A stretch of 64,000 nt of DNA from Bacteroidaceae bacterium (GTDB lineage: Bacteria > Bacteroidota > Bacteroidia > Bacteroidales > Bacteroidaceae), in the NCBI GenBank assembly GCA_017447625.1, contig JAFSNB010000016.1, positions 1 through 64,000 of the forward strand, given 5' to 3'. Below the pieces are notes generated by a model. It did no database searches. It saw only the letters and a list, made by a program, of their open reading frames with translations, and was not told the origin of the DNA. Of the stretch, positions 1-64,000 are shown in pieces (position 1 is the stretch's first letter; every line of letters starts with the position of its first letter). Made by a program: the position numbers and the translations under genes.

Positions 1-49
1 AGACGGAAACATCGCCTCCTGAGCTAACGTTATTTGATTGAGGGGGCTT

Positions 50-98
50 ACTTTTTCAAAAATAAGTCCGCAATGCCTGTTTATCGGCACTGCGGACA
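50..98 (-). terminator. Rho-independent terminator of the C11 peptidase gene
   Basis: Read on the minus strand, a 12-bp stem (GTCCGCAGTGCC with GGCATTGCGGAC, one G-U pair) closes a 7-8 nt loop and is followed by a T-rich run. It begins 17 bases after the stop codon of the C11 peptidase gene. The first 50 bases of the window hold nothing I can assign. Confidence 0.75.
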
Positions 99-114
99 CC
101 TGATTTGTCGCTGT

Positions 115-1236
115 TCAACTTTTAGCGGACAGCAATATATTAAAATAAAAAATCAGATCCGTCATGTCGGGGCATTTGCCTTCGAATCGCGGAACGATGC
201 GTTGCAACACTCTCTTGGTGACAAATGCCATACTGTCCATCTCGCTGCACTTTATCGTGGCCAGTGGAACATCAAAGCCTTGATGATGTTGCTCTGCATA
301 TCTGTCAATAATTGACTGAGTGAAGGTCTCACGTTCAAACATAGCCGGGACCAATGTCTCGTATGGTCCGCCCACGTCTGGAATCTCAGCCGGTGAGCCT
401 ATGAGATAGTCTGTCACATGGCGCAACTCATAGGCAACCTCCATGCAGGCCATGTTGCAGCTGTCAAAGAAAATGTATTTGAGGTGTGGCACCCGAGATA
501 ACACCTTGGCCATAGTCGGGATATTCATCCATTTGCCTTTTTCTTGGCTTCCCGATTTCCCGTTGTCGCCGTAGTCAATGCCGAATGCTCTGGTTTGTGG
601 GATCGAGTCTTGCATCTGCCATCCGTTCCCGTGTCCCCAGAAGGATAGGGCATAGTCGTTGTAGCGCGAGGGATATTTCTTGAAGACATATTTGATAACC
701 CCTTCCATAACAGCCGGATCGCTGGAGTAGGGGTCTCCGCTTACGGCAGTTTCCACAGGGCCGAGTTCCCACACCTCGGCTATATCCCGGATAGACACCG
801 AGTCGGTAATCTGTCCCTTGTGGATTCTGGCCACCCATGGCTTCTCTTTCTGTAAGATTCCATCCACATAAACAACCAGGTTGTTATCGCCGATGTTCAT
901 GGAGCCGGTTTTCATCTCGTCCATATCATCTTTGATAAAACTCCAAAGGCTGTTTTCACCCGAGATATAAACCAGTACCGTACGGTCGCCTATTGAAACC
1001 GAATCAGTCTTGTTCTCTGTCGAGTCCGTTCTCTGCGTCTCGTTGTTGGTGGAGTCCGTTCTCTGCGTCTCGTTATTAGTGGAGTCCGGCAAAACCTTAT
1101 CATTATCAGGCTTTGTTATCAGTTCTTCAGGAACGTCTTTACTGCAGGCCGCAACCAAAGCTATGGCTAATAAAACCTGCAGACAGCGCGCTCCGCAAGT
1201 CCGAATGGCAGTCAATATAAGTTGCTTACTATTCAT
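115..1236 (-). CDS. Clostripain-like (peptidase family C11) lipoprotein
   Basis: A 373-residue predicted secreted cysteine peptidase of the clostripain family. The N-terminus has a hydrophobic segment ending in VAACS, a lipobox-like site, so lipid anchoring is likely. Residues about 45-78 are a low-complexity linker with the ten-residue unit DSTNNETQRT in tandem, encoded by a 30-bp direct repeat. The peptidase core follows: the catalytic histidine is expected in LSFWGHGNGW and the cysteine in YIFFDSCNMACME, the usual C11 His and Cys motifs. The family cleaves after basic residues, but the substrate here is unknown. It is monocistronic, with its own -7 box at 1259-1268 and a terminator downstream. 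The family call is firm; the role is not. Confidence 0.85.
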   Translation of the reverse strand: MNSKQLILTAIRTCGARCLQVLLAIALVAACSKDVPEELITKPDNDKVLPDSTNNETQRTDSTNNETQRTDSTENKTDSVSIGDRTVLVYISGENSLWSFIKDDMDEMKTGSMNIGDNNLVVYVDGILQKEKPWVARIHKGQITDSVSIRDIAEVWELGPVETAVSGDPYSSDPAVMEGVIKYVFKKYPSRYNDYALSFWGHGNGWQMQDSIPQTRAFGIDYGDNGKSGSQEKGKWMNIPTMAKVLSRVPHLKYIFFDSCNMACMEVAYELRHVTDYLIGSPAEIPDVGGPYETLVPAMFERETFTQSIIDRYAEQHHQGFDVPLATIKCSEMDSMAFVTKRVLQRIVPRFEGKCPDMTDLIFYFNILLSAKS

Positions 1237-1258
1237 GTTCAGCTTTTCGTTTTCAGCC

Positions 1259-1268
1259 TACAAAGATA
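1259..1268 (-). promoter_or_regulatory. -7 promoter box for the C11 peptidase gene
   Basis: TATCTTTGTA on the minus strand matches the Bacteroidetes -7 consensus TAnnTTTG and lies 22 bases upstream of the start codon. Confidence 0.6.
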
Positions 1269-1332
1269 CGACATTTTCTCCATATTAACCAAATAATCCG
1301 CAAAGATTAGTGTATTAATAAAGCTGAAATAA

Positions 1333-2547
1333 CTAACGGCCATTTAATTTCTCAATTATCAGCTTGGCGGCACGCTGGGGAGCACCGGGTTGGCCGAGAC
1401 GTTCGGCCACCTCTTCGTAACCGCTCAACTGGGCTTCACGAGCGCATCCGCCAGGCAAGATTGTGGCAAGATGTGCGCGGCAGTTCTGAGGCGTCATGTG
1501 AATACCGAGAAGTTCGGGGACGACTTCGCGGCCTGCCACGAGGTTCACGAGGGTGACAAACGGAATCTTGATGAAGAGGTGCTGGAAGATGTGTGCCAGA
1601 ATGCCGCCTTTGGCGTGATAGCACGCTACCTGCGGAACGCGGAAGAGGGCTGTCTCGAGTACGGCTGTGCCGCTGACGACAAGGGCGGCTGTGGATCGGG
1701 ACAGTAGGGCGTAGGTGTCCGAAGTGAGGGTGACGGCTTCTTCTGAAAGGCCTGCGGACGCAATGACGGACGAATACAGTTTCTCCTCGATGTTCGGGGC
1801 TTTGGCAATAACTATGCTGTAGCGGTCGGCATACGGCTCAACGGCTTTGAGCATGATGCGCAGGTTATCCTTTATCTCGTGCTTGCGGGAACCGGGGAGA
1901 AGAGAAATAATGGGCCCCTCTCCGGCTCCCCCCGTTGGGGGGAGAGCTGCCGTTGGGGGGATAGTTGTCATTGTGGGGAGAGTTGCATCTGGGGAGAGAG
2001 CTGCATCTGGGGAGAGAGCTGCATCTGGGGAGAGATAATCTGCCACCTCATCTACTGTGGGGTTGCCAACATAATGGATGGGGTAGTTGTGCTTCTTCTC
2101 AAAGAAATCGACCTCGAAGGGGAGGATGGAGAAGAGCTCATCGACATCGCGCTTGATGTTCTTAATGCGCCACTCTTTCCACGCCCAGAGCTTCGGAGCT
2201 ATGTAATAATAGACGGGGCAAATGCGGTTCTGGTGAACGTATTTGGCTATCTTCAGGTTGAAGCCGGGGTAATCGATGAGAATCACCACGTCGGGCTTCC
2301 ATTCAGCTATGTCGCGCTTGCATTGTTCCAGACCACGCAGGATGGTTCGCGCATGGAGCAGTACGGGGATAAAACCCATGTATGCGAGGTCGCGGTAGTG
2401 GCGGACAAGGGTGCCGCCAATGGCCTGCATCTTGTCGCCTCCGAAGAAACGGAAGTCGGCCTCGGAGTCTTCACTTCGAAGTGCTGCCATCAAGTGTGAC
2501 GCGTGTAGGTCACCGCTTGCTTCACCTGCTATCAGATAGTAACGCAC
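1333..2547 (-). CDS. lpxB: Lipid-A-disaccharide synthase with repeat-derived insert
   Basis: LpxB joins UDP-2,3-diacylglucosamine and lipid X to make the lipid A disaccharide at the inner membrane. The N-terminus MRYYLIAGEASGDLHAS is the characteristic start, VYYYIAPKLWAWKEWRIKNI is a conserved central motif, and LLPGSRKHEI begins the C-terminal glycosyltransferase half. The protein has 404 residues against about 380 usually. The excess is residues about 171-212, a run built from SPDAAL repeats ending LPPTGGAGEGP. It lies between the two domains and is encoded by the GC-rich repeat family also found between genes in this window. All conserved motifs flank the insert and the frame is intact, so the enzyme is probably functional. 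Confidence 0.93.
   Translation of the reverse strand: MRYYLIAGEASGDLHASHLMAALRSEDSEADFRFFGGDKMQAIGGTLVRHYRDLAYMGFIPVLLHARTILRGLEQCKRDIAEWKPDVVILIDYPGFNLKIAKYVHQNRICPVYYYIAPKLWAWKEWRIKNIKRDVDELFSILPFEVDFFEKKHNYPIHYVGNPTVDEVADYLSPDAALSPDAALSPDATLPTMTTIPPTAALPPTGGAGEGPIISLLPGSRKHEIKDNLRIMLKAVEPYADRYSIVIAKAPNIEEKLYSSVIASAGLSEEAVTLTSDTYALLSRSTAALVVSGTAVLETALFRVPQVACYHAKGGILAHIFQHLFIKIPFVTLVNLVAGREVVPELLGIHMTPQNCRAHLATILPGGCAREAQLSGYEEVAERLGQPGAPQRAAKLIIEKLNGR
1913..2034 (-). repeat. GC-rich palindromic repeat and 18-bp tandem repeats inside lpxB
   Basis: The plus strand reads CCCCTCTCCGGCTCCCCCCG then a short loop and GGGGGGAGAG, followed by degenerate copies and three near-identical 18-bp units (GCATCTGGGGAGAGA plus three bases). 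The length and phase keep lpxB open. The first part matches the boundary repeats at 3655 and 21556. Confidence 0.85.
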
Positions 2548-2755
2548 TATTAAAAATTTAAAAAGTAAAAATTAAGAAGTAAAAGTGGGCTCCGTATCAA
2601 CCGGTTTAAGGGTTTAAGATGTTTAAGGAGTTTAAGAACTGGCGCGGTGCTTTAGATTTTTAACATGTAATTACCATAAATAGGTCCATATAATTATCCA
2701 TTAATGATAAAATAACGTGCCAATTAATGGCAATTAATGTTGAAGAATAATCCGT
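2548..2755. repeat. Word repeats in the surE-lpxB intergenic region
   Basis: This 208-bp gap contains an AT-rich 7-bp-period tract (AAAAGTA and AAAATTA words, 2551-2586), an 8-9-bp tract of GTTTAAG words (about 2605-2640) and an ATCCGTTTAATCCGTT tract at the surE stop. No promoter or RNA gene was recognised. Confidence 0.6.
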
Positions 2756-3646
2756 TTAATCCGTTGTTTGAAAGAGACTCCCTCTAATCTTTTCCATAAC
2801 AGAGTAGGCGGTCATGTCTATCGTTACTGGGACGACGGAGCAGAAACCGGCATCGAGGGCTGCGAAGTCGGTGTCTGTGGCGTCGGGTTCGAGGTTGGTG
2901 AAGGTGCCGATCAGAGAGAAGGCATCTGTGCGGTCGGGGATGTCCTGCCACTCGGAGTGCCAGCTGCCACGAGCCTGACGGCAGATGCGGAAGCCGCTGA
3001 AATGGTCGCTCATGGGGGCGTTCACATTCAGGCAGACTCCCAACGGGAGCCCTTCGTCAATCACATTCTGGCAGAGTTGGGCAAAGGCTTCGAGGGTGTC
3101 GGCAGCGACGGGTATATCCTCGTATTTAGACCCTTTAGGCATCCATTGGGAGAAGCCTATTGCCGGCACATCTTTCATGCAGGCTTCGATGACGGCTCCC
3201 ATAGTCCCGCTGTAATGGACGCTGACGCTGGCGTTGTCGCCGGCGTTTATGCCGCTCAGAACCAGGTCGGGACAGCGGGGAACAATGCGCTCAAAAGCCA
3301 GTTTGACGCAATCCACAGGGGTGCCGGAGCATGCAAAGATACGGGGTAGGGGGGGCTCGGAATCGCTATCTGCGGACGAAGCGGGAAAACCGCTTCGCAC
3401 AGTGTCGGCTGCGGCCGTAGCTTCGGATGTGGCTTCAGACAGAACTTCGGAGGTAACCTCGCGGACGGTGACAGGTTTGATGCTGGTTATGGAACAGGCA
3501 GTGCCGGATCGGGGGCCGTCGGGAGCCACGACCCATACTTCACCCAGTGGGGTGACGGCTCTGATGAGGTCTTTTATCCCAGGAGCCTGATAACCGTCAT
3601 CATTGGTGATGAGGATGAGTGGGTAATATGGAGAATTGTTGTACAT
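2756..3646 (-). CDS. surE: 5'/3'-nucleotidase SurE with low-complexity insert
   Basis: SurE is a metal-dependent survival phosphatase that dephosphorylates nucleoside monophosphates. The diagnostic LITNDDGYQAPG near the N-terminus carries the metal-binding aspartates, and PDLVLSGINAGDNASVSVHYSGTM in the middle is the second family signature. At 296 residues it is longer than the usual roughly 250-260. The excess is residues about 63-100, rich in Ser, Ala and Glu and containing TVRSGFPASS. It sits between VAPDGPRSGTACSIT and IFACSGTPVDCVKLA, which are normally close together. Part of the insert is encoded by a GAAGCGG/CCGCTTC palindrome shared with the neighbouring macroglobulin gene. Function is very likely retained because the core motifs are intact. 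Confidence 0.92.
   Translation of the reverse strand: MYNNSPYYPLILITNDDGYQAPGIKDLIRAVTPLGEVWVVAPDGPRSGTACSITSIKPVTVREVTSEVLSEATSEATAAADTVRSGFPASSADSDSEPPLPRIFACSGTPVDCVKLAFERIVPRCPDLVLSGINAGDNASVSVHYSGTMGAVIEACMKDVPAIGFSQWMPKGSKYEDIPVAADTLEAFAQLCQNVIDEGLPLGVCLNVNAPMSDHFSGFRICRQARGSWHSEWQDIPDRTDAFSLIGTFTNLEPDATDTDFAALDAGFCSVVPVTIDMTAYSVMEKIRGSLFQTTD
3370..3402. repeat. GAAGCGG/CCGCTTC palindrome inside surE
   Basis: The plus strand shows GACGAAGCGG, a short GAAAA loop, then CCGCTTCGCACAGT. The same 29 bases with one change occur at 4378-4410 inside the next gene, where they encode the same peptide in the same frame. Confidence 0.85.
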
Positions 3647-3654
3647 TGGATATT

Positions 3655-3810
3655 TGGCCCCTCTCCGACTCCCCCCGTGTGAAAGGAGGGGAGACCTGCG
3701 GGGTACAATTTAAATTACTATTTGACTATTTACGATTTACTATTTATTTACAATATTTAGATTTAACTATTTACCAGGCATCCCCCACCGGGGGATTATA
3801 GGGGGCTTTA
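3655..3810. repeat. Boundary repeats between the A2M gene and surE
   Basis: A GC-rich palindromic element (about 3655-3706, CCCCTCTCCGACTCCCCCCG type, right arm altered) is followed by an AT-rich tract of CTATTTAC-like words (about 3715-3777) and a second hairpin, CCCCCACCGGGGG (about 3782-3796), which abuts the A2M stop codon. Confidence 0.7.
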
Positions 3811-6800
3811 CTTTACCTTTATTATTGCGCCGGTGGTGTGGGCGTTGTATTCGGGAGCGTAGAGGCTTTGGAGGCGGCAGAGACCGGCGCTGTAGGTGCC
3901 GCTGCGGTCGGTGTAGAAGCGCTCTTCCAGAACGTATGTGCCTTTGGGCAGACGGTCGAAGAAATACTCTGTGCGGGCATCGCGCACGGCGCGGTAATAG
4001 CCCAGACCGCTTTGCCAGCGATAGCCTGAAGCCTGCTCTGCCGGTTCAGCACAAGCCGGGCGCTCGGCACTCAGACAGACGTATTCGTAGTCGCGGTCGG
4101 CTGTGATGACGTAGCGGATTGTGAGCGCATCGCCCTTGGAGGGGGTGAGGGTGCTGAAGTCGCGGCGCACGGAGAGGCCGGTAGTCTGGGCTGAGACGTC
4201 AGCGACTGGGGTGAGGTACTGGGCATAGACGGCTCCCCACGCCTCGCTGTTCTCGCGGCGCTCCACGGTGATGCTCTTCACGGGTGCGGGAGCCTCGATC
4301 TGCTGCTTGATATAGCCGAGAGCAGCGGTGGAAGAGGGGGCCGAAGAGGGGGCCGAAGAGGGGAAGGCTGACGAAGCCCCTGACGAAGCGGGAGAACCGC
4401 TTCGCACAGTACTGGCGGCGGACAGGGTGGTTTTCTTGCCGCTCTGATAGCTCAGGGTGAGGCGGTCAGAGGGTTGAGGGGCGAGGGCAGATGGCTGAGG
4501 GGCGAGGGCAGAGGGTTGATCTTTGCTGGCGGAGGGCTGGAGCAGGGCATAGATGGCGTCGGCGCTCTCTATGGGGCTGTTCCACATCTGAGTCCGCTTC
4601 TGGCTGAGGAGCCAGCGACGCATCTGCGACTGCAAAGTCTTGTCCGAAGGAGTCACGGCGCAGACGGCCTCCATAGCGGCGGTGTGCGTGTGGAGCTTGC
4701 GGTTGATGCTGGTGAAGGAGCCGCTGGCATAGTCGAAGAAGGTGCCTCGGTTAGTGCTTGTCATGTGCTCCTTCAAGGAGGTCAGATACGACTCAGCCTC
4801 TTTCTTGCGGCCTTCCGTCTGCATAACGATGGCACTCACGGCCCGTGTCTCGTTGTCCATCTCGGCAACGGAACCGCTCATGTGTTTGAGCAGGTAGGCG
4901 ATATCTGTCTGTTGCTGGGTGGTGAAGTAATAACCTGCGTGCTGCGAAATATATAAATAATGTACGCGCGCAAGAGACGAGATTACTATCTTCTCTCCTT
5001 TCTTCTCTGCTTTACGCATCTCAACGACATCCTTTGCGGTCTCAGAGGCGAGATAGCCGACGGCTTTGCTGAGGACGTTTTCAGCCTGCTTAGATATAGA
5101 CGAGCCATCAACGGAGAGCTCGCCGCCGCAGAGAGTCTTCAGACGGGTGAGCATTAGGGTGACGTTGCGGGTGATGTATTCGCTGCCGCGCATACCGGGG
5201 AACCAGCTGAAGCTGCCGTCGGCGTTCTGGCGTTCGCGCAGTTTGGCAATGGCAGACTCCATGCGTGCCTGCTGGTAGTTGTCGTTGAAGAGTTCTATGA
5301 GACGGCGTTTGCGCTCGGCATTGTTCTCGGCTTCGCGCAGCCAGGGAGTCTCGTCGAGGATGATATTCTTCAGTTCTTCATCCTCTTGCAGACGGGATTT
5401 GAGCGAGGGCGTTCCTTCTTCTCTCTGCCATATCTCCACTATGCTCTTGATGCGAGGCTCGGACTTGGCTATCTGCACGGCCAGACGGTTTGCATAGAAA
5501 TTAGTGGCCACGGAGAGAGCATCGTCGAAGCGCGGCTCGCGCAGGGCGGGCAGAGCCTGAATGGCATACCATATCGGGTGGGAGGCGTATTCCACCGTGA
5601 GACGGCGGTTGGTGGCTGTCTTGCTGTTCTTGTTGAAGAGCGAGGTGAGGTCGGTGGTGAAGGTGCCTGCGCTGTCGGCCTTGATCTCCACGGCCTCGGT
5701 AATCCACTCCTTATCGGACAGAACGGGCAGGTAATGCTGTTCGCCGTCGCTGAACGACTTGCTCTCGGCCGAGAGTCGTACGGCCAGAAGTCCCGGTTCC
5801 TTGGGCTCGTATTGGAATGTCAGCACCTGCTCGCCGTTGGCTTTGGCTTCGAATGACGCTTTCTGACGACTGATGACTCGCTCGGTCTCGGGGTTGAATA
5901 TCTCCAGCGTAGCACGTCCGCTGATTGGTTTTTCGGTCAGGTTCTGTATGGAGGCTGTTAGCGTGGCTTTGTCGCCGGCACGCAGGAAGCGCGGCATATA
6001 CAGTTGAGCCATCATCTCTTTGCGGGCCACGGTCTCGGCCTCAATGGAAGCCACATCCATATCGTCCGTGTGAGCAAGACCGAGCAGATGCCAGGTGGTG
6101 AGGCTTTCAGGCAGGGTGAACTGGAGCGTGACGACGCCGTCGCGGTCGGTATGCAGACGTGGTAGGAAGGCGGCTGTCTCGTTGAAGTTTGTGCGGACAT
6201 AGCCTGCGGCGGCGGAGACGGTCTGCTCTCCCTCGCCGTCTTCTTGAATCCTGTCTTCTATTGCGACGGCCTTTGGAGAGGCTTTAGCCATCAAAGCTGC
6301 GGGAACCTCTCTCAACACAGCGGCCTCCTCAACGGAAGGTTCGCCTCTTATTTCAAAGTTTGCCAAGGAATAGAACACTTTGTCGCCTGTGGCTCTGGTG
6401 CGTCTGCGGCTACCATAAAGGTTCATAAACGAGAGGCCGTCTGTCCATTGCGGGTCGAAGCAGTCAAGGCTGAAATCCGTATATTTGAGCGGTTTGTTCG
6501 GGAAACTCATATATATGTACTGCGAGGCATCCCAATAGTGTCCGTAGTTCCACGAGTAAGATACTATGTTGTGGCTGCGGTAGAGGCTGATCAACCACGA
6601 ATGGCCTTTCAGAGCATCCAGACTGGCATCGTAGATTGTGGCCATCATGTTCGCGTTGGCAGGCTTACCGTCGGGACGGGTCAGACGCAGCGTCCAGGTC
6701 TCTTTGTCGCCCGGGTGCAGTTTGTCGCGGAATGTGCGCCACTCCCATTTCAGGCATTTGTCGGGCAGGGCACGCAGCAGATGCTGAGATCTGGAATAAA

Positions 6801-9582
6801 CCTCTCCGCCCTTTACGAAGAAGAGGTTGACGCTCACTCCGTCGCCGTAGGTTGTGGTGTAGGGAATCTCTATATTCAACACAGAGTCGGAGAACTGTAT
6901 CAGCTTCTTCTCCTGTTCTCCTTGTGTTGTGAGAATGGAATAATAGAGGCTGACATCGCGCAAGCTGCTTCCCACCTGCAAGAGTGCGGGGTGGCCCACG
7001 TCGAAGGTGTCCGACGGGCAGTAGAACCAGAACTCCTTCGGGCTGGGCAGTCGGGTGTCTTTCATACTGAACAGGTAGAAGCTCTGTTCCGCCTTGGCTG
7101 AGTCGTTGGCGTTTCGGGCGATGGCGTACATCTTGTACGAGCCGGAGGGCAGGGCGGCCAGAGCCGTGAGCGGATCTCCTGACGACCAGGCCACAGCCTC
7201 GCTCTTGTCCCCGCGTTCTATGCGCCAGCTTATCTCAGCCTGAGCGGGTTCGCCTGTAGATGAGATTGCGTTGAAACGAACGTGCTTCAGGTTTGTGCGC
7301 TCTTGTTTTGAAGGCATAGATATGGAGAGGCGCAGAGGCTTGGTGCAGATGGGGATTCGGGAACTGCCTTCGCGTGTCTCGCCAGCCGGGTTTGTTACGG
7401 CAACGTCAAGAGCAATCACGAAGCCGTCCTCCAGCTGTTTGCGTGTGAGGCCTTTCAGGGGCAGGCGCACGGAGAAGCGCCCTTCGTTGTCTGTCTCAAC
7501 GGTGTCCGCGTGCATCAATGACGAGCTGGACTGGTTGCGCCACCACACGTAGGGGTAGGTCCGGCGGTAACGTCCGGCAACGCGCCCTTGGCGCACCGGC
7601 ACGCCGTTGTATCCGAGTGCTCGGCCCGTGATGGTGATGCTGTCCTGCGGCCAACTGAGAGCCGGAGCCTTATCCATCTTCACCTCGAATGTGGGCCGCT
7701 TGTATTCCTCCACCGTGAAATAAAGAGAGGCGTCCAAGTCGCCTGTTATGCTGAACGAGCCGGGCAGACACGAGGGTGGGAGAGTGAAGTCGGCTGCTAC
7801 CACGCCCATGGAGTCTGTGCGAACGGTCTGCTTGCTGACTTCCTTCCTGTTGGTGTCGTAAAGGGTGAGGCGTATCTCTTTGTCAGCCAGCACATTCGTT
7901 TCCCAATGCAGCTGTTCGTAAGCGATGCCGCTGACATGAACGGTCTGTCCCGGGCGGTAGATGGAGCGGTCAGAGAAGAGGCGCACCGTCTGCTGGCTCT
8001 TTTCCTCACGTGCAGAGTAGCTGCTGGTCCAGAGGTTCCTTTCGGGCAGGTACTTGTCCTCGCCCTTGCTTGCAGAGAGAATGTATGTGATGCTTCTGTT
8101 CTTTGTCTTGAACGAGGCCCGTCCCTCGCTGTCGGTGACGATGGTCTGATCCAGCGAGCGCGTCTCGTCCTTCTCGGTGAATACTTTGACGGATGCCCCT
8201 TCAACAGGACTTCCGCTCTCGGCATCCACAACGATGACGTTGGCCAAGCGGGTGTTTTCCAACGATCTGTAGAGCATGTGCAACGCCGAAACGGTAAAGA
8301 AGCGCACCTCCTCCTGAGTCGTGGCGGAAACGTTCTTGTTCGCCGTCTCAGCTGTAATCAGGATGGCGTAGCGGCCTATCTTCGGCGCTTTCCAAGTGAC
8401 GGTGTCGGTGAACAGCCTGTATATCTGCTTCTGGCTTGGAACGTGTCTGAGGCGGTCGATACGTGTGGCGTTCGCCTGCAGGTATGTTATCTGCTTCGGG
8501 CTCCTCTCATATTGCTTTTCGCTGAAGCTTGCATTCAGAAGATAGGTGTCGAAGGTCACAGCGGCCACATTCTTCATTTCCACGGGAATACGCACACTCT
8601 TCCCCGGATAATAACTCTCGGCCGTTCGCAGAATAACCTTCGGCTGGGTGATGTCGTTGATGCGCATGCGGAGTACGTTTATGCGCTCGTATTTGGGATA
8701 GAGGCGCAGGGCTTCCTCAGCCATCTTCACTTTGGTCGAGTCTGAACTGTTCTGGATAAGATTGATGTATGCCTCGACACAAACGGGGCGGTCGCAGAAC
8801 TGCTTTGTGAGGCCGATGATGGCGTCGCTGCGCTTCGAGGTAGGCTGAAGGTTTATCGAGTCGAGCATCAGCAGCATCTCGGCATCGCGATTCTTCTGAC
8901 TGCGGTAGATGGAGATGTAGTTGGCTATGGGCAGTTGTGCCGCTTTTTCGTTCCCGAAGTAATCACGAACGCGGGCCCAGAGGACATGCAGCAGGTCGTG
9001 CTTGAAATAGGCAGACTGCTTGCCTTGTGTGACGAAGGGCATCCAGTCGGCGCTCCTGGCTTTGGCTAAAGCTACCGGCTCGGAGAGCGATAGGCGGTAG
9101 TTGGCTGCAGCCGCTGAGTCATATTGCTCCTGCGTCCATTCCTTTATGTCGCTGCTCTTCAGCTGCAGGCCGCGTGCCTGACTGCGACGGCTGTTGTTTT
9201 GGTACAGTTCGGCAAGCACGGAGGCATAGACCGCACGTGCAGCCGTTTCTGTCTCTGCCGCACGAGCAGCCTCCAACCGCCGTATGTCTGTGAAAAACGA
9301 GTCCGGAGCCCACTCCTGCCTAAGAGCCGCGCCGCGCAGTCTGGCGCAGATGAGCTGCCCTTTAGCCTGCTCCCGTTCGGCTTTCGTCAGTATCTCCTGC
9401 GTTATGCTATAGGCTGTCTTGGGTTTCCCCGCTTCCTCAGCCGTCTGCACCCGCTTCCACATCTTCGAGAACGATTCAGCGGAGGCGAAGAGGGGGAGTA
9501 GGAGCAGTAAAAGACCCACCCCCGCCCTCCCTTGTAGGGAGGGAGCAAAATGAGGATGGCTGGATGTGCTCTTTATATTCAT
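3808..9582 (-). CDS. Large alpha-2-macroglobulin family protein
   Basis: A 1924-residue predicted exported protein. A signal peptide with the hydrophobic core GLLLLLLPLFASA spans roughly residues 20-36. Macroglobulin-like domains follow; SIYRPGQTVHVSG near residue 540 is the classic MG2 motif, and the A2M domain around residues 1130-1170 contains ESLTTWHLLG. Where thioester-type proteins carry a CxEQ motif (about residue 1337), this one reads REPRFDDALSVA, so no thioester forms. Bacterial members are thought to act as periplasmic protease traps or envelope structural proteins; that role is inference here. Residues about 1684-1753 are a low-complexity segment (repeated QPSALAP, APSS and TVRSGSPASS) made by repeat DNA. 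The first 25 residues are also encoded by a dispersed repeat. Confidence 0.88.
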   Translation of the reverse strand: MNIKSTSSHPHFAPSLQGRAGVGLLLLLLPLFASAESFSKMWKRVQTAEEAGKPKTAYSITQEILTKAEREQAKGQLICARLRGAALRQEWAPDSFFTDIRRLEAARAAETETAARAVYASVLAELYQNNSRRSQARGLQLKSSDIKEWTQEQYDSAAAANYRLSLSEPVALAKARSADWMPFVTQGKQSAYFKHDLLHVLWARVRDYFGNEKAAQLPIANYISIYRSQKNRDAEMLLMLDSINLQPTSKRSDAIIGLTKQFCDRPVCVEAYINLIQNSSDSTKVKMAEEALRLYPKYERINVLRMRINDITQPKVILRTAESYYPGKSVRIPVEMKNVAAVTFDTYLLNASFSEKQYERSPKQITYLQANATRIDRLRHVPSQKQIYRLFTDTVTWKAPKIGRYAILITAETANKNVSATTQEEVRFFTVSALHMLYRSLENTRLANVIVVDAESGSPVEGASVKVFTEKDETRSLDQTIVTDSEGRASFKTKNRSITYILSASKGEDKYLPERNLWTSSYSAREEKSQQTVRLFSDRSIYRPGQTVHVSGIAYEQLHWETNVLADKEIRLTLYDTNRKEVSKQTVRTDSMGVVAADFTLPPSCLPGSFSITGDLDASLYFTVEEYKRPTFEVKMDKAPALSWPQDSITITGRALGYNGVPVRQGRVAGRYRRTYPYVWWRNQSSSSLMHADTVETDNEGRFSVRLPLKGLTRKQLEDGFVIALDVAVTNPAGETREGSSRIPICTKPLRLSISMPSKQERTNLKHVRFNAISSTGEPAQAEISWRIERGDKSEAVAWSSGDPLTALAALPSGSYKMYAIARNANDSAKAEQSFYLFSMKDTRLPSPKEFWFYCPSDTFDVGHPALLQVGSSLRDVSLYYSILTTQGEQEKKLIQFSDSVLNIEIPYTTTYGDGVSVNLFFVKGGEVYSRSQHLLRALPDKCLKWEWRTFRDKLHPGDKETWTLRLTRPDGKPANANMMATIYDASLDALKGHSWLISLYRSHNIVSYSWNYGHYWDASQYIYMSFPNKPLKYTDFSLDCFDPQWTDGLSFMNLYGSRRRTRATGDKVFYSLANFEIRGEPSVEEAAVLREVPAALMAKASPKAVAIEDRIQEDGEGEQTVSAAAGYVRTNFNETAAFLPRLHTDRDGVVTLQFTLPESLTTWHLLGLAHTDDMDVASIEAETVARKEMMAQLYMPRFLRAGDKATLTASIQNLTEKPISGRATLEIFNPETERVISRQKASFEAKANGEQVLTFQYEPKEPGLLAVRLSAESKSFSDGEQHYLPVLSDKEWITEAVEIKADSAGTFTTDLTSLFNKNSKTATNRRLTVEYASHPIWYAIQALPALREPRFDDALSVATNFYANRLAVQIAKSEPRIKSIVEIWQREEGTPSLKSRLQEDEELKNIILDETPWLREAENNAERKRRLIELFNDNYQQARMESAIAKLRERQNADGSFSWFPGMRGSEYITRNVTLMLTRLKTLCGGELSVDGSSISKQAENVLSKAVGYLASETAKDVVEMRKAEKKGEKIVISSLARVHYLYISQHAGYYFTTQQQTDIAYLLKHMSGSVAEMDNETRAVSAIVMQTEGRKKEAESYLTSLKEHMTSTNRGTFFDYASGSFTSINRKLHTHTAAMEAVCAVTPSDKTLQSQMRRWLLSQKRTQMWNSPIESADAIYALLQPSASKDQPSALAPQPSALAPQPSDRLTLSYQSGKKTTLSAASTVRSGSPASSGASSAFPSSAPSSAPSSTAALGYIKQQIEAPAPVKSITVERRENSEAWGAVYAQYLTPVADVSAQTTGLSVRRDFSTLTPSKGDALTIRYVITADRDYEYVCLSAERPACAEPAEQASGYRWQSGLGYYRAVRDARTEYFFDRLPKGTYVLEERFYTDRSGTYSAGLCRLQSLYAPEYNAHTTGAIIKVK
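4322..4530 (-). repeat. Cluster of short repeats inside the A2M gene
   Basis: The plus strand carries GAGGGGGCCGAA units (two copies at about 4334-4358), the GAAGCGG/CCGCTTC palindrome (4378-4410), and 21-bp GGGGCGAGGGCAGA units near 4480-4515. All are in frame and encode the Ser/Ala/Pro-rich loop of the protein. Confidence 0.8.
9513..9560 (-). repeat. GC-rich boundary repeat encoding the A2M leader
   Basis: On the minus strand this reads TCATTTTGCTCCCTCCCT, a short loop, AGGGAGGGCGGGGGTGGGTC. It is the same element found just upstream of start codons at 19552, 20205 and 20770, but here it lies inside the reading frame and encodes HFAPSLQGRAGVG, the n-region of the signal peptide. Confidence 0.8.
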
Positions 9583-9624
9583 AACTTCAATACTTCAATT
9601 GTTTAAAGTTCTATTCTTGTCCTC

Positions 9625-9668
9625 TAATTACTCCCCTCCATACAAGGGAGGGGCAGGGGGGTGGGTCT
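9625..9668. repeat. GC-rich palindrome with G-quadruplex-like run
   Basis: CTCCCCTCC, a short loop, then GGGAGGGGCAGGGGGGTGGG (9646-9665) lies between the pepD stop and the A2M start. A copy differing at one base in about 40 is found at 26256-26297. Confidence 0.8.
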
Positions 9669-9669
9669 T

Positions 9670-11121
9670 TTATTCAGCGATCTCTGCCAGCAGCTGCTTG
9701 AGGAATTCCCAGAAGCGTGCCACGGACGGGATATTGCAGCGTTCGTTGGGTGTGTGCGGTGAGCGCAGTGTGGGACCGAAGCTCACGAGATCCATCTTCG
9801 GATACACCTCACCGATGAGCGAGCACTCCAGTCCGGCGTGAACCACCTGCACCAGAGCCTTCTCGCCCGACATACGCTCATAGAGAGCGGCCATCTGTGC
9901 TGCTATGGGAGAGTCGAAGTTGGGCTGCCAAGCGGGATAACGGCCGCCGTATTCCACCTTCATCCCGGCCATTCCGAACACGGCCTCGAACATCTCCTGC
10001 TCGTATTCCAGCATAGAGTCGGACGATGAGCGGGCGAGGATGAGTATCTGGGCCTTGCCCTCACCGATGTTGATGATGGCCAGGTTGGACGATGTCTCCA
10101 CGATTGTGGGCATCGACGGGATGTTACGCAGCACACCGTCGTGGCAGGCTATGATGGCATCCACAAGATTGTCCTGAATCTCCTGCGGCACCTGCTTGGC
10201 GGGCAGATCCACGCGCTCGAAGTCGAAAGCGATGTCCTCTTCAACACCGTGGAACTCCTCTTTATATATTCCGAGACAGTAAGAGGCCAGCTCGCGCAGG
10301 TCTTCCTCGTTCTCTGCGGGAATTGTCAGCACCACGGATGCCGTGCGCGGAATGGCGTTGCGCATGTTGCCGCCCTGCCATGAGCAGAGGCGTGCATCGT
10401 CGTCGGCAATGGCCTGACGCACGAAGCGGGCCATGAGCTTGTTGGCGTTGGCGCGGCCCTGGTTGATTTCCAGACCAGAGTGTCCGCCCTTGCAGTCGCG
10501 GAACGTCACTCGAACGGCGATATCCGTTGCGTCTGTATCCACCTCCTGATAGTCCATCGAGGCGGTCACGTTGACACCTCCGGCAGAGCCGATGACGAAC
10601 TCACCCTCGGTCTCGTTGTCGATATTCAGCAGGATGTCGCCGTGCAGGGTGTCGGCTGCGAGATGGTTCACACCCCACATGCAGGTCTCCTCGTCGCTGG
10701 TGATGAGGGCTTCCAGCGGGCCGTGCTTCAGGTCCTTGGCCTCGAAGACTGCCATTATGGAGGCTACGCCGATGCCGTCGTCCGAGCCGAGCGTAGTGCC
10801 TTTGGCCTTCAGCCATTCGCCGTCAATCCATGTCTCTATGGGGTCGGTCTCGAAGTTATGAGTGCTCTCGTCCACCTTCTGCGGCACCATATCCATGTGA
10901 GCCTGCATAACGCAGGTCTTGCATTTCTCCATGCCCGGAGTGGCCGGCTTGCGCATCACGATGTTGTCGCCGCCGTCCTTGAAGGCCTCAATGCCGCGTT
11001 CAGCAGCCCACTGCAGCAGGAACGCCTGCACTTTCTCCAAATGTCCGCTTGGGCGCGGCACTTGTGTCAGTTTGTAAAAGTTCTCAAAGATTGCTTTTGG
11101 TTCTAAGTCTTGGATTGTCAT
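9670..11121 (-). CDS. pepD: Aminoacyl-histidine dipeptidase (PepD, M20 family)
   Basis: A 483-residue cytosolic metallodipeptidase that hydrolyses Xaa-His and other dipeptides. The M20 metal-binding pattern is visible in order: MQAHMDMVPQ (His, about residue 76), LGSDDGIG (Asp, about 113), TSDEETCMWG (catalytic and metal Glu, about 143), and VVHAGLECSLIGE (His and Glu near the C-terminus). TRVPRPSGHLEKV-type residues near the N-terminus and the length match PepD of Bacteroidales. It is followed by the A2M gene on the same strand with a repeat element between them. No signal peptide is seen. Identification is confident. Confidence 0.95.
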   Translation of the reverse strand: MTIQDLEPKAIFENFYKLTQVPRPSGHLEKVQAFLLQWAAERGIEAFKDGGDNIVMRKPATPGMEKCKTCVMQAHMDMVPQKVDESTHNFETDPIETWIDGEWLKAKGTTLGSDDGIGVASIMAVFEAKDLKHGPLEALITSDEETCMWGVNHLAADTLHGDILLNIDNETEGEFVIGSAGGVNVTASMDYQEVDTDATDIAVRVTFRDCKGGHSGLEINQGRANANKLMARFVRQAIADDDARLCSWQGGNMRNAIPRTASVVLTIPAENEEDLRELASYCLGIYKEEFHGVEEDIAFDFERVDLPAKQVPQEIQDNLVDAIIACHDGVLRNIPSMPTIVETSSNLAIINIGEGKAQILILARSSSDSMLEYEQEMFEAVFGMAGMKVEYGGRYPAWQPNFDSPIAAQMAALYERMSGEKALVQVVHAGLECSLIGEVYPKMDLVSFGPTLRSPHTPNERCNIPSVARFWEFLKQLLAEIAE

Positions 11122-11124
11122 AGT

Positions 11125-11192
11125 AATTATTATTAATGAATTATGAATTATGCATTATGCATTATGAATTATGCATTATGAATTATGCATTG
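11125..11192. repeat. 7-bp-period ATTATGC/ATTATGA tract
   Basis: ATTATGC and ATTATGA words run in tandem between pepD and the ybhN-like gene. The tract extends into the end of the upstream gene, whose last codons and stop are repeat sequence. Confidence 0.85.
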
Positions 11193-12165
11193 GTCTCGTC
11201 ATTCCCAGCGCCACCACTGCGTAAACGCCGAGGGCAGCAACGAGCAGAGTCTGTATAGAGTGGACGAGCAGGGCGAATATGGCGGCCTCGTTACCGTTCA
11301 CCCCGAAGAGCACCAGCACCGTCTTCACGGCGAAATGCCATGGACCGGCGCCGTTGGGCGTGGGTACAATCACGGCGAAGGTGCCCACTACGAACGCCAC
11401 GATGGCCACATTGAGCGGGAGCCCCTCAGTGGCGGCAAAGCAGAAGAATGTCAGGTAGAAATGCAGGAAATAGCACACCCATATAGCCAGGCTGTAAAAC
11501 AGGAACAGCCACACGTTATCCACATTCCTTATGGACATCAGTCCGCTGAAGAGATCCTGCACCAAATCACGCGTCCGCGAGAACACCCGCGCACCTCGAA
11601 CGAGCCAGATGCCCATGGCTATGATGAGCAACAGGCAGCTGATAGTCACGGCCCATCCGGCCGGGGTGAAGCGGCTCGTAAGGGCAGTCAGCGACATACC
11701 CGTCTCGCGCATGAAACTGAAGAACACCGGCATCTGGGCGATAACCACAACGAGCGAGAGCACGGCTATGATGGCCATATCGATGACCCTCTCCGTAACC
11801 ACCGTTCCCACACCGCGCGTGAAGCCCGTGCCGTCATAGCGCTTCAGCACTCCGCAGCGGAGCACCTCGCCCACACGCGGCACAACCAGACTGCTGGCGT
11901 AAGAGAGGAAGATGGCGTTCACGCAAGTGTGCAGACGCGGCCGCTCACCCATGGGGCGCAGCACCTGCTGCCAGCGCATACCGCGAAACACCTGAGCCAT
12001 GATTCCAAACGGAAACGACAGCAGCATCCACGTCCAGTTCATCTCCTCGAACAGCGCTCCCTGCAGCGTTGCCCAGTCGAAACCGCGATACATCCACCAC
12101 AGTATTGCCGCCCCGAAAATCAGGGGCAGACCTATTTTTAATATGTTATTTAGCACTTGTTTCAA
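11176..12165 (-). CDS. YbhN-like (UPF0104) integral membrane protein
   Basis: About 329 residues with multiple hydrophobic segments (for example LPLIFGAAILWWM, VVIAQMPVFFSFM, TISCLLLIIAMGIWLV, VAIVAFVVGTFAVIVPTPNG). The PTPNGAGPWHFA motif near the C-terminus and the RYDGTGFTRGVGTVVTERVID segment are typical of the lysylphosphatidylglycerol-synthase transmembrane-region/flippase-like family. Substrate unknown. No ATG exists at the 5' end; TTG at 12165 is preferred because the other in-frame TTG (12190-12192) lies inside the -7 box of its own promoter. The C-terminal MHNS and stop codon come from the ATTATGC tract. Confidence 0.8.
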   Translation of the reverse strand: MKQVLNNILKIGLPLIFGAAILWWMYRGFDWATLQGALFEEMNWTWMLLSFPFGIMAQVFRGMRWQQVLRPMGERPRLHTCVNAIFLSYASSLVVPRVGEVLRCGVLKRYDGTGFTRGVGTVVTERVIDMAIIAVLSLVVVIAQMPVFFSFMRETGMSLTALTSRFTPAGWAVTISCLLLIIAMGIWLVRGARVFSRTRDLVQDLFSGLMSIRNVDNVWLFLFYSLAIWVCYFLHFYLTFFCFAATEGLPLNVAIVAFVVGTFAVIVPTPNGAGPWHFAVKTVLVLFGVNGNEAAIFALLVHSIQTLLVAALGVYAVVALGMTRPMHNS

Positions 12166-12175
12166 AATAAAAGCG

Positions 12176-12197
12176 TACCTTTGTGCCTGCAAAGGTA
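12176..12197. promoter_or_regulatory. Symmetric bidirectional promoter between the ybhN-like gene and rsmA
   Basis: TACCTTTG (12176-12183, plus) and its exact inverse CAAAGGTA (12190-12197) are separated by six bases. Each is a -7 consensus, one firing right to rsmA, one left to the ybhN-like gene, so the start sites would overlap. Confidence 0.6.
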
Positions 12198-12254
12198 ATA
12201 AAAAGCCGCCAAAGCACCAATTTATTTCACAAATTATAATGCTTATTTCACGTA

Positions 12255-13232
12255 ATGAATCATAAAAGCGTTCAACCGAAGAAGAGTTTAGGCCAGCATT
12301 TCCTCACAGATTTGTCCATCGCACGCCGAATTGCAGACACCGTGGATGCCTTTCCCGACCTGCCCGTATTGGAGGTCGGACCCGGCATGGGAGTGATGAC
12401 ACAGTTCCTCATGCCGAAGCCGCGACAGCTGAAGGTCGTGGAGATAGACATAGAGTCCGTGAGCTACCTGCGCCGCAACTTCCCCGAGCTGGAGGACAGC
12501 ATCATCGAGGACGACTTCCTGAAGATGCATCTCGACCGCGTCTTTGACGGCCAGCCGTTCGTGCTCACGGGCAACTACCCCTACAACATCTCCTCGCAGA
12601 TATTCTTCCGCGTGCTCGACCACCGCGACCTCATTCCGGGTTGCACGGGCATGATCCAAAAGGAGGTGGCCGAGCGCCTTGCGGCTTCGCCCGGCTCAAA
12701 GGCCTACGGCATCCTCTCCGTTCTCATACAAGCTTGGTACAAAGTAGATTACCTCTTCACCGTTGAACCAAATGTTTTTAACCCTCCGCCCAAGGTCCGC
12801 AGCGCCGTCATTCGCATGACTCGCAACGATATCCACGACCTCGGTTGTGACGAGCGCCTTTTCAAGCGCGTCGTCAAAACCGCCTTCGGTCAGCGCCGCA
12901 AGATGCTTCGTGTCAGCCTCAAACCCCTCTTCGCCGAACTTGGCCTCCCCGCAAGTCTCCCCGCACCCCCCGCCTCCGCAGGCGTTCTCCCCGCAGGTTC
13001 CCAACCCCCAGCCCCCACCTCCGCAGGCGTTCTCCCCGCAGGTTCCCAACCCCCAGCCCCCACCTCCGCAGGCGTTCTCCCCCCCACGGGGGGAGTTAGA
13101 GAGGGGCCTGTTCTCCCCCCCACGGGGGGAGTTAGAGAGGGGCCCGATCTCACCCGCCGCCCCGAGCAGCTCAGCATCGCTGACTTCGTTGCCCTCACCA
13201 ATGCCCTTGATCCGGCAAGATGCGGGGCCTAA
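12255..13232 (+). CDS. rsmA: 16S rRNA dimethyladenosine transferase RsmA/KsgA with tandem inserts
   Basis: RsmA dimethylates two adjacent adenines near the 3' end of 16S rRNA. The N-terminus KSLGQHFLTDLSIARRI, the SAM motif VLEVGPGMGVMT, and the catalytic GNYPYNISSQIFFRV are clear, as is VEPNVFNPPPKVRSAVIRM. Length is 325 against about 265-275. The extra residues, about 233-300, lie in the small C-terminal domain between KPLFAELG and RPEQLSIADFVALTNAL. They consist of two SAGVLPAGSQPPAPT units and two VLPPTGGVREGP units, encoded by repeat DNA. The final helix returns in frame after the insert. Probably still active. Confidence 0.92.
   Translation: MNHKSVQPKKSLGQHFLTDLSIARRIADTVDAFPDLPVLEVGPGMGVMTQFLMPKPRQLKVVEIDIESVSYLRRNFPELEDSIIEDDFLKMHLDRVFDGQPFVLTGNYPYNISSQIFFRVLDHRDLIPGCTGMIQKEVAERLAASPGSKAYGILSVLIQAWYKVDYLFTVEPNVFNPPPKVRSAVIRMTRNDIHDLGCDERLFKRVVKTAFGQRRKMLRVSLKPLFAELGLPASLPAPPASAGVLPAGSQPPAPTSAGVLPAGSQPPAPTSAGVLPPTGGVREGPVLPPTGGVREGPDLTRRPEQLSIADFVALTNALDPARCGA
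12950..13150 (+). repeat. Tandem GC-rich repeats inside rsmA
   Basis: Two 45-bp units (CCGCAGGCGTTCTCCCCGCA start) are followed by two 36-bp units centred on CCCCCCCACGGGGGG then AGTTAGAGAGGGGCC. Nearly the same roughly 43-bp sequence is found inside hemW at 60945-60988. Confidence 0.85.
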
Positions 13233-13451
13233 AGGCCGCCCCTAAAACCGCAAGCCCAACCCCAAACAGCGGCGCGAAGCACAAAGACCGAATAGGAAGG
13301 CTCATGCCTTCCTCACTGTGGCAAATAAAGAAAAAGCTCACCCCAAAACCAACACCCCGCTCCAAATCCCGCCACCGTGGGGTAGGCGTGAGCCTACCAA
13401 ACCCCAACCCAATCCAAATCCACCCCCCCCCCCCACCCCCCACCACCCCCC
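13218..13451. repeat. Hairpin cluster and C12 homopolymer before the RAYT-like gene
   Basis: Three compact hairpins occur in sequence: GGGGCCTAAAGGCC type (about 13222-13241), GGAAGG/CCTTCC (13295-13312), and GGTAGGC-GTGA-GCCTACC (13381-13398). A run of 12 C residues (13423-13434) and further C-rich sequence end five bases before the proposed start codon. Confidence 0.7.
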
Positions 13452-13455
13452 AAAA

Positions 13456-14667
13456 ATGAAAGAGAACTGCCAGACACGCCGCATGTTCGGACACGACTAC
13501 GCCATACCGGGCACATACGAGGTGACCGTTGTGGTTGCGGGCCGGCACCCGGTCTTCGGCGAGGTCTTGGGCACGACGAAGGCGGGCGGGCCGATGCCTT
13601 ATTTCCGGCCTTCAGCACTTGGGCAGGCCGTTCTTTCTGAGGAGATACCGAAAATCCACCATTATTACCCGATGGTTGATGTCTGGCAGGTGTGTCTCAT
13701 GCCAGACCATATCCACCTCATTGTCCGCATAAACCAACCTCTGCCCAAAGGCAAGCACCTCGGCATCATCATCGGTGCCTTCAAGGGCGGCGTCAGCCGC
13801 GCCTGGTGGCGACTAACGGGCGCCACCAGCCTGCCGTCAGGCACCCCAGCCCCCGGCCTTTCATCTGGCCCCGCTGCAGCCGCACCAGCCCCCGGCCTTT
13901 CATCTTGCCCAGCTGCAGCCGTGCCAACCGCCGGCCTTTCATCTGGCGCCGCTGCAGCCGCGCCAGCCCCCGGCCTTTCATCTTGCCCCGCTGCAGCCGC
14001 CCCAACCCCCGGCCTTTCATCTTGCGCCACCGTGTCTGTGGCGTCAGCCTCAGACACCCGCGCCCCTCTCTTCGAACCCAACTACAACGACCACATCCTC
14101 ATGCGCGACGGGCAGCTGGAGAACTGGAAGCAATACCTCCGCGACAACCCGCGCCGGTTGATGATGCGGCGCGAGTACCCCCGCCTCTTCCAGCGCTCGC
14201 TATGCATCACCATCGGAGGCACGCGCTACAGCGCTTTCGGCAATCTGCTCCTGCTCCGCCAGCCAGAGAAGGAACAGGTGTTCTTCCACCGCCGCACCGA
14301 TGGCGTCCGGACAGAGAACACCCCGTTCTGGACCACCGAGCGCGAGCGTCTGCTCTCTGCGGCTATGAGCGGCGATGTGCTGGTTACGCCCGGCATCTCC
14401 GAATGTGAGAAACGCATGAAGAACATGGCCTTGGAACAGGGTCTGCGTCTCATACATGTGCAGGCAGAACCCATAGGCCAGTACTGGAAACCCGAGCGCA
14501 GCCGTTTCGAGGCCTGCACTCTCGGCACCCTGCTTATCCTCGCCCCTTGGCCCGAGGATATGCCCGCCTTCGCCACCGACTACGACCGCTTCCACTACCT
14601 CAACCGTCTGGCAGAGATTGTCTGCTCTATCAGCCACACCACAAGCGTGTCGGTAAGGGGGTTGTGA
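13456..14667 (+). CDS. RAYT-like Y1/HUH transposase with C-terminal extension
   Basis: About 403 residues. The N-terminal Y1_Tnp (IS200/RAYT) domain opens with FGHDYAIPGTYEVTVVVAGR; the HUH metal motif is LMPDHIHLIVRI and the presumed catalytic tyrosine lies in NWKQYLRDNPRRL. REP-associated tyrosine transposases of this class are usually single-copy genes linked to dispersed palindromes. Between the HUH half and the tyrosine is a Pro/Ala-rich insert of about five 13-residue units containing PGLSS, from 39-bp repeats. After the Y1 domain is a second globular region (GDVLVTPGISECEKRMKNMA, then RFEACTLGTLLILAPWPED), possibly a nucleotide-binding fold. Start at 13456 is preferred over 13318 because the upstream extension is repeat and homopolymer. 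Confidence 0.8.
   Translation: MKENCQTRRMFGHDYAIPGTYEVTVVVAGRHPVFGEVLGTTKAGGPMPYFRPSALGQAVLSEEIPKIHHYYPMVDVWQVCLMPDHIHLIVRINQPLPKGKHLGIIIGAFKGGVSRAWWRLTGATSLPSGTPAPGLSSGPAAAAPAPGLSSCPAAAVPTAGLSSGAAAAAPAPGLSSCPAAAAPTPGLSSCATVSVASASDTRAPLFEPNYNDHILMRDGQLENWKQYLRDNPRRLMMRREYPRLFQRSLCITIGGTRYSAFGNLLLLRQPEKEQVFFHRRTDGVRTENTPFWTTERERLLSAAMSGDVLVTPGISECEKRMKNMALEQGLRLIHVQAEPIGQYWKPERSRFEACTLGTLLILAPWPEDMPAFATDYDRFHYLNRLAEIVCSISHTTSVSVRGL
13846..14040 (+). repeat. 39-bp tandem repeats inside the RAYT-like gene
   Basis: Five degenerate copies of a unit beginning CCCCCGGCCTTTCATCT and ending GCTGCAGCC encode PGLSS-containing peptides. The unit is a multiple of three, so copy-number change would keep the frame. 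Confidence 0.85.
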
Positions 14668-14804
14668 GCGAGAATTTGCGAACTGCAAGAAAAAATAGGG
14701 GAAAATGTAAAACAAGGAGGAAAAAGTTTGTATCTTTGCCACCGCGAATTTAACCGCCCTAGTTCTTCTGGTACCGATCAAGGTATTCGCCTCGCATTGT
14801 AATC

Positions 14805-14903
14805 ATGCTTGCTAATAAAGAAAAACAACATGTTTTGCGCTTGTCTATAGACATTAATCAAGAAAGGAAAAATTTAACGATTTTTTTGGCGAAAAGTTTG
14901 TAA
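14805..14903 (+). CDS. Possible 32-residue small protein
   Basis: An ATG-initiated frame encodes a short peptide beginning MLANKEKQHVLRLSIDI and rich in Lys. It follows the -7 box at 14731-14739 by about 65 bases and ends before the promoter of the next gene. No family is recognised and chance cannot be excluded. Confidence 0.25.
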   Translation: MLANKEKQHVLRLSIDINQERKNLTIFLAKSL

Positions 14904-14921
14904 GGTTTATTGTTTGGTCCG

Positions 14922-14930
14922 TATCTTTGC
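14922..14930 (+). promoter_or_regulatory. -7 promoter box for the unknown gene at 14946
   Basis: TATCTTTGC, with TTTG 21 bases upstream (14897-14900). It lies downstream of the alternative ATG at 14910, which supports the start at 14946. Confidence 0.65.
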
Positions 14931-14945
14931 AGTAAAATTATTGCA

Positions 14946-16148
14946 ATGGACCAGAATACCAATTTAAAACATAACGATAGCGGGCTGGAGATAATTATCG
15001 AGGCCGCCGAACAGTTCGAGAGAGAGTGTTTTCTCGAGGGTATTCGTCGTGGCCGTTTCTCCGTGGAGGAGATCCAGAAGATGACGGGTAAGGTGAATAT
15101 CTTCAGGGTTTTGATGGAAGCGGAGGGGATGCGTCTTGCATCGCTTTCGGAGCAATTTCTGAACGACTACGCCAAGGATGAGAGCAACTGCTTTGAGACG
15201 GGCGAGCGTCTGTTTCGCCGTCTGCTAAGCGCTATCAGCGCGTCGCGCAAAGAGTTCAAACTGACATGCCCTATCATTCGCCAGCGACTGCCTGAAAATT
15301 CAGGACATTCGGAACAGCCTGTGTCGCTGCCGGCGCGAGTACGCTCAGTGCTCTCTACGAAGCCTATAAATATGGGGCTGTTCGGCATCAAGTCGCATGA
15401 CGATGCCGTGCAGGAGTTGTATGAGAGCCTGAAGTCATTTTTTGCTGCTGTAATCTTGAATCTGTCGCTGTGCCACCGCGTGCTGCGTGACGAGCGGATG
15501 ATTATGTCCGATGCCGAACGCTGCAAGGCCATCTACGATAACTGTGTGCGCAAGGTGATGAGCACGGCCTGGGAGATTAAGAGGTCGATGGAAGGCGTGT
15601 CGGTGGTTCCGGTCAGCGAGCTGTTCGAGCGCAAGCGCGCAGCCCGTTCCAATTTGGATTTCTTTCGCAACAACTACCACAAGTACACAAAAGGTCAGTT
15701 CATCATGGCGCTGGTCGTTGAGATGATGCAAAACGGGTACAGCCAGGGCCTCACGGACGAGGAGATGCTTCTGTGGCCGAACAACCCCGACAAGGTGATG
15801 CAGGTGCGTGAGGCCATCGGTCTGTTAGACAGCATGGAGAGACTCAAGGGCAATAAAGACAAGTGGGATAGCCGCATAATCGTGTATTTCCTGAAATGGT
15901 GCGGGGTGGGCGAGTGCAACGAGAAGCGCCTGTACGAGCACTATCTGTGTCCGGAATACAAGAAACGCGGAGGCCGTCTGACCCCCGTAGGATGGAACGC
16001 CATCTACACCGAGCGTAATAATCTCAGGAAGCAGAAATCCAGCGAAGACTCATGGGCAAATATTTTTGAGGATTTATTCCAGAATGCCAAGTCTAAACGT
16101 TCACAAAGTGACGAAAATAACAGTCTGCTCTCTGTTGTGAATATATAG
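14946..16148 (+). CDS. Conserved-looking protein of unknown function in accessory block
   Basis: A 400-residue protein I do not recognise. It starts MDQNTNLKHNDSGLEIIIEA and is largely helical and charged, with no signal peptide or transmembrane segment. Residues about 25-60 (FLEGIRRGRFSVEEIQKMTG) could be a small helix-turn-helix-like element, but this is weak. The middle is helical (ELYESLKSFFAAVILNLSL) and the C-terminal third has KWCGVGECNEKRLYEHYLCP and ends in a polar tail. It has its own promoter and precedes the primase-like gene on the same strand with a 353-base gap. Context suggests membership of the mobile-type replication block; a role cannot be assigned. Confidence 0.6.
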   Translation: MDQNTNLKHNDSGLEIIIEAAEQFERECFLEGIRRGRFSVEEIQKMTGKVNIFRVLMEAEGMRLASLSEQFLNDYAKDESNCFETGERLFRRLLSAISASRKEFKLTCPIIRQRLPENSGHSEQPVSLPARVRSVLSTKPINMGLFGIKSHDDAVQELYESLKSFFAAVILNLSLCHRVLRDERMIMSDAERCKAIYDNCVRKVMSTAWEIKRSMEGVSVVPVSELFERKRAARSNLDFFRNNYHKYTKGQFIMALVVEMMQNGYSQGLTDEEMLLWPNNPDKVMQVREAIGLLDSMERLKGNKDKWDSRIIVYFLKWCGVGECNEKRLYEHYLCPEYKKRGGRLTPVGWNAIYTERNNLRKQKSSEDSWANIFEDLFQNAKSKRSQSDENNSLLSVVNI

Positions 16149-16501
16149 ACCCACCCCCAGCCCCTCCCGTGGAGGGAGGGGAGACCTGCAGAGAAGATCT
16201 ATATTTATCAAATAATTTGGATGAATTCCGCAGCCGGAATCCATCTTTTTTTTGCTGCTGTTGCGGCATTTTGTGTCTTCTGCCGTATGACTTTGTACCG
16301 TGAAGGGCTGTTGCGACACAAAATTCTGATGGAAGGCGATACAAAATCATCGCTCCCCGACACAAAGCTCCAACAAAAGTGGCCACATAGCCGATACAAA
16401 AGTCAGAAGGGGGCTTTACAACTGAAAATGAAGCTGCCCTTGACTGTGTCGTGGAATTGCCGTATCTTTGCACAAAGTTCTTATTTAAAACATGCAAAGA
16501 T
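16149..16501 (+). other. Intergenic region with boundary repeat and promoter
   Basis: Directly after the stop codon lies a GC-rich boundary repeat (16149-16192, CCCCTCCCGTGGAGGGAGGGG). The rest is unassigned sequence ending in the -7 box of the next gene. Between about 16340 and 16410 the words CGATACAAAA and CGACACAAAG recur in a loose array that could be operator-like; no gene is seen. Confidence 0.5.
16463..16471 (+). promoter_or_regulatory. -7 promoter box for the primase-helicase pair
   Basis: TATCTTTGC 30 bases before the start codon at 16502. The earlier in-frame ATG at 16451 is upstream of this box and so is unlikely to be used. Confidence 0.6.
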
Positions 16502-17104
16502 ATGGATAACACAACGACAAATGAGCGATTTAGCATCTTTCCCAGCGGATGGTGGGACGAGGCGCAGCAGACGGTGAAACCACGTCAGCGTCCGCAGCAG
16601 ACGCAGACCATATTGTGGGTCTATGAATATATTATTTCTGAACGCGCACGATGGGCCACGGAGCAGCTGCGCGCTATGGCTGCCACGGCCACACGCCAGC
16701 AGAAGCAGGACTTCAAGGCCCTGAACTTCGAGTATGCCACCTTCTCAGGCGTTTTCTCCTACCGCAACGCCCGCAGTCTGGTGACGCGTTCGCCATTCCT
16801 GACCATTGACATCGACGACCTCAGCTCCATCTCCGAGGCCCGCGACGTGCAGCAGATGCTTTCCCGCGATGAGAATGTGGAGACGGCCCTGTGCTTCGTA
16901 TCGCCGAAGGGGCTGGGCGTGAAGTGGGTGGTGGTGCTGCCGCCGTGGACCGACGGTCTGCCCTTCAGGGAGCAGTTCCAGCGTGTGCGCAACTACGTGG
17001 GCTTCCGCTATGGCTATGACGCCGACAAGTCGGGCAGCGATGTATGCCGCGCCTGCTATCTGCCTTGGGATGCAGAGTGCTATGTAAATCCGAGATTCCT
17101 TTAA
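16502..17104 (+). CDS. BT4734/VirE N-terminal type primase-like protein
   Basis: A 200-residue protein resembling the BT4734-like N-terminal domain that precedes VirE-type helicases in Bacteroidetes mobile elements. The family belongs to the archaeo-eukaryotic primase fold; PFLTIDIDDLSS supplies the expected acidic metal-binding pair, and CFVSPKGLGVKWVVVLPP and GSDVCRACYLPWD are later conserved segments. It would make or copy short primers for the helicase encoded 18 bases downstream. In many relatives the two parts are fused in one polypeptide; here they are separate genes. The family call is good; enzymatic activity is inference. Confidence 0.75.
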   Translation: MDNTTTNERFSIFPSGWWDEAQQTVKPRQRPQQTQTILWVYEYIISERARWATEQLRAMAATATRQQKQDFKALNFEYATFSGVFSYRNARSLVTRSPFLTIDIDDLSSISEARDVQQMLSRDENVETALCFVSPKGLGVKWVVVLPPWTDGLPFREQFQRVRNYVGFRYGYDADKSGSDVCRACYLPWDAECYVNPRFL

Positions 17105-17122
17105 CTCTAAATATTTGTAACA

Positions 17123-18742
17123 ATGAAAACAACAAACCATTACACTGACCTCGAGCATTTGGAGCTCGTGGCCCGTCGCATCGCTGATAGCGGTGCCGAC
17201 ATCACAAGAGAGTACGCGGACTGGATTTCCGTAACCTTCGGCTGTGCCTCACTGGGCGAAGGCGCACGCGAGAGCTACCACCTCATCTGCAGCCAGTATG
17301 CAGGCTACAAGCGCGAGGAGTGCGACAAGTGCTTCGACAACTGTATGCGCACGGGGCGCGGCGACATCACCCTCGGCACCGTGCTCAAGCTGGCTCAGGA
17401 TGCGGGCATAGACACCTCGCTGCCGCGCGGTCGCCGTCCGAAGACCAAAAAGCAGAGTCAGGAGGAGAAGAAGGCCGAGCTGACCGCCATCAAGGAGCAG
17501 TTGCAGACCAACCGCCAATGGAGGCACAACGTGCTGAGCAACAAGACGGAGTATTCCGACGGCGGCTCTGCCTGGATGGAGGTCGATGACCGCTTCATCG
17601 ACACCATACTGACGCGTCTGCGCGAGGCCGGACTGCGCGTGAAGGATAACGAGCTGCGCTCGCTCGTCAACAGCTCCGACTTCGCACCCGACTTCGCTCC
17701 GCATCTGGAGTGGCTCAGCGGCCTGAAACCCTGGAATCCCGACACCGACCCGGACTACATCCACGACTTCTTCATCAGCCACATGGAGTTCGGGCCTATG
17801 GCCGACGTGGAGCTCTACGACCTGGCCTTCCACCGCTGGCTGGTGGCCGTGGTGGCGCTGTGGCGCGGCGAGATAGACGCCAACCCGCTGATGCCCACCT
17901 TCTGCGGCATACAGCAGATAGGCAAGTCCTTTATCGCCCAGAACATTCTGCCGCCCTGTCTGCAGAAGTACCAGACGGCCGTGCGCCCCAACGACCCCAT
18001 CAACACCGACACCATGCTCACTCTGTCCGAGGTGCTGATGGTGGTCTTCGACGAGATAGCCATCAACAGCGACACAAAGAGCAACATGATGAAGTTCCTC
18101 ATCACCTCCGGACAGACCAACCTGCGCGATGCCTACGGACATTACCGCAAGTCACGCCGCCGTATGGCTTCCGCCATAGCCACCACCAACTACCACCAGT
18201 TCATTCGCGAGAGCGAGGGCAGCCGCCGCTATCTCGGCATAGACCTCACAGGAACTAAGAACATCTACGACTACCCGCTGCCCTACGAAGGCGCCTACGC
18301 GCAGGCCGTCTATCTACTGGAGCACGGCTTCGCCCCCAAGCCCACCTTCGACGAGAGCCGCCGCATCAGCGAGCACAACCGCCAGTATATGATTCCCAAC
18401 GACTGCGAGGAGGCGCTGCTCACCTTCGTCCGCCGCCCGGAGGATGGGCTGAATGTAGAAGCCTGCACCGCCGGCGACCTGCTCAACGAACTCAACGTAC
18501 GCGGTTTCCGCGGCGCCGCCTACAACGCCGTAAACATAGGCAAAGCCATGAAAGCCCTGGGATTTGAGGCGCGCAAGACAAATCGCGGTTGCACATATAA
18601 TATTGTTATCGCCGACTACGAACGTCAGAAGAAGGAGCGTATGACAAACGCTATCACCAGGCCAGAACAGCCCGAAGTGAACCCCGAACCTTTGACGGAC
18701 GAGGTAGAAACAACAGATAGCGAGCCTGAACTGCCCTTCTGA
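17123..18742 (+). CDS. PriCT-2 / VirE-family helicase
   Basis: A 539-residue predicted replicative helicase. Residues about 10-85 resemble a PriCT-2 domain (EYADWISVTFGCASLGEGAR, then CDKCFDNCMRTGRGDITLGT). The VirE/P-loop domain follows: Walker A is FCGIQQIGKSFIAQN at about residue 260, Walker B is VLMVVFDEIAINSD, and SAIATTNYHQFIRESEGSRR has the sensor and arginine-finger region of superfamily 3-like ATPases. The C-terminus is a small helical domain and an acidic tail. It forms a two-gene unit with the primase-like protein, as in plasmid, phage and integrated-element replication modules of Bacteroidetes. No integrase or relaxase lies nearby, so the element may be a satellite or remnant. Confidence 0.82.
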   Translation: MKTTNHYTDLEHLELVARRIADSGADITREYADWISVTFGCASLGEGARESYHLICSQYAGYKREECDKCFDNCMRTGRGDITLGTVLKLAQDAGIDTSLPRGRRPKTKKQSQEEKKAELTAIKEQLQTNRQWRHNVLSNKTEYSDGGSAWMEVDDRFIDTILTRLREAGLRVKDNELRSLVNSSDFAPDFAPHLEWLSGLKPWNPDTDPDYIHDFFISHMEFGPMADVELYDLAFHRWLVAVVALWRGEIDANPLMPTFCGIQQIGKSFIAQNILPPCLQKYQTAVRPNDPINTDTMLTLSEVLMVVFDEIAINSDTKSNMMKFLITSGQTNLRDAYGHYRKSRRRMASAIATTNYHQFIRESEGSRRYLGIDLTGTKNIYDYPLPYEGAYAQAVYLLEHGFAPKPTFDESRRISEHNRQYMIPNDCEEALLTFVRRPEDGLNVEACTAGDLLNELNVRGFRGAAYNAVNIGKAMKALGFEARKTNRGCTYNIVIADYERQKKERMTNAITRPEQPEVNPEPLTDEVETTDSEPELPF

Positions 18743-18787
18743 ACAGACGTTCTTAGAGATAAGGTTGCAGCTGTTTCTTTCTGAAGA

Positions 18788-18914
18788 AGTGACAGATGTG
18801 AGAGATGATTTCTAAGGAGCATATTAATAAATCCCTAAATACCTTGCAAAACGTACAGCGTATTTAGGGATTTTTCCGTAGTCGTCTATAGAATCATCTC
18901 TCACATCTGTCACT
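18788..18914. repeat. Nested perfect inverted repeats after the helicase gene
   Basis: The outer arms are a perfect 23-bp inverted repeat (18788-18810 and 18892-18914, GTGACAGATGTGAGAGATG). Inside is a second perfect 14-bp pair (18829-18842 and 18860-18873, AAATCCCTAAATAC) with a 17-nt loop followed by Ts. The inner stem could terminate the helicase operon; the outer one has no obvious conventional role. Confidence 0.85.
18829..18877 (+). terminator. Probable terminator of the primase-helicase operon
   Basis: A 14-bp stem AAATCCCTAAATAC / GTATTTAGGGATTT runs straight into TTTTTCC. It lies 87 bases after the helicase stop codon. Confidence 0.55.
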
Positions 18915-18979
18915 CAACAAGCAAAATCCAAGCCCAACAACAAACATTAAAAGCCTCCACCCACCTTACTTCCTCTCCA

Positions 18980-19059
18980 AATACACCTCGATGCACACGC
19001 CGATACACCGAGGTGCATTACGCCATACATCAAGGTGTATGGACAGGTGAATCGAGGTG
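18980..19059. repeat. Degenerate CACCTCGATG / CGAGGTG array
   Basis: Related words (ATACACCTCGATGCAC, ATACACCGAGGTGCAT, CCATACATCAAGGTGTATGG, AATCGAGGTG) occur in alternating orientation over 80 bases. CCATACA/TGTATGG is a perfect hairpin. It may be a protein-binding or origin-like array. Confidence 0.5.
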
Positions 19060-19250
19060 AAAAGCAAAGCCCAAGATGGCCCACTGTCTTGAATTCATGA
19101 TATAATTTACGTCTTGAATTTATGGATTTGAAAATTAATGGCCATTCGTGTGAAATTAATCTTTTAACCCCCACAAAACGAGCCGTTTATTTTCTTTAGT
19201 TTAGAGTGAAAAAATAATCGGAAATGCTTGCATAATTCAGGAAAAAGCCG

Positions 19251-19259
19251 TATCTTTGT
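19251..19259 (+). promoter_or_regulatory. -7 promoter box for the HU-like gene
   Basis: TATCTTTGT, about 344 bases before the HU-like start codon. It predicts a long untranslated leader containing two GC-rich repeat elements. Confidence 0.55.
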
Positions 19260-19551
19260 AGCGTGAAAAGAGAGTAAGGAAAGCCCCCAAAAAGCGGCCC
19301 CCTTTTCGCTCCCCGAGGGGAGCACGACAGCTCAGCCGGCGAGACTGCCGATGTCCCCAGAACCCGGGTAGGGGAGCGATAAATGGAAAAATGACCTGCC
19401 TCTCTTCACAAGAGATCATTAAGGCCCCCCACTAACTCCCCCCTGATGGGGAGAACTCCTGCGGGAAACGGGCCTGCAATTTAACCTTAATTATTAACCA
19501 TTAAAAACACAAAGGACTACCTCCTCCCTAAAAGAAGACAACCCTTGTCCT

Positions 19552-19592
19552 CATTTCGCTCCCTCCCTCACAGGGAGGGCGGGGGGAGAGTC
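19552..19592 (+). repeat. GC-rich boundary repeat before the HU-like gene
   Basis: TCATTTCGCTCCCTCCCT, loop, AGGGAGGGCGGGGGGAGAGT. The closing GGGGGGAGAG ends about 14 bases before the ATG. Sister copies sit in the same position before the lysozyme-like gene and the trmH-family gene. Confidence 0.85.
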
Positions 19593-19602
19593 CACCACTA
19601 TT

Positions 19603-20100
19603 ATGTCAAACTACAAAACTAAGCTGCCGGTGCAGTACGCACCGCACATCACCACTAACATCCGTACGGGTGCTAAGAAGGTGACGGCTCACATCGTCGA
19701 GAAGGATGAATATACCATCGACATGCTGGCCGCTGAGATCGCAACCGCAACCACCGTGACTCGTCCCGACGTCAAGGCCGTAATCGACGCCTTCGTGGAC
19801 ATCTCCATGCGCCACCTCTGCGAGGGCCATCGCGTAGAACTCGGCTCACTGGGCAAGCTCTTCCCCACGCTGAAGACCACTCCCGTGGCCTATCTGGAGG
19901 ACATCGAACAGAGCATAACCGCCCTGAAAGCCCGCTTCCGTCCCGGCGACCAGCTCATGGAGAACATGAAGAGCGCCTCGTTCGTGATGGTGGCTCCGAA
20001 GTCCAGCCAGGGCGAGGCTCTGGAGACCAAGAAAGAGGCCATCTACGCAGTCATCGGTCACAAGCCGCCCAAGCCCAGCGGAGAGGGGGACGGTGATTAA
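19603..20100 (+). CDS. HU-like DNA-binding protein
   Basis: A 165-residue HU-family protein of the longer Bacteroidetes type. The HU fold is visible in DEYTIDMLAAEIATATTVTR and VIDAFVDISMRHLCEGHRVEL, followed by GSLGKLFPTLKTTPV, which resembles the HU strand preceding the DNA-binding arms. A tail of about 45 residues extends beyond the usual 90-residue HU. Homologs are frequently encoded in a cassette with a smalltalk peptide and a peptidoglycan hydrolase, exactly as here. It may compact or bend DNA of the element or act as a local regulator; that is inference. Confidence 0.82.
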   Translation: MSNYKTKLPVQYAPHITTNIRTGAKKVTAHIVEKDEYTIDMLAAEIATATTVTRPDVKAVIDAFVDISMRHLCEGHRVELGSLGKLFPTLKTTPVAYLEDIEQSITALKARFRPGDQLMENMKSASFVMVAPKSSQGEALETKKEAIYAVIGHKPPKPSGEGDGD

Positions 20101-20433
20101 CAGACTCTCCCCCCTGCCCCTCCCTAAAGGGAGGGGAGTAGTTACTCCCGCAGGCAGGGGGGAGGTCTAAACTCATTAAACTTTAAACGTTAAACTAAGC
20201 TACTCTTGTCCTCATTTCGCTCCCTCCCTTTAGGGAGGGCGGGGGGAGAGTCCGACTCTTAACAACAACGGATTACACGGATTACACGGATTTTTAAGTG
20301 AACACGAGATTTGTCGCAGACCCACGAGGAACGCAGTAATCTCACTAATCTAACGAATTTTTCTCAAACAACGGATTACACGGATTTAACGGATTTATTC
20401 TCTAATTCTCTAATTCTCTAATTCTTGATAAAC
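20101..20433. repeat. Repeat-filled gap between HU-like and smalltalk genes
   Basis: It contains two GC-rich palindromes (20104-20143 with a trailing C/G-rich part to 20168, and 20205-20252), then words of the type GGATTACACGGATT (about 20268-20292 and 20373-20396) and an 8-bp CTAATTCT tract (about 20399-20427). No promoter or gene other than the smalltalk peptide was recognised. Confidence 0.7.
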
Positions 20434-20529
20434 ATGAAAAAAGAAACTTGGAAAACTATTATTCAGGTGCTGGTGAGCATCCTCACCGCCGCACTGACCG
20501 CCCTCGGCACCACGTCCTGCTTGAGATAG
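20434..20529 (+). CDS. Smalltalk protein (31 residues)
   Basis: A 31-residue peptide starting MKKETWKTIIQVLVSILTAA and ending in GTTSCLR. It matches the tiny smalltalk family of Bacteroidales: two lysines, a conserved TW, one hydrophobic helix and a Cys near the C-terminus. The helix looks like a membrane segment or signal sequence, and the terminal cysteine could be lipidated. Its position between an HU-like gene and a peptidoglycan hydrolase is the usual one for this family. Function is unknown; a holin- or spanin-like accessory role would fit the context but is unproven. Confidence 0.85.
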   Translation: MKKETWKTIIQVLVSILTAALTALGTTSCLR

Positions 20530-20824
20530 GCCCCCTTCAATCCCCCCGATGGGGGAAGAATTGACATTTGGGGGCGCTTCGCTTAAAATTATAGAAAAAT
20601 TGATTTAGAAAATTTCAGTCGCTTCGCTCCAAAATTAGGTGTTGGCTGGTATTTCGGGCCGTAGGCCTTATAATTTTCTGATTTGATTTTCTTTTAATTT
20701 TGAGGCCGATAGGCCGACCCCTATAAATAACTCTAAAATAACGAATTATTAACCCTTAAAAACAACTCCCCTTGTCCTCATTTCGCTCCCTCCCTACAGT
20801 GAGGGCGGGGGGAGAGTCCCGATT
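20530..20824. other. Gap before the lysozyme-like gene with boundary repeats
   Basis: A CCCCCCGATGGGGG hairpin lies at about 20546-20560 and a CATTTCGCTCCCTCCCT element at 20770-20820, one base pair of whose stem is broken. Between them are words containing GCTTCGCT and GGCCGTAGGCC / GGCCGATAGGCC. No other gene is supported. Confidence 0.55.
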
Positions 20825-21556
20825 ATGAATTATTTACGTATAGACATGACATCATTTGTGAAGTTCCTGCTGCGGCTGCAGGGGGGACTGACTCTGAAAG
20901 ACAATGTGCCGCTGTTGGAGACATTCGAGAGCAACCGCAAACGGATGTTCTCTGCCATATCTGGACTATCAGGAGACTCCGGAATGACCGGCGGCTCTGA
21001 ATACGCCTTGTGCGGTGTGTCGCTCGCCATGCTGAACGAATGGGCGCACCGCCGTCTCGGCCCCAGCACCACCTACACTGTGGAGGAGTTGCAGGAGCTG
21101 CCCTTCCACATCTGGCTGGAGGTGGTGAAGACGATGTTCTGGGAGCCGCTGCGCTGCAGCGAGTTCTACGAGCGTCCGCATCTGGCTCTGGCTGTGGTGG
21201 ACTACGCCTTCTGCAGCGGCGTAGAGCGCGCCGCCCTGACGCTGCAGGAGGTGCTCAACAAGATGAACGCGCAGAGCGGCAGCTACACGACTCGCCGCAA
21301 GGACGATGACGGTATCCTGCGCAACATCCGCATACAGATTGAGGAGGACGGCATCATCGGGCGCGAGACGCTGACGGCCATACAGAAGGTGCTGCGCCAC
21401 GCCACAGCAGAGCGCGAGGCCGTGCGCCGCATCTGCACCCTGCGCAGCGTCTTCGTATGCTCTCTGGCCGAGGAGGACCGTATCAGCGTGAAGCAGCGGG
21501 ACGTTCTGCTCAACCGCATCAACATGATTGAAGGCACTCCGAGGTGGGCCCTGTGA
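20825..21556 (+). CDS. GH108/phage-lysozyme-like protein, divergent
   Basis: A 243-residue protein whose middle and C-terminal parts fit the GH108 lysozyme/PG-binding-3 pattern: VVKTMFWEPLRCSEFYERP resembles the YW region, LALAVVDYAFCSGVERAALT and LQEVLN match the D-x-A-x-N-S-G...LQ block, and DGIIGRETLTAIQKVL is the PG-binding GxxT motif. The family's N-terminal EGGY catalytic motif is not seen; the region reads ISGLSGDSGMTGGSEY. It may be catalytically changed. The gene occupies the slot where related cassettes carry an N-acetylmuramoyl-alanine amidase. No signal peptide is evident, as expected for a lysin needing a holin-like partner. Confidence 0.6.
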   Translation: MNYLRIDMTSFVKFLLRLQGGLTLKDNVPLLETFESNRKRMFSAISGLSGDSGMTGGSEYALCGVSLAMLNEWAHRRLGPSTTYTVEELQELPFHIWLEVVKTMFWEPLRCSEFYERPHLALAVVDYAFCSGVERAALTLQEVLNKMNAQSGSYTTRRKDDDGILRNIRIQIEEDGIIGRETLTAIQKVLRHATAEREAVRRICTLRSVFVCSLAEEDRISVKQRDVLLNRINMIEGTPRWAL

Positions 21557-21618
21557 AAGCCCCTCTCCGACTCCCCCCGTGGGGGGGGAGGGGAGGGCTG
21601 CGGGGGGAGTTTGGGAGA
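21556..21618 (+). repeat. GC-rich boundary repeat after the lysozyme-like gene
   Basis: Starting at the stop codon: CCCCTCTCCGACTCCCCCCG, T, then GGGGGGGAGG and more G-rich sequence. It is the same type as the elements inside lpxB and rsmA. Confidence 0.8.
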
Positions 21619-21679
21619 CGTGAAACATAACTCTTTAAAAATTTCCCCTATTTTTGCTACATTAATAAAAAATAATGAG

Positions 21680-21688
21680 TAACTTTGC
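21680..21688 (+). promoter_or_regulatory. -7 promoter box for serC
   Basis: TAACTTTGC 52 bases before the serC start codon. A second, similar box, TATTTTTGC, lies at 21649-21657. Confidence 0.5.
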
Positions 21689-21739
21689 GGCGATAAAAGC
21701 AATCAACGAATTATTTCATACTTATTTCTTAAAAAAATT

Positions 21740-22807
21740 ATGAAGAAGTACAATTTCAATGCCGGCCCCAGCAAACTCCCTCGCGAGGTGATGGAGGCCA
21801 CCGCAGCTGCCTGCCTCGACTTCGAGGGCAGCGGCCTTTCGCTGATGGAAATAAGCCATCGCGCCAAGAACTTCCAGCCCGTTGTAGATGAGACCGTGGC
21901 TCTGTTCAAGGAGCTGCTGGACATCCCCGAGGGCTACAGCGTAATATTCCTTGGCGGCGGTGCCAGTCTGCAGTTCTGCATGGTGCCCTACAACCTGCTC
22001 GAGAAGAAGGCTGCCTATCTGAACACCGGCGTCTGGGCTACCAAGGCCGAGAAGGAAGCCAAGCTCTTCGGCGAGGTCGTGGAGGTCGCTTCCAGCAAGG
22101 ACAAGAACTTCACCTATATCCCCAAGAGCTTCACCATCCCCACGGATGCCGACTATTTCCACATCACCACCAACAACACCATCTACGGCACAGAAATCCT
22201 GAAGGACTTCGACAGCCCCGTGCCTATGGTTGCTGACATGAGCTCCGACATATTCAGCCGTCCAATAGACGTGAGCAAGTACGGACTCATCTACGGCGGT
22301 GCACAGAAGAACCTCTCCATGGCCGGCGTCACCTTCGTCATCGTGAAGGAAGACCTGCTCGGCAAGGTGAGCCGCCCCATCCCCACCATGCTCAACTACC
22401 AGACACACGTCAGCAAGGGCTCTATGTTCAACACACCTCCTACGGTGCCCATCTACTGCGCTCTGCAGAACCTGAAGTGGATCAAGAAGCAGGGTGGTGT
22501 GGCTGCCATGGAGAAGCTGGCTATCCAGCGTGCAGAAATCGTCTATGGCGAGATTGACCGCAACAAGCTCTTCGTAGGCACTGCCGAGGAGGACAGCCGT
22601 TCGCGCATGAACATCACCTTCGTGCTCAAGCCCGAGTACCAGGATCTGCAGGACGAGTTCATGGCCTTCGCCACCAGCAAGGGCATGGTAGGCGTGAAGG
22701 GACACCGCGACGTAGGCGGTTTCCGCGCCAGCTGCTACAACGCCATGGACATCGAAGGCGTCAACGCCCTCGTTGCCTGCATGAAGGAATTCGAAAGTCT
22801 TCATTGA
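21740..22807 (+). CDS. serC: Phosphoserine aminotransferase
   Basis: A 355-residue class V PLP aminotransferase that converts 3-phosphohydroxypyruvate to phosphoserine, and 3-hydroxy-oxo-phosphonooxybutanoate in the pyridoxal phosphate pathway. [16 protein letters not shown] at the N-terminus is diagnostic, [13 protein letters not shown] binds phosphate, and the PLP lysine is in [29 protein letters not shown] near the C-terminus is also family-specific. It starts the serine-synthesis segment with serA downstream; a four-helix-bundle gene and repeat tracts intervene. Identification is certain. Confidence 0.97.
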
Positions 22808-22833
22808 ACATTGACCATTGAACATTGACCATT

Positions 22834-23193
22834 ATGCGGGCTGACAACCAGATTCTGACAGACAGTAAGGCCTTTGCTCTTCGGATAATAAGGTTATATA
22901 AATATCTGAAGGAAGAGAAGGGCGTTTACATATTGTCGAAACAGGTTCTGAGATGCGGCACAAGCATAGGGGCCAATGTTCGTGAAAGTGTCAATGCTCA
23001 AAGTCGAATGGATTTTATCAACAAATTAAATATTGCTCTAAAGGAAGCAAATGAAACTGAATATTGGCTAGAGTTGTTGCACGAATCAGAATATATTGAT
23101 GATAAGCAATTTGAATCGATATATAATGATTGTGGAAAACTATCAGCAACTCTGACAAAGATCATTAAAACGACGAAGACTGTTGACCATTGA
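22834..23193 (+). CDS. Four-helix-bundle protein (S23/IVP family)
   Basis: A 119-residue helical protein of the family first known from insertions in 23S rRNA genes and also related to the accessory protein of diversity-generating retroelements. FALRIIRLYKYLKEEKGVY, LSKQVLRCGTSIGANVRESV and NIALKEANETEYWLELLHES are the family's core. Its function is unknown. Start ATG 22834 is used; the in-frame TTG at 22825 lies in the flanking repeat. It is inserted between serC and serA, and ATTGACC/ATTGAAC words flank it on both sides in the same orientation. Two further family members, one truncated, occur in other operons of this window. Confidence 0.85.
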   Translation: MRADNQILTDSKAFALRIIRLYKYLKEEKGVYILSKQVLRCGTSIGANVRESVNAQSRMDFINKLNIALKEANETEYWLELLHESEYIDDKQFESIYNDCGKLSATLTKIIKTTKTVDH

Positions 23194-23541
23194 ACATTGA
23201 CCATTGAACATTGACCATTGAACATTGACCATTACTCTGCAGATAACGTTCAATGTTCAGCGTTCAATGAATAAACATCGCGCAAGCTTAATGTTCAATA
23301 TTTAATGAAAGAACATCACACTCAGTATAATGTTCAATGTTCAATGTTCAATGTTCAATGTTCAATGTTCAATGTTCAATGTTCAATGTTCAATGTTCAA
23401 TGTTCAATGTTCAATGAAAAATGTTCAATGGTCAATGTTCAATGTTCAATGTTCAATGTTCAATGTTCAATGTTCAATGTTCAATGTTCAATGTTCAATG
23501 AAAAATGTTCAATGGTCAATGTTCAATGTTCAATGGAAAAA
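23176..23541 (+). repeat. Heptanucleotide repeat tracts between the four-helix gene and serA
   Basis: ATTGACC/ATTGAAC words at 23184-23233 are followed by a long array of the 7-bp unit AATGTTC (about 23329-23535), interrupted twice by AATGAAAAATGTTC. Because 7 is not a multiple of 3, all three plus frames read the same repeating peptide NVQCSMF without stops. Confidence 0.9.
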
Positions 23542-24459
23542 ATGAAAGTATTAATCGCAACAGAAAAGCCTTTCAGCGGCGTGGCCGTGAAGGGCATAAA
23601 GGAAGTGTTTGACGCAGCCGGCTACGAAGTGGCCCTGCTGGAGAAATACACAGAGAAGGCACAGTTGCTCGACGCCGTAAAGGATGCCGACGCACTTATC
23701 ATCCGCTCGGATAAGGTAGATGCCGAAGTGCTCGACGCCGCAAAGCAACTGAAGATCGTGGTACGCGCCGGTGCCGGCTACGACAACATAGACCTCGCCG
23801 CAGCCACCGCCCACAACGTAGTGGCCATGAACACACCAGGACAGAACGCCAACAGCGTGGCTGAGCTCGTGTTCGGACTCCTGGTTTATGTCAAGCGCAA
23901 CTTCTTCAACGGCACCAGTGGCACCGAACTGAAGGCCAAGCGCCTCGGTATCCTCGCTTTCGGAGCCGTAGGCCGCAACGTAGCACGCATAGCCAAGGGC
24001 TTCGACATGGAGGTCCTGGCCTACGATGCCTACTGCCCCGCAGACGTCATCGAGGCTGCCGGAGTGAAGGCTGTCGGTTCTGCCGCCGAGCTCTTCGAGC
24101 AGAGCGACATCGTCAGTCTGCACATCCCCGCCACGGCTGAGACTAAGCAGAGCATCGGTCGCGAGCTCGTAAGCAAGCTCCCCAAGGGCGGCATCCTCGT
24201 GAACACCGCTCGCAAGGAGGTAATCAACGAGCCCGAACTACTGGCTCTACTCGCCGAGCGTGAGGACCTGAAGTACGTCACCGACATCAAGCCCGATGCC
24301 GATGCCGACTTCGCCCAGTTCGAAGGCCGCTACTTCACCACCCCGAAGAAGATGGGTGCCCAGACCTCCGAGGCCAACGTCAACGCCGGTATCGCCGCCG
24401 CCCACCAGATAGTGGATTTCATTGAGAAAGGCGTGACTAAGTTCCAGGTGAATAAATAA
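23542..24459 (+). CDS. serA: D-3-phosphoglycerate dehydrogenase (short form)
   Basis: A 305-residue NAD-dependent 2-hydroxyacid dehydrogenase catalysing the first step of serine synthesis. The substrate domain begins MKVLIATEKPFSGVAVKGI, VVRAGAGYDNIDL and AMNTPGQNANSVAELV precede the Rossmann motif LGILAFGAVGRNVARIA, and VNTARKEVINEPEL contains the catalytic region; the expected terminal His is missing from GAQTSEANVNAG, as in other short Bacteroides forms. No ACT domain. Start 23542 is chosen (23533 is possible); upstream in-frame ATGs exist only because the AATGTTC array is open in every frame. Expression may be sensitive to the length of that array. Confidence 0.9.
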   Translation: MKVLIATEKPFSGVAVKGIKEVFDAAGYEVALLEKYTEKAQLLDAVKDADALIIRSDKVDAEVLDAAKQLKIVVRAGAGYDNIDLAAATAHNVVAMNTPGQNANSVAELVFGLLVYVKRNFFNGTSGTELKAKRLGILAFGAVGRNVARIAKGFDMEVLAYDAYCPADVIEAAGVKAVGSAAELFEQSDIVSLHIPATAETKQSIGRELVSKLPKGGILVNTARKEVINEPELLALLAEREDLKYVTDIKPDADADFAQFEGRYFTTPKKMGAQTSEANVNAGIAAAHQIVDFIEKGVTKFQVNK

Positions 24460-24796
24460 AGACCCACCCCCAGACCCCTCCCGTGAGGGAGGGGAGACCT
24501 GCGGGGTGTGGGATTTATTTATATTGTTTAAAAGAATGACCCTATAAGCCTTCCAAGCGCTAGCAACTCCCCTTCCTTAAGGGAGGGGAGACCTGCGGGG
24601 TGTGGGATTTATTTATATTGTTTAAAAGAATGACCCTATAAGCCTTCCAAGCGCTAGCAACTCCCCTCCCTTGGGGGAGGGGAGACCTGCGGGGTGTGGG
24701 ATTTATTTATATTGTTTAAAAGAATGACCCTATAAGCCTTCCAAGCGCTAGCAACTCCCCTCCCTCACGGGAGGGGTTGGGGGTGGGTCTTATATT
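24460..24796 (+). repeat. Three 94-bp direct repeats each bounded by GC-rich hairpins
   Basis: A 94-bp unit (start points near 24496, 24590 and 24684) contains GACCTGCGGGGTGTGGGA, an AT-rich middle and CTTCCAAGCGCTAGCAACTC, then a CCCCTCCC/GGGAGGGG hairpin. The units are nearly identical; only the hairpin loop and arm differ. No gene lies here. Confidence 0.9.
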
Positions 24797-26173
24797 ATGG
24801 CAAAAGTTAAACCTTTCCGTGGTCTTCGACCGCCGAAGGCCCTCGTGGAACGGGTGGAGAGCCGCCCGTATGATGTCCTCGACTCCGAAGAGGCACGTGC
24901 CGAGGCAGGTGACAACGAGATGTCGCTCTATCATATCATCAAGCCGGAGATAAACTTCCCCGAAGGAACAAGCGAGTACGACCCGCGCGTATATGAGGAG
25001 GCTGCACGCCAGTTCCAGAAGTTCCAGGACAACGGCTGGCTCGTGCAGGATAAGGACGAGCACTACTACATCTATGCCCAGACCATCGGGGATTCACCCC
25101 TCGGCGGACTGAGCGGTGCTTCCGGCAAGACTCAGTACGGACTGGTCATCGGAGCCTACGTGGAGGACTACATGAACGGCGTTATCAAGAAGCACGAGCT
25201 GACTCGCCGCGATAAGGAGGAAGACCGCATGAAACACGTCCGCGTGAATGACGCGAACATAGAACCGGTGTTCTTCGCCTATCCCGACAACGCCGTGCTC
25301 GACAAGCTCATCATGCGTTATGCCGCAACAGAGCCCGAGTACGATTTCGTTGCCCCCATAGACGGCTTCCGCCATCGCTTCTGGGTTATCAGCGACGCTG
25401 CCGACATAGCCGCCATCACCGAGGAGTTCCGCAAGATGCCGTCGCTATACATCGCCGACGGGCACCACCGCTCGGCAGCTGCCGCTCTGGTAGGCGCTGA
25501 GAAGGCACGTCTGAATCCCAACCACCGCGGCGACGAGGAGTACAACTACTTCATGGCTGTGGCCTTCCAGGCTTCGCAGCTCACCATCCTCGACTACAAC
25601 CGCGTGCTCAAGGACCTCAACGGCCTCACCTCCGAGCAGTTCCTCGATGCCCTACGCAAGAACTTTGAAGTGAAGCTCATTGACAAAGAACCCATTGACC
25701 ATTCGCCAAGCGCAGCCAATAATGGTCAATGTTCAATGGTCAATGTTCAATGTTACGCCCCTAAGGCTCTCCATGAGTTTACACTCTACATCGGAGGTTC
25801 TCCCCTCCCCGGGGAGGGGCAGGGGGTGGGCCCTGGCCACTGGTATAGCCTCAAGGCCAAGGAGGGCACCTACGACAACAACGACCCCATCGGAGTCCTC
25901 GACGTGGATATCTCCAGCCGTCTGATTCTGCAGGATATACTGGAGCTGGGCGACCTGCGTTCCAGCAAGCGTATCGACTTTGTCGGTGGCCTGCGCGGAC
26001 TGGCCGAGCTGAAGCGCCGTGTAGATAGCGGTGAGATGCGTGCTGCGTTGGCTCTCTATCCCGTCTCCATGCAGCAGATCATGGACATCGCCGACAGCGG
26101 CAAGATTATGCCGCCCAAGGCCACTTGGTTCGAGCCGAAACTCAGGAGCGGGCTCATAATTCACAAATTATAG
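24797..26173 (+). CDS. DUF1015 family protein with two repeat-derived inserts
   Basis: A 458-residue protein of the DUF1015 family, starting AKVKPFRGLRPPKALVERVE and carrying YDVLDSEEARAEAGDN, SLYHIIKPEINFP and LYIADGHHRSAAAALVGAEK, the strongest family signature. Its biochemical role is not established. Usual length is about 410. The excess lies at residues about 298-345: [12 protein letters not shown] is encoded by AATGTTC/AATGGTC words, and SPLPGEGQGVGPG by a GC-rich palindrome (25796-25832). The conserved C-terminal half (RIDFVGGLRGLAELKRRV, PVSMQQIMDIAD) resumes in frame. The last codons, HKL and stop, also lie in AT-rich repeat-like sequence. Confidence 0.85.
   Translation: MAKVKPFRGLRPPKALVERVESRPYDVLDSEEARAEAGDNEMSLYHIIKPEINFPEGTSEYDPRVYEEAARQFQKFQDNGWLVQDKDEHYYIYAQTIGDSPLGGLSGASGKTQYGLVIGAYVEDYMNGVIKKHELTRRDKEEDRMKHVRVNDANIEPVFFAYPDNAVLDKLIMRYAATEPEYDFVAPIDGFRHRFWVISDAADIAAITEEFRKMPSLYIADGHHRSAAAALVGAEKARLNPNHRGDEEYNYFMAVAFQASQLTILDYNRVLKDLNGLTSEQFLDALRKNFEVKLIDKEPIDHSPSAANNGQCSMVNVQCYAPKALHEFTLYIGGSPLPGEGQGVGPGHWYSLKAKEGTYDNNDPIGVLDVDISSRLILQDILELGDLRSSKRIDFVGGLRGLAELKRRVDSGEMRAALALYPVSMQQIMDIADSGKIMPPKATWFEPKLRSGLIIHKL
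25690..25832 (+). repeat. Two repeat families inside the DUF1015 gene
   Basis: AATGGTC and AATGTTC words occupy 25722-25753, with a related CATTGACCATT at 25692. A hairpin CTCCCCTCCCCGGGGAGGGG (25799-25819) followed by CAGGGGGTGGG lies 45 bases later. Confidence 0.85.
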
Positions 26174-26300
26174 ACCCCCTCCTCACTCCCCCTTATAGGG
26201 GGAGAGTTAATACTCACCAGACTTTGAATTCCTTTAATTCATCCAGTCAATCAGTATCTACTCCCCTCCCTACAAGGGAGGGGCAGGGGGGTGGGTCTTC
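26172..26300 (+). repeat. GC-rich repeats at the DUF1015-yigZ junction
   Basis: CCCCCTTATAGGGGG (about 26189-26203) and CTCCCCTCCCTACAAGGGAGGGG (26260-26283) followed by CAGGGGGGTGGG. GGGAGGGGCAGGGGGGTGGG at 26276-26295 has four G-runs with short loops. It lies where the next gene should start. Confidence 0.85.
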
Positions 26301-26892
26301 TGACTCCTTCCTCACCCTCGCTGCCCCCTCTACGGGCACATATACGGAGAAGCGAAGCAAGTTCCTTGCCTTCGCTTTTCCGGTTTCTACCGTAGATGAG
26401 GTCAAGGAGCTTGTGGATGAGTACGCAAAGAAATACTACGATGCGCGCCACGTATGCTATGCCTATATGCTGGGGCATGAGCGGAAGGAGTTCCGGGCAA
26501 ATGATAACGGCGAACCCTCCGGCACGGCAGGCAAGCCCATCCTCGGACAGATAAACTCCAACGAGCTGACCGACATCCTCATCATCGTGGTCCGCTATTT
26601 CGGCGGCGTGAAACTGGGCACGAGCGGACTCATCCAAGCATACAAGGCTGCCGCTGCCGAGGCAATTGCTGCCGCTCAGATTATTGAGAAGACGGTGGAT
26701 GCCCGCATAACAATTTCCTTCGAGTACCTGCTGATGAACCAGGTCATGCGCATCATCAAGGAGGAAGCTCCGGACATCCTCTCGCAGACGTTCGACAACA
26801 ACTGCGAGATGCTACTCTCCATACGCGCATCGCAAATGCCTCGCCTCCGCCAACGCTTAGAACAGGTGAGGGGAGTAACAGTTGATAATTGA
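26224..26892 (+). CDS. YigZ/IMPACT family protein with repeat-derived N-terminus
   Basis: About 222 residues; the conserved core begins near 26302 with DSFLTLAAPSTGTYTEKRSK. The family motifs are clear: ARHVCYAYMLGHERKEFRANDNGEPSGTAG and TDILIIVVRYFGGVKLGTSGLIQAY, then a C-terminal ferredoxin-like domain. Relatives are about 205 residues and are linked to translation regulation. No ATG or GTG exists in frame upstream of the core. The closest usable codon is TTG at 26224; another TTG lies at 26125 inside the previous gene. The stretch between the TTG and the core is the GC-rich repeat, so the start is uncertain. Confidence 0.8.
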   Translation: MNSFNSSSQSVSTPLPTREGQGGGSSDSFLTLAAPSTGTYTEKRSKFLAFAFPVSTVDEVKELVDEYAKKYYDARHVCYAYMLGHERKEFRANDNGEPSGTAGKPILGQINSNELTDILIIVVRYFGGVKLGTSGLIQAYKAAAAEAIAAAQIIEKTVDARITISFEYLLMNQVMRIIKEEAPDILSQTFDNNCEMLLSIRASQMPRLRQRLEQVRGVTVDN

Positions 26893-27191
26893 CAGGACTC
26901 TCCCCCCTGCCCCTCCCTTTAGGGAGGGGAGTAATTACTCAAGCACCGTTAAAATTACGCAACGAATTATACCAATTAAACGAATATTTTTCAACAACGG
27001 ATTACACGGATTTAACGGATTTAGATCAATGCATAATGCATAATTATGAATTCATAATTGGACTCTCGCTTATTCGTACAATTCGTATAATTTGTTGAGT
27101 ATAAACAAGCATTGCGTAGCCTAATCCGTAAAATCCGTGAAATCCGTTGTTCTGAAATAAGCACTGCGCCAGCCCAATTATGCATTATGCA
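26893..27191. repeat. Word-repeat gap between yigZ and the trmH-family gene
   Basis: A GC-rich palindrome (26896-26936) is followed by ACGGATTACACGGATTTAACGG (split words, 26995-27022), ATAATGCATAATT words (27029-27055), ATCCGTAAAATCCGTGAAATCC (about 27122-27145) and a terminal ATTATGCATT tract (27177-27203). No gene is recognised. Confidence 0.7.
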
Positions 27192-28007
27192 TTAAGCATT
27201 ATGAATTGATTGAAGTTCCCAGAAGGCGACGGCGGAGGCGGCTGCAACGTTTAGCGAATCGACATTGTGGGACATGGGGATGCGGACTACATGGTCTGCG
27301 CTGCTGATTGTGCTTTGCGGCAGACCGTCGCCCTCGGTGCCGAGGATGATGGCCAGACGGGGGATGTCCTTCAGGAAGGGAGCATCTATGGGAACTGAGT
27401 TGTCGGTGAGCGCCATAGCCGCCGTCTGAAAGCCATAAGGGTGCAGGGCTGTTGTCTCATCGGTGTCTGGCAGCCACGTCCATGGAACTAGAAACACGCT
27501 GCCCATGGAAACTCGTATGGAACGGCGATTGAATGGGTCGCAGGAGTCAGGTGTTAGCAGAACAGCATCAATGCCGAGAGCAGCTGCAGAGCGGAAAATG
27601 GCTCCGATATTAGTCGTATCTACTACGCCGTGAATGACTGCTATGCGCCGTGCATCCTTACATAAGGTCTCAAGGGTTGGCATCTGTGGACGGCGCATGG
27701 CGCAAAGGACTCCGCGCGTGAGGGTGTAGCCCGTGAGACTGGCCAGAAGCTCGCGTTCGCCGGTATAGACAGGAACGGACTCCGGAAGACGACTGATGAT
27801 ATCTGCTGCGTCACCAGTGATATGCCGTTCTTCACAAAGTAGGGATACAGGCTCGTAGCCGGCATCCAAGGCCACACGAATCACCTTTGGACTCTCAGCT
27901 ATGAATAGTCCTTCATCTGGGTTAAGACGGTTACGCAACTGCGCCTCGGTGAGATTCGCAAAGACCTCAAGTTCAGGAGCGGATATGGATGTAATGTTAA
28001 TGATCAT
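27192..28007 (-). CDS. TrmH/SpoU-family RNA 2'-O-methyltransferase
   Basis: A 271-residue SpoU-type methylase. An N-terminal substrate-binding domain (LRNRLNPDEGLFIAESPKVI) is followed by the knotted SPOUT domain: RRIAVIHGVVDTTNIGAIFRSAAAL (motif 1, N and R residues), LAIILGTEGDGLP (motif 2) and IPMSHNVDSLNVAAASAVAFWEL (motif 3). Target RNA is unknown; rRNA 2'-O-ribose is the family norm. Start 28007 is preferred; extending to 28100 would add residues encoded by a boundary repeat. The C-terminal IHNA and stop are supplied by the ATTATGC tract. Confidence 0.9.
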   Translation of the reverse strand: MIINITSISAPELEVFANLTEAQLRNRLNPDEGLFIAESPKVIRVALDAGYEPVSLLCEERHITGDAADIISRLPESVPVYTGERELLASLTGYTLTRGVLCAMRRPQMPTLETLCKDARRIAVIHGVVDTTNIGAIFRSAAALGIDAVLLTPDSCDPFNRRSIRVSMGSVFLVPWTWLPDTDETTALHPYGFQTAAMALTDNSVPIDAPFLKDIPRLAIILGTEGDGLPQSTISSADHVVRIPMSHNVDSLNVAAASAVAFWELQSIHNA

Positions 28008-28013
28008 ATTGGA

Positions 28014-28062
28014 CTCTCCCCCAGCCCTCCCTACAGGGAGGGAGCGAATTGAAGACAAGGAT
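28014..28062 (-). repeat. GC-rich boundary repeat before the trmH-family gene
   Basis: Minus strand: TTCGCTCCCTCCCTGTAGGG then AGGGCTGGGGGAGAGTCC. The GGGGGAGAG ends about 8 bases before the ATG, the same arrangement as at 19552 and 20770. Confidence 0.8.
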
Positions 28063-28069
28063 TGTTTTG

Positions 28070-28109
28070 TTTGAAGAAATCCCCTCCGTGAACGTGCCAC
28101 AGAGGGGAT
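28070..28109 (-). terminator. Terminator of the arabinose gene block
   Basis: On the minus strand, ATCCCCTCTGTG and CACGGAGGGGAT pair (12 bp, one G-U) around a 7-nt loop and are followed by TTCTTC. It lies 21 bases after the araB stop. Confidence 0.65.
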
Positions 28110-28129
28110 TAAATACTAACTCTTGAACC

Positions 28130-29722
28130 TTACTTCTTGTACTCTACAGCAGCCTGCTCGATGGGGAGGCATGCGGCGTAGGTCTTGATGTAACGGTTGA
28201 AGCCTTCAACATCCTCGGCGGTCGGAGCCACCTCGGTGCCTGTGTTGCCTGCGAAGACAATCTGGTCGAGATAGTCGGGGAGGCTGAGCTTCTGCGGGTT
28301 GTTCACCATGTAACCGGCGAGCAGGGCGATACCCCATGCGCCGCCTTCGCCAGCAGTCTCCATAACGGAGATGGGCGAGTTGAGGGCGGCTGCAAGCATA
28401 CGCTGACCGACCTTCGGGGTGGTGAAGTAACCGCCGTGACCCATGATACGATCTACCTGGACCTTCTCCTCGTTGAAGAGGATGTCGTTACCGATCTTCA
28501 GCACGCCGATGGCTCCATAGAGCTGCGCACGCATGAAGTTGGCAAGTGAGAACTTGTCGTTGGCGGCACGAACGAACAGAGGACGACCGTCCATCAGGCC
28601 CGTGACAGGCTCACCGGAGACATAGTTGTAGGCCATCAGACCACCGCAGTCAGCATCGCCGCTGAGGGCAACGTTGAAGAGGGTGGAGTAGAGGTCCATG
28701 GTGCTCTGCTTCACACCGAGCAGCTCCTGATACTCCTTGAACATCTTCACCCATGCGTTAATCTCAGAGGTGCAGTTGTTGCAGTGTACCATAGCAACGA
28801 GTGAGCCGTCGGGAGTGGTAACCATGTCGAGGACCTCGTAGGGCTTGCTGAGCGGCTTCTCCAGCACAATCATTGAGAAGCTGGATGTGCCGGCGGAGAC
28901 GTTACCAGTGCGCTGACGAACAGCGTTGGTAGCTGCCATGCCGGTGCCGGCATCACCTTCGGGAGGACATACGGGGATGCCTGCCTTCAGATGGCCGCTG
29001 ACATCGAGTTTCAGAGCGCCTTCGGGGGTGAGGAAACCAGCGTTCTCACCAGCAACGAGCACCTTGGGCAGGATGTCTAACAGCTTCCATGAGAAGCCCT
29101 TGGGAGCGATGAGTTTGTCGAACTTCGCAACCATTGTGGCGTCGTAGGTCTTGGTGAAGGGATCTACGGGAATCATGCCGCTGGCATCGCCCACGCCGAG
29201 TACCTTCTGACCGGTCACCTGCCAGTGAACATATCCGGCAAGGGTGGTGAGGAACTTGATGGCGGGCACATGCTCCTCGTTGTCGAGGATGGCCTCATAG
29301 AGGTGGCTGATGCTCCAGCGCAGGGGGATGTTGTAGTTGAAGAGCTCGCTGAGCTCGGCAGCTGCCTTGCCTGTGTTGGTGTTACGCCAGGTGCGGAACG
29401 GCACCATAATCTCGCCCTTCTCGTTGAACGGCATATAGCCGTGCATCATGGCTGAGAAACCGATGGCTGCCAGAGTCTCAATCTCGCAGTCGTACTCCTT
29501 GAGCACGTTCTTGCGCAGGTCGGCATAGCAGTCCTGCAGTCCGTACCAGATGGCTTCGGTGCTATAGGTCCAGAGACCATCCACGAGCTGGTTCTCCCAG
29601 GTGTGGCTGCCCTGTGCGATAGGCTTGTTCTCAGGGTCGATGAGCACAGCCTTGATGCGGGTAGAGCCAAACTCTATACCGAGAATGGCCTTACCGCTTT
29701 CTATAACTTGTCTAGGTGTCAT
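28130..29722 (-). CDS. araB: FGGY-family carbohydrate kinase, probable L-ribulokinase
   Basis: A 530-residue FGGY kinase. [19 protein letters not shown] is the N-terminal phosphate motif, [17 protein letters not shown] and [10 protein letters not shown] follow, ASGMIPVDP is central, and [19 protein letters not shown] and [19 protein letters not shown] are in the C-terminal ATPase half. Because araA and araD lie just upstream on the same strand, phosphorylation of L-ribulose to L-ribulose-5-phosphate is the likely reaction. Sequence alone does not exclude a xylulokinase-like role. It is last in the block and followed by a terminator. A four-helix-bundle gene separates it from araA. Confidence 0.85.
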
Positions 29723-29784
29723 TTTTCTTTTGAAGTTAAAGGGAAGTTATAAGGAAGTTAAAGGGGAGTTAAAGGGACATTACC
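29722..29784. repeat. 11-bp-period AAGTTAAAGGG tract
   Basis: GAAGTTAAAGGG, GAAGTTATAAGG, GAAGTTAAAGGG and GAGTTAAAGGG words in tandem between araB and the four-helix gene. Related inverted words flank the other end of that gene (30168-30207). Confidence 0.75.
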
Positions 29785-30159
29785 TTAGTCTTTTATGCCT
29801 TTGTCTTCGGTGATAGCCTTACAGTAAGCGTTAAGGTAATAACTTGCTCCTTCGATGCTATAGGTTAGCGTGTTGAATTCATCCTCAGAAATGTATTCCA
29901 AGTCTTTCGATAGCATGACGTAGCACCTACATTCTTCAAGACTACCTTGTGCGATGTTCATCATTCGAAGTTTATCGGCTTTACTCAGTTTCTTGGACCC
30001 TTCTGCAATGTTAGCAACAATCGAGACTGCTGCTCTCTGGAATTGCGAAGATAATCCGTGCTTCTCAAAGTCGGGAAACTGTTTCGTGACTTTGTAAACC
30101 AATAGCACGAAATCGTACGACTTTTGCCAAGCAATGATGTTTTTAAAACTGAATGCCAT
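29785..30159 (-). CDS. Four-helix-bundle protein (S23/IVP family) in ara operon
   Basis: A 124-residue member of the four-helix-bundle family, starting AFSFKNIIAWQKSYDFVLLV and with QFPDFEKHGLSSQFQRAAVS, IVANIAEGSKKLS and GSLEECRCYVMLSKDL; this is the canonical form. It interrupts the arabinose genes between araA and araB. AAGTTAAAGGG words border it, in inverted orientation on the two sides. Just beyond the start codon the flank reads ATAGGTATCGTCC followed by TTTTAACTTCC, a string repeated without the gene at 45693-45715. It shares only distant identity with the family member at 22834, so recent duplication is unlikely. Confidence 0.88.
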   Translation of the reverse strand: MAFSFKNIIAWQKSYDFVLLVYKVTKQFPDFEKHGLSSQFQRAAVSIVANIAEGSKKLSKADKLRMMNIAQGSLEECRCYVMLSKDLEYISEDEFNTLTYSIEGASYYLNAYCKAITEDKGIKD

Positions 30160-30215
30160 AGGTATCGTCCTTTTAACTTCCCTTTAACTTCAACTATAAC
30201 TTCCTTTCCATTCCT

Positions 30216-31748
30216 TTATTTTAAAGCCTTGTTCAGCATGTAATAGACTTCGTTGTTGCGGAGCTGCTGCTTGAAGTCGGCGATGTTGGTCTGCTTGTTG
30301 ATCTTCACATACTCGATGCCGGTCATCTCAGCGAAGTCCTCCCAGTACTCTTCATTGATATCGTATGAGAAGGCGCTGTGGTGAGTACCGCCGGCGAGAA
30401 TCCATGCAGCTGCGCCGATCTCGAAGGTGGGCTGAGGAATCCAGAGGGCAGAAGCCACGGGCAGGTTGGGCATGGGCTTCGGCTCGATGCACTCAACCTC
30501 CTGAGAGATGAGACGGAAGCGGTTGCCGAGGTCAACGACAGTAGCCTTAATGCCACGACCGGTCTTGGAGGTGAATACGAGGCGGGCTGTCTGCTGCTTG
30601 CGGATACCGATGCCGAGGAAGTGAACTTCGAGCTTTGGCTTATCGACAGCAATCATCGGGCAGATCTCGAGCATGTGGCTCTGCAGGCAAGAGCTGCGGT
30701 CGCCGGCGAAGTTGAGGGTGTAGTCCTCCAGGAACGAGCAGCCGATGGGCATACCCTGCTGGATAACCCAGAGAGTGCGATAGAGGCAAGCGGTCTTCCA
30801 GTCGCCTTCGGCGCCGAAGCCGTAACCCTCCTGCATCAGACGCTGTGATGCGAGGCCAGGAATCTGGTCGAAGCCGCAGAAGTTGGGATCGTCGATGTCG
30901 GCATCGCCGAGGTCGTCGAAGTTGGTGGTGAAGGCGGTAGCGCCCTCATCCTTCAGCACGCGGCGCAGAGCAATTTCAGCCTTGGCTGCGTTGTGAACCT
31001 TCTCCCAATATACCTTCTCGCCGCTCTCGTCGATCTTGATGGTGTAGAGCTTCTTGTACTCCTCAACGAGCTCGTCGGCTTCCTTGTCGGTAACCTTCTT
31101 GAAGTAGTCCATCAGAGAGCTTACGGGATAGTAGTCAACGTGGTAGCCCAGACGCTGCTCGAACTCAACACGGTCACCGTCGGTAACGGCTACGTTGTTC
31201 ATGTTCATGCCGAACATGAGGCAGCGTACGTTGTGAGCATCTGCAACACCGGCAGCTACGCGAGCCCAAACGGCAATCTGCTTCTGAACCTTCTCCTCTT
31301 TCCAGTAGCCGCAAACGACCTTGCGGGCCACGCGCATGCGAGTGCAGATATGACCGAACTCGATGTCGCCGTGGGCGCTCTGGTTGAGGTTCATGAAGTC
31401 CATGTCAATCTCACCCCAAGGAATCTCGGCGTTGTACTGGGTGTGGAAATGGAGTAGGGGCTTCTGCAGCTGCTGCAGACCCTTGATCCACATCTTGGCG
31501 GGAGAGAAAGTGTGCATCCAGGTGATGATACCTGCGCACTTCTCATCATTGTTGGCAGCCAGCATGATCTGCTCCACTTCCTTGGAGCTGTTGGCTGTGC
31601 CTTTGTAAACGATTTTCACGGGTATGTTGCCGCTGTTGTTCAGTCCGGCTACCATTTCCTTGGAGTGAGCGTCAACAGCTACGACAGCGTCACCTCCATA
31701 GAGCAACTGTGCACCAGTCACCCACCAAAGTTCTAAATCTTTGAACAT
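30216..31748 (-). CDS. araA: L-arabinose isomerase
   Basis: A 510-residue isomerase that interconverts L-arabinose and L-ribulose. It begins ELWWVTGAQLLYG, with CAGIITWMHTFSPAKMWI and HFHTQYNAEIPWGEIDMDFMN in the N-terminal domain, and metal-ligand segments RVLKDEGATAFTTNFDDLGD and GLASQRLMQEGYGFGAEGDW. HSAFSYDINEEYWEDFAEMTG closes the C-terminal domain. Length and motifs match the family fully. It stands between two small unknown genes upstream and the kinase downstream in one transcriptional direction. Confidence 0.97.
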   Translation of the reverse strand: MFKDLELWWVTGAQLLYGGDAVVAVDAHSKEMVAGLNNSGNIPVKIVYKGTANSSKEVEQIMLAANNDEKCAGIITWMHTFSPAKMWIKGLQQLQKPLLHFHTQYNAEIPWGEIDMDFMNLNQSAHGDIEFGHICTRMRVARKVVCGYWKEEKVQKQIAVWARVAAGVADAHNVRCLMFGMNMNNVAVTDGDRVEFEQRLGYHVDYYPVSSLMDYFKKVTDKEADELVEEYKKLYTIKIDESGEKVYWEKVHNAAKAEIALRRVLKDEGATAFTTNFDDLGDADIDDPNFCGFDQIPGLASQRLMQEGYGFGAEGDWKTACLYRTLWVIQQGMPIGCSFLEDYTLNFAGDRSSCLQSHMLEICPMIAVDKPKLEVHFLGIGIRKQQTARLVFTSKTGRGIKATVVDLGNRFRLISQEVECIEPKPMPNLPVASALWIPQPTFEIGAAAWILAGGTHHSAFSYDINEEYWEDFAEMTGIEYVKINKQTNIADFKQQLRNNEVYYMLNKALK

Positions 31749-31830
31749 TTCTTAAGGCCCCTCTCTTATACCCGCCATTAGGGGGAAGACCAATAGGGGC
31801 GTTGGGTCTTTTGTTAGTAATTAAGGTTTA
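31749..31830. repeat. Degraded GC-rich boundary repeat upstream of araA
   Basis: CCCCTCTCTTATACCCGCC and ATTAGGGGGAAG, then AATAGGGGCGTTGGGTC, resemble broken arms of the boundary palindrome. Confidence 0.5.
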
Positions 31831-32196
31831 TTATTCGTTCGTTTTTATCTTTCTCACATACAGACGCACGCAGTAGCTCCATTCGCCGAAGCTGTACCAT
31901 CCGCTCGACCACTTCTCACCGTCGGGTAGGAGCTTGATGTCCTGCCGATAGTGCTTGTCGGTGTAGAGATGTACGGCCTCGTTGTCGGCGCTCAGGAAAT
32001 AGAATGTATAGGACTGGTAGCCGCCGTAGGAGTAGCTGCCCGATTTCGAGTGCCATTTCGGCGATTTGTTCTCTATGAGGTCACTCACAGGACAAGTAAA
32101 GACGTCAATACCGCCCATTTCGCGTCCTGTCACCTCACATTCCTTCGAACTGTCCTCTTCGAGAACCAGCTCGTATTCATTCCAATTTATAGCCAT
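31831..32196 (-). CDS. Hypothetical protein between araD and araA (121 residues)
   Basis: I do not recognise this protein. It is rich in Trp, Tyr and Ser (for example SYSYGGYQSYTFYFLS and SSGWYSFGEWSYCVRLYVRK), acidic in its first third, and has no signal peptide or membrane segment. A small beta-rich domain is likely. It is encoded 17 bases downstream of the next unknown gene and 82 bases upstream of araA, all on one strand, so the three are probably co-transcribed. A carbohydrate-binding or stress role could be imagined, but nothing in the sequence shows it. Confidence 0.6.
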   Translation of the reverse strand: MAINWNEYELVLEEDSSKECEVTGREMGGIDVFTCPVSDLIENKSPKWHSKSGSYSYGGYQSYTFYFLSADNEAVHLYTDKHYRQDIKLLPDGEKWSSGWYSFGEWSYCVRLYVRKIKTNE

Positions 32197-32213
32197 AGTA
32201 ATGTCTGGTTTGT

Positions 32214-32645
32214 TTATTTAATTAATCCGTTTTCTACAGCATATTCCCACGCGTCGTGGTCTATCTGTTGCATAGTGCGTACGCCAGCGGGCAGCTCGCT
32301 CACAGCATAAGTGGCCTCAATGATGCTCAGAGTGATGCGGTGGAGACATCCGTCGTCCTCTTTGAACCAACGGGATCTCCACTCTTTTATGAAGCCGACT
32401 CTGATTACACGTTCAGAAACTCGCGTCACCTTGAGCCTGACGGACCTTTCGGCCTCGAGGAACGTGAAACGATAGCTGCCTGCGTAAGGCGAGTGGTAGA
32501 AGCCGCCATGGCGGTTCCACTCAATCTCCTGCCCGTTCTTGAGGTCTTTGATATGCAGGCGCCAGTCGTCGTTGGTGACGATGCCGCGTTCATCCTTTTT
32601 CTCTGCGAAGAGGCGCAGGTCCCAGCTTTTCCACTTATCGTTCAT
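32214..32645 (-). CDS. Hypothetical protein between araD and araA (143 residues)
   Basis: An unrecognised 143-residue protein starting MNDKWKSWDLRLFAEKKDER. It has alternating charged and aromatic stretches (GFYHSPYAGSYRFTFLEAER, GFIKEWRSRWFKEDDGCLH) suggesting a beta-sandwich or barrel, and a helical C-terminus. It and its downstream neighbour share Trp/Tyr-rich composition and size but no obvious alignment. The start lies about 50 bases after araD, which supports co-transcription with arabinose genes. Confidence 0.6.
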   Translation of the reverse strand: MNDKWKSWDLRLFAEKKDERGIVTNDDWRLHIKDLKNGQEIEWNRHGGFYHSPYAGSYRFTFLEAERSVRLKVTRVSERVIRVGFIKEWRSRWFKEDDGCLHRITLSIIEATYAVSELPAGVRTMQQIDHDAWEYAVENGLIK

Positions 32646-32696
32646 TGTCGTTGAGGTTTTGTGATTCTGAGTTGATTGAGCTTACCCGAGAGACAA

Positions 32697-33407
32697 TTAG
32701 TGCTTCTGGCCTTTCTGTCCGTAGTAGGCGTTGGGGCCGTGCTTGCGCATGTAATGCTTCTCGATGAGCAGCGGGTTCATGGTCAGAGCGGGATTTACAG
32801 AGAAGGCCACGAATGCCATCTTTGCGCACTGTTCCATAACCTTGGCATTATACACGGCGTTGTCAGGAGAGGTACCCCATGAGAAGGGGCCGTGGTTCTT
32901 GACCAGAACGGCGGGAGTGTGGTCGGGGTTGATCTTGCGGATGTTAAGGATCTCATCCACGATGACGTTGCCCGTCTCCAGTTCATACTGTCCCTTTACC
33001 TCAGCCTCGGTCATGTCGCGCGTGCAGGGGATATCCTGATAGAAGTAGTCGGCGTGTGTGGTGCCGATGTTAGGAATGTCCTTGCCTGCCTGTGCGAATG
33101 CTGTGGCGTAGGTGGAGTGGGTGTGTACCACGCCCTGGATATTGGGGAATGCCTTGTACAGCACGAGGTGTGTGGGTGTGTCGCTGCTGGGGTTGAGGTC
33201 GCCCTCAACCACCTTGCCTGTCTCCAGGTCAACGACCACCATATCCTCGGCCTTCATGTCGTCGTAGCTGACGCCGCTGGGCTTGATTACTACGAGTCCT
33301 TTCTCACGGTCAATGCCGGACACATTGCCCCAGGTGAATATCACCAATCCTTGCTTTACCAAATCAAGGTTGGCCTTGAATACTTTTTGTTTTAATTCTT
33401 CGAGCAT
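32697..33407 (-). CDS. araD: L-ribulose-5-phosphate 4-epimerase
   Basis: A 236-residue class II aldolase-like epimerase producing D-xylulose-5-phosphate. [22 protein letters not shown]-type phosphate-binding residues lie near the N-terminus, [14 protein letters not shown] and [13 protein letters not shown] supply the zinc histidines, [16 protein letters not shown] follows and [14 protein letters not shown] carries the third histidine. It completes the set araA-araB-araD, so this region encodes the full conversion of arabinose to xylulose-5-phosphate. The AraD product enters the pathway served by tkt further right. Confidence 0.95.
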
Positions 33408-33673
33408 AGTTAATAGCTAAATTAAAAAGTAAAAATTAAAAATTAAAAAGTAAAAGGGCTATCGCATTGAATCGTCTTTGTTCCCTTTGGCGTTCATCGC
33501 AGTTCCGCTACGTACCAATTGCTTTGACAGAATGTATTCCTCTTTCTCGTATTTGAGGTATTTGTATGCCTTAACAATACGATTTGCAAAATCATACGAC
33601 TTGTCTGCAACCAGGTTATCTATATGCAGGGGCATATTTTACTTATTACTTTTTAATTTTTACTTTAGTTTAT
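33408..33673. repeat. AAAAGTA/AAAATTA word tracts around a four-helix-bundle remnant
   Basis: 7-bp-period tracts at about 33423-33456 (AAAAGTA, AAAATTA words) and, inverted, at 33639-33668 flank a truncated four-helix-bundle gene described separately. Confidence 0.75.
33459..33635 (-). pseudogene. Truncated four-helix-bundle gene
   Basis: A 58-codon frame starts MPLHIDNLVADKSYDFANRI and continues with KAYKYLKYEKEEYILSKQL and VRSGTAMNAKGNKDDSMR before a stop. It aligns with the first half of the protein at 22834 (RLYKYLKEEKGVYILSKQVL, then RCGTSIGAN), but the second pair of helices is missing. I read it as a remnant, with both ends in AT-rich word repeats, between araD and the SSS symporter gene. 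It could still make a short peptide. Confidence 0.7.
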
Positions 33674-35419
33674 TTACCAGAAATACCAATAGAATGTGGC
33701 GCAGAGGCCAACTACAACGAGGGTACCGATGATGTCAAATGCACCCCAGCTCTCCTTGATGGACTTCTTGAAGTCGGAGGTGAAGGTGATGGCGTCGACC
33801 TGTTCCTTGGAAGGAGCGGGCGTGAAGCAGCTGACGACGACCATCAGGATGATGATGAACACGAGCAGCCAGCACTCGAAGATGAGCCAGTTGGTCTGCC
33901 AGAACCATGTGGTGTTCTCCCAGAAGGCGCCTTCCATGACGGCCTTGCCCGAGTCGGTGAGCACGTTGGTCAGCAGGCGGATCATACCGATGACGAAGCC
34001 ACCGATGAGACCCCATTCACCAGCCTTAGGCGTGATCTTCTTGGAGAAGATACCGAGGGTGAAGACGGCCACCATAGCGGGAGCAATCAGCGACTGGATG
34101 TCCTGGAGGTAGCTGTAGAGGTTGCCCATGTTCATCATGATAGGCATCCAAGCCAGACCCAGCAGCACGACGACGACGGTAGCCATACGGCCGACGAAGA
34201 CGTAGTGAGCCTCGGACATGCCCTTCTTCATGGGCTTGTAGAAGTCCTCGGTGAAGAGCGTTGCGCAGCTGTTGAAGAAAGCGGCCAGCGAGGCTACGAG
34301 GGCGCAGACGAAACCGATGGTGACGATGCCCTTGATGCCGGCGGGCAGGATGTTCTTCACCATCATGGCGAAGGCTCCGTCGGTCGACTCGTGGTTGGTG
34401 ATGTCCATGACGATACCGCTGTCGGGGTTCTGCGAGAGGGCATAGGCAATCATGCCGGGGATGAGGAACATGAAGCAGGGGAGGATCTTGAAGAAACCGG
34501 CGGCGATGGTGCCACGACGAGCGCGGGCGATCACCTTGGCGTTGTCCTCACCAGGAACCTGACCGAGCACACGTTGTACGATGTGCTGGTCGGTGCACCA
34601 GTACCAGAAGCCGATGATGGAAGCGCCGAGGAAGACGACGTAGCCCGGGAACTGCGGGTACATCGGGTCGGCGGGATCGGTGTGGAACATGTGGGTGGTG
34701 CCGAAGCCGTCGTGAGCGGCATTACAAGCGGCCATCATGTTCTCCCAACCAGCGGTGATGCTGCCGCCGCCCAGGGCTGAGAGGCCGAGGAAGAGAACGA
34801 GGAAGGAACCGATGATGAGGATAGGCGTCTGGATGGTGGAGAGCGTCATCACACCCTTCATGCCGCCGAAGACGGTGAAGACAGCCGTGATGGCAATCAG
34901 GCCGATGGCACCATACCAGAAGGGGATGCCGAGCAGGTACTTGAAGAAGATACCGCCCGTGAAAGCCGTTACGGAGACTTTCGTCAGCACATAGGCCACG
35001 AGGGTGATGATCGAGAGCCACGAACCAGTGCGCTGCGTGTAGCGCATCTTCAGGAAGTCGGGCATCGTGATGATCTTGCCCATCTTGTTGATCATCAGCT
35101 GATAGAAGGGAACGAACAGCCAGCCGAGGATGAGGATCATCCAGCCCTGCATCTCCCAGTGGGCCATACCTACGCCGTCCTTGGCGCCTGTGCCGGCGAG
35201 ACCTACGAGGTGCTCCGAGCCGATGTTAGCGGCGAAGATAGCCATACCGATTACATACCACGGTTCGCCCTTACCAAAGAGGTAAGCGCTTGAGTCTTCG
35301 CCCTGCTGGGCTTTCTTGTCCTTGACGATGGCGTGATATACAGCCCATACCACACCAAGAAGGCCGATGGCGAGTACCGCCCAGTCGAGCCAGATGAATT
35401 CAGTTGAATTCCAATTCAT
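33674..35419 (-). CDS. SSS-family sodium/sugar symporter
   Basis: A 581-residue sodium:solute symporter with about 14 hydrophobic segments. YVIGMAIFAANIGSEHLVGLAGTGAKDG is the sodium-binding TM1 region of the sodium/glucose subgroup; KYLLGIPFWYGAIGL, STIQTPILIIGSFLVLFLGL and GFVCALVASLAAFFNSCATLF follow. Its position directly upstream of araD suggests L-arabinose or another aldose as substrate, consistent with the Bacteroides AraT type, but substrate cannot be read from sequence. It is followed in the transcription direction by the four-helix-bundle remnant and the arabinose genes. Confidence 0.88.
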   Translation of the reverse strand: MNWNSTEFIWLDWAVLAIGLLGVVWAVYHAIVKDKKAQQGEDSSAYLFGKGEPWYVIGMAIFAANIGSEHLVGLAGTGAKDGVGMAHWEMQGWMILILGWLFVPFYQLMINKMGKIITMPDFLKMRYTQRTGSWLSIITLVAYVLTKVSVTAFTGGIFFKYLLGIPFWYGAIGLIAITAVFTVFGGMKGVMTLSTIQTPILIIGSFLVLFLGLSALGGGSITAGWENMMAACNAAHDGFGTTHMFHTDPADPMYPQFPGYVVFLGASIIGFWYWCTDQHIVQRVLGQVPGEDNAKVIARARRGTIAAGFFKILPCFMFLIPGMIAYALSQNPDSGIVMDITNHESTDGAFAMMVKNILPAGIKGIVTIGFVCALVASLAAFFNSCATLFTEDFYKPMKKGMSEAHYVFVGRMATVVVVLLGLAWMPIMMNMGNLYSYLQDIQSLIAPAMVAVFTLGIFSKKITPKAGEWGLIGGFVIGMIRLLTNVLTDSGKAVMEGAFWENTTWFWQTNWLIFECWLLVFIIILMVVVSCFTPAPSKEQVDAITFTSDFKKSIKESWGAFDIIGTLVVVGLCATFYWYFW

Positions 35420-35476
35420 AACTTTAGTGATTTAATTATTTAATGGTTTTACTTTTACTTTTTACTCTTTACTTTT
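35420..35476. repeat. TTTTACTTTTTACTC word tract
   Basis: A 7-8-bp-period run of ACTTTTT words fills the gap between the MFS and SSS genes; it is the inverse of the AAAAGTA family. Confidence 0.7.
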
Positions 35477-36946
35477 TTACTTTTTCCCTTTCCAGAGTTT
35501 TGTCATGTCCTCCAAAGTCTTTCCTTTGGTTTCAGGAACCATGCGGGCAACGAACAGGGCTGCTACTACGCAGATGGTGCCATAGAGACCGTAGGTGAAC
35601 CAATGGCCGAAGTCATCACCCTCGGTGAGGTGCATATTGAACATCGGAACGAAGGTTGAGGAGACGATGAAGTTGAATATCCACTGGAAGGCAACGGCTA
35701 TTGCCACAGCGCCGCCACGTATGGTATTGGGGAATATCTCTGCAATGAGTACCCAGGTGATGGGACCCCATGAGAACATGAACGAAGCGGAGTAAATAAG
35801 CAATGAAGCAGCCGTGAACATCTCCATGCCAGAGTGTCCGAAAGTGGCTGCTACGCCGAAGGCTCCGAGTGCCATACCCAACGAACCGTAGATAAGAAGC
35901 GGCTTGCGGCCCCACTTCTCCACGGTGAAGATGGCTACAAGAGTGAACAGGATGTTGATTATTCCCATGAATACGGTGATAACCATCGGGTTCTCCATGC
36001 CCATGTCACCGAATATACGGGGAGCGTAGTAGAGCACAGCGTTGATGCCGACTGCCTGCTGGAACACAGAGAGCATGATACCCACGAAGATGCAAACGAA
36101 GCCGTAGGTCATCAGACGCTCGGTCTTTACAACCATAGTGTCCTTGATGTCCTGCAGAATCTGCTGTGCCTTGCTGCTGCCGTTAATCTTTGCCAATATC
36201 CGTTCAGCCACGTCGTCGCGACCGATGCTGACAAGATAGCGCGGTGTCTCTGGTACAAAGCAGATGAGCAGGGCAAAGAGTCCTGCAGGCACGGCCTCTG
36301 AACCGAACATATAACGCCAGCCCGTGGTCACAGTCCACTGGGCAGCGGGATTGATAGCTGCTATTCCACGACCCATCTCCTCAACAAGCGGCTGGATGTG
36401 GTCGCCGAGGATGAAGAAGTTCACGAAATAGACCACCAACTGACCGAAGATGATGGCGAACTGGTTCCAGCTTACCAACATACCTCTGATATTAGAGGGT
36501 GCCACCTCGCCGATATACATAGGGCAGATGGCAGAAGCGAGACCTACGCCGATGCCGCCGATGACACGGTAGAAGTTGAACATCAGAAGCAGAGAGTAGG
36601 TGGGCTGTCCGTATTCAAAGAACAGGAACTCTGGACTCATAGAGCCGAGGGCCGACACGAAGAACAGTAAACCGGCTACAATCAGAGAACGCTTACGGCC
36701 GAGATTCGTAGCGAGGAAACCCGAGAGGGCTGAACCGATGATGCAGCCTATCAGGGCACTTGCAGATGTGAAGCCGTGCCAGCCGTCGGTGTAAGTAAAA
36801 TCCTTGGCTTCCATGAAGAAGGCCTGAAGACCTTTCTCCGCACCGGAAATCACAGCCGTATCATATCCAAAAAGCAATCCGCCCAGCACTGCCACGAGGA
36901 CAATGCCGAACAGATAGCTCTTACTTCCTTTATCATTTTGTGCCAT
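35477..36946 (-). CDS. Sugar-porter MFS transporter (XylE-like)
   Basis: About 489 residues, twelve predicted membrane helices. SYLFGIVLVAVLGGLLFGYDTAVISGAEKG is the sugar-porter TM1 signature, NLGRKRSLIVAGLLFF the loop 2-3 motif, RVIGGIGVGLASAICPMYIGE, PETPRYLVSIGR, VEKWGRKPLLIYGSLGM and the closing MVPETKGKTLEDMTKLWK are all family motifs. These resemble D-xylose/arabinose/galactose:H+ symporters. The start at 36946 (ATG) is used; the longer TTG form would read through a repeated CAATTGTCAATT tract that abuts the galM stop. Substrate is likely a sugar handled by the surrounding genes. Confidence 0.87.
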   Translation of the reverse strand: MAQNDKGSKSYLFGIVLVAVLGGLLFGYDTAVISGAEKGLQAFFMEAKDFTYTDGWHGFTSASALIGCIIGSALSGFLATNLGRKRSLIVAGLLFFVSALGSMSPEFLFFEYGQPTYSLLLMFNFYRVIGGIGVGLASAICPMYIGEVAPSNIRGMLVSWNQFAIIFGQLVVYFVNFFILGDHIQPLVEEMGRGIAAINPAAQWTVTTGWRYMFGSEAVPAGLFALLICFVPETPRYLVSIGRDDVAERILAKINGSSKAQQILQDIKDTMVVKTERLMTYGFVCIFVGIMLSVFQQAVGINAVLYYAPRIFGDMGMENPMVITVFMGIINILFTLVAIFTVEKWGRKPLLIYGSLGMALGAFGVAATFGHSGMEMFTAASLLIYSASFMFSWGPITWVLIAEIFPNTIRGGAVAIAVAFQWIFNFIVSSTFVPMFNMHLTEGDDFGHWFTYGLYGTICVVAALFVARMVPETKGKTLEDMTKLWKGKK

Positions 36947-36976
36947 AATTGTCAATCGCCGAATATCAATTGTCAA

Positions 36977-38155
36977 TTATTTGACAGAGAATTTATAAGC
37001 ACAATGGCTGTAATACTTCTCGCCCGGTTTCAGGTTTGCTGTGGGCCATTCGGGGTGATGGGGAGTGTCGGGGTATTTCTGGCTCTCCAGACATACGCTG
37101 ACATGCTTCGGATACTTGATGCCGTGCTTGCGAAGGATATCTGCATCGCGGCCAACACCTTGGAAGTTACCAGTATAGACCTGAATACCCGGCTCGTTGG
37201 TGAAGACCTCAAGGAAGATACCTGTTTCGGGGCTGTAGAGAGTGGCAGCCACCTCGGTGTCGTCGCCCTTGCCGTCCTTGTAAGTGTTCAAGCAGAAATT
37301 GTGGTCCACACCGGTTGCATTCTTAATCTGGTCGAAAGTGGTGTCGTTCACAACTTCAGCCAGCACCTTCGGGGTGCGGAAGTCGAACGGAGTGCCTTCG
37401 ACGGGAAGAATCTCGCCAGTGGGGATGTAGTTGGCATCGCTGGGGGTGAAGTTGTCGGCATTGACATACAGCTCCATGTTTGTTCCGACACGTGAGGGAT
37501 CACCATTCAGGTTGAAGTAGCAGTGGTTGGTCTGATTTATGACGGTCTCTTTCGTTGTGGTTGCTTCCCAAGTGATGTCGAGGATGTTCTCATCTGTAAG
37601 AGTGTACGTGGTGATGGCTGTGACCTCTCCGGGGAAACCGTTATCGCCGTCAGGACTTACCATGGTCAGTTTCAGGGTCTTGTCGTCAATCTGCTCTGCA
37701 TCATACACTTGATACTGCCATCCGGTAGGACCGCCGTGCAGACAGTTGTCGCCATCGTTAGGAACGAGCTCGTAGTTCTCATCACCGATTGTGATGGAGT
37801 GCTTGCTGATACGGTTGGCATAGCGGCCAATGCTTGAGCCGTAGTCGCTGGGTGAGTTTACTCGGTCAGCGTACTGAGCAACATTGTCGTAACCAAGGAC
37901 TACGTCCTGCAACTTACCGTCGCGGTCGGGAACCATGATACTTACCACGCGGCCGCCGAGATTGGTGATGCACACCTCCATGCCATTGGCATTGGTCAGG
38001 GTGTAAAGGGCTGTTGCCTTACCATTGATGGTGTCTGCGAACTGATCAGGATTCAAACCGCTGGCATTTGCGCCAGTGGTCTTCGGCTCTGTACATGATG
38101 CCAGGATGGCAAGTGAAGCGATAGCCGAGGCTAAGATTTTCTTTGATGTCTTCAT
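36977..38155 (-). CDS. galM: Aldose 1-epimerase, predicted lipoprotein
   Basis: A 392-residue galactose mutarotase. The N-terminus MKTSKKILASAIASLAILAS ends in the lipobox LAILASC, so it should be lipid-anchored in the envelope. The catalytic domain starts near TALYTLTNANGMEVCITNLGG; GRYANRISKHSITIG, NDGDNCLHGGPTGWQ, NQTNHCYFNLNG (catalytic His) and VDHNFCLN follow, and the Glu lies in SVCLESQKYPDTPHHPEWP. It pairs with a second, non-secreted paralog at 40939, suggesting one enzyme outside and one inside the cytoplasm. It adjoins the sugar-porter gene immediately downstream. Confidence 0.93.
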   Translation of the reverse strand: MKTSKKILASAIASLAILASCTEPKTTGANASGLNPDQFADTINGKATALYTLTNANGMEVCITNLGGRVVSIMVPDRDGKLQDVVLGYDNVAQYADRVNSPSDYGSSIGRYANRISKHSITIGDENYELVPNDGDNCLHGGPTGWQYQVYDAEQIDDKTLKLTMVSPDGDNGFPGEVTAITTYTLTDENILDITWEATTTKETVINQTNHCYFNLNGDPSRVGTNMELYVNADNFTPSDANYIPTGEILPVEGTPFDFRTPKVLAEVVNDTTFDQIKNATGVDHNFCLNTYKDGKGDDTEVAATLYSPETGIFLEVFTNEPGIQVYTGNFQGVGRDADILRKHGIKYPKHVSVCLESQKYPDTPHHPEWPTANLKPGEKYYSHCAYKFSVK

Positions 38156-38229
38156 ACAAATAGATGTTAGTTTAAGTGATTAATTGCTCTTTTGGGTGTG
38201 AATATGACATAAAAACGCCGAAATCGCTT

Positions 38230-38237
38230 CAAAGATA
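38230..38237 (-). promoter_or_regulatory. -7 promoter box for the secreted galM
   Basis: TATCTTTG on the minus strand, 75 bases upstream of the galM start codon. Confidence 0.5.
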
Positions 38238-38334
38238 GTGCTTTTTTCTTTAACTGTTGCCGCTTTTACGTTTTTTTTCATCACTAACATTTATTTTTGT
38301 TCAAAAGGGGCATTTGAAAGGCCTTATTAGCACA

Positions 38335-38363
38335 AGAAAAGCCCCAACCAAGTGGCTGGGGCT
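38335..38363 (-). terminator. Terminator of galK
   Basis: Minus strand: AGCCCCAGCC, four-base loop, GGTTGGGGCT, then TTTTCTTG. Ten-base stem with one G-U pair, just after the galK stop. Confidence 0.8.
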
Positions 38364-38400
38364 GTCAGAATTCGATGTCAGGCATAGCCTGTTTCGTTTT

Positions 38401-39561
38401 TTAGCAGAGTCGGCGTGCGCCGTCACCGATAACAACGTCGATGATGACGGGTTCCTTGCCGAACTTAGCCTTGAATTGCTCCTTGGCTGCCTTTACGAAA
38501 TTGTCGTAATAGTGCTCGTCAACGAGGTTGATGGTGCAACCGCCGAAGCCGCCGCCCATGATACGTGAACCGGTCACGCCCTGCTCTTTGGCGATGTCAT
38601 TAAGGAAGTCAAGCTCTTCGCAGCTTACCTCGTATTCCTTTGACAAACCATAGTGAGTCTCATACATCATCTTACCTACAGTCTCGTAGTCGCCCTTTTC
38701 CAGAGCATCGCAGACTGCAAGGACGCGCTCGCGCTCGCCGATGACGTACTTGGCGCGCTTGTAGTCTTCCTCGCTCACCTTGGCCTTCACCTCTTCGAGC
38801 TGCTCGTAAGAAGCATCGCGCAGGCTTTCAACCTCGGGATGGATTTCGTGGATGGCGGCGGCAACGCGCTCGCATGAGAGACGACGGTCGTTGTAAGGAG
38901 AACCGACAAGAGCGTGCTTGACGTTGCTGTTCACGAGAACGAGTTTGTAGCCCTTTGGGTTCCAGGGGAAGTAAGCTACCTCGCCACTGCGGCAGTCCAT
39001 ACGCATGAGGTGGCCGGCTTTGCCAAGGCAGGAGATGGCCTGATCCATGATACCGCAGTTCACGCCGATGTACTTGTGCTCGGTGCGCTGACCGACCTTT
39101 GCCAGTTCTAGACGATCAATCTTGTTGTCGCCAAACAGGTCGTTCAGACCGTAAGCAAAGCAACTCTCCAGAGCAGCTGAAGAACTCATACCGGCACCGA
39201 GGGGTACATCACCTGCAAAGGCGGTGTTGAAGCCTTCCACGGGAACACCCAGAGCCATCATCTCACGGCAAACGCCGAAGATGTAGCGTGCCCAAGTTGC
39301 CTTAGGTCCCTGAGGATCATCAAGTGAGAACTGTACACGGTCCTTAAGGTCAATGCTATATGCATCAACATTGCGGGTTCCGTTGGGCTTGATTTCAGCA
39401 ATCATTCCCTGCTCCACGGCGCCGGGGAACACGAATCCGTTGTTATAGTCGGTGTGCTCGCCGATAAGGTTGATACGGCCGGGAGCAGCATAAACATTTC
39501 CTGTGCTGCCATCGAAGTGCTTAATGAAGCGGCTGCGAACATCTTCAATTGTTAGTTTCAT
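38401..39561 (-). CDS. galK: Galactokinase
   Basis: A 386-residue GHMP kinase that phosphorylates galactose at C1. GRINLIGEHTDYNNGFVFP is the galactokinase signature, VPLGAGMSSSAALESCFAYG the ATP-binding GHMP loop, CGIMDQAISCLGKAGHLMRMD contains the catalytic Asp, and GSRIMGGGFGGCTINLV is the C-terminal GHMP motif. It lies between a gluP-like transporter upstream and the secreted aldose epimerase downstream. The next Leloir enzymes (galT, galE) are not in this window. Confidence 0.97.
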   Translation of the reverse strand: MKLTIEDVRSRFIKHFDGSTGNVYAAPGRINLIGEHTDYNNGFVFPGAVEQGMIAEIKPNGTRNVDAYSIDLKDRVQFSLDDPQGPKATWARYIFGVCREMMALGVPVEGFNTAFAGDVPLGAGMSSSAALESCFAYGLNDLFGDNKIDRLELAKVGQRTEHKYIGVNCGIMDQAISCLGKAGHLMRMDCRSGEVAYFPWNPKGYKLVLVNSNVKHALVGSPYNDRRLSCERVAAAIHEIHPEVESLRDASYEQLEEVKAKVSEEDYKRAKYVIGERERVLAVCDALEKGDYETVGKMMYETHYGLSKEYEVSCEELDFLNDIAKEQGVTGSRIMGGGFGGCTINLVDEHYYDNFVKAAKEQFKAKFGKEPVIIDVVIGDGARRLC

Positions 39562-39608
39562 AGTCTTTGGGTTTTTATTTAATTGTTAATTATTAAATGT
39601 GAATAAAC

Positions 39609-40898
39609 TCAATCTACGGGAATGTCGGTGTTTACATTCTTGGAACCAATCAGAGCATAGTAGAGGATATATGCTGCGCAGAGCAATGGTACCCAATAGC
39701 TGATAAGGTAAGAACCGGTCCAGTCTGCTACAAGACCCTGAATACCGACCATGATTGCGAAACCGCAAACCATTGTCATAAAGGCTCCGGATGCAATAGC
39801 GGTGTATTTGCCAAGGCCCTCGGTAGCGAGGTTGAAGATACCACCCCACATAACGCTGGCGCACAGGCCGACAAGCAGGAAGCAGAAGATACCTACGGGA
39901 ACGTTGCCCCAAAGCACTGCCATGTTGGTGTAATCAATACCGGGAACGCTGACTGTTGTTGTGGTCGGCAGATAGATACCGAGCAGCAGCAGGATTACAG
40001 CCGTTGCACTAACGAAGGTAATCATAGCCTTTGTGCTGACTTTGCCGCCAACGCTGGCACCGATGAATCGACCGATAAGCATAAACAAAAAGTAGATGGA
40101 GGCCAGTGTGCCTACATAACCGGCATCCATTCCGAGACCCGGGGTCGGAGCGTCACCGGCTGCAGTCAGATACTGAAGGATGTATCCGGGAATACCCATC
40201 TCTACGCCTCCGTACAGGCCGATGGCCAGAATACCGAGGTTGAAATGACGGAAGGAGAATGCGCTGTGCTGGTCTTTCTCGCCGCTCTTATCTGCAGAAC
40301 CTTGATACGGTTCTTCGATCTTGGTGAAGAAGATAACGATGAAAGCGATAACGAAGATTGCCAATGCAATCATCAAAGCGGGAGTAGCGTCAGAAATCTT
40401 TGCCTTGGCTGCATCACCGATGAGCGCACCCATGATGATATATACTGCCACAGCAGCTGTGGAGTTGAACACACCACCAGTCTGAATCAGCTGGTTGCCT
40501 TTGTTGCCACCGCCGCCCAGAAGATTAAGCATCGGGTTCACAACGGTGTTCAGGATGCACATGCAGCAACCTGAGATGAGAGCGCCGATGAGATAAACCA
40601 CCATTCCGCCCCAGCCGGAGAGCCACTGGACAATGATACCGGTGATACCGACGAGAAGTCCAATCAGGGCTGTCTTCTTATAACCATACTTTTTGATGCA
40701 CATACCAGCCGGGAAACCCATAACCAGATAAGCCATGAAGTTGCCGTAGTTACCAATCATAGCCATGAAATTGGTTGTCCCGAACTGATTTTTCACAATG
40801 ACACCCATCGGCGAACACAGGTTCGTCACGAAGGCAATCATGGCGAAGAGGGCTATCATAACGATAATAGCGCCCCATTGTTTTTGTTGATTGCTCAT
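39609..40898 (-). CDS. FHS-family glucose/galactose transporter (GluP-like)
   Basis: A 429-residue MFS protein of the fucose-galactose/glucose:H+ symporter type with about 12 hydrophobic segments. AFVTNLCSPMGVIVKNQFGTT, GFPAGMCIKKYGYKKTALIG and CCMCILNTVVNPMLNLLGGG, then GNQLIQTGGVFNSTA, resemble GluP/FucP. The final third has FIGASVGGKVSTKAMI and GGIFNLATEGLGKYTAIASG. Substrate is probably galactose or glucose by context: galK follows 48 bases downstream and a cytosolic aldose epimerase lies immediately upstream. Confidence 0.87.
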   Translation of the reverse strand: MSNQQKQWGAIIVMIALFAMIAFVTNLCSPMGVIVKNQFGTTNFMAMIGNYGNFMAYLVMGFPAGMCIKKYGYKKTALIGLLVGITGIIVQWLSGWGGMVVYLIGALISGCCMCILNTVVNPMLNLLGGGGNKGNQLIQTGGVFNSTAAVAVYIIMGALIGDAAKAKISDATPALMIALAIFVIAFIVIFFTKIEEPYQGSADKSGEKDQHSAFSFRHFNLGILAIGLYGGVEMGIPGYILQYLTAAGDAPTPGLGMDAGYVGTLASIYFLFMLIGRFIGASVGGKVSTKAMITFVSATAVILLLLGIYLPTTTTVSVPGIDYTNMAVLWGNVPVGIFCFLLVGLCASVMWGGIFNLATEGLGKYTAIASGAFMTMVCGFAIMVGIQGLVADWTGSYLISYWVPLLCAAYILYYALIGSKNVNTDIPVD

Positions 40899-40938
40899 AA
40901 TTTAATATCTATTTGACTTTTACAATGATTCTGTCTGC

Positions 40939-42018
40939 TTACTTCTCAACTCCGAACTTGTAGATGGTGGTCTGTGTGTATTTTTCGCCCGGGTTCAGTA
41001 CGACGCTGGGGAAATACGGACGGTTGGGGCTGTCGGGGAAGTGCTGTGCCTCAAAGCAGATGGCAGAGCGGCGTGGGAAGGTTGCGCCGTGCTGTCCGGG
41101 ATACCCAGTTGCCCAGTTGTCTGTATAGACTTGAACACCGGGTTCTGTCGTGAATACTTCCATATTGCGTCCGCTTGCGGGGTCGATAATCTTAGCAGCA
41201 TAGCTCAGTTCGCCAACCTCGCGCTTGTTCAGCACAAAGCAGTGGTCATAACCGGCACCGTTGCGTGTCTGCTCGTCGTCGGCATCTATCATGTCACCGA
41301 CGGCATGCATGGTTGTAAAGTCAAACGGGGTACCTTTGACAGGACGGATGTCTCCATAAGGAATGCTAGTGTCATCAATGGGGATAAAGAAGTCTGCATT
41401 GATGTAGCATTGCAGGGTGTCGATGGTCGGAGTAGGATTGTCTATACCAGCTATGCTGAAATAGCCGTGATGAGTGAGGTTGATGATTGTTTTCTTGTCT
41501 GTAGTTGCCTCATACTCAATAACAAGCTCATCAATATCCGTCCAACGGTAAGTGACATTGATGTCTATGTTTCCGGGGAATCCTTCTTCGCCGTCAGCTC
41601 CGAAGTAATGGAGGCAGAGTGTCTGATTGTCCTTCTGCTCTGCATCCCAAACTCGGGCGTGATAGCCGGTAGGACCGCCGTGGAGTGCATTCGGACCGTT
41701 GTTTATGGCCAGATTGTACTCTTTACCGTCCAACGTGAACTTACCTTTGCAGATGCGGTTGCCGTAGCGACCAATCAGAGTGGAAAGGAAGGGTTCGGGA
41801 CTTGTCACGACATCGTTGATGTTGTCGTGACCCTGAATGACGTTAGCGATACGTCCGTTTCTGTCGGGTACCATAATGGCCACGAGTGCGCCACCGTAAT
41901 TAGTGATGCAAACCTCATGGCCATATTTGTTGGTCAACGTGAAGAGGTCTGTGCTCTTTCCTTGGATAATGGACTGAAAGTCTGTGCGTTTCAGTCCGGA
42001 TAACTTGGGTTCTTTCAT
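40939..42018 (-). CDS. galM: Aldose 1-epimerase (cytosolic form)
   Basis: A 359-residue mutarotase paralogous to the one at 36977 but without a signal peptide. TDLFTLTNKYGHEVCITNYGGAL-type start, GRYGNRICKGKFTLDG, NNGPNALHGGPTGYH, NLTHHGYFSIAG (catalytic His) and AICFEAQHFPDSPNRP (catalytic Glu) are visible. As first gene of the galactose segment it supplies alpha-galactose for GalK. A -7 box lies at 42056-42063, 38 bases upstream. Confidence 0.94.
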   Translation of the reverse strand: MKEPKLSGLKRTDFQSIIQGKSTDLFTLTNKYGHEVCITNYGGALVAIMVPDRNGRIANVIQGHDNINDVVTSPEPFLSTLIGRYGNRICKGKFTLDGKEYNLAINNGPNALHGGPTGYHARVWDAEQKDNQTLCLHYFGADGEEGFPGNIDINVTYRWTDIDELVIEYEATTDKKTIINLTHHGYFSIAGIDNPTPTIDTLQCYINADFFIPIDDTSIPYGDIRPVKGTPFDFTTMHAVGDMIDADDEQTRNGAGYDHCFVLNKREVGELSYAAKIIDPASGRNMEVFTTEPGVQVYTDNWATGYPGQHGATFPRRSAICFEAQHFPDSPNRPYFPSVVLNPGEKYTQTTIYKFGVEK

Positions 42019-42055
42019 ATTAGTTGTTTTGTTTAGGTTTTACATATTGATAGCG

Positions 42056-42063
42056 CAAAACTA
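42056..42063 (-). promoter_or_regulatory. -7 promoter box for the galactose gene block
   Basis: TAGTTTTG on the minus strand, 38 bases before the cytosolic galM start. Confidence 0.45.
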
Positions 42064-42221
42064 TAGAAAAGTTTTCACTCACGCAAAACTTTTGGCAAAA
42101 AGAAGTAGAAAATAAGCATTTTTTGGCTTATTTGTTGCCAAATGTTTGTCGTTTCAGTCCATTCACGCAATTTCTTTTTGTACTTTTTGCCTTTTTGCTT
42201 GTGCTTTCGACTATCAATTTG

Positions 42222-42230
42222 TATTTTTGC
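42222..42230 (+). promoter_or_regulatory. -7 promoter box for the aminotransferase gene
   Basis: TATTTTTGC with a TTG about 22 bases upstream; 39 bases before the start codon. The rest of the 42019-42268 gap shows no gene. Confidence 0.55.
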
Positions 42231-42268
42231 ACCCGAAATACAAAATAGGAATAACAAACGTTTGATTT

Positions 42269-43468
42269 ATGCCCAAAATTTCAGTCCGTGGATTCGAAAT
42301 GCCAGCCTCGCCAATTCGTAAATTGGCACCGTTGGCTAACGATGCTAAACAGCGAGGCATCCACGTCTATCACCTCAATATCGGACAACCCGATTTGCCA
42401 ACACCAAAAGCTGCTCTCGATGCTATACGCAACATTGACCGCACTATCCTCGAATATTCGCCTTCACAGGGATACAAAAGCTATCGTGAGAAGCTGGTGA
42501 AGTACTATGCCAAGTACAATATCGATGTCACAGCCGATGACATCATTATTACCTCTGGTGGTTCGGAAGCTGTTCTGTTTGCTTTTCTCTCTTGCCTGAA
42601 CCCTGGCGATGAGATCATTGTGCCGGAGCCGGCCTATGCAAACTATATGGCCTTTGCCATATCAGCAGGAGCTGTTATCCGCACTGTAACCACTACAATC
42701 GAGGAAGGCTTTTCACTGCCCAAAGTGGAGAAATTCGAAGAGTTAATTAATGAACGCACGCGCGCGATATTAATTTGTAATCCTAATAATCCGACCGGTT
42801 ATCTCTACACACGACGTGAGATGAACCAGATTCGTGACCTCGTAAAGAAGTACGATCTATATCTTTTCTCTGACGAAGTTTATCGTGAATTCATCTATAC
42901 TGGGTCTCCTTACATTAGTGCTTGCCACTTAGAGGGAATCGAGAATAATGTGGTGCTTATTGACTCGGTATCAAAGCGTTATTCAGAGTGTGGAATCCGT
43001 ATTGGTGCTTTGATTACCAAGAATCAGGAGGTACGTAAGGCTGTGATGAAATTCTGTCAGGCACGCCTCTCACCGCCACTCATCGGACAGATTGCAGCCG
43101 AAGCTTCTTTGGACGAACCTGAAGACTATGGACGCGAAGTGTATGATGAATATGTTGAGCGACGCAAATGTCTTATCGACGGGCTTAACCGTATTCCCGG
43201 AGTCTATTCTCCGATACCTATGGGTGCCTTTTATACTGTTGCCAAGTTGCCTGTGGATGATGCCGAGGATTTCTGCGCATGGTGTCTTCGAGATTTCAAC
43301 TACGAGGGTGAGACCGTTATGATGGCTCCTGCAGCAGGCTTCTACACAACTCCTGGAGCCGGACGTAATGAGGTACGTCTGGCCTATGTCCTGAAGAAAG
43401 AAGATCTTAACAGAGCCCTCTTTGTCCTTCGCAAAGCTCTTGAGGCTTATCCTGGACGAGTAGAATGA
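42269..43468 (+). CDS. PLP-dependent class I/II aminotransferase
   Basis: A 399-residue fold-type I aminotransferase related to aspartate aminotransferases. HVYHLNIGQPDLPTPKAA is the N-terminal motif, DIIITSGGSEAVLF the cofactor phosphate region, RAILICNPNNPTGYLYT binds substrate and PLP, LFSDEVYREF holds the Asp-x-x-Tyr pair, and IDSVSKRYSECGIRIGALI carries the PLP-binding lysine. The substrate pair cannot be set from sequence; aspartate or another primary amino acid is probable. It precedes a LolC/E-like permease gene separated by 30 bases that contain a short AAAAGTA tract. Confidence 0.9.
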   Translation: MPKISVRGFEMPASPIRKLAPLANDAKQRGIHVYHLNIGQPDLPTPKAALDAIRNIDRTILEYSPSQGYKSYREKLVKYYAKYNIDVTADDIIITSGGSEAVLFAFLSCLNPGDEIIVPEPAYANYMAFAISAGAVIRTVTTTIEEGFSLPKVEKFEELINERTRAILICNPNNPTGYLYTRREMNQIRDLVKKYDLYLFSDEVYREFIYTGSPYISACHLEGIENNVVLIDSVSKRYSECGIRIGALITKNQEVRKAVMKFCQARLSPPLIGQIAAEASLDEPEDYGREVYDEYVERRKCLIDGLNRIPGVYSPIPMGAFYTVAKLPVDDAEDFCAWCLRDFNYEGETVMMAPAAGFYTTPGAGRNEVRLAYVLKKEDLNRALFVLRKALEAYPGRVE

Positions 43469-43498
43469 AAAGGAATAATTAAAAAGTAAAAGAGGGAA

Positions 43499-44749
43499 TT
43501 GAGGCAGAAATTATTCATAGCACGCCGTTTGTTTGGCCACCGAGAGGATGCAGGACGCGTTTCACGTCCTGCAATAACCATCGCGGTCTGCGGCGTTGCT
43601 GTGGGACTTGCCGTTATGATTCTCTCTGTCTGCATTGTGCTCGGTTTCAAGGATGAGATCAGACGCAAGGTGATGGGATTCGGCGGACAGGCGGAAATTA
43701 TCAACTACGAAAGTATCTACAATGCTGAGTCTTTCCCGATAGCTGTTGATGACGTTATGCTCCTGCGCCTGTCGCGTGTACCGGGAGTGACCCATGTTCA
43801 GCGATTCTGCACTAAGGCGGGGATGCTGAAGACCGATGAGACTTTCCAAGGTGTCATTCTGCGTGGAGTCGCCGAGGAATACGATACGACCTTTCTGGCA
43901 GAACACCTTGTAGAGGGCGTTTTGCCGAAGTTCAGAGCTGACACCACAAGTAACCAGATTCTTGTTTCGCGGATACAGGCTAACGAATTAGGACTAAAAG
44001 TCGGTGCTAAAGTCTATGCTTATTTCTTTAATGAGACAGCAAAGGTGCGCCGCTTCACAATCGCAGGCATATATGACACTCATCTTACCGACTTCGACCA
44101 GAACATCGTGTTCACAGACCTTGATGTCTGTCGCAAGCTGAATGGATGGGAACCTGACCAGTGCTCAGGAACCGAGTTGCTTGTAGCAGATAAAACAGAT
44201 GAAGGCATTGGGAATGTAGTGTCTTTGCTTGTCGGTATAGTAAACCGCACGACCGATCACTACGGAGCAACCTATTCTGCCACAAGTATCACAGAACTTT
44301 ATCCTGGCATCTTCGCTTGGCTGTCGCTGTTGGATACAAACGTGTGGGTCATACTCATACTTATGGTCGGGATAGGTCTGTTCACTATGATTGCCGGCCT
44401 TCTTATCATTATTCTCGAGCGCACCAATTTCATTGCTGTCATGAAGTCGCTTGGAGCACCAGACAGTGCCCTGCGAACCATCTTCCTACATTTCGGAGCG
44501 ATGCTTGTGGGGCGTGGTATTCTCTATGGCAGTGTCTTCGGTATCGGTTTCGCCTTGCTGCAAAGATACTTTGGGATAGTACATCTCGACCCTGCCACCT
44601 ATTATGTGGACTCTGTTCCCGTGCGCATATCGTGGCTGCTCATAGGCTTGCTGATTGCTGCAACTTTCCTCATATCTGTCATTGTCCTGCTTTTGCCTAC
44701 GATGCTTGTCAGTCGTATCAGACCAGCTCAAGTGATGAGATTTGAGTGA
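43499..44749 (+). CDS. LolC/E-like ABC transporter permease (FtsX domain)
   Basis: A 416-residue permease resembling LolC/LolE, which extract lipoproteins from the inner membrane. KLFIARRLFGHREDAGRVSR and PAITIAVCGVAVGLAVMILSVC form the first transmembrane helix, a large periplasmic domain follows, and three helices with the FtsX fold (VWVILILMVGIGLFTMIAGLL, ILYGSVFGIGFALLQRYFGI, VSWLLIGLLIAATFLISV type) end the protein. The only plausible start is TTG at 43499, directly next to a word repeat. No ATPase partner gene is seen nearby. Role in lipoprotein export is inferred. Confidence 0.83.
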   Translation: MRQKLFIARRLFGHREDAGRVSRPAITIAVCGVAVGLAVMILSVCIVLGFKDEIRRKVMGFGGQAEIINYESIYNAESFPIAVDDVMLLRLSRVPGVTHVQRFCTKAGMLKTDETFQGVILRGVAEEYDTTFLAEHLVEGVLPKFRADTTSNQILVSRIQANELGLKVGAKVYAYFFNETAKVRRFTIAGIYDTHLTDFDQNIVFTDLDVCRKLNGWEPDQCSGTELLVADKTDEGIGNVVSLLVGIVNRTTDHYGATYSATSITELYPGIFAWLSLLDTNVWVILILMVGIGLFTMIAGLLIIILERTNFIAVMKSLGAPDSALRTIFLHFGAMLVGRGILYGSVFGIGFALLQRYFGIVHLDPATYYVDSVPVRISWLLIGLLIAATFLISVIVLLLPTMLVSRIRPAQVMRFE

Positions 44750-44832
44750 ATGCATAATTCATAATTAAGAATTCATAATTAGGCTCGAAAACCCGATTAA
44801 ACGATTAAACGATTAAACGAATAATAACTATC
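44750..44832. repeat. Word repeats before nadC
   Basis: ATAATTCATAATTAAGAATT words (44755-44782) followed by three 8-bp GATTAAAC units (about 44796-44820). Confidence 0.75.
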
Positions 44833-45681
44833 ATGCTAACAGAACAAGAATTAAACGACCGCCTTATTGACCTCGCCTTTGCCGAGGATATAGGTGATGG
44901 AGATCATACAACGCTCTGCTGCATCCCGGCAGACGCTATGGGCAAGAGTAAGTTGCTTATTAAGGAAGAAGGCATCCTTGCCGGCATAGAGGTGGCCAAG
45001 GAGGTGTTCCGCCGCTTCGACCCTGAAATGCAAGTCGAGGTATTCATTCAAGACGGAGCCCATGTGAAGCCCGGCGACATCGCGATGGTTGTGAGTGGTA
45101 AGGTGCAGAGCCTCCTGCAGACAGAACGCCTTATGCTTAACATCATGCAGCGCATGAGCGGCATCGCAACCATGACCAGTAAATATGTGGAACGTCTGAA
45201 AGGTACTCACACCCGTGTTCTTGACACACGCAAGACCACTCCCGGTATGCGTATGCTGGAGAAGGCGGCCGTGAAGATCGGCGGAGGCGTGAACCACCGT
45301 ATCGGTCTCTTTGACATGATTCTTCTGAAAGATAACCACGTGGATTTTGCCGGAGGCATTGAGAACGCCATCAGCCGTTGCCACGAGTATCTCAAGGCTA
45401 AGGGTAAGGACCTTAAGATTGAGATTGAGGTCCGCAACTTCGATGAATTGAATCGCGTGCTTGCCGTAGGTGGCGTAAACCGCATAATGCTCGACAACTT
45501 CTCGGTCTCTGACACGAAGAAAGCTGTGGAGCTCATTGCAGGCCGCTATGAGACAGAGTCCAGCGGAGGCATAACGATAGATACCCTGCGCGATTATGCC
45601 GAGGCAGGCGTTGACTTTATCTCCGTCGGAGCACTGACTCATAGTGTGAAGGGGCTTGACATGAGCTTCAAGGCCTGTTAA
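44833..45681 (+). CDS. nadC: Nicotinate-nucleotide pyrophosphorylase (carboxylating)
   Basis: A 282-residue quinolinate phosphoribosyltransferase of NAD synthesis. AFAEDIGDGDHTTLCCIP and AGIEVAKEVFRRFDP near the N-terminus, ERLMLNIMQRMSGIAT, the hallmark VLDTRKTTPGMRMLEKAAV with GGGVNHRIGLFDMILLKDNH, EIEVRNFDELNRVL and ISVGALTHSVKGLDMSFK mark the fold. All catalytic Arg and Lys positions appear present. No nadA or nadB is near. Identification is certain. Confidence 0.97.
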   Translation: MLTEQELNDRLIDLAFAEDIGDGDHTTLCCIPADAMGKSKLLIKEEGILAGIEVAKEVFRRFDPEMQVEVFIQDGAHVKPGDIAMVVSGKVQSLLQTERLMLNIMQRMSGIATMTSKYVERLKGTHTRVLDTRKTTPGMRMLEKAAVKIGGGVNHRIGLFDMILLKDNHVDFAGGIENAISRCHEYLKAKGKDLKIEIEVRNFDELNRVLAVGGVNRIMLDNFSVSDTKKAVELIAGRYETESSGGITIDTLRDYAEAGVDFISVGALTHSVKGLDMSFKAC

Positions 45682-45754
45682 TTGTCCATTAGGATAGGTA
45701 TCGTCCCTTTAACTTCCAAAATCTAATTATTAACCCAATAAATTAACCTCAATT
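45682..45754. repeat. Orphan copy of the four-helix gene flank
   Basis: ATAGGTATCGTCCCTTTAAC (45693-45712) plus TTCC repeats, with one base changed and no gene attached, the sequence that borders the four-helix-bundle gene at 30158-30181. It sits between nadC and tkt. Confidence 0.6.
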
Positions 45755-47770
45755 ATGAACGACATCAAAGTTTTAAACCATGCAGCGGATAATATCCGTA
45801 TCCTCGCTGCTTCAATGGTAGAGAAAGCAAAGAGCGGTCACCCCGGCGGTGCTATGGGTGGTGCTGATTTCATCAACGTGCTTTATAGCGAATACCTCAA
45901 CTATGATCCTGCTGATCCCGCATGGGTTGGCCGCGACCGTTTCTTCCTTGATCCCGGTCACATGGCTCCTATGCTTTACAGCCAGCTGGCTCTTATCGGC
46001 AAATTCAGTCTCGATGAGCTGCAGCAGCTCCGTCAGTGGGGCTCTCCCACACCCGGTCATCCTGAGGCCGACATCCAGCGTGGCATTGAGAACACCAGCG
46101 GCCCGCTCGGACAGGGTCACACTTTCGGTATCGGTGCCGCCATCGCTGCAAAGTTCCTCGCTGCCCACACTGGCAACCCGACTTTTGAGAAAGAGACCAT
46201 CTACATCTACATCTCCGACGGCGGTGTACAGGAGGAAATCTCTCAGGGTGCTGCCCGCATCGCAGGTATCCTCGGTCTTGACAATGTCGTTATGTTCTAC
46301 GACAGCAACGACATCCAGCTCTCCACAGAGACCAAGGTCGTGATGAACGAGGACACCGCTGCCAAGTATCGCGCTCTCGGTTGGGAAGTGTTTGAGATCT
46401 GCGGAAACGATGCAGCTCAGATTCGCGAGGCCATCGAGAAGGCAAAGGCCGTTAAGGGCAAGCCCGCTCTCATCATCGGTAAGACCATCATGGGTAAGGG
46501 CGCTCTGAAGGAGGACGGTTCAAGCTACGAAGCTAACTGCAAGACTCACGGAGCACCTCTCGGCGGCAACGCATTCGTGAACACCATCAATCACCTCGGC
46601 GGCAACCCCGAGAATCCGTTCGTTATCTTCGACGATGTGAAGGAACTCTATGCCCGTCGTGCCGAAGAGCTGAAGGCCATCGCTGCTAAGCGCAAGGCTG
46701 AAGAGGCTGCTTGGGCTACTGCAAATCCCGAGAAGGCTGCTGCACAGGCTGAGTGGTTCAGCGGCAAGGCTCCGAAGATTGACTGGACCAAGGTTCAGCA
46801 GAAGAGCGGTGACGCCACACGTAATGCCAGTGCTGCCGTACTGAGTGTTCTTGCAGAGCAGGTTCCCAACATGATCGTGGCCAGTGCCGACCTCTCCAAC
46901 TCCGACAAGACCGACGGCTTCCTGAAGAAGACCACCTCTCTGCAGGCAGGCGACTTCAGCGGTGCCTTCTTCCAGGCTGGTGTAGCCGAGCTGACTATGG
47001 CTTGCTGCTGCATTGGAATGGCACTTCACGGAGGTGTAATCCCCGCTTGCGGCACCTTCTTCGTATTCTCCGACTACATGAAGCCCGCTGTTCGTATGGC
47101 TGCTTTGATGGAACTGCCTGTTAAGTTCATCTGGACGCACGACGCATTCCGCGTTGGTGAGGACGGACCTACTCACGAGCCCGTAGAGCAGGAGGCACAG
47201 ATCCGTCTCATGGAGAAACTGAAGAACCACCACGGCAAGAACTCCACCCTCGTGCTCCGTCCTGCAGATGCAGTCGAGACCACCGAGGCTTGGCGTCTCG
47301 CAATGGAGAACACCTGCACTCCGACCGCCCTCATTCTCAGCCGTCAGAATATCGCAGACCTGCCCGCAGGCAACGATTACAAGCAGGCTGAGCGCGGTGC
47401 ATACATCGTTGCCGGTTCCGATGAGAATCCTGATGTTATCCTTCTCGCCAGCGGTTCCGAGGTTAGCACACTCGTTGCCGGTGCCGAGCTCCTGCGCAAG
47501 GACGGCGTTAAGGTTCGCATCGTCAGCGTTCCTTCCGAGGGCCTCTTCCGCAGTCAGCCGAAAGACTACCAGCAGGCTATCCTGCCCGCAGGTGTCAAGA
47601 AGTTCGGTCTCACCGCCGGTCTGCCCGTGAACCTCGAAGGTCTCGTCGGTGCCGACGGCAGCGTATGGGGTCTCCAGAGCTTCGGCTTCTCCGCTCCCTA
47701 CAAGGTGCTCGACGAGAAGCTCGGCTTCACCGCAGAGAATGTGTATAAGCAAGTAAAGGCCATCCTTTAA
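45755..47770 (+). CDS. tkt: Transketolase
   Basis: A 671-residue thiamine-diphosphate enzyme linking pentose phosphates to glycolysis. EKAKSGHPGGAMGGADF, NTSGPLGQGHTFGIGAA, and VFEICGNDAAQIREAIEKAK are in the N-terminal ThDP-binding domain; KSGDATRNASAAVLSVLAEQ and FIWTHDAFRVGEDGPTHEPV fit the pyrimidine-binding domain; GAYIVAGSDENPDVILLASG begins the C-terminal domain. It precedes rpiB with a one-base gap, so the two are probably co-translated. It processes xylulose-5-phosphate arising from the arabinose genes. Confidence 0.96.
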   Translation: MNDIKVLNHAADNIRILAASMVEKAKSGHPGGAMGGADFINVLYSEYLNYDPADPAWVGRDRFFLDPGHMAPMLYSQLALIGKFSLDELQQLRQWGSPTPGHPEADIQRGIENTSGPLGQGHTFGIGAAIAAKFLAAHTGNPTFEKETIYIYISDGGVQEEISQGAARIAGILGLDNVVMFYDSNDIQLSTETKVVMNEDTAAKYRALGWEVFEICGNDAAQIREAIEKAKAVKGKPALIIGKTIMGKGALKEDGSSYEANCKTHGAPLGGNAFVNTINHLGGNPENPFVIFDDVKELYARRAEELKAIAAKRKAEEAAWATANPEKAAAQAEWFSGKAPKIDWTKVQQKSGDATRNASAAVLSVLAEQVPNMIVASADLSNSDKTDGFLKKTTSLQAGDFSGAFFQAGVAELTMACCCIGMALHGGVIPACGTFFVFSDYMKPAVRMAALMELPVKFIWTHDAFRVGEDGPTHEPVEQEAQIRLMEKLKNHHGKNSTLVLRPADAVETTEAWRLAMENTCTPTALILSRQNIADLPAGNDYKQAERGAYIVAGSDENPDVILLASGSEVSTLVAGAELLRKDGVKVRIVSVPSEGLFRSQPKDYQQAILPAGVKKFGLTAGLPVNLEGLVGADGSVWGLQSFGFSAPYKVLDEKLGFTAENVYKQVKAIL

Positions 47771-47771
47771 T

Positions 47772-48209
47772 ATGGAAGTCAAGACAATAGGCATAGCCAG
47801 CGACCATGCTGGCTATGCTATCAAACAATTCATTATTTCCTATCTTCAGGAAAAGGGCTACACATATAAGGACTACGGCACCTACTCGGAAGACTCCTGC
47901 GACTACAGCGATTTCGGTCACGCCTTGGCACGCGGCATAGAAGCTGGTGAGGTATATCCCGGAATTGCCGTATGCGGCAGTGGCGAAGGCATATCGATGA
48001 CTCTGAACAAGCATCAGAGCATCCGTGCCGGACTTGTCTGGCGACCCGAGATAGCACATCTCATCCGTCAGCACAACAACGCAAACGTCATCGTCTTCCC
48101 GGGACGCTTCATCGACGAAGCCACCACAACCGCCTGCCTCGATGAGTTCTTCTCAACAGAATTCGAGGGCGGACGACATCAGGCACGTGTTGATAAGATT
48201 CCCGTTTGA
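47772..48209 (+). CDS. rpiB: Ribose-5-phosphate isomerase B
   Basis: A 145-residue RpiB isomerase converting ribulose-5-phosphate and ribose-5-phosphate. IGIASDHAGYAIKQFIISYL carries the conserved Asp-His, GYTYKDYGTYSEDSCDYSDF follows, and GIAVCGSGEGISMTLNKHQ has the catalytic Cys and the phosphate loop; RQHNNANVIVFPGRFID closes the site. It follows tkt by one base and ends with a strong terminator. Confidence 0.96.
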   Translation: MEVKTIGIASDHAGYAIKQFIISYLQEKGYTYKDYGTYSEDSCDYSDFGHALARGIEAGEVYPGIAVCGSGEGISMTLNKHQSIRAGLVWRPEIAHLIRQHNNANVIVFPGRFIDEATTTACLDEFFSTEFEGGRHQARVDKIPV

Positions 48210-48216
48210 TAACCAT

Positions 48217-48256
48217 CATTTATCCCCTGCACCCCGCAGGGGATAAATGCTTTCTT
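48217..48256 (+). terminator. Terminator of tkt-rpiB
   Basis: A perfect 13-bp stem ATTTATCCCCTGC / GCAGGGGATAAAT with a 5-nt loop, followed by GCTTTCTTTT. Confidence 0.85.
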
Positions 48257-48300
48257 TTGAACATTGACCATTGACCATTGAACATTGACCATTTTACATT
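48257..48300. repeat. ATTGACC/ATTGAAC heptamer tract
   Basis: Six or so 7-bp words directly after the rpiB terminator and before the HD-type gene. Confidence 0.8.
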
Positions 48301-48317
48301 TACCATTAGAATTTACA

Positions 48318-48914
48318 ATGGACTTCCAATCCTCTATAGAACGACTCTCAACAACTATTGAGAAGATAAAGCATGACGCACATGCTTTACATGACAGCGT
48401 GAACCAGAAATACGACCACATTCATCCGTACGGTCTGCATTTGGATATGGTAGTCAGTTCGGTCTATAAGTACGGCGCGGAAGTCTGTGCTTCTGAGGAA
48501 GATATCCTGCCTCTTTTCTTCGGCGCATACTATCACGACAGCATAGAGGATGCGCGTCTCACGTATAACGATGTGATGCGTCTTGCCCGTCAGCTGATGT
48601 CAGACAGTCAGGCTCTTATAGCCACCGAGATAGTCTATGCGCTGACAAACGACAAAGGCCGCACTCGTGAAGAAAGGGCAGGGGAGAAGTACTATCAGGG
48701 AATCCGAGAGACTCCTTATGCGCCCTTTGTAAAACTGGCCGACCGCCTCGCAAACACAACCTATTCTTGTACTCACGCCAATAACACCAACAACCGCATG
48801 AAGGAAATCTATGCGCGCGAACTGCCTCATTTCATCGCTTCCATCACTGTTCAGAGCAACGACCTCCGCTTCTCACTCCCTCAAGATATGATTTCTGCAA
48901 TCAAAAGCTTGTAA
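48318..48914 (+). CDS. HD-domain-like phosphohydrolase
   Basis: A 198-residue protein with the pattern of a small HD-type hydrolase: HIHPYGLHLDMVVSSV contains the first His, FFGAYYHDSIEDARLTYNDV the HD motif, ALTNDKGRTREERAG and PFVKLADRLANTTYS the later conserved residues, similar to RelA/SpoT-type hydrolase or MESH-like HD domains. This resemblance suggests cleavage of a nucleotide phosphate, but substrate and family assignment are tentative. Start ATG 48318; an upstream in-frame alternative at 48285 would read through a repeat. Confidence 0.65.
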   Translation: MDFQSSIERLSTTIEKIKHDAHALHDSVNQKYDHIHPYGLHLDMVVSSVYKYGAEVCASEEDILPLFFGAYYHDSIEDARLTYNDVMRLARQLMSDSQALIATEIVYALTNDKGRTREERAGEKYYQGIRETPYAPFVKLADRLANTTYSCTHANNTNNRMKEIYARELPHFIASITVQSNDLRFSLPQDMISAIKSL

Positions 48915-49005
48915 GTGCTAAGAATAAGGGAGTACTTTCTGAATCCTTTTTGTTAAAACTAATCACTATTTTCGTGCTATTGCATATTATATGAAATAAA
49001 AGTTG

Positions 49006-49014
49006 TAACTTTGC
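49006..49014 (+). promoter_or_regulatory. -7 promoter box for the VapBC-like pair
   Basis: TAACTTTGC, 27 bases upstream of the first start codon, with TTG about 23 bases further upstream. Confidence 0.6.
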
Positions 49015-49040
49015 ACGCAGAAACGTAACAAACGACGATT

Positions 49041-49382
49041 ATGGATGCTACTGTGAGAAGAAGACAGCGCACCATGCGCCCCATCACACACTACTGGGGG
49101 CTGGTTAAGGACATGGACAATAGCCAGAAACTGGAACTAGTAACAATGCTCATCGACAGCGTGCGCCTCTATCCTGCCGCTTATGATGACGACGAGGACG
49201 AGTTGGCCAAAAAGCATGACGCCGACGACATCGCCGGCGCTTGGGCCACGATGGACGACGACATGCTCGATGCCGCGCTGGCCAAGTTCCATAAGGACTG
49301 GGGCGGCGAAGGCACCGCAATGGAGATAGCTGAAGATTTGCGCAGCAGCCGCGATAATTCACGAACCGTTGAAACCTGGTAA
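49041..49382 (+). CDS. Putative antitoxin of a VapBC-like pair
   Basis: A 113-residue acidic protein preceding a PIN-domain gene by three bases. The first 20 residues are basic and arginine-rich, then a segment QKLELVTMLIDSVRLYPAAY resembles the helical oligomer region seen in some small antitoxin-type proteins; Asp-rich linkers follow, and GTAMEIAEDLRSSRDNSRTV closes it. No standard VapB swapped-hairpin or ribbon-helix-helix motif is clear. The antitoxin label rests mainly on position and size. Confidence 0.55.
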   Translation: MDATVRRRQRTMRPITHYWGLVKDMDNSQKLELVTMLIDSVRLYPAAYDDDEDELAKKHDADDIAGAWATMDDDMLDAALAKFHKDWGGEGTAMEIAEDLRSSRDNSRTVETW

Positions 49383-49385
49383 GTC

Positions 49386-49805
49386 ATGATGACACGAGGA
49401 ACCTATCTGCTGGATACTTGCGTCTGCATCGCACTCATCAAGCAAGAGCCCGCCGTTGTGGAGCACATCCGCCACGTAGGTGTTAGCGAGTGCAAGATTT
49501 CCGACCTCACCATCGGCGAGCTCTATTTCGGTGCCTATAAGTCGGGCCGCAAGGAGCACTTCGACGACGTGATAGAGATTCAAAACCTCTTCGAGCATTA
49601 CTCTACTAGTCACTGTATGCGCGAGTATGGCGACATACGTTGGCAACTGGAGCGCACTGGGCTGCGCATTGACAGCATGGACCTGCTTATCGGCGCAACC
49701 GCTCTGCATGAGGATCTCATCCTCGTCACTGGTAACGTCAGACACTTCAGCCGCATACCAGGTCTAAGAGTCGAGAACTGGATTAAGCGACCCGAAATGG
49801 ATTAG
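49386..49805 (+). CDS. vapC: PIN-domain ribonuclease (VapC-like toxin)
   Basis: A 139-residue PIN-domain protein. The four acidic positions are visible: YLLDTCVCIALIK (first Asp), SDLTIGELYFGAYKS (Glu), IDSMDLLIGATAL (third and fourth Asp) and LVTGNVRHFSRIPGL, which carries the usual C-terminal N/H pattern. VapC toxins cleave tRNA or rRNA. Two in-frame ATGs (49386 and 49389) are adjacent. It is encoded three bases after the presumed antitoxin, the usual order. Confidence 0.88.
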   Translation: MMTRGTYLLDTCVCIALIKQEPAVVEHIRHVGVSECKISDLTIGELYFGAYKSGRKEHFDDVIEIQNLFEHYSTSHCMREYGDIRWQLERTGLRIDSMDLLIGATALHEDLILVTGNVRHFSRIPGLRVENWIKRPEMD

Positions 49806-49923
49806 TACCCACATCCTTCCCCCTCAGACAAGTGTCCGCCGAGACATCATAAGAAAATGATGGACTTGGCGTTTTTTCGTTCTATGGAGCGAAAGGATGG
49901 AATTGCTTTATATCCGTTTTGTA

Positions 49924-49960
49924 GAAAAAGGAAGTGCTCCGCTGTTGGCAGAGCACTTCT
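49924..49960 (-). terminator. Terminator of the leucine-rich-repeat gene
   Basis: Minus strand: GAAGTGCTC, 11-nt loop, GAGCACTTC, then CTTTTTC. Nine perfect pairs, 70 bases after the stop codon. The rest of the 49806-50029 gap holds nothing I can assign. Confidence 0.7.
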
Positions 49961-50029
49961 CTTAAGACGTCAATAGACATAATACTATCTACTTTCTTCA
50001 TAAATAGAGATGAAGAAAGTGTTTACAGC

Positions 50030-53000
50030 TTACTTCACCATAACTTTCCTTACCGTGCCGTCACTCATACGGATGATGTTGATGCCACGCTGCATGGTTC
50101 CTATGCGGTGCCCTTGTATGTTATACCGTGCGACAATTCTTGGAGTAGAATCATTCGCAGGTATTTCTTCTACAGATGTCAAATCCTCACCAGTCTGGAA
50201 GGTCTTAGTCTCACCATAGAAGGTCTCGCCTTCAGATGTCCTTATAAAAGCAACATAGTTATATGTGCTTTCATATTCCAAATCAGTCAGATTGGCTTCC
50301 ATCACAGTACCTATAGCCTCAATGGTCTTGGCATCGCTGGGTATTGCAGGAGTCTTTCTTTGTCCTGACTGCGAAGATTTAGTAGAGCTCCTCCAATACA
50401 TGAAACCTTGTGACGTGATGTTGTCTGTTCCTCGTTGGGCGTAACCGCTAACTTGTGCGGTGTTGCCATTCACATTCACTTTGGAATAGGTGTGTACTGT
50501 AGGCTCGAAGTAGGAGAAGTCAGCAGGATCGATGCCCTTCCACTCACCGTAATAACGTAAACCGTTGTTAGCCTCATAGTAAGGACGGAACTTCCACAGG
50601 TAGTTCGCATTTATGCTGCGGATATATCCTTCCATCTGGCCCTCGTACATGTAGGCACCGCCTGTTTTCGAGTCGAAATCATCGGTCCAGTCCTGCCGTC
50701 TCCACTCGAAGCCAACGTTCTTCTCCTCATCGTCCAGATTTGAAGTTGCAGCCACGATGACATTACCCTCTGAGATAACCTTAGGCTGTTGTGTTTCCAG
50801 CGTGAGGGGTTGTGTCGTAACTTGTACGTTAGTAGTCGAATATGTACGGGATTCGTCATTTCCATACGCCACTGTGATGTAGTATTTTACTTCAAAGCTA
50901 TTATCAGGCATCAATCCTGTCATATTTACAGCATTCCCTTTTATTTCCACTCCGCTGATGGATATGTATTGCCCGATAACCTTGGCATCACCTTTTACGA
51001 ATGTCCCTTGGGCCGAAATGGATGAGGCCGTTTTATCGATAGTTATCTGTGGACTAATGTTTTTTGTAGAATATTCAACAGATTTATACATACTGACGTC
51101 TTCTAAAGATATTTTAACTGTTGCAGTACCATGGTACTCTGGATAACGTCCTGTAATCAAAAACGACTCATTATTAATACTATTGTTGCCAAAGGTGTAG
51201 TTATACTCCTTGTAATAATTGTTTATATTAATCGTTGCGGTGGTTTGCGTAGTACTTTCTACGCTAAGTGTCGGTTCTATCAGTTTATTTCCTGTTCTAA
51301 TTTCATAAGGAGTATAACCTTCAATCCATAAACACAAACATGATTTTGTCCCACGATTTACATATATTTTTGCGGTGCAGCCTTCGAACGTAGATTTGCC
51401 TATGCTTGTCATATTGTTGGAGATAGTGATGGAATTTAGGCCACTGCAACCAGAGAACGCAGAATTGCCTATTGCAGTTATGCTTTCTGGTATGGTTATG
51501 GAAGTCATGCCGCTGCAACCAGAGAATCCCCATTCGCCAATAGAAGTCACGCCTTCGGGGATGGTTATGGAGGTCAGACCGCTGCAATTATAGAACGCAT
51601 AATCGCCTATTGAAGTCACGCTTTCAGGTATGGTTATGGAGGTCAGGCCGCTGCATCCTGAGAACGCACTATTGCCAATTGAAGTCACGCTTTTGGGGAT
51701 AACCAAGTCTGTTACTTCTTTACCATCAATATATAGATGATGAGCATAACTCAAAGGATTGGATACCCAATCCTTAAAAACAATGCCACATAAGCTTTCT
51801 ACACTGGCAAACTCAGCCTTGGTCAGGCCGCTGCAACCATAGAACGCAGAATTGCCTATTGAAGTCACGCTATTTGGTATGGTTATGGAAGTCAGGCCGC
51901 TGCAATCATAGAACGCATAATTGCCTATTGAAGTCACGCTTTCTGGAATAACCAAATCTGTTACTTCTTTACCATCGATATATAGATGATGAGCATAACT
52001 CAAAGGATTAGACCCATACGAAAAGGCAATGCCACATAAGCTTTCTACACTGGCAAACTCAGCCTTGGTCAGTCCGCTGCAACCAGAGAACGCTTGATAG
52101 CCTATTGAAGTCACTCTTTCTGGTATGGTGACTGAGGTCAGGCCGCTGCAACCATAGAACGCATAATCTCCAATACTCTTTACTTCTTCTCCTAAGACGT
52201 ATTCCTTAACCTGTGTTCCAAAAATTCTTGCAAGTGTGGAGGAAGAAGTATATTTTATGGAAGCAATGGCATTACTGTTGATGGTGACGGATGTCAGGCC
52301 GCTGCAACCATCGAACGCATAATTGTCTATTGAAGTCACGCTATTTGGTATGGTTATGGAAGTCAGGCCACTGCAACCATCGAACGCATAATTGTCTATT
52401 GAAGTCACGCTATTTGGTATGGTTATGGAAGTCAGGCCACTGCAACGACAGAACGCAGAATAACCAATTGAAGTCACGCTGTTGGGAATGGTAATGGATG
52501 TCAGGCCGGTGCAACGATAGAACGCAGAATTGCCTATTGAAGTCACGCTTTCTGGTATGGTTATGGAGGTAAGGCCGCTGCAACCTTTGAACGCACCGCC
52601 GCCAATTGAGGTCACGCTTTCGGGGATGGTTATGGAGGTCAGGCCACTGCATCCAGAGAACGCATCACTGCCTATTGAAGTCACGCTATTTGGTATGGTG
52701 ATGGAAGTCAGGCCGCTGCAACGCAAGAACGCAAGATCGCCTATTGAAGTCACGCTATTTGGTATGGTGATGGAAGTCAGGCCGCTGCAATTATGGAACG
52801 CCTCATCGCCTATTGAAGTCACGCTATAAGAGCTACCATTATAAGTAATAGAAGAAGGAATGATAACATTACCCTTGTAGTTATTAGATTTAGATGGGTA
52901 AGAACTATGAGTATAGGTCACAGATGCGGTTCTATTATTATCATTTAATATATAATTTATCCCATCAATTACGTATCCGTTTGCCCACGTGCCAATGGAA

Positions 53001-53041
53001 AAGGTCAGGGCCACAAGGGTTAGAAGTAATTTTTTTTTCAT
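50030..53041 (-). CDS. BspA-like leucine-rich-repeat surface protein
   Basis: A 1003-residue exported protein. A signal peptide ([17 protein letters not shown], cleaved near TWANG) is followed by about 17-20 LRR_5 units of the type [19 protein letters not shown], residues about 75-560, several identical at DNA level. The middle (residues about 600-900) looks like beta-sandwich domains. The final 40 residues ([44 protein letters not shown]) are typical of the C-terminal tail of Prevotella secreted proteins, with likely type IX-like sorting by inference. Such LRR proteins bind host or bacterial surfaces. It is preceded by a long structured leader. Confidence 0.9.
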
Positions 53042-53430
53042 ACGTTTCTTTGGCTTAGAAACGAAAAAGGCGTGAGACCATTCAGTGCTTATTCTCTCAT
53101 CAGGTTACCGCCAAGTGACCTTGCAACAAAACAAGCAAGAACAGTTCACGCCCCTGCGGACGTGAACCTTCTGAACTGCTTGCTCTCTGTTGCTAATATT
53201 GGCGGTATTTGACGAGAGAGAACAAGAGCAGAAAGCTCAAGTTATTAAGACTACGAACGGGACTTCAGCGCGCTTCTACGTTTTGTTAATAAAATAGAGT
53301 TAGTTAAAATGTTTGCTTTTTGTCCCTTGGGAGCGTCGCATTCTGTTGCGTCTGTCTCCCCATTATTCGTTGTTATGTCATAGGCTATATGTTGATTAAA
53401 TGGTTATTATTGAAATTGATTTGTAGTTTT
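53042..53430 (-). ncRNA. Structured leader of the leucine-rich-repeat gene
   Basis: The transcript from the box at 53437-53444 would carry about 390 untranslated bases. These can fold into a long three-tier stem around 53095-53222: CTCTC/GAGAG, ACCGCCA/TGGCGGT, AGCAAG/CTTGCT and GTTCACG/CGTGAAC. Close to the start codon, TCACGCC then TTTTTCG (53063-53075 region) can pair instead with GGCGTGA of the inner hairpin. The mutually exclusive pairing looks like an attenuator or riboswitch, but no known class is recognised. Confidence 0.45.
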
Positions 53431-53436
53431 CGGTGG

Positions 53437-53444
53437 CAAAGTTA
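53437..53444 (-). promoter_or_regulatory. -7 promoter box for the leucine-rich-repeat gene
   Basis: TAACTTTG on the minus strand, with a TTTTTGTG upstream element about 22 bases further (near 53467-53472). Distance to the start codon is about 395 bases. Confidence 0.5.
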
Positions 53445-53588
53445 GTGAAAAGAATTGGAAGGGACACAAAAATGTGAGAAAAAGTTGTTTTGGAAACAGA
53501 AATATGCACTCTATGGACTTGTTCGCTTATGGATGAGTAGTCTGTGAGCCCTTTCCTAATATTCAATCGACCTATATTCACAACTTAA

Positions 53589-53742
53589 CACACGGCCGTC
53601 GGCTGATTAACACACGGCCGTCGGCTGATTGACACACGGCCGTCGGCTGATCGTCACACGGCTGTCTGCTAATTGTCTCACAGCTGTCGCACAATCGTCA
53701 CACAACTGTTAGACAATTGTCACACAGCTGTCAGACGATTGA
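53589..53742. repeat. Seven 22-bp tandem units
   Basis: Units start at 53589, 53611, 53633, 53655, 53677, 53699 and 53721. The first three are almost identical (CACACGGCCGTCGGCTGATT plus 2 bases); the others diverge progressively. Each has small palindromes such as ACGGCCGT, CAGCTG or GACAATTGTC. There are no spacers. Confidence 0.9.
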
Positions 53743-53891
53743 TAACCCTTGATAAAACATGTGATGAGCACCGCCTAAAACACAGCTTCGCACCAGCCCA
53801 ATTATGCATTGTGCATTATGACGTACCGATGAGCAAAGTCGAATAATTAAGAATTATGAATTATGACGGATTGTTGAACGAATGTGAAAAA

Positions 53892-55181
53892 TTAGCCCAG
53901 GATTGTTTTCGGTTGGATGTGAGTGCTGTGGATGCGCCAGGCTTTGGGATAGAGGTTGTTGGCGCGGTTGCCTATGTTCTTCATCAGACCGAGGCGACGA
54001 CCGCGGTAACAGACTTGGACGATACCCCGGGGAACTGAAGGCTCAAGGACGAGGCTCTCGCCGCGAAGATAGCTAAACGCGTCTTCCAATGAAAACTCAA
54101 CAGAAGGAGAGTCGGGGGAATCAAGCTGGTCTGTAGGTAAGAGGTTGAGTCGGTCAGTAAGTTTTAATTCACCGCGTGAGCGTTTATCCTTCTTTGAGCG
54201 ACTTGCTTCGCGTACATTATTAATTATTATAGAGTCCTCATTATTAATTATTACAGAGTCCTCATTTTCGTTTTTGCGAATGGCAGCGCAGAAGAAGCCT
54301 TCGCCACGGGCTGTTCCGGGCAGGAAATGGCAGCAGGGCAGTGAACCGGCTGATTGAGTGGAATCTTCGCTACGCAGGTCGCCGTCTATATTCCATTCAG
54401 GCTTAGTTGGAATCGCGATGACCTCACCGCCAAGCTCGCGTGCTATCCATTCGACATTGTCCTCATCCTCTTCGTGGTTGAAGGTGCAGGTGGAGTAAAT
54501 CAGGAATCCGCCCGGGCGCAGGGTGGGCCAGATGTCGGAGATTATGTTGCGCTGACGGGCTGCGCAGTCGGCTACCAACGCCTTTGACCACTGCGCCACA
54601 GCCTCCGCCTCCTTACGCATCATTCCTTCCCCTGAGCATGGAACGTCGGCAAGAATAAGGTCGAATGTATTTACGAACGGAGCAAAATCAGCGGGATATG
54701 CCTGTGAGACAAGCATATTCGGCTGTCCCCATTTGGCTACATTCTCAGCCAGAACTTGAGCGCGGGCGCGGATTGGCTCGTTGCTGATAAGAAGACAATC
54801 CGGTGGCACGACGGAGCGGAGTAGGGTAGTCTTCCCCCCGGGAGCGGCGCAGAGGTCGAGGCAGCGTCGGAAAGGGCGGTCGGTTATGGCTGCAAGCGTC
54901 CGCACGACGTGATCAATGAACATCGAACTGGCTTCCTGAACATAATAGGTTCCCGCGTGAAACAGCGGGTCGGCCGTAAACACAGGCCGTTCAGCCAAAT
55001 ACCATCCTCCGTTGCACCAAGGCACAGGCTCTGCGCCCGGGATTTCCGGGTGTAAGCCGAAAGCCGGATTCAAGCGTATGCTAACAGACGGCTCTTGTTC
55101 CAAGCCGCTAACCAAACGCTCCACAACGCCGTCACGCATTGTGGCTTTCAGGTATTCTATGAAGTCTGAAGGCACTCTCAT
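53892..55181 (-). CDS. RsmF/NSUN-like RNA m5C methyltransferase with insert
   Basis: A 429-residue RNA cytosine-C5 methyltransferase of the NOL1/NOP2/Sun family. The SAM motif is RRCLDLCAAPGGKTTLL, LADVPCSGEGMMRKE carries one catalytic Cys and FLIYSTCTFNHEEDEDNV the other; AGTYYVQEASSMFIDHV precedes them. C-terminal PUA-like portion ends near KAWRIHSTHI. Residues about 303-325 hold VIINNEDSIIINN from two 24-bp direct repeats in a loop between the methylase and the C-terminal domain. rRNA is the usual target (m5C1407-type); the target here is inferred. A -7 box lies five bases before the start codon. Confidence 0.88.
   Translation of the reverse strand: MRVPSDFIEYLKATMRDGVVERLVSGLEQEPSVSIRLNPAFGLHPEIPGAEPVPWCNGGWYLAERPVFTADPLFHAGTYYVQEASSMFIDHVVRTLAAITDRPFRRCLDLCAAPGGKTTLLRSVVPPDCLLISNEPIRARAQVLAENVAKWGQPNMLVSQAYPADFAPFVNTFDLILADVPCSGEGMMRKEAEAVAQWSKALVADCAARQRNIISDIWPTLRPGGFLIYSTCTFNHEEDEDNVEWIARELGGEVIAIPTKPEWNIDGDLRSEDSTQSAGSLPCCHFLPGTARGEGFFCAAIRKNENEDSVIINNEDSIIINNVREASRSKKDKRSRGELKLTDRLNLLPTDQLDSPDSPSVEFSLEDAFSYLRGESLVLEPSVPRGIVQVCYRGRRLGLMKNIGNRANNLYPKAWRIHSTHIQPKTILG
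54216..54263 (-). repeat. Two 24-bp direct repeats inside the RsmF-like gene
   Basis: ATTATTAATTATTATAGAG then TCCTC occurs at 54216-54239 and again with one change at 54240-54263. The unit is a multiple of three and encodes NEDSIIIN-type peptides. Confidence 0.9.
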
Positions 55182-55185
55182 GGCG

Positions 55186-55193
55186 CAAAGATA
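55186..55193 (-). promoter_or_regulatory. -7 promoter box abutting the RsmF-like start codon
   Basis: Minus strand TATCTTTG followed by CGCC and ATG. Transcription would begin at or near the A of the ATG, so the message may be leaderless. Confidence 0.6.
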
Positions 55194-55297
55194 GGAAAAG
55201 AAGATAAAAGAGAAGAAGAGAAAAGAGAAAAATTAGTTTTTTATTTTTTATCTCACTTTTCTTTTTTCTCTTTTTCTTTTTTCTCTTAAAAATATAC

Positions 55298-55306
55298 TAT
55301 CTTTGC
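55298..55306 (+). promoter_or_regulatory. -7 promoter box for thyA
   Basis: TATCTTTGC ends six bases before the thyA start codon, so a very short or absent leader is predicted. The gap before it is a pyrimidine/purine-rich tract (55200-55288). Confidence 0.65.
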
Positions 55307-55312
55307 AGCCAA

Positions 55313-56107
55313 ATGAAACAGTATCTCGACTTATTACAGCGAATCCTCGATGAAGGAGTGCGCAAGGAAGACCGCACGGGGACGGGCACGCTGAGCGTGT
55401 TTGGCCATCAGATGCGCTTCAATCTCGAAGAGGGCTTTCCTCTCGTCACCACCAAGAAATGCCATCTGAAGAGCATCATTTATGAGTTGCTTTGGTTCCT
55501 ACAGGGCAACACAAACGTGCATTATCTGCAGGAGCACGGCGTGCGTATCTGGAACGAATGGGCAGATGAGAATGGCGAACTGGGTCCGGTTTATGGCCAT
55601 CAGTGGCGTTCGTGGCCTGACTACGAGGGCGGGACGATAGACCAGATTCAGCAGGTGCTGGATCAGATTCGCACGTCGCCCGACTCCCGACGTATGATTG
55701 TGTCGGCCTGGAACGTGGCTGAAGTGAATAAGATGGCGCTGCCGCCCTGTCACACTCTGTTCCAGTTTTATGTGGCCGACGGCCGTCTTTCGCTGCAGCT
55801 CTACCAGCGTTCAGCCGACACCTTCCTCGGTGTTCCATTCAATATAGCCTCCTACGCTTTGCTTTGTATTATGATGGCTCAGGTGACTGGTTTGAAGCCC
55901 GGTTGGTTTATACATACTACTGGTGATACACATCTGTATCTGAATCATTTAGAACAGGCTCGTTTACAACTTACTCGAACGCCACGACAATTGCCTAAGA
56001 TGGTTCTGAATCCTGATGTCAAGGATTTGTTCTCTTTCCAATATGAGGATTTCTCGCTCGAGGGTTACGACCCTTGGCCACACATAAAAGCGGAGGTCAG
56101 CGTATGA
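55313..56107 (+). CDS. thyA: Thymidylate synthase
   Basis: A 264-residue ThyA that methylates dUMP to dTMP using methylene-tetrahydrofolate. [60 protein letters not shown] (catalytic Cys) and [20 protein letters not shown] are classic. It overlaps folA by four bases (ATGA), forming the frequently seen thyA-folA operon in which DHFR regenerates the folate oxidised by ThyA. Confidence 0.98.
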
Positions 56108-56616
56108 TAGCACTCATTGCAGCCGTAGCCGAAAACGGGGCCATCGGTTACCAGAACCGACTGCTTTACTGGCTCCCGAATGACCTGAAGAGATTCAAGG
56201 CTCTGACCAGCGGACACACAATCATCATGGGCCGCCGCACGTTTGAGTCGCTGCCAAAAGGCGCGCTGCCCAACCGCCGGAACATCGTCCTTACGAGAAA
56301 CACCTCGTTCTCTGCACCTGACACTGAAACGTTCGCCTCTTTAGAGGATGCGCTTGCAGCCTGTCGTTCTGACGAGGAAGTCTATATCATAGGTGGTGCC
56401 AGTGTTTATGCCGAGGCGATGCCCTTTGCCGACCGCCTTTGCATAACGCATGTTCAGGATACTCCGGCTCAGGCAGACGCATTCTTCCCGGAGATAGATT
56501 CCAAGGAGTGGCGTGTAGAAAATATAGAAAAGCATGGCACCGATGAGCGCCATGCTTTCCCTTATTTGTTTGCTGATTACTCCAGACTAACGTCAACATT
56601 GAACATTGACCATTGA
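56104..56616 (+). CDS. folA: Dihydrofolate reductase
   Basis: A 170-residue DHFR. It begins [20 protein letters not shown] with [16 protein letters not shown], and continues [20 protein letters not shown] and [19 protein letters not shown], the NADPH loop. ATG 56104 is preferred because it overlaps the thyA stop. The last residues, NIDH, and the stop codon are encoded by the ACATTGACCATTGA heptamer tract, so the C-terminus is repeat-derived. Confidence 0.96.
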
Positions 56617-56718
56617 ACATTGACCATTGAACATTGACCATTGAACATTGAACATTGGGCTGCGCGAAGACCTCTGTGTTCTCTGTCTTCTCTGTGTCCT
56701 CTGTGCTACCGTTAGGTC
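56594..56718. repeat. ATTGACC/ATTGAAC heptamer tract and following gap
   Basis: About nine 7-bp words (56597-56657) start inside folA and run past its stop. They are followed by TCTGTGTTCTCTGTCTTCTC words (about 56673-56704). Confidence 0.85.
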
Positions 56719-57669
56719 TTATTTTCCTCCAATAGTATAACCGCCAGTTCCGCTCTTTGTGGACTTGGTGGTTTTTGTTGTCTGGGAGTTAGTAGTCTTG
56801 GTCTTTTTTGATGTTGAGCTGGAGGTCGTTGTGGTTGCTGCGCCTATCGCGGCGTTGTAGTACTTCATAGCATCAGGCAGATGCTTCTCGATCTCCTTGA
56901 CGCGTTTCTCGTCAGACGGGTGAGTGCTTAGGAACTCAGGCGTGCTGGTAGAACCGCGCTCGGACATACGCTGCCAGAAACTGATGGCTTCGTTCGGGTT
57001 GTAGCCTGCCATTGCCGTGAATACCAGACCCATGTGGTCTGCTTCGCTCTCGTTGCTGCGTGAGTAGTGCAGCTGCGTCAGACTGCTACCAATGCTGTAA
57101 AGCGTTGATGCACCGGTGACGGCAGCGCTGCTGGCTCCTGCGGAAGAGAGCACGGATGACAGGATCTGGCCACCATATTGCGCCTTGTATTTTGAGCTCA
57201 TCTGCTCAGCCGAGTGCTTGGCAACGGCATGTGCCACCTCGTGACCCATAACTACAGCTAGTCCGGCTTCGGTCTGTGTCAGCGGCAATATGCCTTCATA
57301 AACCACAATCTTTCCTCCCGGCAGACACCACGCATTGGCCTGGCCGTCAGCCACGAGATTGAACTCCCACTGGTAGTTGGCCAGTTCGGAGGTGTAGCCG
57401 TTGGTGCTCAGATAATTGGTAACGGCGTTGGCAATGCGCTGACCTACGCGCTTCACCATCTCAGTCTGTGTGGCGTTGGTGCTGAGCTTGGCCGTCTGCA
57501 TATATTGGTTGTACTGCTGGAAACTGAGCGAGAGCACCTCTGAGTCATTAACCACAAGACGCTGCTTGCGCCCTGTCACAGGCACCTTATACACTGTGCC
57601 GCAAGCGCAAAAGGTGGCCACGACAATCGTGACCACCAATGTGCGTAATGCTATTAGCTTGAGTTTCAT
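56719..57669 (-). CDS. M48-family metallopeptidase lipoprotein
   Basis: A 316-residue predicted envelope protease. The N-terminus has LVVTIVVATFCACG, a lipoprotein signal, followed by the M48 domain: VVMGHEVAHAVAKHSAEQ is the HExxH zinc motif, and SNESEADHMGLVFTAMAGY supplies the third ligand (Glu). The tail is Thr/Ser/Lys-rich (TTTTSSSTSKK, TTKSTKSGTGG). Homologs of the LoiP/BepA type help outer-membrane quality control. Its start overlaps the stop of the EF-G2-like gene by one base, suggesting translational coupling. Confidence 0.92.
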   Translation of the reverse strand: MKLKLIALRTLVVTIVVATFCACGTVYKVPVTGRKQRLVVNDSEVLSLSFQQYNQYMQTAKLSTNATQTEMVKRVGQRIANAVTNYLSTNGYTSELANYQWEFNLVADGQANAWCLPGGKIVVYEGILPLTQTEAGLAVVMGHEVAHAVAKHSAEQMSSKYKAQYGGQILSSVLSSAGASSAAVTGASTLYSIGSSLTQLHYSRSNESEADHMGLVFTAMAGYNPNEAISFWQRMSERGSTSTPEFLSTHPSDEKRVKEIEKHLPDAMKYYNAAIGAATTTTSSSTSKKTKTTNSQTTKTTKSTKSGTGGYTIGGK

Positions 57670-59825
57670 TATTCTTCGGTTTGAGTTGCTTCGAAGTCCT
57701 TGATGAGCTGCTGCTGTACATCAGTCGGAACGAGCTCGTATGAGGCGAACTTCATCACGAACGAAGCTCGGCCGCCGGTGAGTGAGCTGAGCGTAGTGCT
57801 GTAGCTCGACATCTCCTTCAGAGGCACCTTGGCGGTGAGCTTCTCGTAGCCGTTCTCAGAGGACATACCCAATATCATTCCGCGTCTTCCCTGCATGTCG
57901 GACATCACGTCGCCGAGCTTCTCTGACGGAACGAATACCTCAACGTCATAGATGGGCTCCAGGATCTTCGGACCTGCCTGCTTGAAGGCCTGGCTGAAGG
58001 CGTTACGGCCAGCGAGCATAAATGAGAGTTCGTTGGAATCCACGGGGTGCATCTTACCGTCATAGACAATCACACGCACGTCGCGAGCGTAAGAACCTGT
58101 GAGCGGGCCTTGTTCCATCTTGGCCATAACGCCTTTGAGGATTGCCGGCATAAAGCGAGCATCGATAGCACCGCCGACGACGCTGTTGATGAACACCAGT
58201 TTGCCGCCCCATTCGAGGTCAATCACTTCCTCGCTCTTGGCGTTGATGCGGAACTCCTGACCGCCGAACTTATAGACTTCCTGAACAGGCATACCGTCGC
58301 TGTAGGGCTCCACAATCATGTGAACCTCACCGAACTGACCGGCACCGCCCGACTGTTTCTTGTGACGGTAGTCGGCACGAGCAGCCTTCGTGATGGTCTC
58401 ACGATAAGGAATACGCGGCTCATCGTAGATAATCTGTATCTTCTCGTTGTTCTCCATACGCCACTTGAGGGTGCGCAGGTGGAACTCTCCCTGACCCTTG
58501 ACAAGGATCTGACGCAGTTCCTTTGACTGCTCGATGACCCAAGTGGGATCTTCCTGGCTCATGCGCTGCAGACAGGTCATCATCTTCTCAGTCTCGCTCT
58601 CGTTGGCGGCGCGGATGGCGCGGATGTACTTGGGCTCGGGGAACTTGATGAAGTTGAAGCGGTGGTCGCAGCCGTTGCCGTTCAGCGTGTTGCCGGTCTT
58701 CACGTCCTTGAGTTTCACGGTGCAGCCTATATCGCCTGCAACGAGCTCCTCGACCTTGATGCGGGTGGCACCGGCGCAGCAGAAGAGCTGAGCCATGCGC
58801 TCCTTGGAACCGCGGTCGGCGTTGGTGAGGTCGTCGCCCTCGTGTACCTTACCGCTCATCACCTTGAAGTAGCAAACCTGACCGATATGCGGCTCAACGG
58901 CGGTCTTGAAGAAATAGAGGCTTGTGGGACCGTTGCTGTCGGGTTTGACCTCTTCTCCACGTGTGTTGTGAACCTTTGGCATCTCGTCCACGAAGGGAAC
59001 GACGTTGCCAAGGAACTCCATGAGACGGCGAACACCCATGTCTTTCGTAGCGCATACGCAGAACACGGGGAACATACCGCGAGCGGCCAGACCCTTGCGG
59101 ATGCCTTCACGCATCTCATCTTCGGTCAGTTCCTCGCTCTCGAAGAACTTCTCCATGAGAGTCTCGTCGTGCTCGGCAGCTGCCTCAACGAGAGCCTTGT
59201 GCAACTCGGTGGCCTTGTCAAGCTCTTCGGCTGGGATATCCTCGATGATGGGAGCACCGCCTTCGGGCTTCCATGAGTACTTCTTCATCAGGAGCACGTC
59301 AATCAGGGCGTTGAAGTCCGGACCGGTCTTGATGGGGTACTGGATGGGAATTACCTTTGAGCCGTAGATAGAAGTCAGCTGTTCCAGAATCTGGTCGTAG
59401 TCGCAGTTCTCGGCATCGAGCTGGTTTACGAGGAAGATGACGGGTTTGCCCAGCTTCTCGGTGTAGCGGAAGTGGTTCTGTGTGCCAACCTCCACGCCAT
59501 ACTGCCCATTGATAAGCAGGATAGTGGTGTCGGTAACGCCCATAGCTGTCATAGCAGCACCGGCGAAGTCGTCACTACCCGGGCAGTCGATGATGTTCAG
59601 CTTCTTGTTGTTCCACTCGCAGTGGAAGACAGTAGAGAACACGCTGTATCCGTATTCCTGTTCCACGGGGAAGTAGTCGCTCACGGTGTTCTTCATCGTG
59701 ATGCGTCCACGGCGACTGATTATGCCGCTCTCGAAGAGCAGCGCTTCGGTGAGGGTCGTCTTGCCCGCACCGTCATTACCAAGGAGGGCAATGTTCTTGA
59801 TTTCTTGCGTCTGGTAGGTTCTCAT
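57669..59825 (-). CDS. EF-G2-like translation factor with degenerate GTPase motifs
   Basis: A 718-residue elongation-factor-G paralog. Domain order matches EF-G (G domain to about residue 280, then domains II-V). The P-loop is GNDGAGKTTLT rather than the AHIDAGKTT of EF-G; the G3 motif is DCPGSDDF, whereas EF-G has DTPGHVDF, so the catalytic His is Ser; G4 is NQLD instead of NKMD. Bacteroides EF-G2 shows this pattern, has been reported to lack GTPase activity and to matter for gut fitness. I transfer that description by resemblance. It is distinct from the canonical fusA, which is absent here. Its stop overlaps the M48 start by one base. Confidence 0.88.
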   Translation of the reverse strand: MRTYQTQEIKNIALLGNDGAGKTTLTEALLFESGIISRRGRITMKNTVSDYFPVEQEYGYSVFSTVFHCEWNNKKLNIIDCPGSDDFAGAAMTAMGVTDTTILLINGQYGVEVGTQNHFRYTEKLGKPVIFLVNQLDAENCDYDQILEQLTSIYGSKVIPIQYPIKTGPDFNALIDVLLMKKYSWKPEGGAPIIEDIPAEELDKATELHKALVEAAAEHDETLMEKFFESEELTEDEMREGIRKGLAARGMFPVFCVCATKDMGVRRLMEFLGNVVPFVDEMPKVHNTRGEEVKPDSNGPTSLYFFKTAVEPHIGQVCYFKVMSGKVHEGDDLTNADRGSKERMAQLFCCAGATRIKVEELVAGDIGCTVKLKDVKTGNTLNGNGCDHRFNFIKFPEPKYIRAIRAANESETEKMMTCLQRMSQEDPTWVIEQSKELRQILVKGQGEFHLRTLKWRMENNEKIQIIYDEPRIPYRETITKAARADYRHKKQSGGAGQFGEVHMIVEPYSDGMPVQEVYKFGGQEFRINAKSEEVIDLEWGGKLVFINSVVGGAIDARFMPAILKGVMAKMEQGPLTGSYARDVRVIVYDGKMHPVDSNELSFMLAGRNAFSQAFKQAGPKILEPIYDVEVFVPSEKLGDVMSDMQGRRGMILGMSSENGYEKLTAKVPLKEMSSYSTTLSSLTGGRASFVMKFASYELVPTDVQQQLIKDFEATQTEE

Positions 59826-60040
59826 TTTGTTGGTTTGTTATTGATTTAAATTGATTAATTGTCTCTGTTTTGCGTGCCAAAAGCCACTTTTGAGTCTAAA
59901 AAGCACACTTTCGGGGTGCAATTTAGTGATTATTTGTGAAACAGCGTGCATTTATGCACAAGTTTTTTGCATGAGGGGGCATATTTGGCGTTTTTTGACT
60001 ACCTTTGCGCTGCCAAAAGCATAAATCTGCCCCAATTTTC
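59826..60040. other. Gap between the EF-G2-like gene and hemW
   Basis: It contains the hemW -7 box (60000-60008) and AT-rich sequence. No gene is seen. Confidence 0.5.
60000..60008 (+). promoter_or_regulatory. -7 promoter box for hemW
   Basis: TACCTTTGC, 32 bases upstream of the start codon; it overlaps the alternative ATG at 60005, which excludes that start. Confidence 0.6.
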
Positions 60041-61261
60041 ATGGCTGGAATATACGTTCATATACCATTTTGTCGTTCGCGATGCATTTATTGCGATTTC
60101 TTTTCCACAACAGACGAGGAAAAGCGTGATGCATACGTCTCTGCTTTGTGCAATGAAATCCGTTTCACAGCACAGACCTATCCTCACACGCGCGCGCACA
60201 CAATATATATAGGTGGAGGAACGCCGTCGCAACTCAGTCCCACGCAACTCGCCCGCATCCTCTCAACAATAGAGGAACATTTCCCTCCGTTTCCCGACAC
60301 CGAGATTACCATTGAAATGAATCCCGACGATATCGAGGAAGATGTAAAATGTAGAATGGAAGATGTAAAATGTTCAATGTTCAATGTTCAATGGTCAATG
60401 GCCAACCGCCTTTCCCTCGGTATTCAGACATTCGATGATCAGATTCTGCGTTTCCTTAGGCGTCGTAACGACTCGGCAACTGCCGTTAAAGCCGTTCGCT
60501 CCCTGCAGGATGCAGGCATAAAGAACATCAGCATTGACCTGATTTACGGTCTTCCCGGACAGACAATGGAGGTGTGGCAGCGCGATCTCGATATAGCTTT
60601 CTCGCTTGGAATCCAACACCTGTCGGCTTACGCCCTTTCGTTTGAGGAGGGCACTCCTTTGTGGCAGATGCGAGAACAGGGTAGGGTTGCCGAGGCAGAT
60701 GAAGCCCTCTCTGTTGCTATGTATGAGGCACTTTGTGACAGGGCAGAGGCAGCAGGTTTCCGTCACTACGAGATTTCCAACTTCGCTCTTCCCGGCTTCG
60801 AATCCCGTCACAACTCCTCTTATTGGAGCGGCAAACCCTATTTCGGCTTCGGCCCTGGTGCACATAGCTATGACGGCGACCGCACCCGCTGGTCCAACCG
60901 TCCCGACCTGGGCGAATACATAAAATTCTGGGGGAAATCACCCTCCGCAGGCGTCCTCCACCCCACGGGGGGAGATAGAGAGGGGCCTCAATGTTCAATG
61001 TTCAATGTTCAATGTTCAATAAATCTCACCCTTTCCGAACTTTACAACGAGTTCGTTATGTGTGGCCTCCGCACGTGCGAAGGGGTTGACCTCAATGAAC
61101 TTGAAGCCCGCTTCGGACAGTCGCGTCTCGAGTACATCCTTCGTATGGCCGCCCCCCACATCGCAGACGGACGGCTCCTTCAGTCCGAAGGTCGTCTGCG
61201 TCTTACCCGTCAGGCCCTTATGGTGTCCGACGATGTTATGAGCGACTTGATGGTGATTTAG
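60041..61261 (+). CDS. hemW: HemW-type radical SAM protein with two repeat-derived inserts
   Basis: A 406-residue radical SAM protein, the heme chaperone HemW formerly called oxygen-independent coproporphyrinogen oxidase. YVHIPFCRSRCIYCDFFS contains the CxxxCxxC cluster ligands, YIGGGTPSQLSP and EITIEMNPDD follow, RLSLGIQTFDDQILRFLRR and IDLIYGLPGQTMEVW are family motifs. Two inserts enlarge it: residues about 101-120 (DVKCSMFNVQWSM) from AATGTTC words, and about 301-326 (VLHPTGGDREGPQ, then CSMFNVQCS) from a GC-rich palindrome plus the heptamers. The C-terminal domain after the second insert (LTLSELYNEFVMCGLRTCEG) is normal. Confidence 0.92.
   Translation: MAGIYVHIPFCRSRCIYCDFFSTTDEEKRDAYVSALCNEIRFTAQTYPHTRAHTIYIGGGTPSQLSPTQLARILSTIEEHFPPFPDTEITIEMNPDDIEEDVKCRMEDVKCSMFNVQWSMANRLSLGIQTFDDQILRFLRRRNDSATAVKAVRSLQDAGIKNISIDLIYGLPGQTMEVWQRDLDIAFSLGIQHLSAYALSFEEGTPLWQMREQGRVAEADEALSVAMYEALCDRAEAAGFRHYEISNFALPGFESRHNSSYWSGKPYFGFGPGAHSYDGDRTRWSNRPDLGEYIKFWGKSPSAGVLHPTGGDREGPQCSMFNVQCSINLTLSELYNEFVMCGLRTCEGVDLNELEARFGQSRLEYILRMAAPHIADGRLLQSEGRLRLTRQALMVSDDVMSDLMVI
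60341..60401 (+). repeat. AATGTTC-family tract inside hemW
   Basis: GATGTAAAATGTAGAATGG then AAGATGTAAAATGTTC and AATGTTC/AATGGTC words. The tract is in frame and adds about 20 residues. Confidence 0.85.
60941..61020 (+). repeat. GC-rich palindrome and heptamer tract inside hemW
   Basis: The palindromic part (60945-60988) matches that in rsmA (13075-13148 region) over about 43 bases with few changes. Five AATGTTC words follow directly (60989-61020). Confidence 0.9.
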
Positions 61262-63810
61262 TGCACGAGCGTCTTTTTGCCGTTGACGATGTAAACTCGG
61301 GCCTCTCCCCCGGCCCCTCCCCTGTTAGGAAGGGGAGAACCTTGAACCTTGAACCGTGAACCATTAACCATTCTTCCGCTCAAGTCATACACCGCGCCAG
61401 CTGACGAATTATGCATTATGCATTCTGCATTATGAATTGCCTCAACTTTAGTCGTTTCCGCTTTGCTGCCCAAACGGAAGAGGCGTACTCCGTGACTCGG
61501 GACGGTGGTGGTCAGTGTGCCTGTGGTTCTGAACAGATTGAATCCGTTGGCCCAGATGTCGTGTACGGGAACTGCCTCGTCTGCTCCGTAGCCCAGCAGC
61601 GTCAGGTCGAAGGTGTAAGGCTCGTTCTTTAAGACATAGAAGAGGAACTCCATCGTCGTTCCTGATGATGACGTGTTGTCTGTGTCGCAGCTGGAGTCGT
61701 AACCGCAGAGGGCGCGGAAGGTCTTCCACGAGTGGCCAGCTGGCAGGTCGTAGATCAGAGTGCATTGGGCGTTCAGTCCGAGACCTTTGCTATATGTTCT
61801 TCCTTCTACGCGAAGCGTGCCGTTCTCCACATTCTTGTTTTTATGCAGCGAGCCCCACTCTGATGTGTACGATGATTCTTGCAGCGTAGTAAGCGATGTC
61901 TCGTTGCCTTCTTCGTCGATAAGCACGGGATTAATCAGGTCGGCTCGGTCGTAGCTGAAGCCGTCGCCCCAGTTGCTTACCACAATCTTCAGTTGTTCGG
62001 CGCCGGTGACGTCACATTCCATAGTCTTCGACTTCGTTCCCGTACGGCTTATCAGTCCGGAGCGCGCGGCGGAGTTGTCCTGCTCGTCTGTAAGCGGGTT
62101 CTGTGCGAACACCATGAAACGGAGAGTCGTGGTGGAGTTCGTCTGTCCGATGCCAGAGTCGTCGGCGGCTCCCATAGCCTTGAATCTTACTACATCCATA
62201 TCCTCGGGAATCTGGAAGAAGATGGCTGCGTTGGCATCGGCTGAGAAACCGCGGTCGTATGTGACACCCATCACCTTCATCTTACCGCCGTTATCCACAT
62301 TCTTGTTCTCATATACGCGGTTGAAGTATGATTTGGTGTAATCGCGAGTCTTGTATTCGCCTGTCAGGGGGACCTCGGTACCGTCACGCAGAATGAGTGT
62401 GGGGTTGATCCAGTCGCCGTGGTCGTAGTAGTTGTTGTCGCCGCCGTCGTCAACCACCAGCACCAGTGTCTTCTCGCCTTCGGGCCACGGGATATCCACA
62501 TCCACCGCGTGCCCGTCGGTAGTGTAAGCCACTACCTCGCTCTTGTACAGCGCTTTCTGTCCCACAACCCAGCGGGTGTTGTCGCGCTGGAACAGAGCCA
62601 GATAACGAGTGTCACCGATATGCGAAGTCCACGCCACGCGTCCCAGATCCTCATCGTTATACACCTGATGTGCGTCCTCGCCGTACTTGTGCATCTGGTG
62701 GTATTCCTCGTTGTTCAGCAGCGAGAGGGTGAAGTCGTCGTTCTTGGTCATTTCACCGCCGAAGAACAGGGGCGAGTGGCAGATGCCCCACAGCGTCATC
62801 ATCGTCAGCTGCTCGTTCTGCGACAGACGAGTCCAGCGGCCTGCGTCCGCTCCCGTATAGCCCTGGTCGGCGATAGTCATCGAGATCTGGCCCAGCGGCA
62901 ACATATCGCAGTCGGCGTAGTTGCCCGGCCGGGTCACCGTCTCCCATTCGTGTGCCTCGTTGAACACGGCATCCACCGCGCTCCAGTTGTCCCACAAGTC
63001 ATCCATCATGCGCCACATATTGGCGTTCCCGAGACACTCCTCAGCGTACTGATACTGAGTCTTGCCCGGACTCAACGACAGCACTATCGGGCGGCCCGTC
63101 TGGTCTATGGCCTTGCGAATCATGTGAATCTCGTCGGTGTAGAACGGGCGGCTCAAGTCGTCAATCTTCAGGAAATCCACGCCCCACTCGGCATAGAGGT
63201 CCATTATGCTGTTGTAGTAGAGCTGTCCGGCTGCGTTGTTCTTCACCAGAAGGTTGTCCTTCAGCCACGTGCAGGGCGACGAGGTGCCGTTATACACCTG
63301 ACTCCAGGCCGTCGATTCGCTGCCTTTCAGCTTGTAATTGCTTCCGACCACGCTCTTCGGGACGCCTCGCATGATATGTATTCCGAACTTCAAACCCATA
63401 TCGTGAATCTTCTTGGCCAGCGCCTTGAAGCCCTCGTTCTTGCCGTCAACCATACACGAGGGGAATCGGGTGGGAGAGGGTAGGTAACGACCGTACTCAT
63501 CCAGTACATAGTCCTGCGTGCCGTTCTGGTTGTAGTTTCCTCCTCCCAGCGACGGGTGGTTGCAGTACCAGCGTATATCGATTACCACATACTCCCAGCC
63601 GTATTTCACCAGGTCGTTATCCACCAAGTACTGCGCGTTTTGCAGCACTTCCTTCTCGGTGACGCTTGAATAATAACAGTCCCAAGAGTTCCAGCCCATA
63701 GGCGGAGTCATAGCCCAAGTGCGGAAGGTTGCGATGTCTTGTGTTTCCTGTGCCTGGGTAAATACGCTTGCGAGTGCAAACGCAAGAACGGTGAGTGTGA
63801 ATCGTCTCAT
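61258..63810 (-). CDS. Secreted GH27 alpha-galactosidase with NPCBM domain
   Basis: An 850-residue exported glycosidase. Signal peptide MRRFTLTVLAFALASVFTQA; GH27 domain starts near MTPPMGWNSWDCYYSSVTEK and the nucleophile is expected in VDFLKIDDLS (about residue 215), with the acid/base in the RPIVLSLSPG and MMDDLWDNW region. Residues about 500-780 include NPCBM-type modules (KVMGVTYDRGFSADANAAIF). It removes alpha-galactose from glycans and would feed the galactose genes at 36.9-42 kb. The tail (about 790-850) contains three repeat-derived stretches before GARVYIVNGKK, a secretion-tail-like end. Its stop overlaps that of hemW by four bases, tail to tail. Confidence 0.9.
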   Translation of the reverse strand: MRRFTLTVLAFALASVFTQAQETQDIATFRTWAMTPPMGWNSWDCYYSSVTEKEVLQNAQYLVDNDLVKYGWEYVVIDIRWYCNHPSLGGGNYNQNGTQDYVLDEYGRYLPSPTRFPSCMVDGKNEGFKALAKKIHDMGLKFGIHIMRGVPKSVVGSNYKLKGSESTAWSQVYNGTSSPCTWLKDNLLVKNNAAGQLYYNSIMDLYAEWGVDFLKIDDLSRPFYTDEIHMIRKAIDQTGRPIVLSLSPGKTQYQYAEECLGNANMWRMMDDLWDNWSAVDAVFNEAHEWETVTRPGNYADCDMLPLGQISMTIADQGYTGADAGRWTRLSQNEQLTMMTLWGICHSPLFFGGEMTKNDDFTLSLLNNEEYHQMHKYGEDAHQVYNDEDLGRVAWTSHIGDTRYLALFQRDNTRWVVGQKALYKSEVVAYTTDGHAVDVDIPWPEGEKTLVLVVDDGGDNNYYDHGDWINPTLILRDGTEVPLTGEYKTRDYTKSYFNRVYENKNVDNGGKMKVMGVTYDRGFSADANAAIFFQIPEDMDVVRFKAMGAADDSGIGQTNSTTTLRFMVFAQNPLTDEQDNSAARSGLISRTGTKSKTMECDVTGAEQLKIVVSNWGDGFSYDRADLINPVLIDEEGNETSLTTLQESSYTSEWGSLHKNKNVENGTLRVEGRTYSKGLGLNAQCTLIYDLPAGHSWKTFRALCGYDSSCDTDNTSSSGTTMEFLFYVLKNEPYTFDLTLLGYGADEAVPVHDIWANGFNLFRTTGTLTTTVPSHGVRLFRLGSKAETTKVEAIHNAECIMHNSSAGAVYDLSGRMVNGSRFKVQGSPLPNRGGAGGEARVYIVNGKKTLVH
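61300..61440 (-). repeat. Three repeat families inside the GH27 tail
   Basis: On the plus strand: a GC-rich palindrome (61303-61342), GAACCTT/GAACCGT/GAACCAT heptamers (61340-61372) and ATTATGCATTCTGCATTATG words (61408-61438). All are in frame. Confidence 0.85.
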
Positions 63811-63850
63811 TTTTGTGGTAGCGTTTTATGTGTTTTGGATTAATCTGCGA

Positions 63851-63858
63851 CAAAGATA
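63851..63858 (-). promoter_or_regulatory. -7 promoter box for the GH27 gene
   Basis: TATCTTTG on the minus strand, 41 bases before the start codon. Confidence 0.6.
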
Positions 63859-63974
63859 GTTAATTAATGTGTAGCTTCAAATTTTTATGGCGAAAAATTT
63901 TCGGGCCAACAAAAAATATGCATTTTATTATCGAATTTTAAGTGAAAAAAGTTGCTCGTAATAGAAAAATGTAA

Positions 63975-63983
63975 TACCTTTGC
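63975..63983 (+). promoter_or_regulatory. -7 promoter box for a gene beyond the window
   Basis: TACCTTTGC with TTG 20 bases upstream. The gene it serves starts after the right edge. Confidence 0.55.
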
Positions 63984-64000
63984 GCTCGATTTGGTTATCC

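Follow-up and report, generated by a model that had tools for sequence, protein, structure and literature searches.

MITEs and the ERIC/IRU repeats are inverted-repeat elements of ~100–150 bp that lie in gene gaps and have a larger coding relative. For REP-like repeats, Y1 transposases are, in the literature that we searched and to our knowledge, the only enzyme class behind them, and we know of no enzyme behind, or associated with, the protein-coding palindromes termed RPE. In the excerpts of the reports on which we draw, REPIN–RAYT systems combine high-copy hairpins, inverted doublets that are likely mobile, an extragenic bias and co-evolution with the enzyme (PMC3116915, PMC6006769), and the RPEs of Rickettsia are short palindromes that have entered protein genes in frame (PMC3733652).

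Here, we analyzed a window of 64,000 nucleotides (64 kb) from a Bacteroidaceae genome, together with the rest of that genome and its relatives. The palindromic units of this window resemble the REPtrons (REPIN–RAYT) of Pseudomonas and E. coli, as the excerpted reports portray them, in their high copy number, inverted doublets, extragenic bias and unit–enzyme co-evolution; however, the enzyme proposed here is a DUF559 nuclease rather than a Y1 HUH transposase, the units lack a conserved GTAG tag, and full elements occur in frame inside proteins. The preliminary description had likened them to the Rickettsia RPE, and this held for a dispersed, partly protein-coding palindrome with empty sites in relatives, the likeness being one of description. 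The two differ in host phylum, and here units carry a nuclease gene between them. As with MITEs and ERIC/IRU, inverted-repeat elements of ~100–150 bp occupy gene gaps and have a larger relative that carries a gene, and terminal inverted repeats are common to a coding 506-bp H2 element and the dispersed H2 copies; unlike in MITEs, neither a known transposase nor a clear target-site duplication was found, a hairpin lies within each terminal repeat, and the loops are matched within an element.

Each unit consists of a hairpin preceded by a pyrimidine-rich head, and units are frequently paired with heads outward and ~100 bp between them. The units of the window, assigned to hairpin families H1, H2 and H3, are as follows.

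1913..1944, plus strand, copy at 1926: single H3 unit (GGCCCCTCTCCGG followed by a CTCCCCCC hairpin), lying in frame within the lpxB variable linker
3656..3706, plus strand, hairpin at 3669: H3-type unit with an imperfect hairpin and the tail GACCTGCGGGG, between surE and the A2M gene
9513..9667, unstranded, hairpins at 9525 and 9632: head-outward H2 pair at the A2M 5' end, its loops being TTGTA / TACAA
13077..13144, minus strand, copies at 13077 and 13113: H3 units, two in tandem, lying in frame within the rsmA C-terminal extension
16148..16191, plus strand, hairpin at 16161: single H2 unit, immediately 3' of a stop codon
19544..19593, minus strand, hairpin at 19561: single H1 unit of beta type, upstream of an HU-like gene
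20103..20253, unstranded, hairpins at 20117 and 20222: head-outward H1 pair, the loops TAAA / TTTA mirroring each other
20770..20819, minus strand: single H1 unit of beta type, upstream of a peptidoglycan-domain gene
21559..21590, plus strand, hairpin at 21571: H3 unit, 2 nt past a stop codon
24461..24789, unstranded, four hairpins from 24475 to 24776: H2 pair with outer loops GTGA / TCAC, enlarged by ~94-bp tandem repeats, in the serA–DUF1015 gap 1 nt past the serA stop
25800..25832, minus strand, copy at 25802: single H2-like unit that adds 13 residues in frame to DUF1015
26173..26297, unstranded, hairpins at 26186 and 26263: head-outward pair in the DUF1015–yigZ gap, its right unit being in frame with YigZ at the N-terminus
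26896..26939, plus strand, hairpin at 26910: single H1 unit of alpha type, 3 nt past the yigZ stop
28012..28059, plus strand, hairpin at 28025: single H1 unit, at the 5' end of a gene on the minus strand (27192–28007)
61300..61338, plus strand, copy at 61314: unit in frame within the GH27 C-terminal tail

Every gene-boundary site named in the preliminary description carries such a unit, and the copies are not confined to the window, since the pattern CCCTCCCTN{0,8}GGGAGGG has 113 + 110 = 223 strand-wise matches in the source genome (73% complete as assembled; symmetric sites are scored on both strands), far above chance, with 0 + 0 for the reversed pattern. A sample of 449,465 bases (17.5% of this genome, the window included) holds 86 C-first and 3 G-first hairpins, with 2 in the reversed-sequence control; 80 of the 86 have heads of the GACTCTCCCCC, GACCCACCCCC or GCCCCTCTC types, and only 7 have GTAG on their tail side within 9 nt, so there is no conserved GTAG tag. 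These hairpins form 15 head-outward pairs at most 160 bp apart, two of which share a unit and some of which have mixed or unassigned heads; this pair count leaves out tandem or reversed-order pairs and those listed for a single strand. Inverted doublets were present among the matches listed in at least 21 of the 25 genomes chosen, against 0 in the reversed control. Across the family, 104 of 301 genomes have at least one match. No Rfam family was matched at gathering score in the window, the weak matches (whalefall-1 at E 0.036, miRNA families) being discounted as chance, and a single scan for viral carriage gave 4 pattern matches with 0 confirmed.

Several copies lie in frame within a protein-coding gene. 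The lpxB copy is read as PPTGGAGEGP, the rsmA tail encodes LPPTGGVREGP twice, and the DUF1015 and GH27 copies encode SPLPGEGQGVGP and SPLPNRGGAGGE, as the preliminary description had proposed. Its two further cases hold with a caveat. In the A2M leader, APSLQGRAGVG stands directly before LLLLLLPLFASA, but the gene start is uncertain: our purpose-made gene caller, rough at gene starts, gives 9462, and the left unit would be in frame in the signal peptide if the start were 9582; the in-frame query has 46–50% identity to 9 of 9 relatives. At the YigZ N-terminus the unit encodes VSTPLPTREGQGGGS and replaces the old start, since unit-free relatives begin with sequences such as MTDTFLTIASP. The copy claimed for hemW was not recovered: the unit finder detects none between 28100 and 61300, and hemW holds a different repeat, an array of the heptamer TTCAATG.

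Orthologous gaps are occupied, empty or filled with a different element even among close relatives, so identically placed inserts that diverge at a normal rate are not the rule, although some unit pairs are common to close species. The serA–DUF1015 gap is an empty 3–4 nt in two relatives (L023 and L027), and the in-frame DUF1015 unit is missing in all 33 aligned relatives (33 of 80 loci used). In-frame insertion with empty orthologous sites was found in DUF1015, in LpxB (20 loci from 20 genomes) and in MiaB. At one empty site, in G113, a gene stop abuts the next ATG, with 8 nt unaligned versus 523 nt in G063; G113 has neither units nor nuclease where G063 carries a full element. The flanks of insertions have no clear target-site duplication; TTTA repeats at one site are explicable by end symmetry.

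The units are associated with genes for a DUF559 (PF04480) nuclease. Among the 30 best DUF559 loci, units lie within 250 bp on both sides of the nuclease gene in 15 and on at least one side in 23, against a unit density of 0.2 per kb elsewhere in these loci. A set of 50 DUF559 genes comprised the 30 best, the source genome's IspG copy and 19 from loci picked as own copies or for long frames, several of the 19 occupying one host site across different genomes; 30 of the 50 have units on either side, and in these the outer hairpins span 442–642 bp. Over the 301 genomes, palindrome count correlates with DUF559 count (Spearman rho 0.63), also within the genus (rho 0.75 in 22 genomes, the sole check for kinship), and DUF559 is present in 20 of the 21 genomes where strand-wise palindromes number 40 or more, versus 89 of the 280 others (Fisher 6.6e-9). 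In two low-copy genomes (L241, L242), DUF559 is among the matches listed for ORFs between inverted copies. Unit sequence varies together with nuclease sequence (Mantel r 0.28, p 0.0004, over 23 elements with less than 70% nuclease identity), and the edit distance between left and right units averages 5.8 within elements versus 12.4 between them (p 5e-5). Taken together, these data make the DUF559 nuclease the likely autonomous partner of the palindromes, a role newly proposed here. Its profile (A1) matches 3hrl (1.6e-29) and 3r3p, 'Mobile intron protein' (1e-7), the latter being I-Bth0305I; the PADLOC homing endonuclease model recognizes one of two own DUF559 copies (5.7e-6), and residues E20, D48, E59, D61, H65 and D74 are invariant in 12 DUF559 sequences. 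A DUF559 gene is placed in the EDxHD family in the excerpt of a further report (PMC9403480).

The source genome itself holds full elements. One, on contig C23, is a 506-bp H2 element with DUF559 and the commonest dispersed H2 hairpin, and has head and hairpin in common with the dispersed H2 copies (7 of the 86 sampled, C23 lying outside the sample). The other, on C21, is an H3 element in which DUF559 is fused to IspG, with the commonest dispersed H3 hairpin (14 of 86, two being its own). The two are candidate masters of the H2 and H3 copies of this genome; no master of the H1 family was found in its 73%-complete assembly, no unit was detected at a third own DUF559 copy, and the window and own-genome sample contain no DUF559 apart from the IspG fusion.

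DUF559 elements occupy many different sites, and full elements are found in frame within, or as fusions to, MiaB, IspG, LeuB, LeuC, IspF and a SpoIID-domain protein; DUF559 fusions were seen with LeuC, LeuB, IspF and a phosphoglycerate mutase, and the IspG–DUF559 fusion recurs in six genomes. In MiaB, the best radical-SAM stretch starts from profile position 46, directly after DUF559, and the sequence on either side matches the uninterrupted MiaB of other genomes; the SpoIID domain, like MiaB, is in two stretches. One miaB site presents a size series, with a full element in one genome (G078) and a nuclease-less pair in a different species (G166), the remaining rows of the 28 genomes being without DUF559. 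These elements resemble the EDxHD homing endonuclease I-Bth0305I in the profile homology of DUF559 and in having occupied and empty alleles at one site. They differ from EDxHD introns and inteins in that no intein or splicing domain (Pfam) was found in 10 fusion proteins and no Rfam intron or other family, at gathering score, in 16 DUF559 loci, and from homing systems in their palindromic ends, many unrelated sites and high-copy nuclease-less derivatives.

We therefore consider it probable that the palindrome, which the preliminary description took for the whole element, is the end unit of something larger: that the units form the inverted termini of a small mobile family with a DUF559 nuclease, the pairs and singles being its nuclease-less derivatives. 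The autonomous form would run over ~450–640 bp from a unit through a DUF559 (Vsr/EDxHD-like) endonuclease gene to an inverted unit, and the ~100–150-bp head-outward pairs and single units would relate to it as MITEs do to an insertion sequence. Most likely, the nuclease recognizes its cognate units and cuts donor DNA, target DNA or both, repair then copying the element; derivatives would be mobilized in trans. Transposition of this kind is what we infer from sequence comparison. An element landing beside a start or stop codon or in a permissive loop could be translated with the host protein, since at least one frame through the units is often stop-free, and the nuclease may at times be translated as an extra domain of that protein. 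On balance, we incline to the view that this is a mobile class undescribed in the literature searched, in which an element with an EDxHD/DUF559 nuclease gene between palindromic ends, often open in frame, can sit in conserved host proteins without a splicing part, be translated along with these and feed a high-copy stock of nuclease-less pairs and single units.

An unlikely alternative is that the palindromes form an independent REP-like family, in or beside which DUF559 genes insert as separate selfish genes. Palindromic repeats are known targets of insertion sequences in other bacteria, according to an excerpted report (PMC1525189); no unit was detected within 250 bp in 7 of the 30 best DUF559 loci, and DUF559 was not detected in 13 of the 58 genomes with at least 10 palindromes, some of these assemblies being incomplete. 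Nevertheless, a gene entering one existing unit would split that unit, whereas here the nuclease genes are bracketed by head-outward units that are far more alike within an element than between elements and that co-vary with the nuclease. A RAYT (Y1 HUH) transposase as mover of the units is very improbable. REPtrons are the closest known type of system, Y1 matches occur in 99 of 301 genomes, and the TnpA_REP subclass 2.6 of Bacteroidetes has atypical flanking structures in the excerpt consulted (PMC6006769); yet the source genome, 73% complete, has 0 PF01797 matches despite its 223 palindrome matches, none of the 30 best Y1 loci has a unit within ~1.5 kb on either side, and palindrome and Y1 counts correlate weakly over the 301 genomes (rho 0.14, p 0.012). 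We rejected this candidate on these grounds.

Host regulatory RNAs, attenuators or stabilizers selected at gene ends and shared by descent, would account for the placing of the units, and their long hairpins would form in the transcript. The median distance from head to stop codon is 2 nt, 23 of 25 heads lie within −1 to +12 nt of the stop, and alpha tails go with stops and beta tails with starts (12/6 versus 1/19; p 8e-5, indicative because the classes were defined post hoc, with 20 of 58 units left without class). We give this explanation equally little credence, given the orthologous gaps of close relatives that are empty or hold unrelated elements, the patchy presence among genomes, the copies within coding genes and the lack of an Rfam family in the window. 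The remaining explanation, that there is no present mobility and strains swap gaps by homologous recombination with old repeats as passengers, we regard as the most remote. Gap contents can differ entirely while flanks are near-identical, and between G113 and G331 identity shifts from ~82% to ~99% across one element-bearing region, which is suggestive of recombination breakpoints at elements in that region, a point we do not claim. Such swapping, however, leaves unexplained the copies at many non-homologous sites, the in-frame insertions in single genes and the link to DUF559.

The mobile DUF559 family offers a testable nuclease partner for REP-like and protein-coding palindromes in common gut and rumen bacteria. 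If it is as we propose, selfish DNA would have a natural route to new protein linkers, to extensions at either protein terminus and to gene fusions such as IspG–DUF559, in about one-third of the sampled family genomes. The elements could also account for much of the gap variation among close Prevotella relatives, and for annotation they carry a warning: many of the tails at N- and C-termini, together with some enzyme DUF559 'domains', would be insertions.

Finally, the loops of the two hairpins in a pair are matched. Over 67 pairs, 40 have identical loops versus 28.6 expected from within-genome shuffles, with 37 mismatches versus 69.4 expected and none of 20,000 shuffles as extreme. For the 23 pairs with different arms, the across-genome test was significant (24 mismatches versus 45.4) and the within-genome test was not (24 versus 24.0, p 0.75). 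Kissing loops were rejected on the lack of within-genome signal in these different-arm pairs and on the loops of close species, which differ by single changes; we take the match between loops to reflect a common origin rather than to prove loop pairing.

The palindromes named at gene boundaries in the preliminary description were all present, and the perfect core CCCTCCCT followed by 0–8 bases and GGGAGGG gave 113 + 110 strand-wise matches in the genome that contains the window (its own genome: a 2.56-Mb draft of 46 contigs, 73% complete, with the window at the start of contig C1), against 0 for the reversed core pattern as a control. In 449,465 bases sampled from this genome (the window plus 20 further stretches; the own sample), 86 hairpins had the C-rich arm first, compared with 3 having the G-rich arm first and 2 in the reversed sequence. 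Because 80 of the 86 carry one of a few recurrent pyrimidine-rich heads, the unit is asymmetric, comprising a head, a hairpin with a variable loop, and a tail. The heads are distributed as follows:

Head H1, GACTCTCCCCC, 22 hairpins
Head H2, GACCCACCCCC, 25 hairpins
Head H3, GCCCCTCTC, 29 hairpins
Head variants, 4 hairpins

In genomes of genus g14 and two of genus g1, the tail AGTAGAATGTTTGTGGGGAGGATTCTACT (with variants) folds into an additional hairpin with GGGGAGG in its loop, at these loci cut from relatives:

L252-L256, L262, L263, L266, L267, L271, L272, L274: AGTAGAATGTTTGTGGGGAGGATTCTACT tail hairpin

Upstream of DUF1015 in locus L029, the unit's left arm is seemingly broken by a second hairpin (GTTCTGCCGGAACACTTAATAGTTCC...), possibly a nested insertion.

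Head-outward pairs, spaced by about 100 bp, are a frequent arrangement of the units; the own sample contains 15, two of them having one unit in common. Perfect-hairpin doublets were seen in 21 of 25 chosen genomes, with 0 in the reversed control. Among the matches listed, the loops of 67 pairs agreed with each other (as reverse complements) more than in within-genome shuffles: 40 pairs were identical against 28.6 expected, and none of 20,000 shuffles was as extreme. For the 23 pairs with differing arms, loop mismatches were significantly reduced in the across-genome test (24 vs 45.4) but not in the within-genome test (24 vs 24.0). Placement is non-random, as called genes contain only 21 of the 86 hairpins versus 82% of random positions; units occupy 43 of 305 gene gaps in the own sample. 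A head facing a stop codon lies at a median distance of 2 nt (-1 to +12 nt in 23 of 25), and a head directed towards a start codon at 50 nt (31 cases). Tail class follows site, alpha at stops and beta at starts (12/6 vs 1/19, with 20 of 58 units unclassified). Unit-containing segments also form tandem arrays, with about 94 bp per repeat at 24475-24757 of the window and about 66 bp in locus L221 (genome G192, C36:49137-49288). Right-hand units directly follow an apparent signal peptide in G110 (C6:125448) and G304 (C23:50490; LLAQVTTP, SLASVITP); in the window's A2M gene a unit precedes the hydrophobic core of the N-terminus, where L205, from the relative G304, has a pair.

Comparison with relatives indicates that insertion of units is real. 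The best 80 loci by DUF1015 protein (74-83% identical) come from records with names such as Bacteroidaceae, Prevotellaceae or Prevotella, of which many are metagenome bins from ruminants. Empty sites, which the preliminary description had proposed to seek, were found: the window's DUF1015 protein, its name confirmed by Pfam, has an extra GSPLPGEGQGVGP where all 33 relatives that aligned, of the 80 loci, have nothing, and L023 and L027 have a serA-DUF1015 gap of only 3 and 4 nt, respectively. The same gap is occupied in the window, L016, L021, L022, L025 and L028 by a unit starting at most 2 nt from the stop codon, with a head type that differs between genomes and usually a partner before the start codon. 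Occupancy varies among nine syntenic relatives in the stretch after rsmA and in the gaps lpxB-surE, surE-A2M and A2M-upstream, and two further gaps are empty in 9/9. Intragenic hairpins lie in lpxB in L208 and in surE in L209, and the LpxB linker, compared at 20 loci, holds differing palindromes or heptamer arrays in some relatives and is short in the rest. In the close species G063, G331 and G113, the same gap may contain an identical pair, a wholly different pair, a heptamer array or nothing, between flanks mostly 80-100% identical. Entirely different pairs, with flanks 89-100% identical, occupy the same gap at:

L275, 17355
L282, 11756
L282, 12518
L279, 8330

Identity between G113 and G331 climbs from about 82% to about 99% in the region of these gaps, which suggests that gap contents are exchanged by recombination between close species.

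In the own sample, called genes that contain a unit in frame include those for LpxB, RsmA, DUF1015, GH27, an AcrB-family pump, IspG, a YfhO-domain protein, AroE, an AIRS-domain enzyme and IlvD, and the peptide types reported previously, LPPTGG-[VA]-REGP and SPLPxxxGxG, were borne out. In IlvD the unit lies between the two Pfam domains; 13 other genomes (14 aligned rows) have the site with other loop sequences. Units with a stop-free frame are tolerated within genes. Protein-coding palindromes and REPs in ORFs are already described in passages of PMC3733652.

An in-frame fusion of IspG with a DUF559 nuclease (PF04480) occurs in the own genome, G301, G307, G310, G078 and G110; in other relatives IspG ends at ...HADGRC or similar, and that of G316 carries a palindrome-like tail but no DUF559. 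H3 units encode the fusion junction in four of the genomes (the own genome, G078, G110 and G301), each of which has a second H3 unit past the DUF559 stop. DUF559 was found family-wide in 109 of 301 genomes; at the best 30 loci, units lie within 250 bp on both sides in 15 and on at least one side in 23, against a density elsewhere in these loci of 0.2 per kb. Two inverted pairs chosen earlier in the low-copy genomes G238 and G074 likewise bracket DUF559. The number of palindromes per genome correlates with that of DUF559 genes (phylogenetically uncorrected Spearman 0.63 across 301 genomes; 0.75 within the genus, 22 genomes), and of the genomes with 40 or more palindromes 20 of 21 have DUF559, versus 89 of 280 others; as counter-evidence, no DUF559 match was obtained in 13 of the 58 genomes having 10 or more palindromes. 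A REP-associated transposase (RAYT, PF01797) was considered as an alternative mover: it is present in 99 of 301 family genomes, but has 0 matches in the 73%-complete own genome, no unit within about 1.5 kb at any of its 30 best loci, and a presence that hardly follows palindrome count (rho 0.14, p 0.012).

The full element was traced in 50 DUF559 genes: the best 30, the IspG copy of the own genome, and 19 more from loci picked because they were own copies or had long frames. Units lie on both sides in 30 of the 50, with an outer hairpin span of 442-642 bp. Unit-unit edit distance averages 5.8 within elements versus 12.4 between them (p 5e-5), and unit distance tracks nuclease distance (Mantel r 0.28, p 0.0004; 23 elements, <70% nuclease identity). 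The own element on contig C23, 506 bp with its own ATG and stop, has H2 heads; its hairpin CCCCTCCCGTGAGGGAGGGG, with one change in the left copy, is the commonest dispersed H2-family hairpin (7 with H2 heads); that of the IspG element, CTCCCCCCGTGGGGGGGAG, is the commonest in the H3 family (14 with H3 heads, two being the element's own). No unit was detected at the third own copy (C27).

Elements also lie inside host genes. Pfam places DUF559 within MiaB, the best radical-SAM stretch resuming directly after it at profile position 46, within a SpoIID domain split into two stretches, and between helicase domains; fusions involve the aconitase and isopropylmalate dehydrogenase families, YgbB (presumably LeuC, LeuB and IspF, respectively) and phosphoglycerate mutase. 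Among 28 genomes searched (G222 cut by a contig end, G311 being the same assembly), only G078 has the element in the MiaB loop, and both its flanks match MiaB of other genomes; G166 has a palindromic pair without nuclease, a second own MiaB copy a unit-like insert QPLPAGKGENGG, and the remainder a few to about 20 residues. In G113 one gene's stop abuts the ATG of the next, which we take from its peptide to be argC, with 8 nt unaligned versus 523 nt in G063, and G331 aligns across the site at 94-98%. The G063 insert comprises the two units plus a DUF559 copy that carries a premature stop; the original start of the downstream gene is lost, and in our reading this gene would start within the element.

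A profile built from 12 DUF559 sequences matched 3hrl 'Endonuclease-Like Protein' (1.6e-29) and 3r3p 'Mobile intron protein' (1e-7), which we take to be I-Bth0305I; the 12 share 26 invariant columns, E20, D48, E59, D61, H65 and D74 among them. Most likely, the nuclease would recognise its own hairpin-bearing ends, and breaks made by it would be turned into copies by repair; it would also act on nuclease-less derivatives, moving them in trans. Target choice, survival or both may explain why units lie beside stop codons and in loops. Passages of PMC9403480 place a DUF559 gene in the EDxHD homing endonuclease family, and others in PMC12907096 describe a Caulobacter DUF559 Vsr-like protein; REPINs (PMC3116915) are the best functional analogy. 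Among the open PMC papers listed, no title or abstract start described the palindrome family or palindrome-bracketed DUF559.

Heptamer arrays are a second, unrelated class of in-frame repeat in the same permissive places. TTCAATG / ATTGAAC arrays lie in the window at:

23190-23540
25690-25760
60992-61019

They also occur in frame in DUF1015 and hemW; an insert related to that of DUF1015 is found in L026 and partly in L031, and the LpxB linker of relatives has other heptamers (ATTCGTC, AATTCAA). A 55-bp imperfect inverted repeat, 78% complementary, intergenic and unlike the GC-rich units, lies at 18788-18914 of the window.
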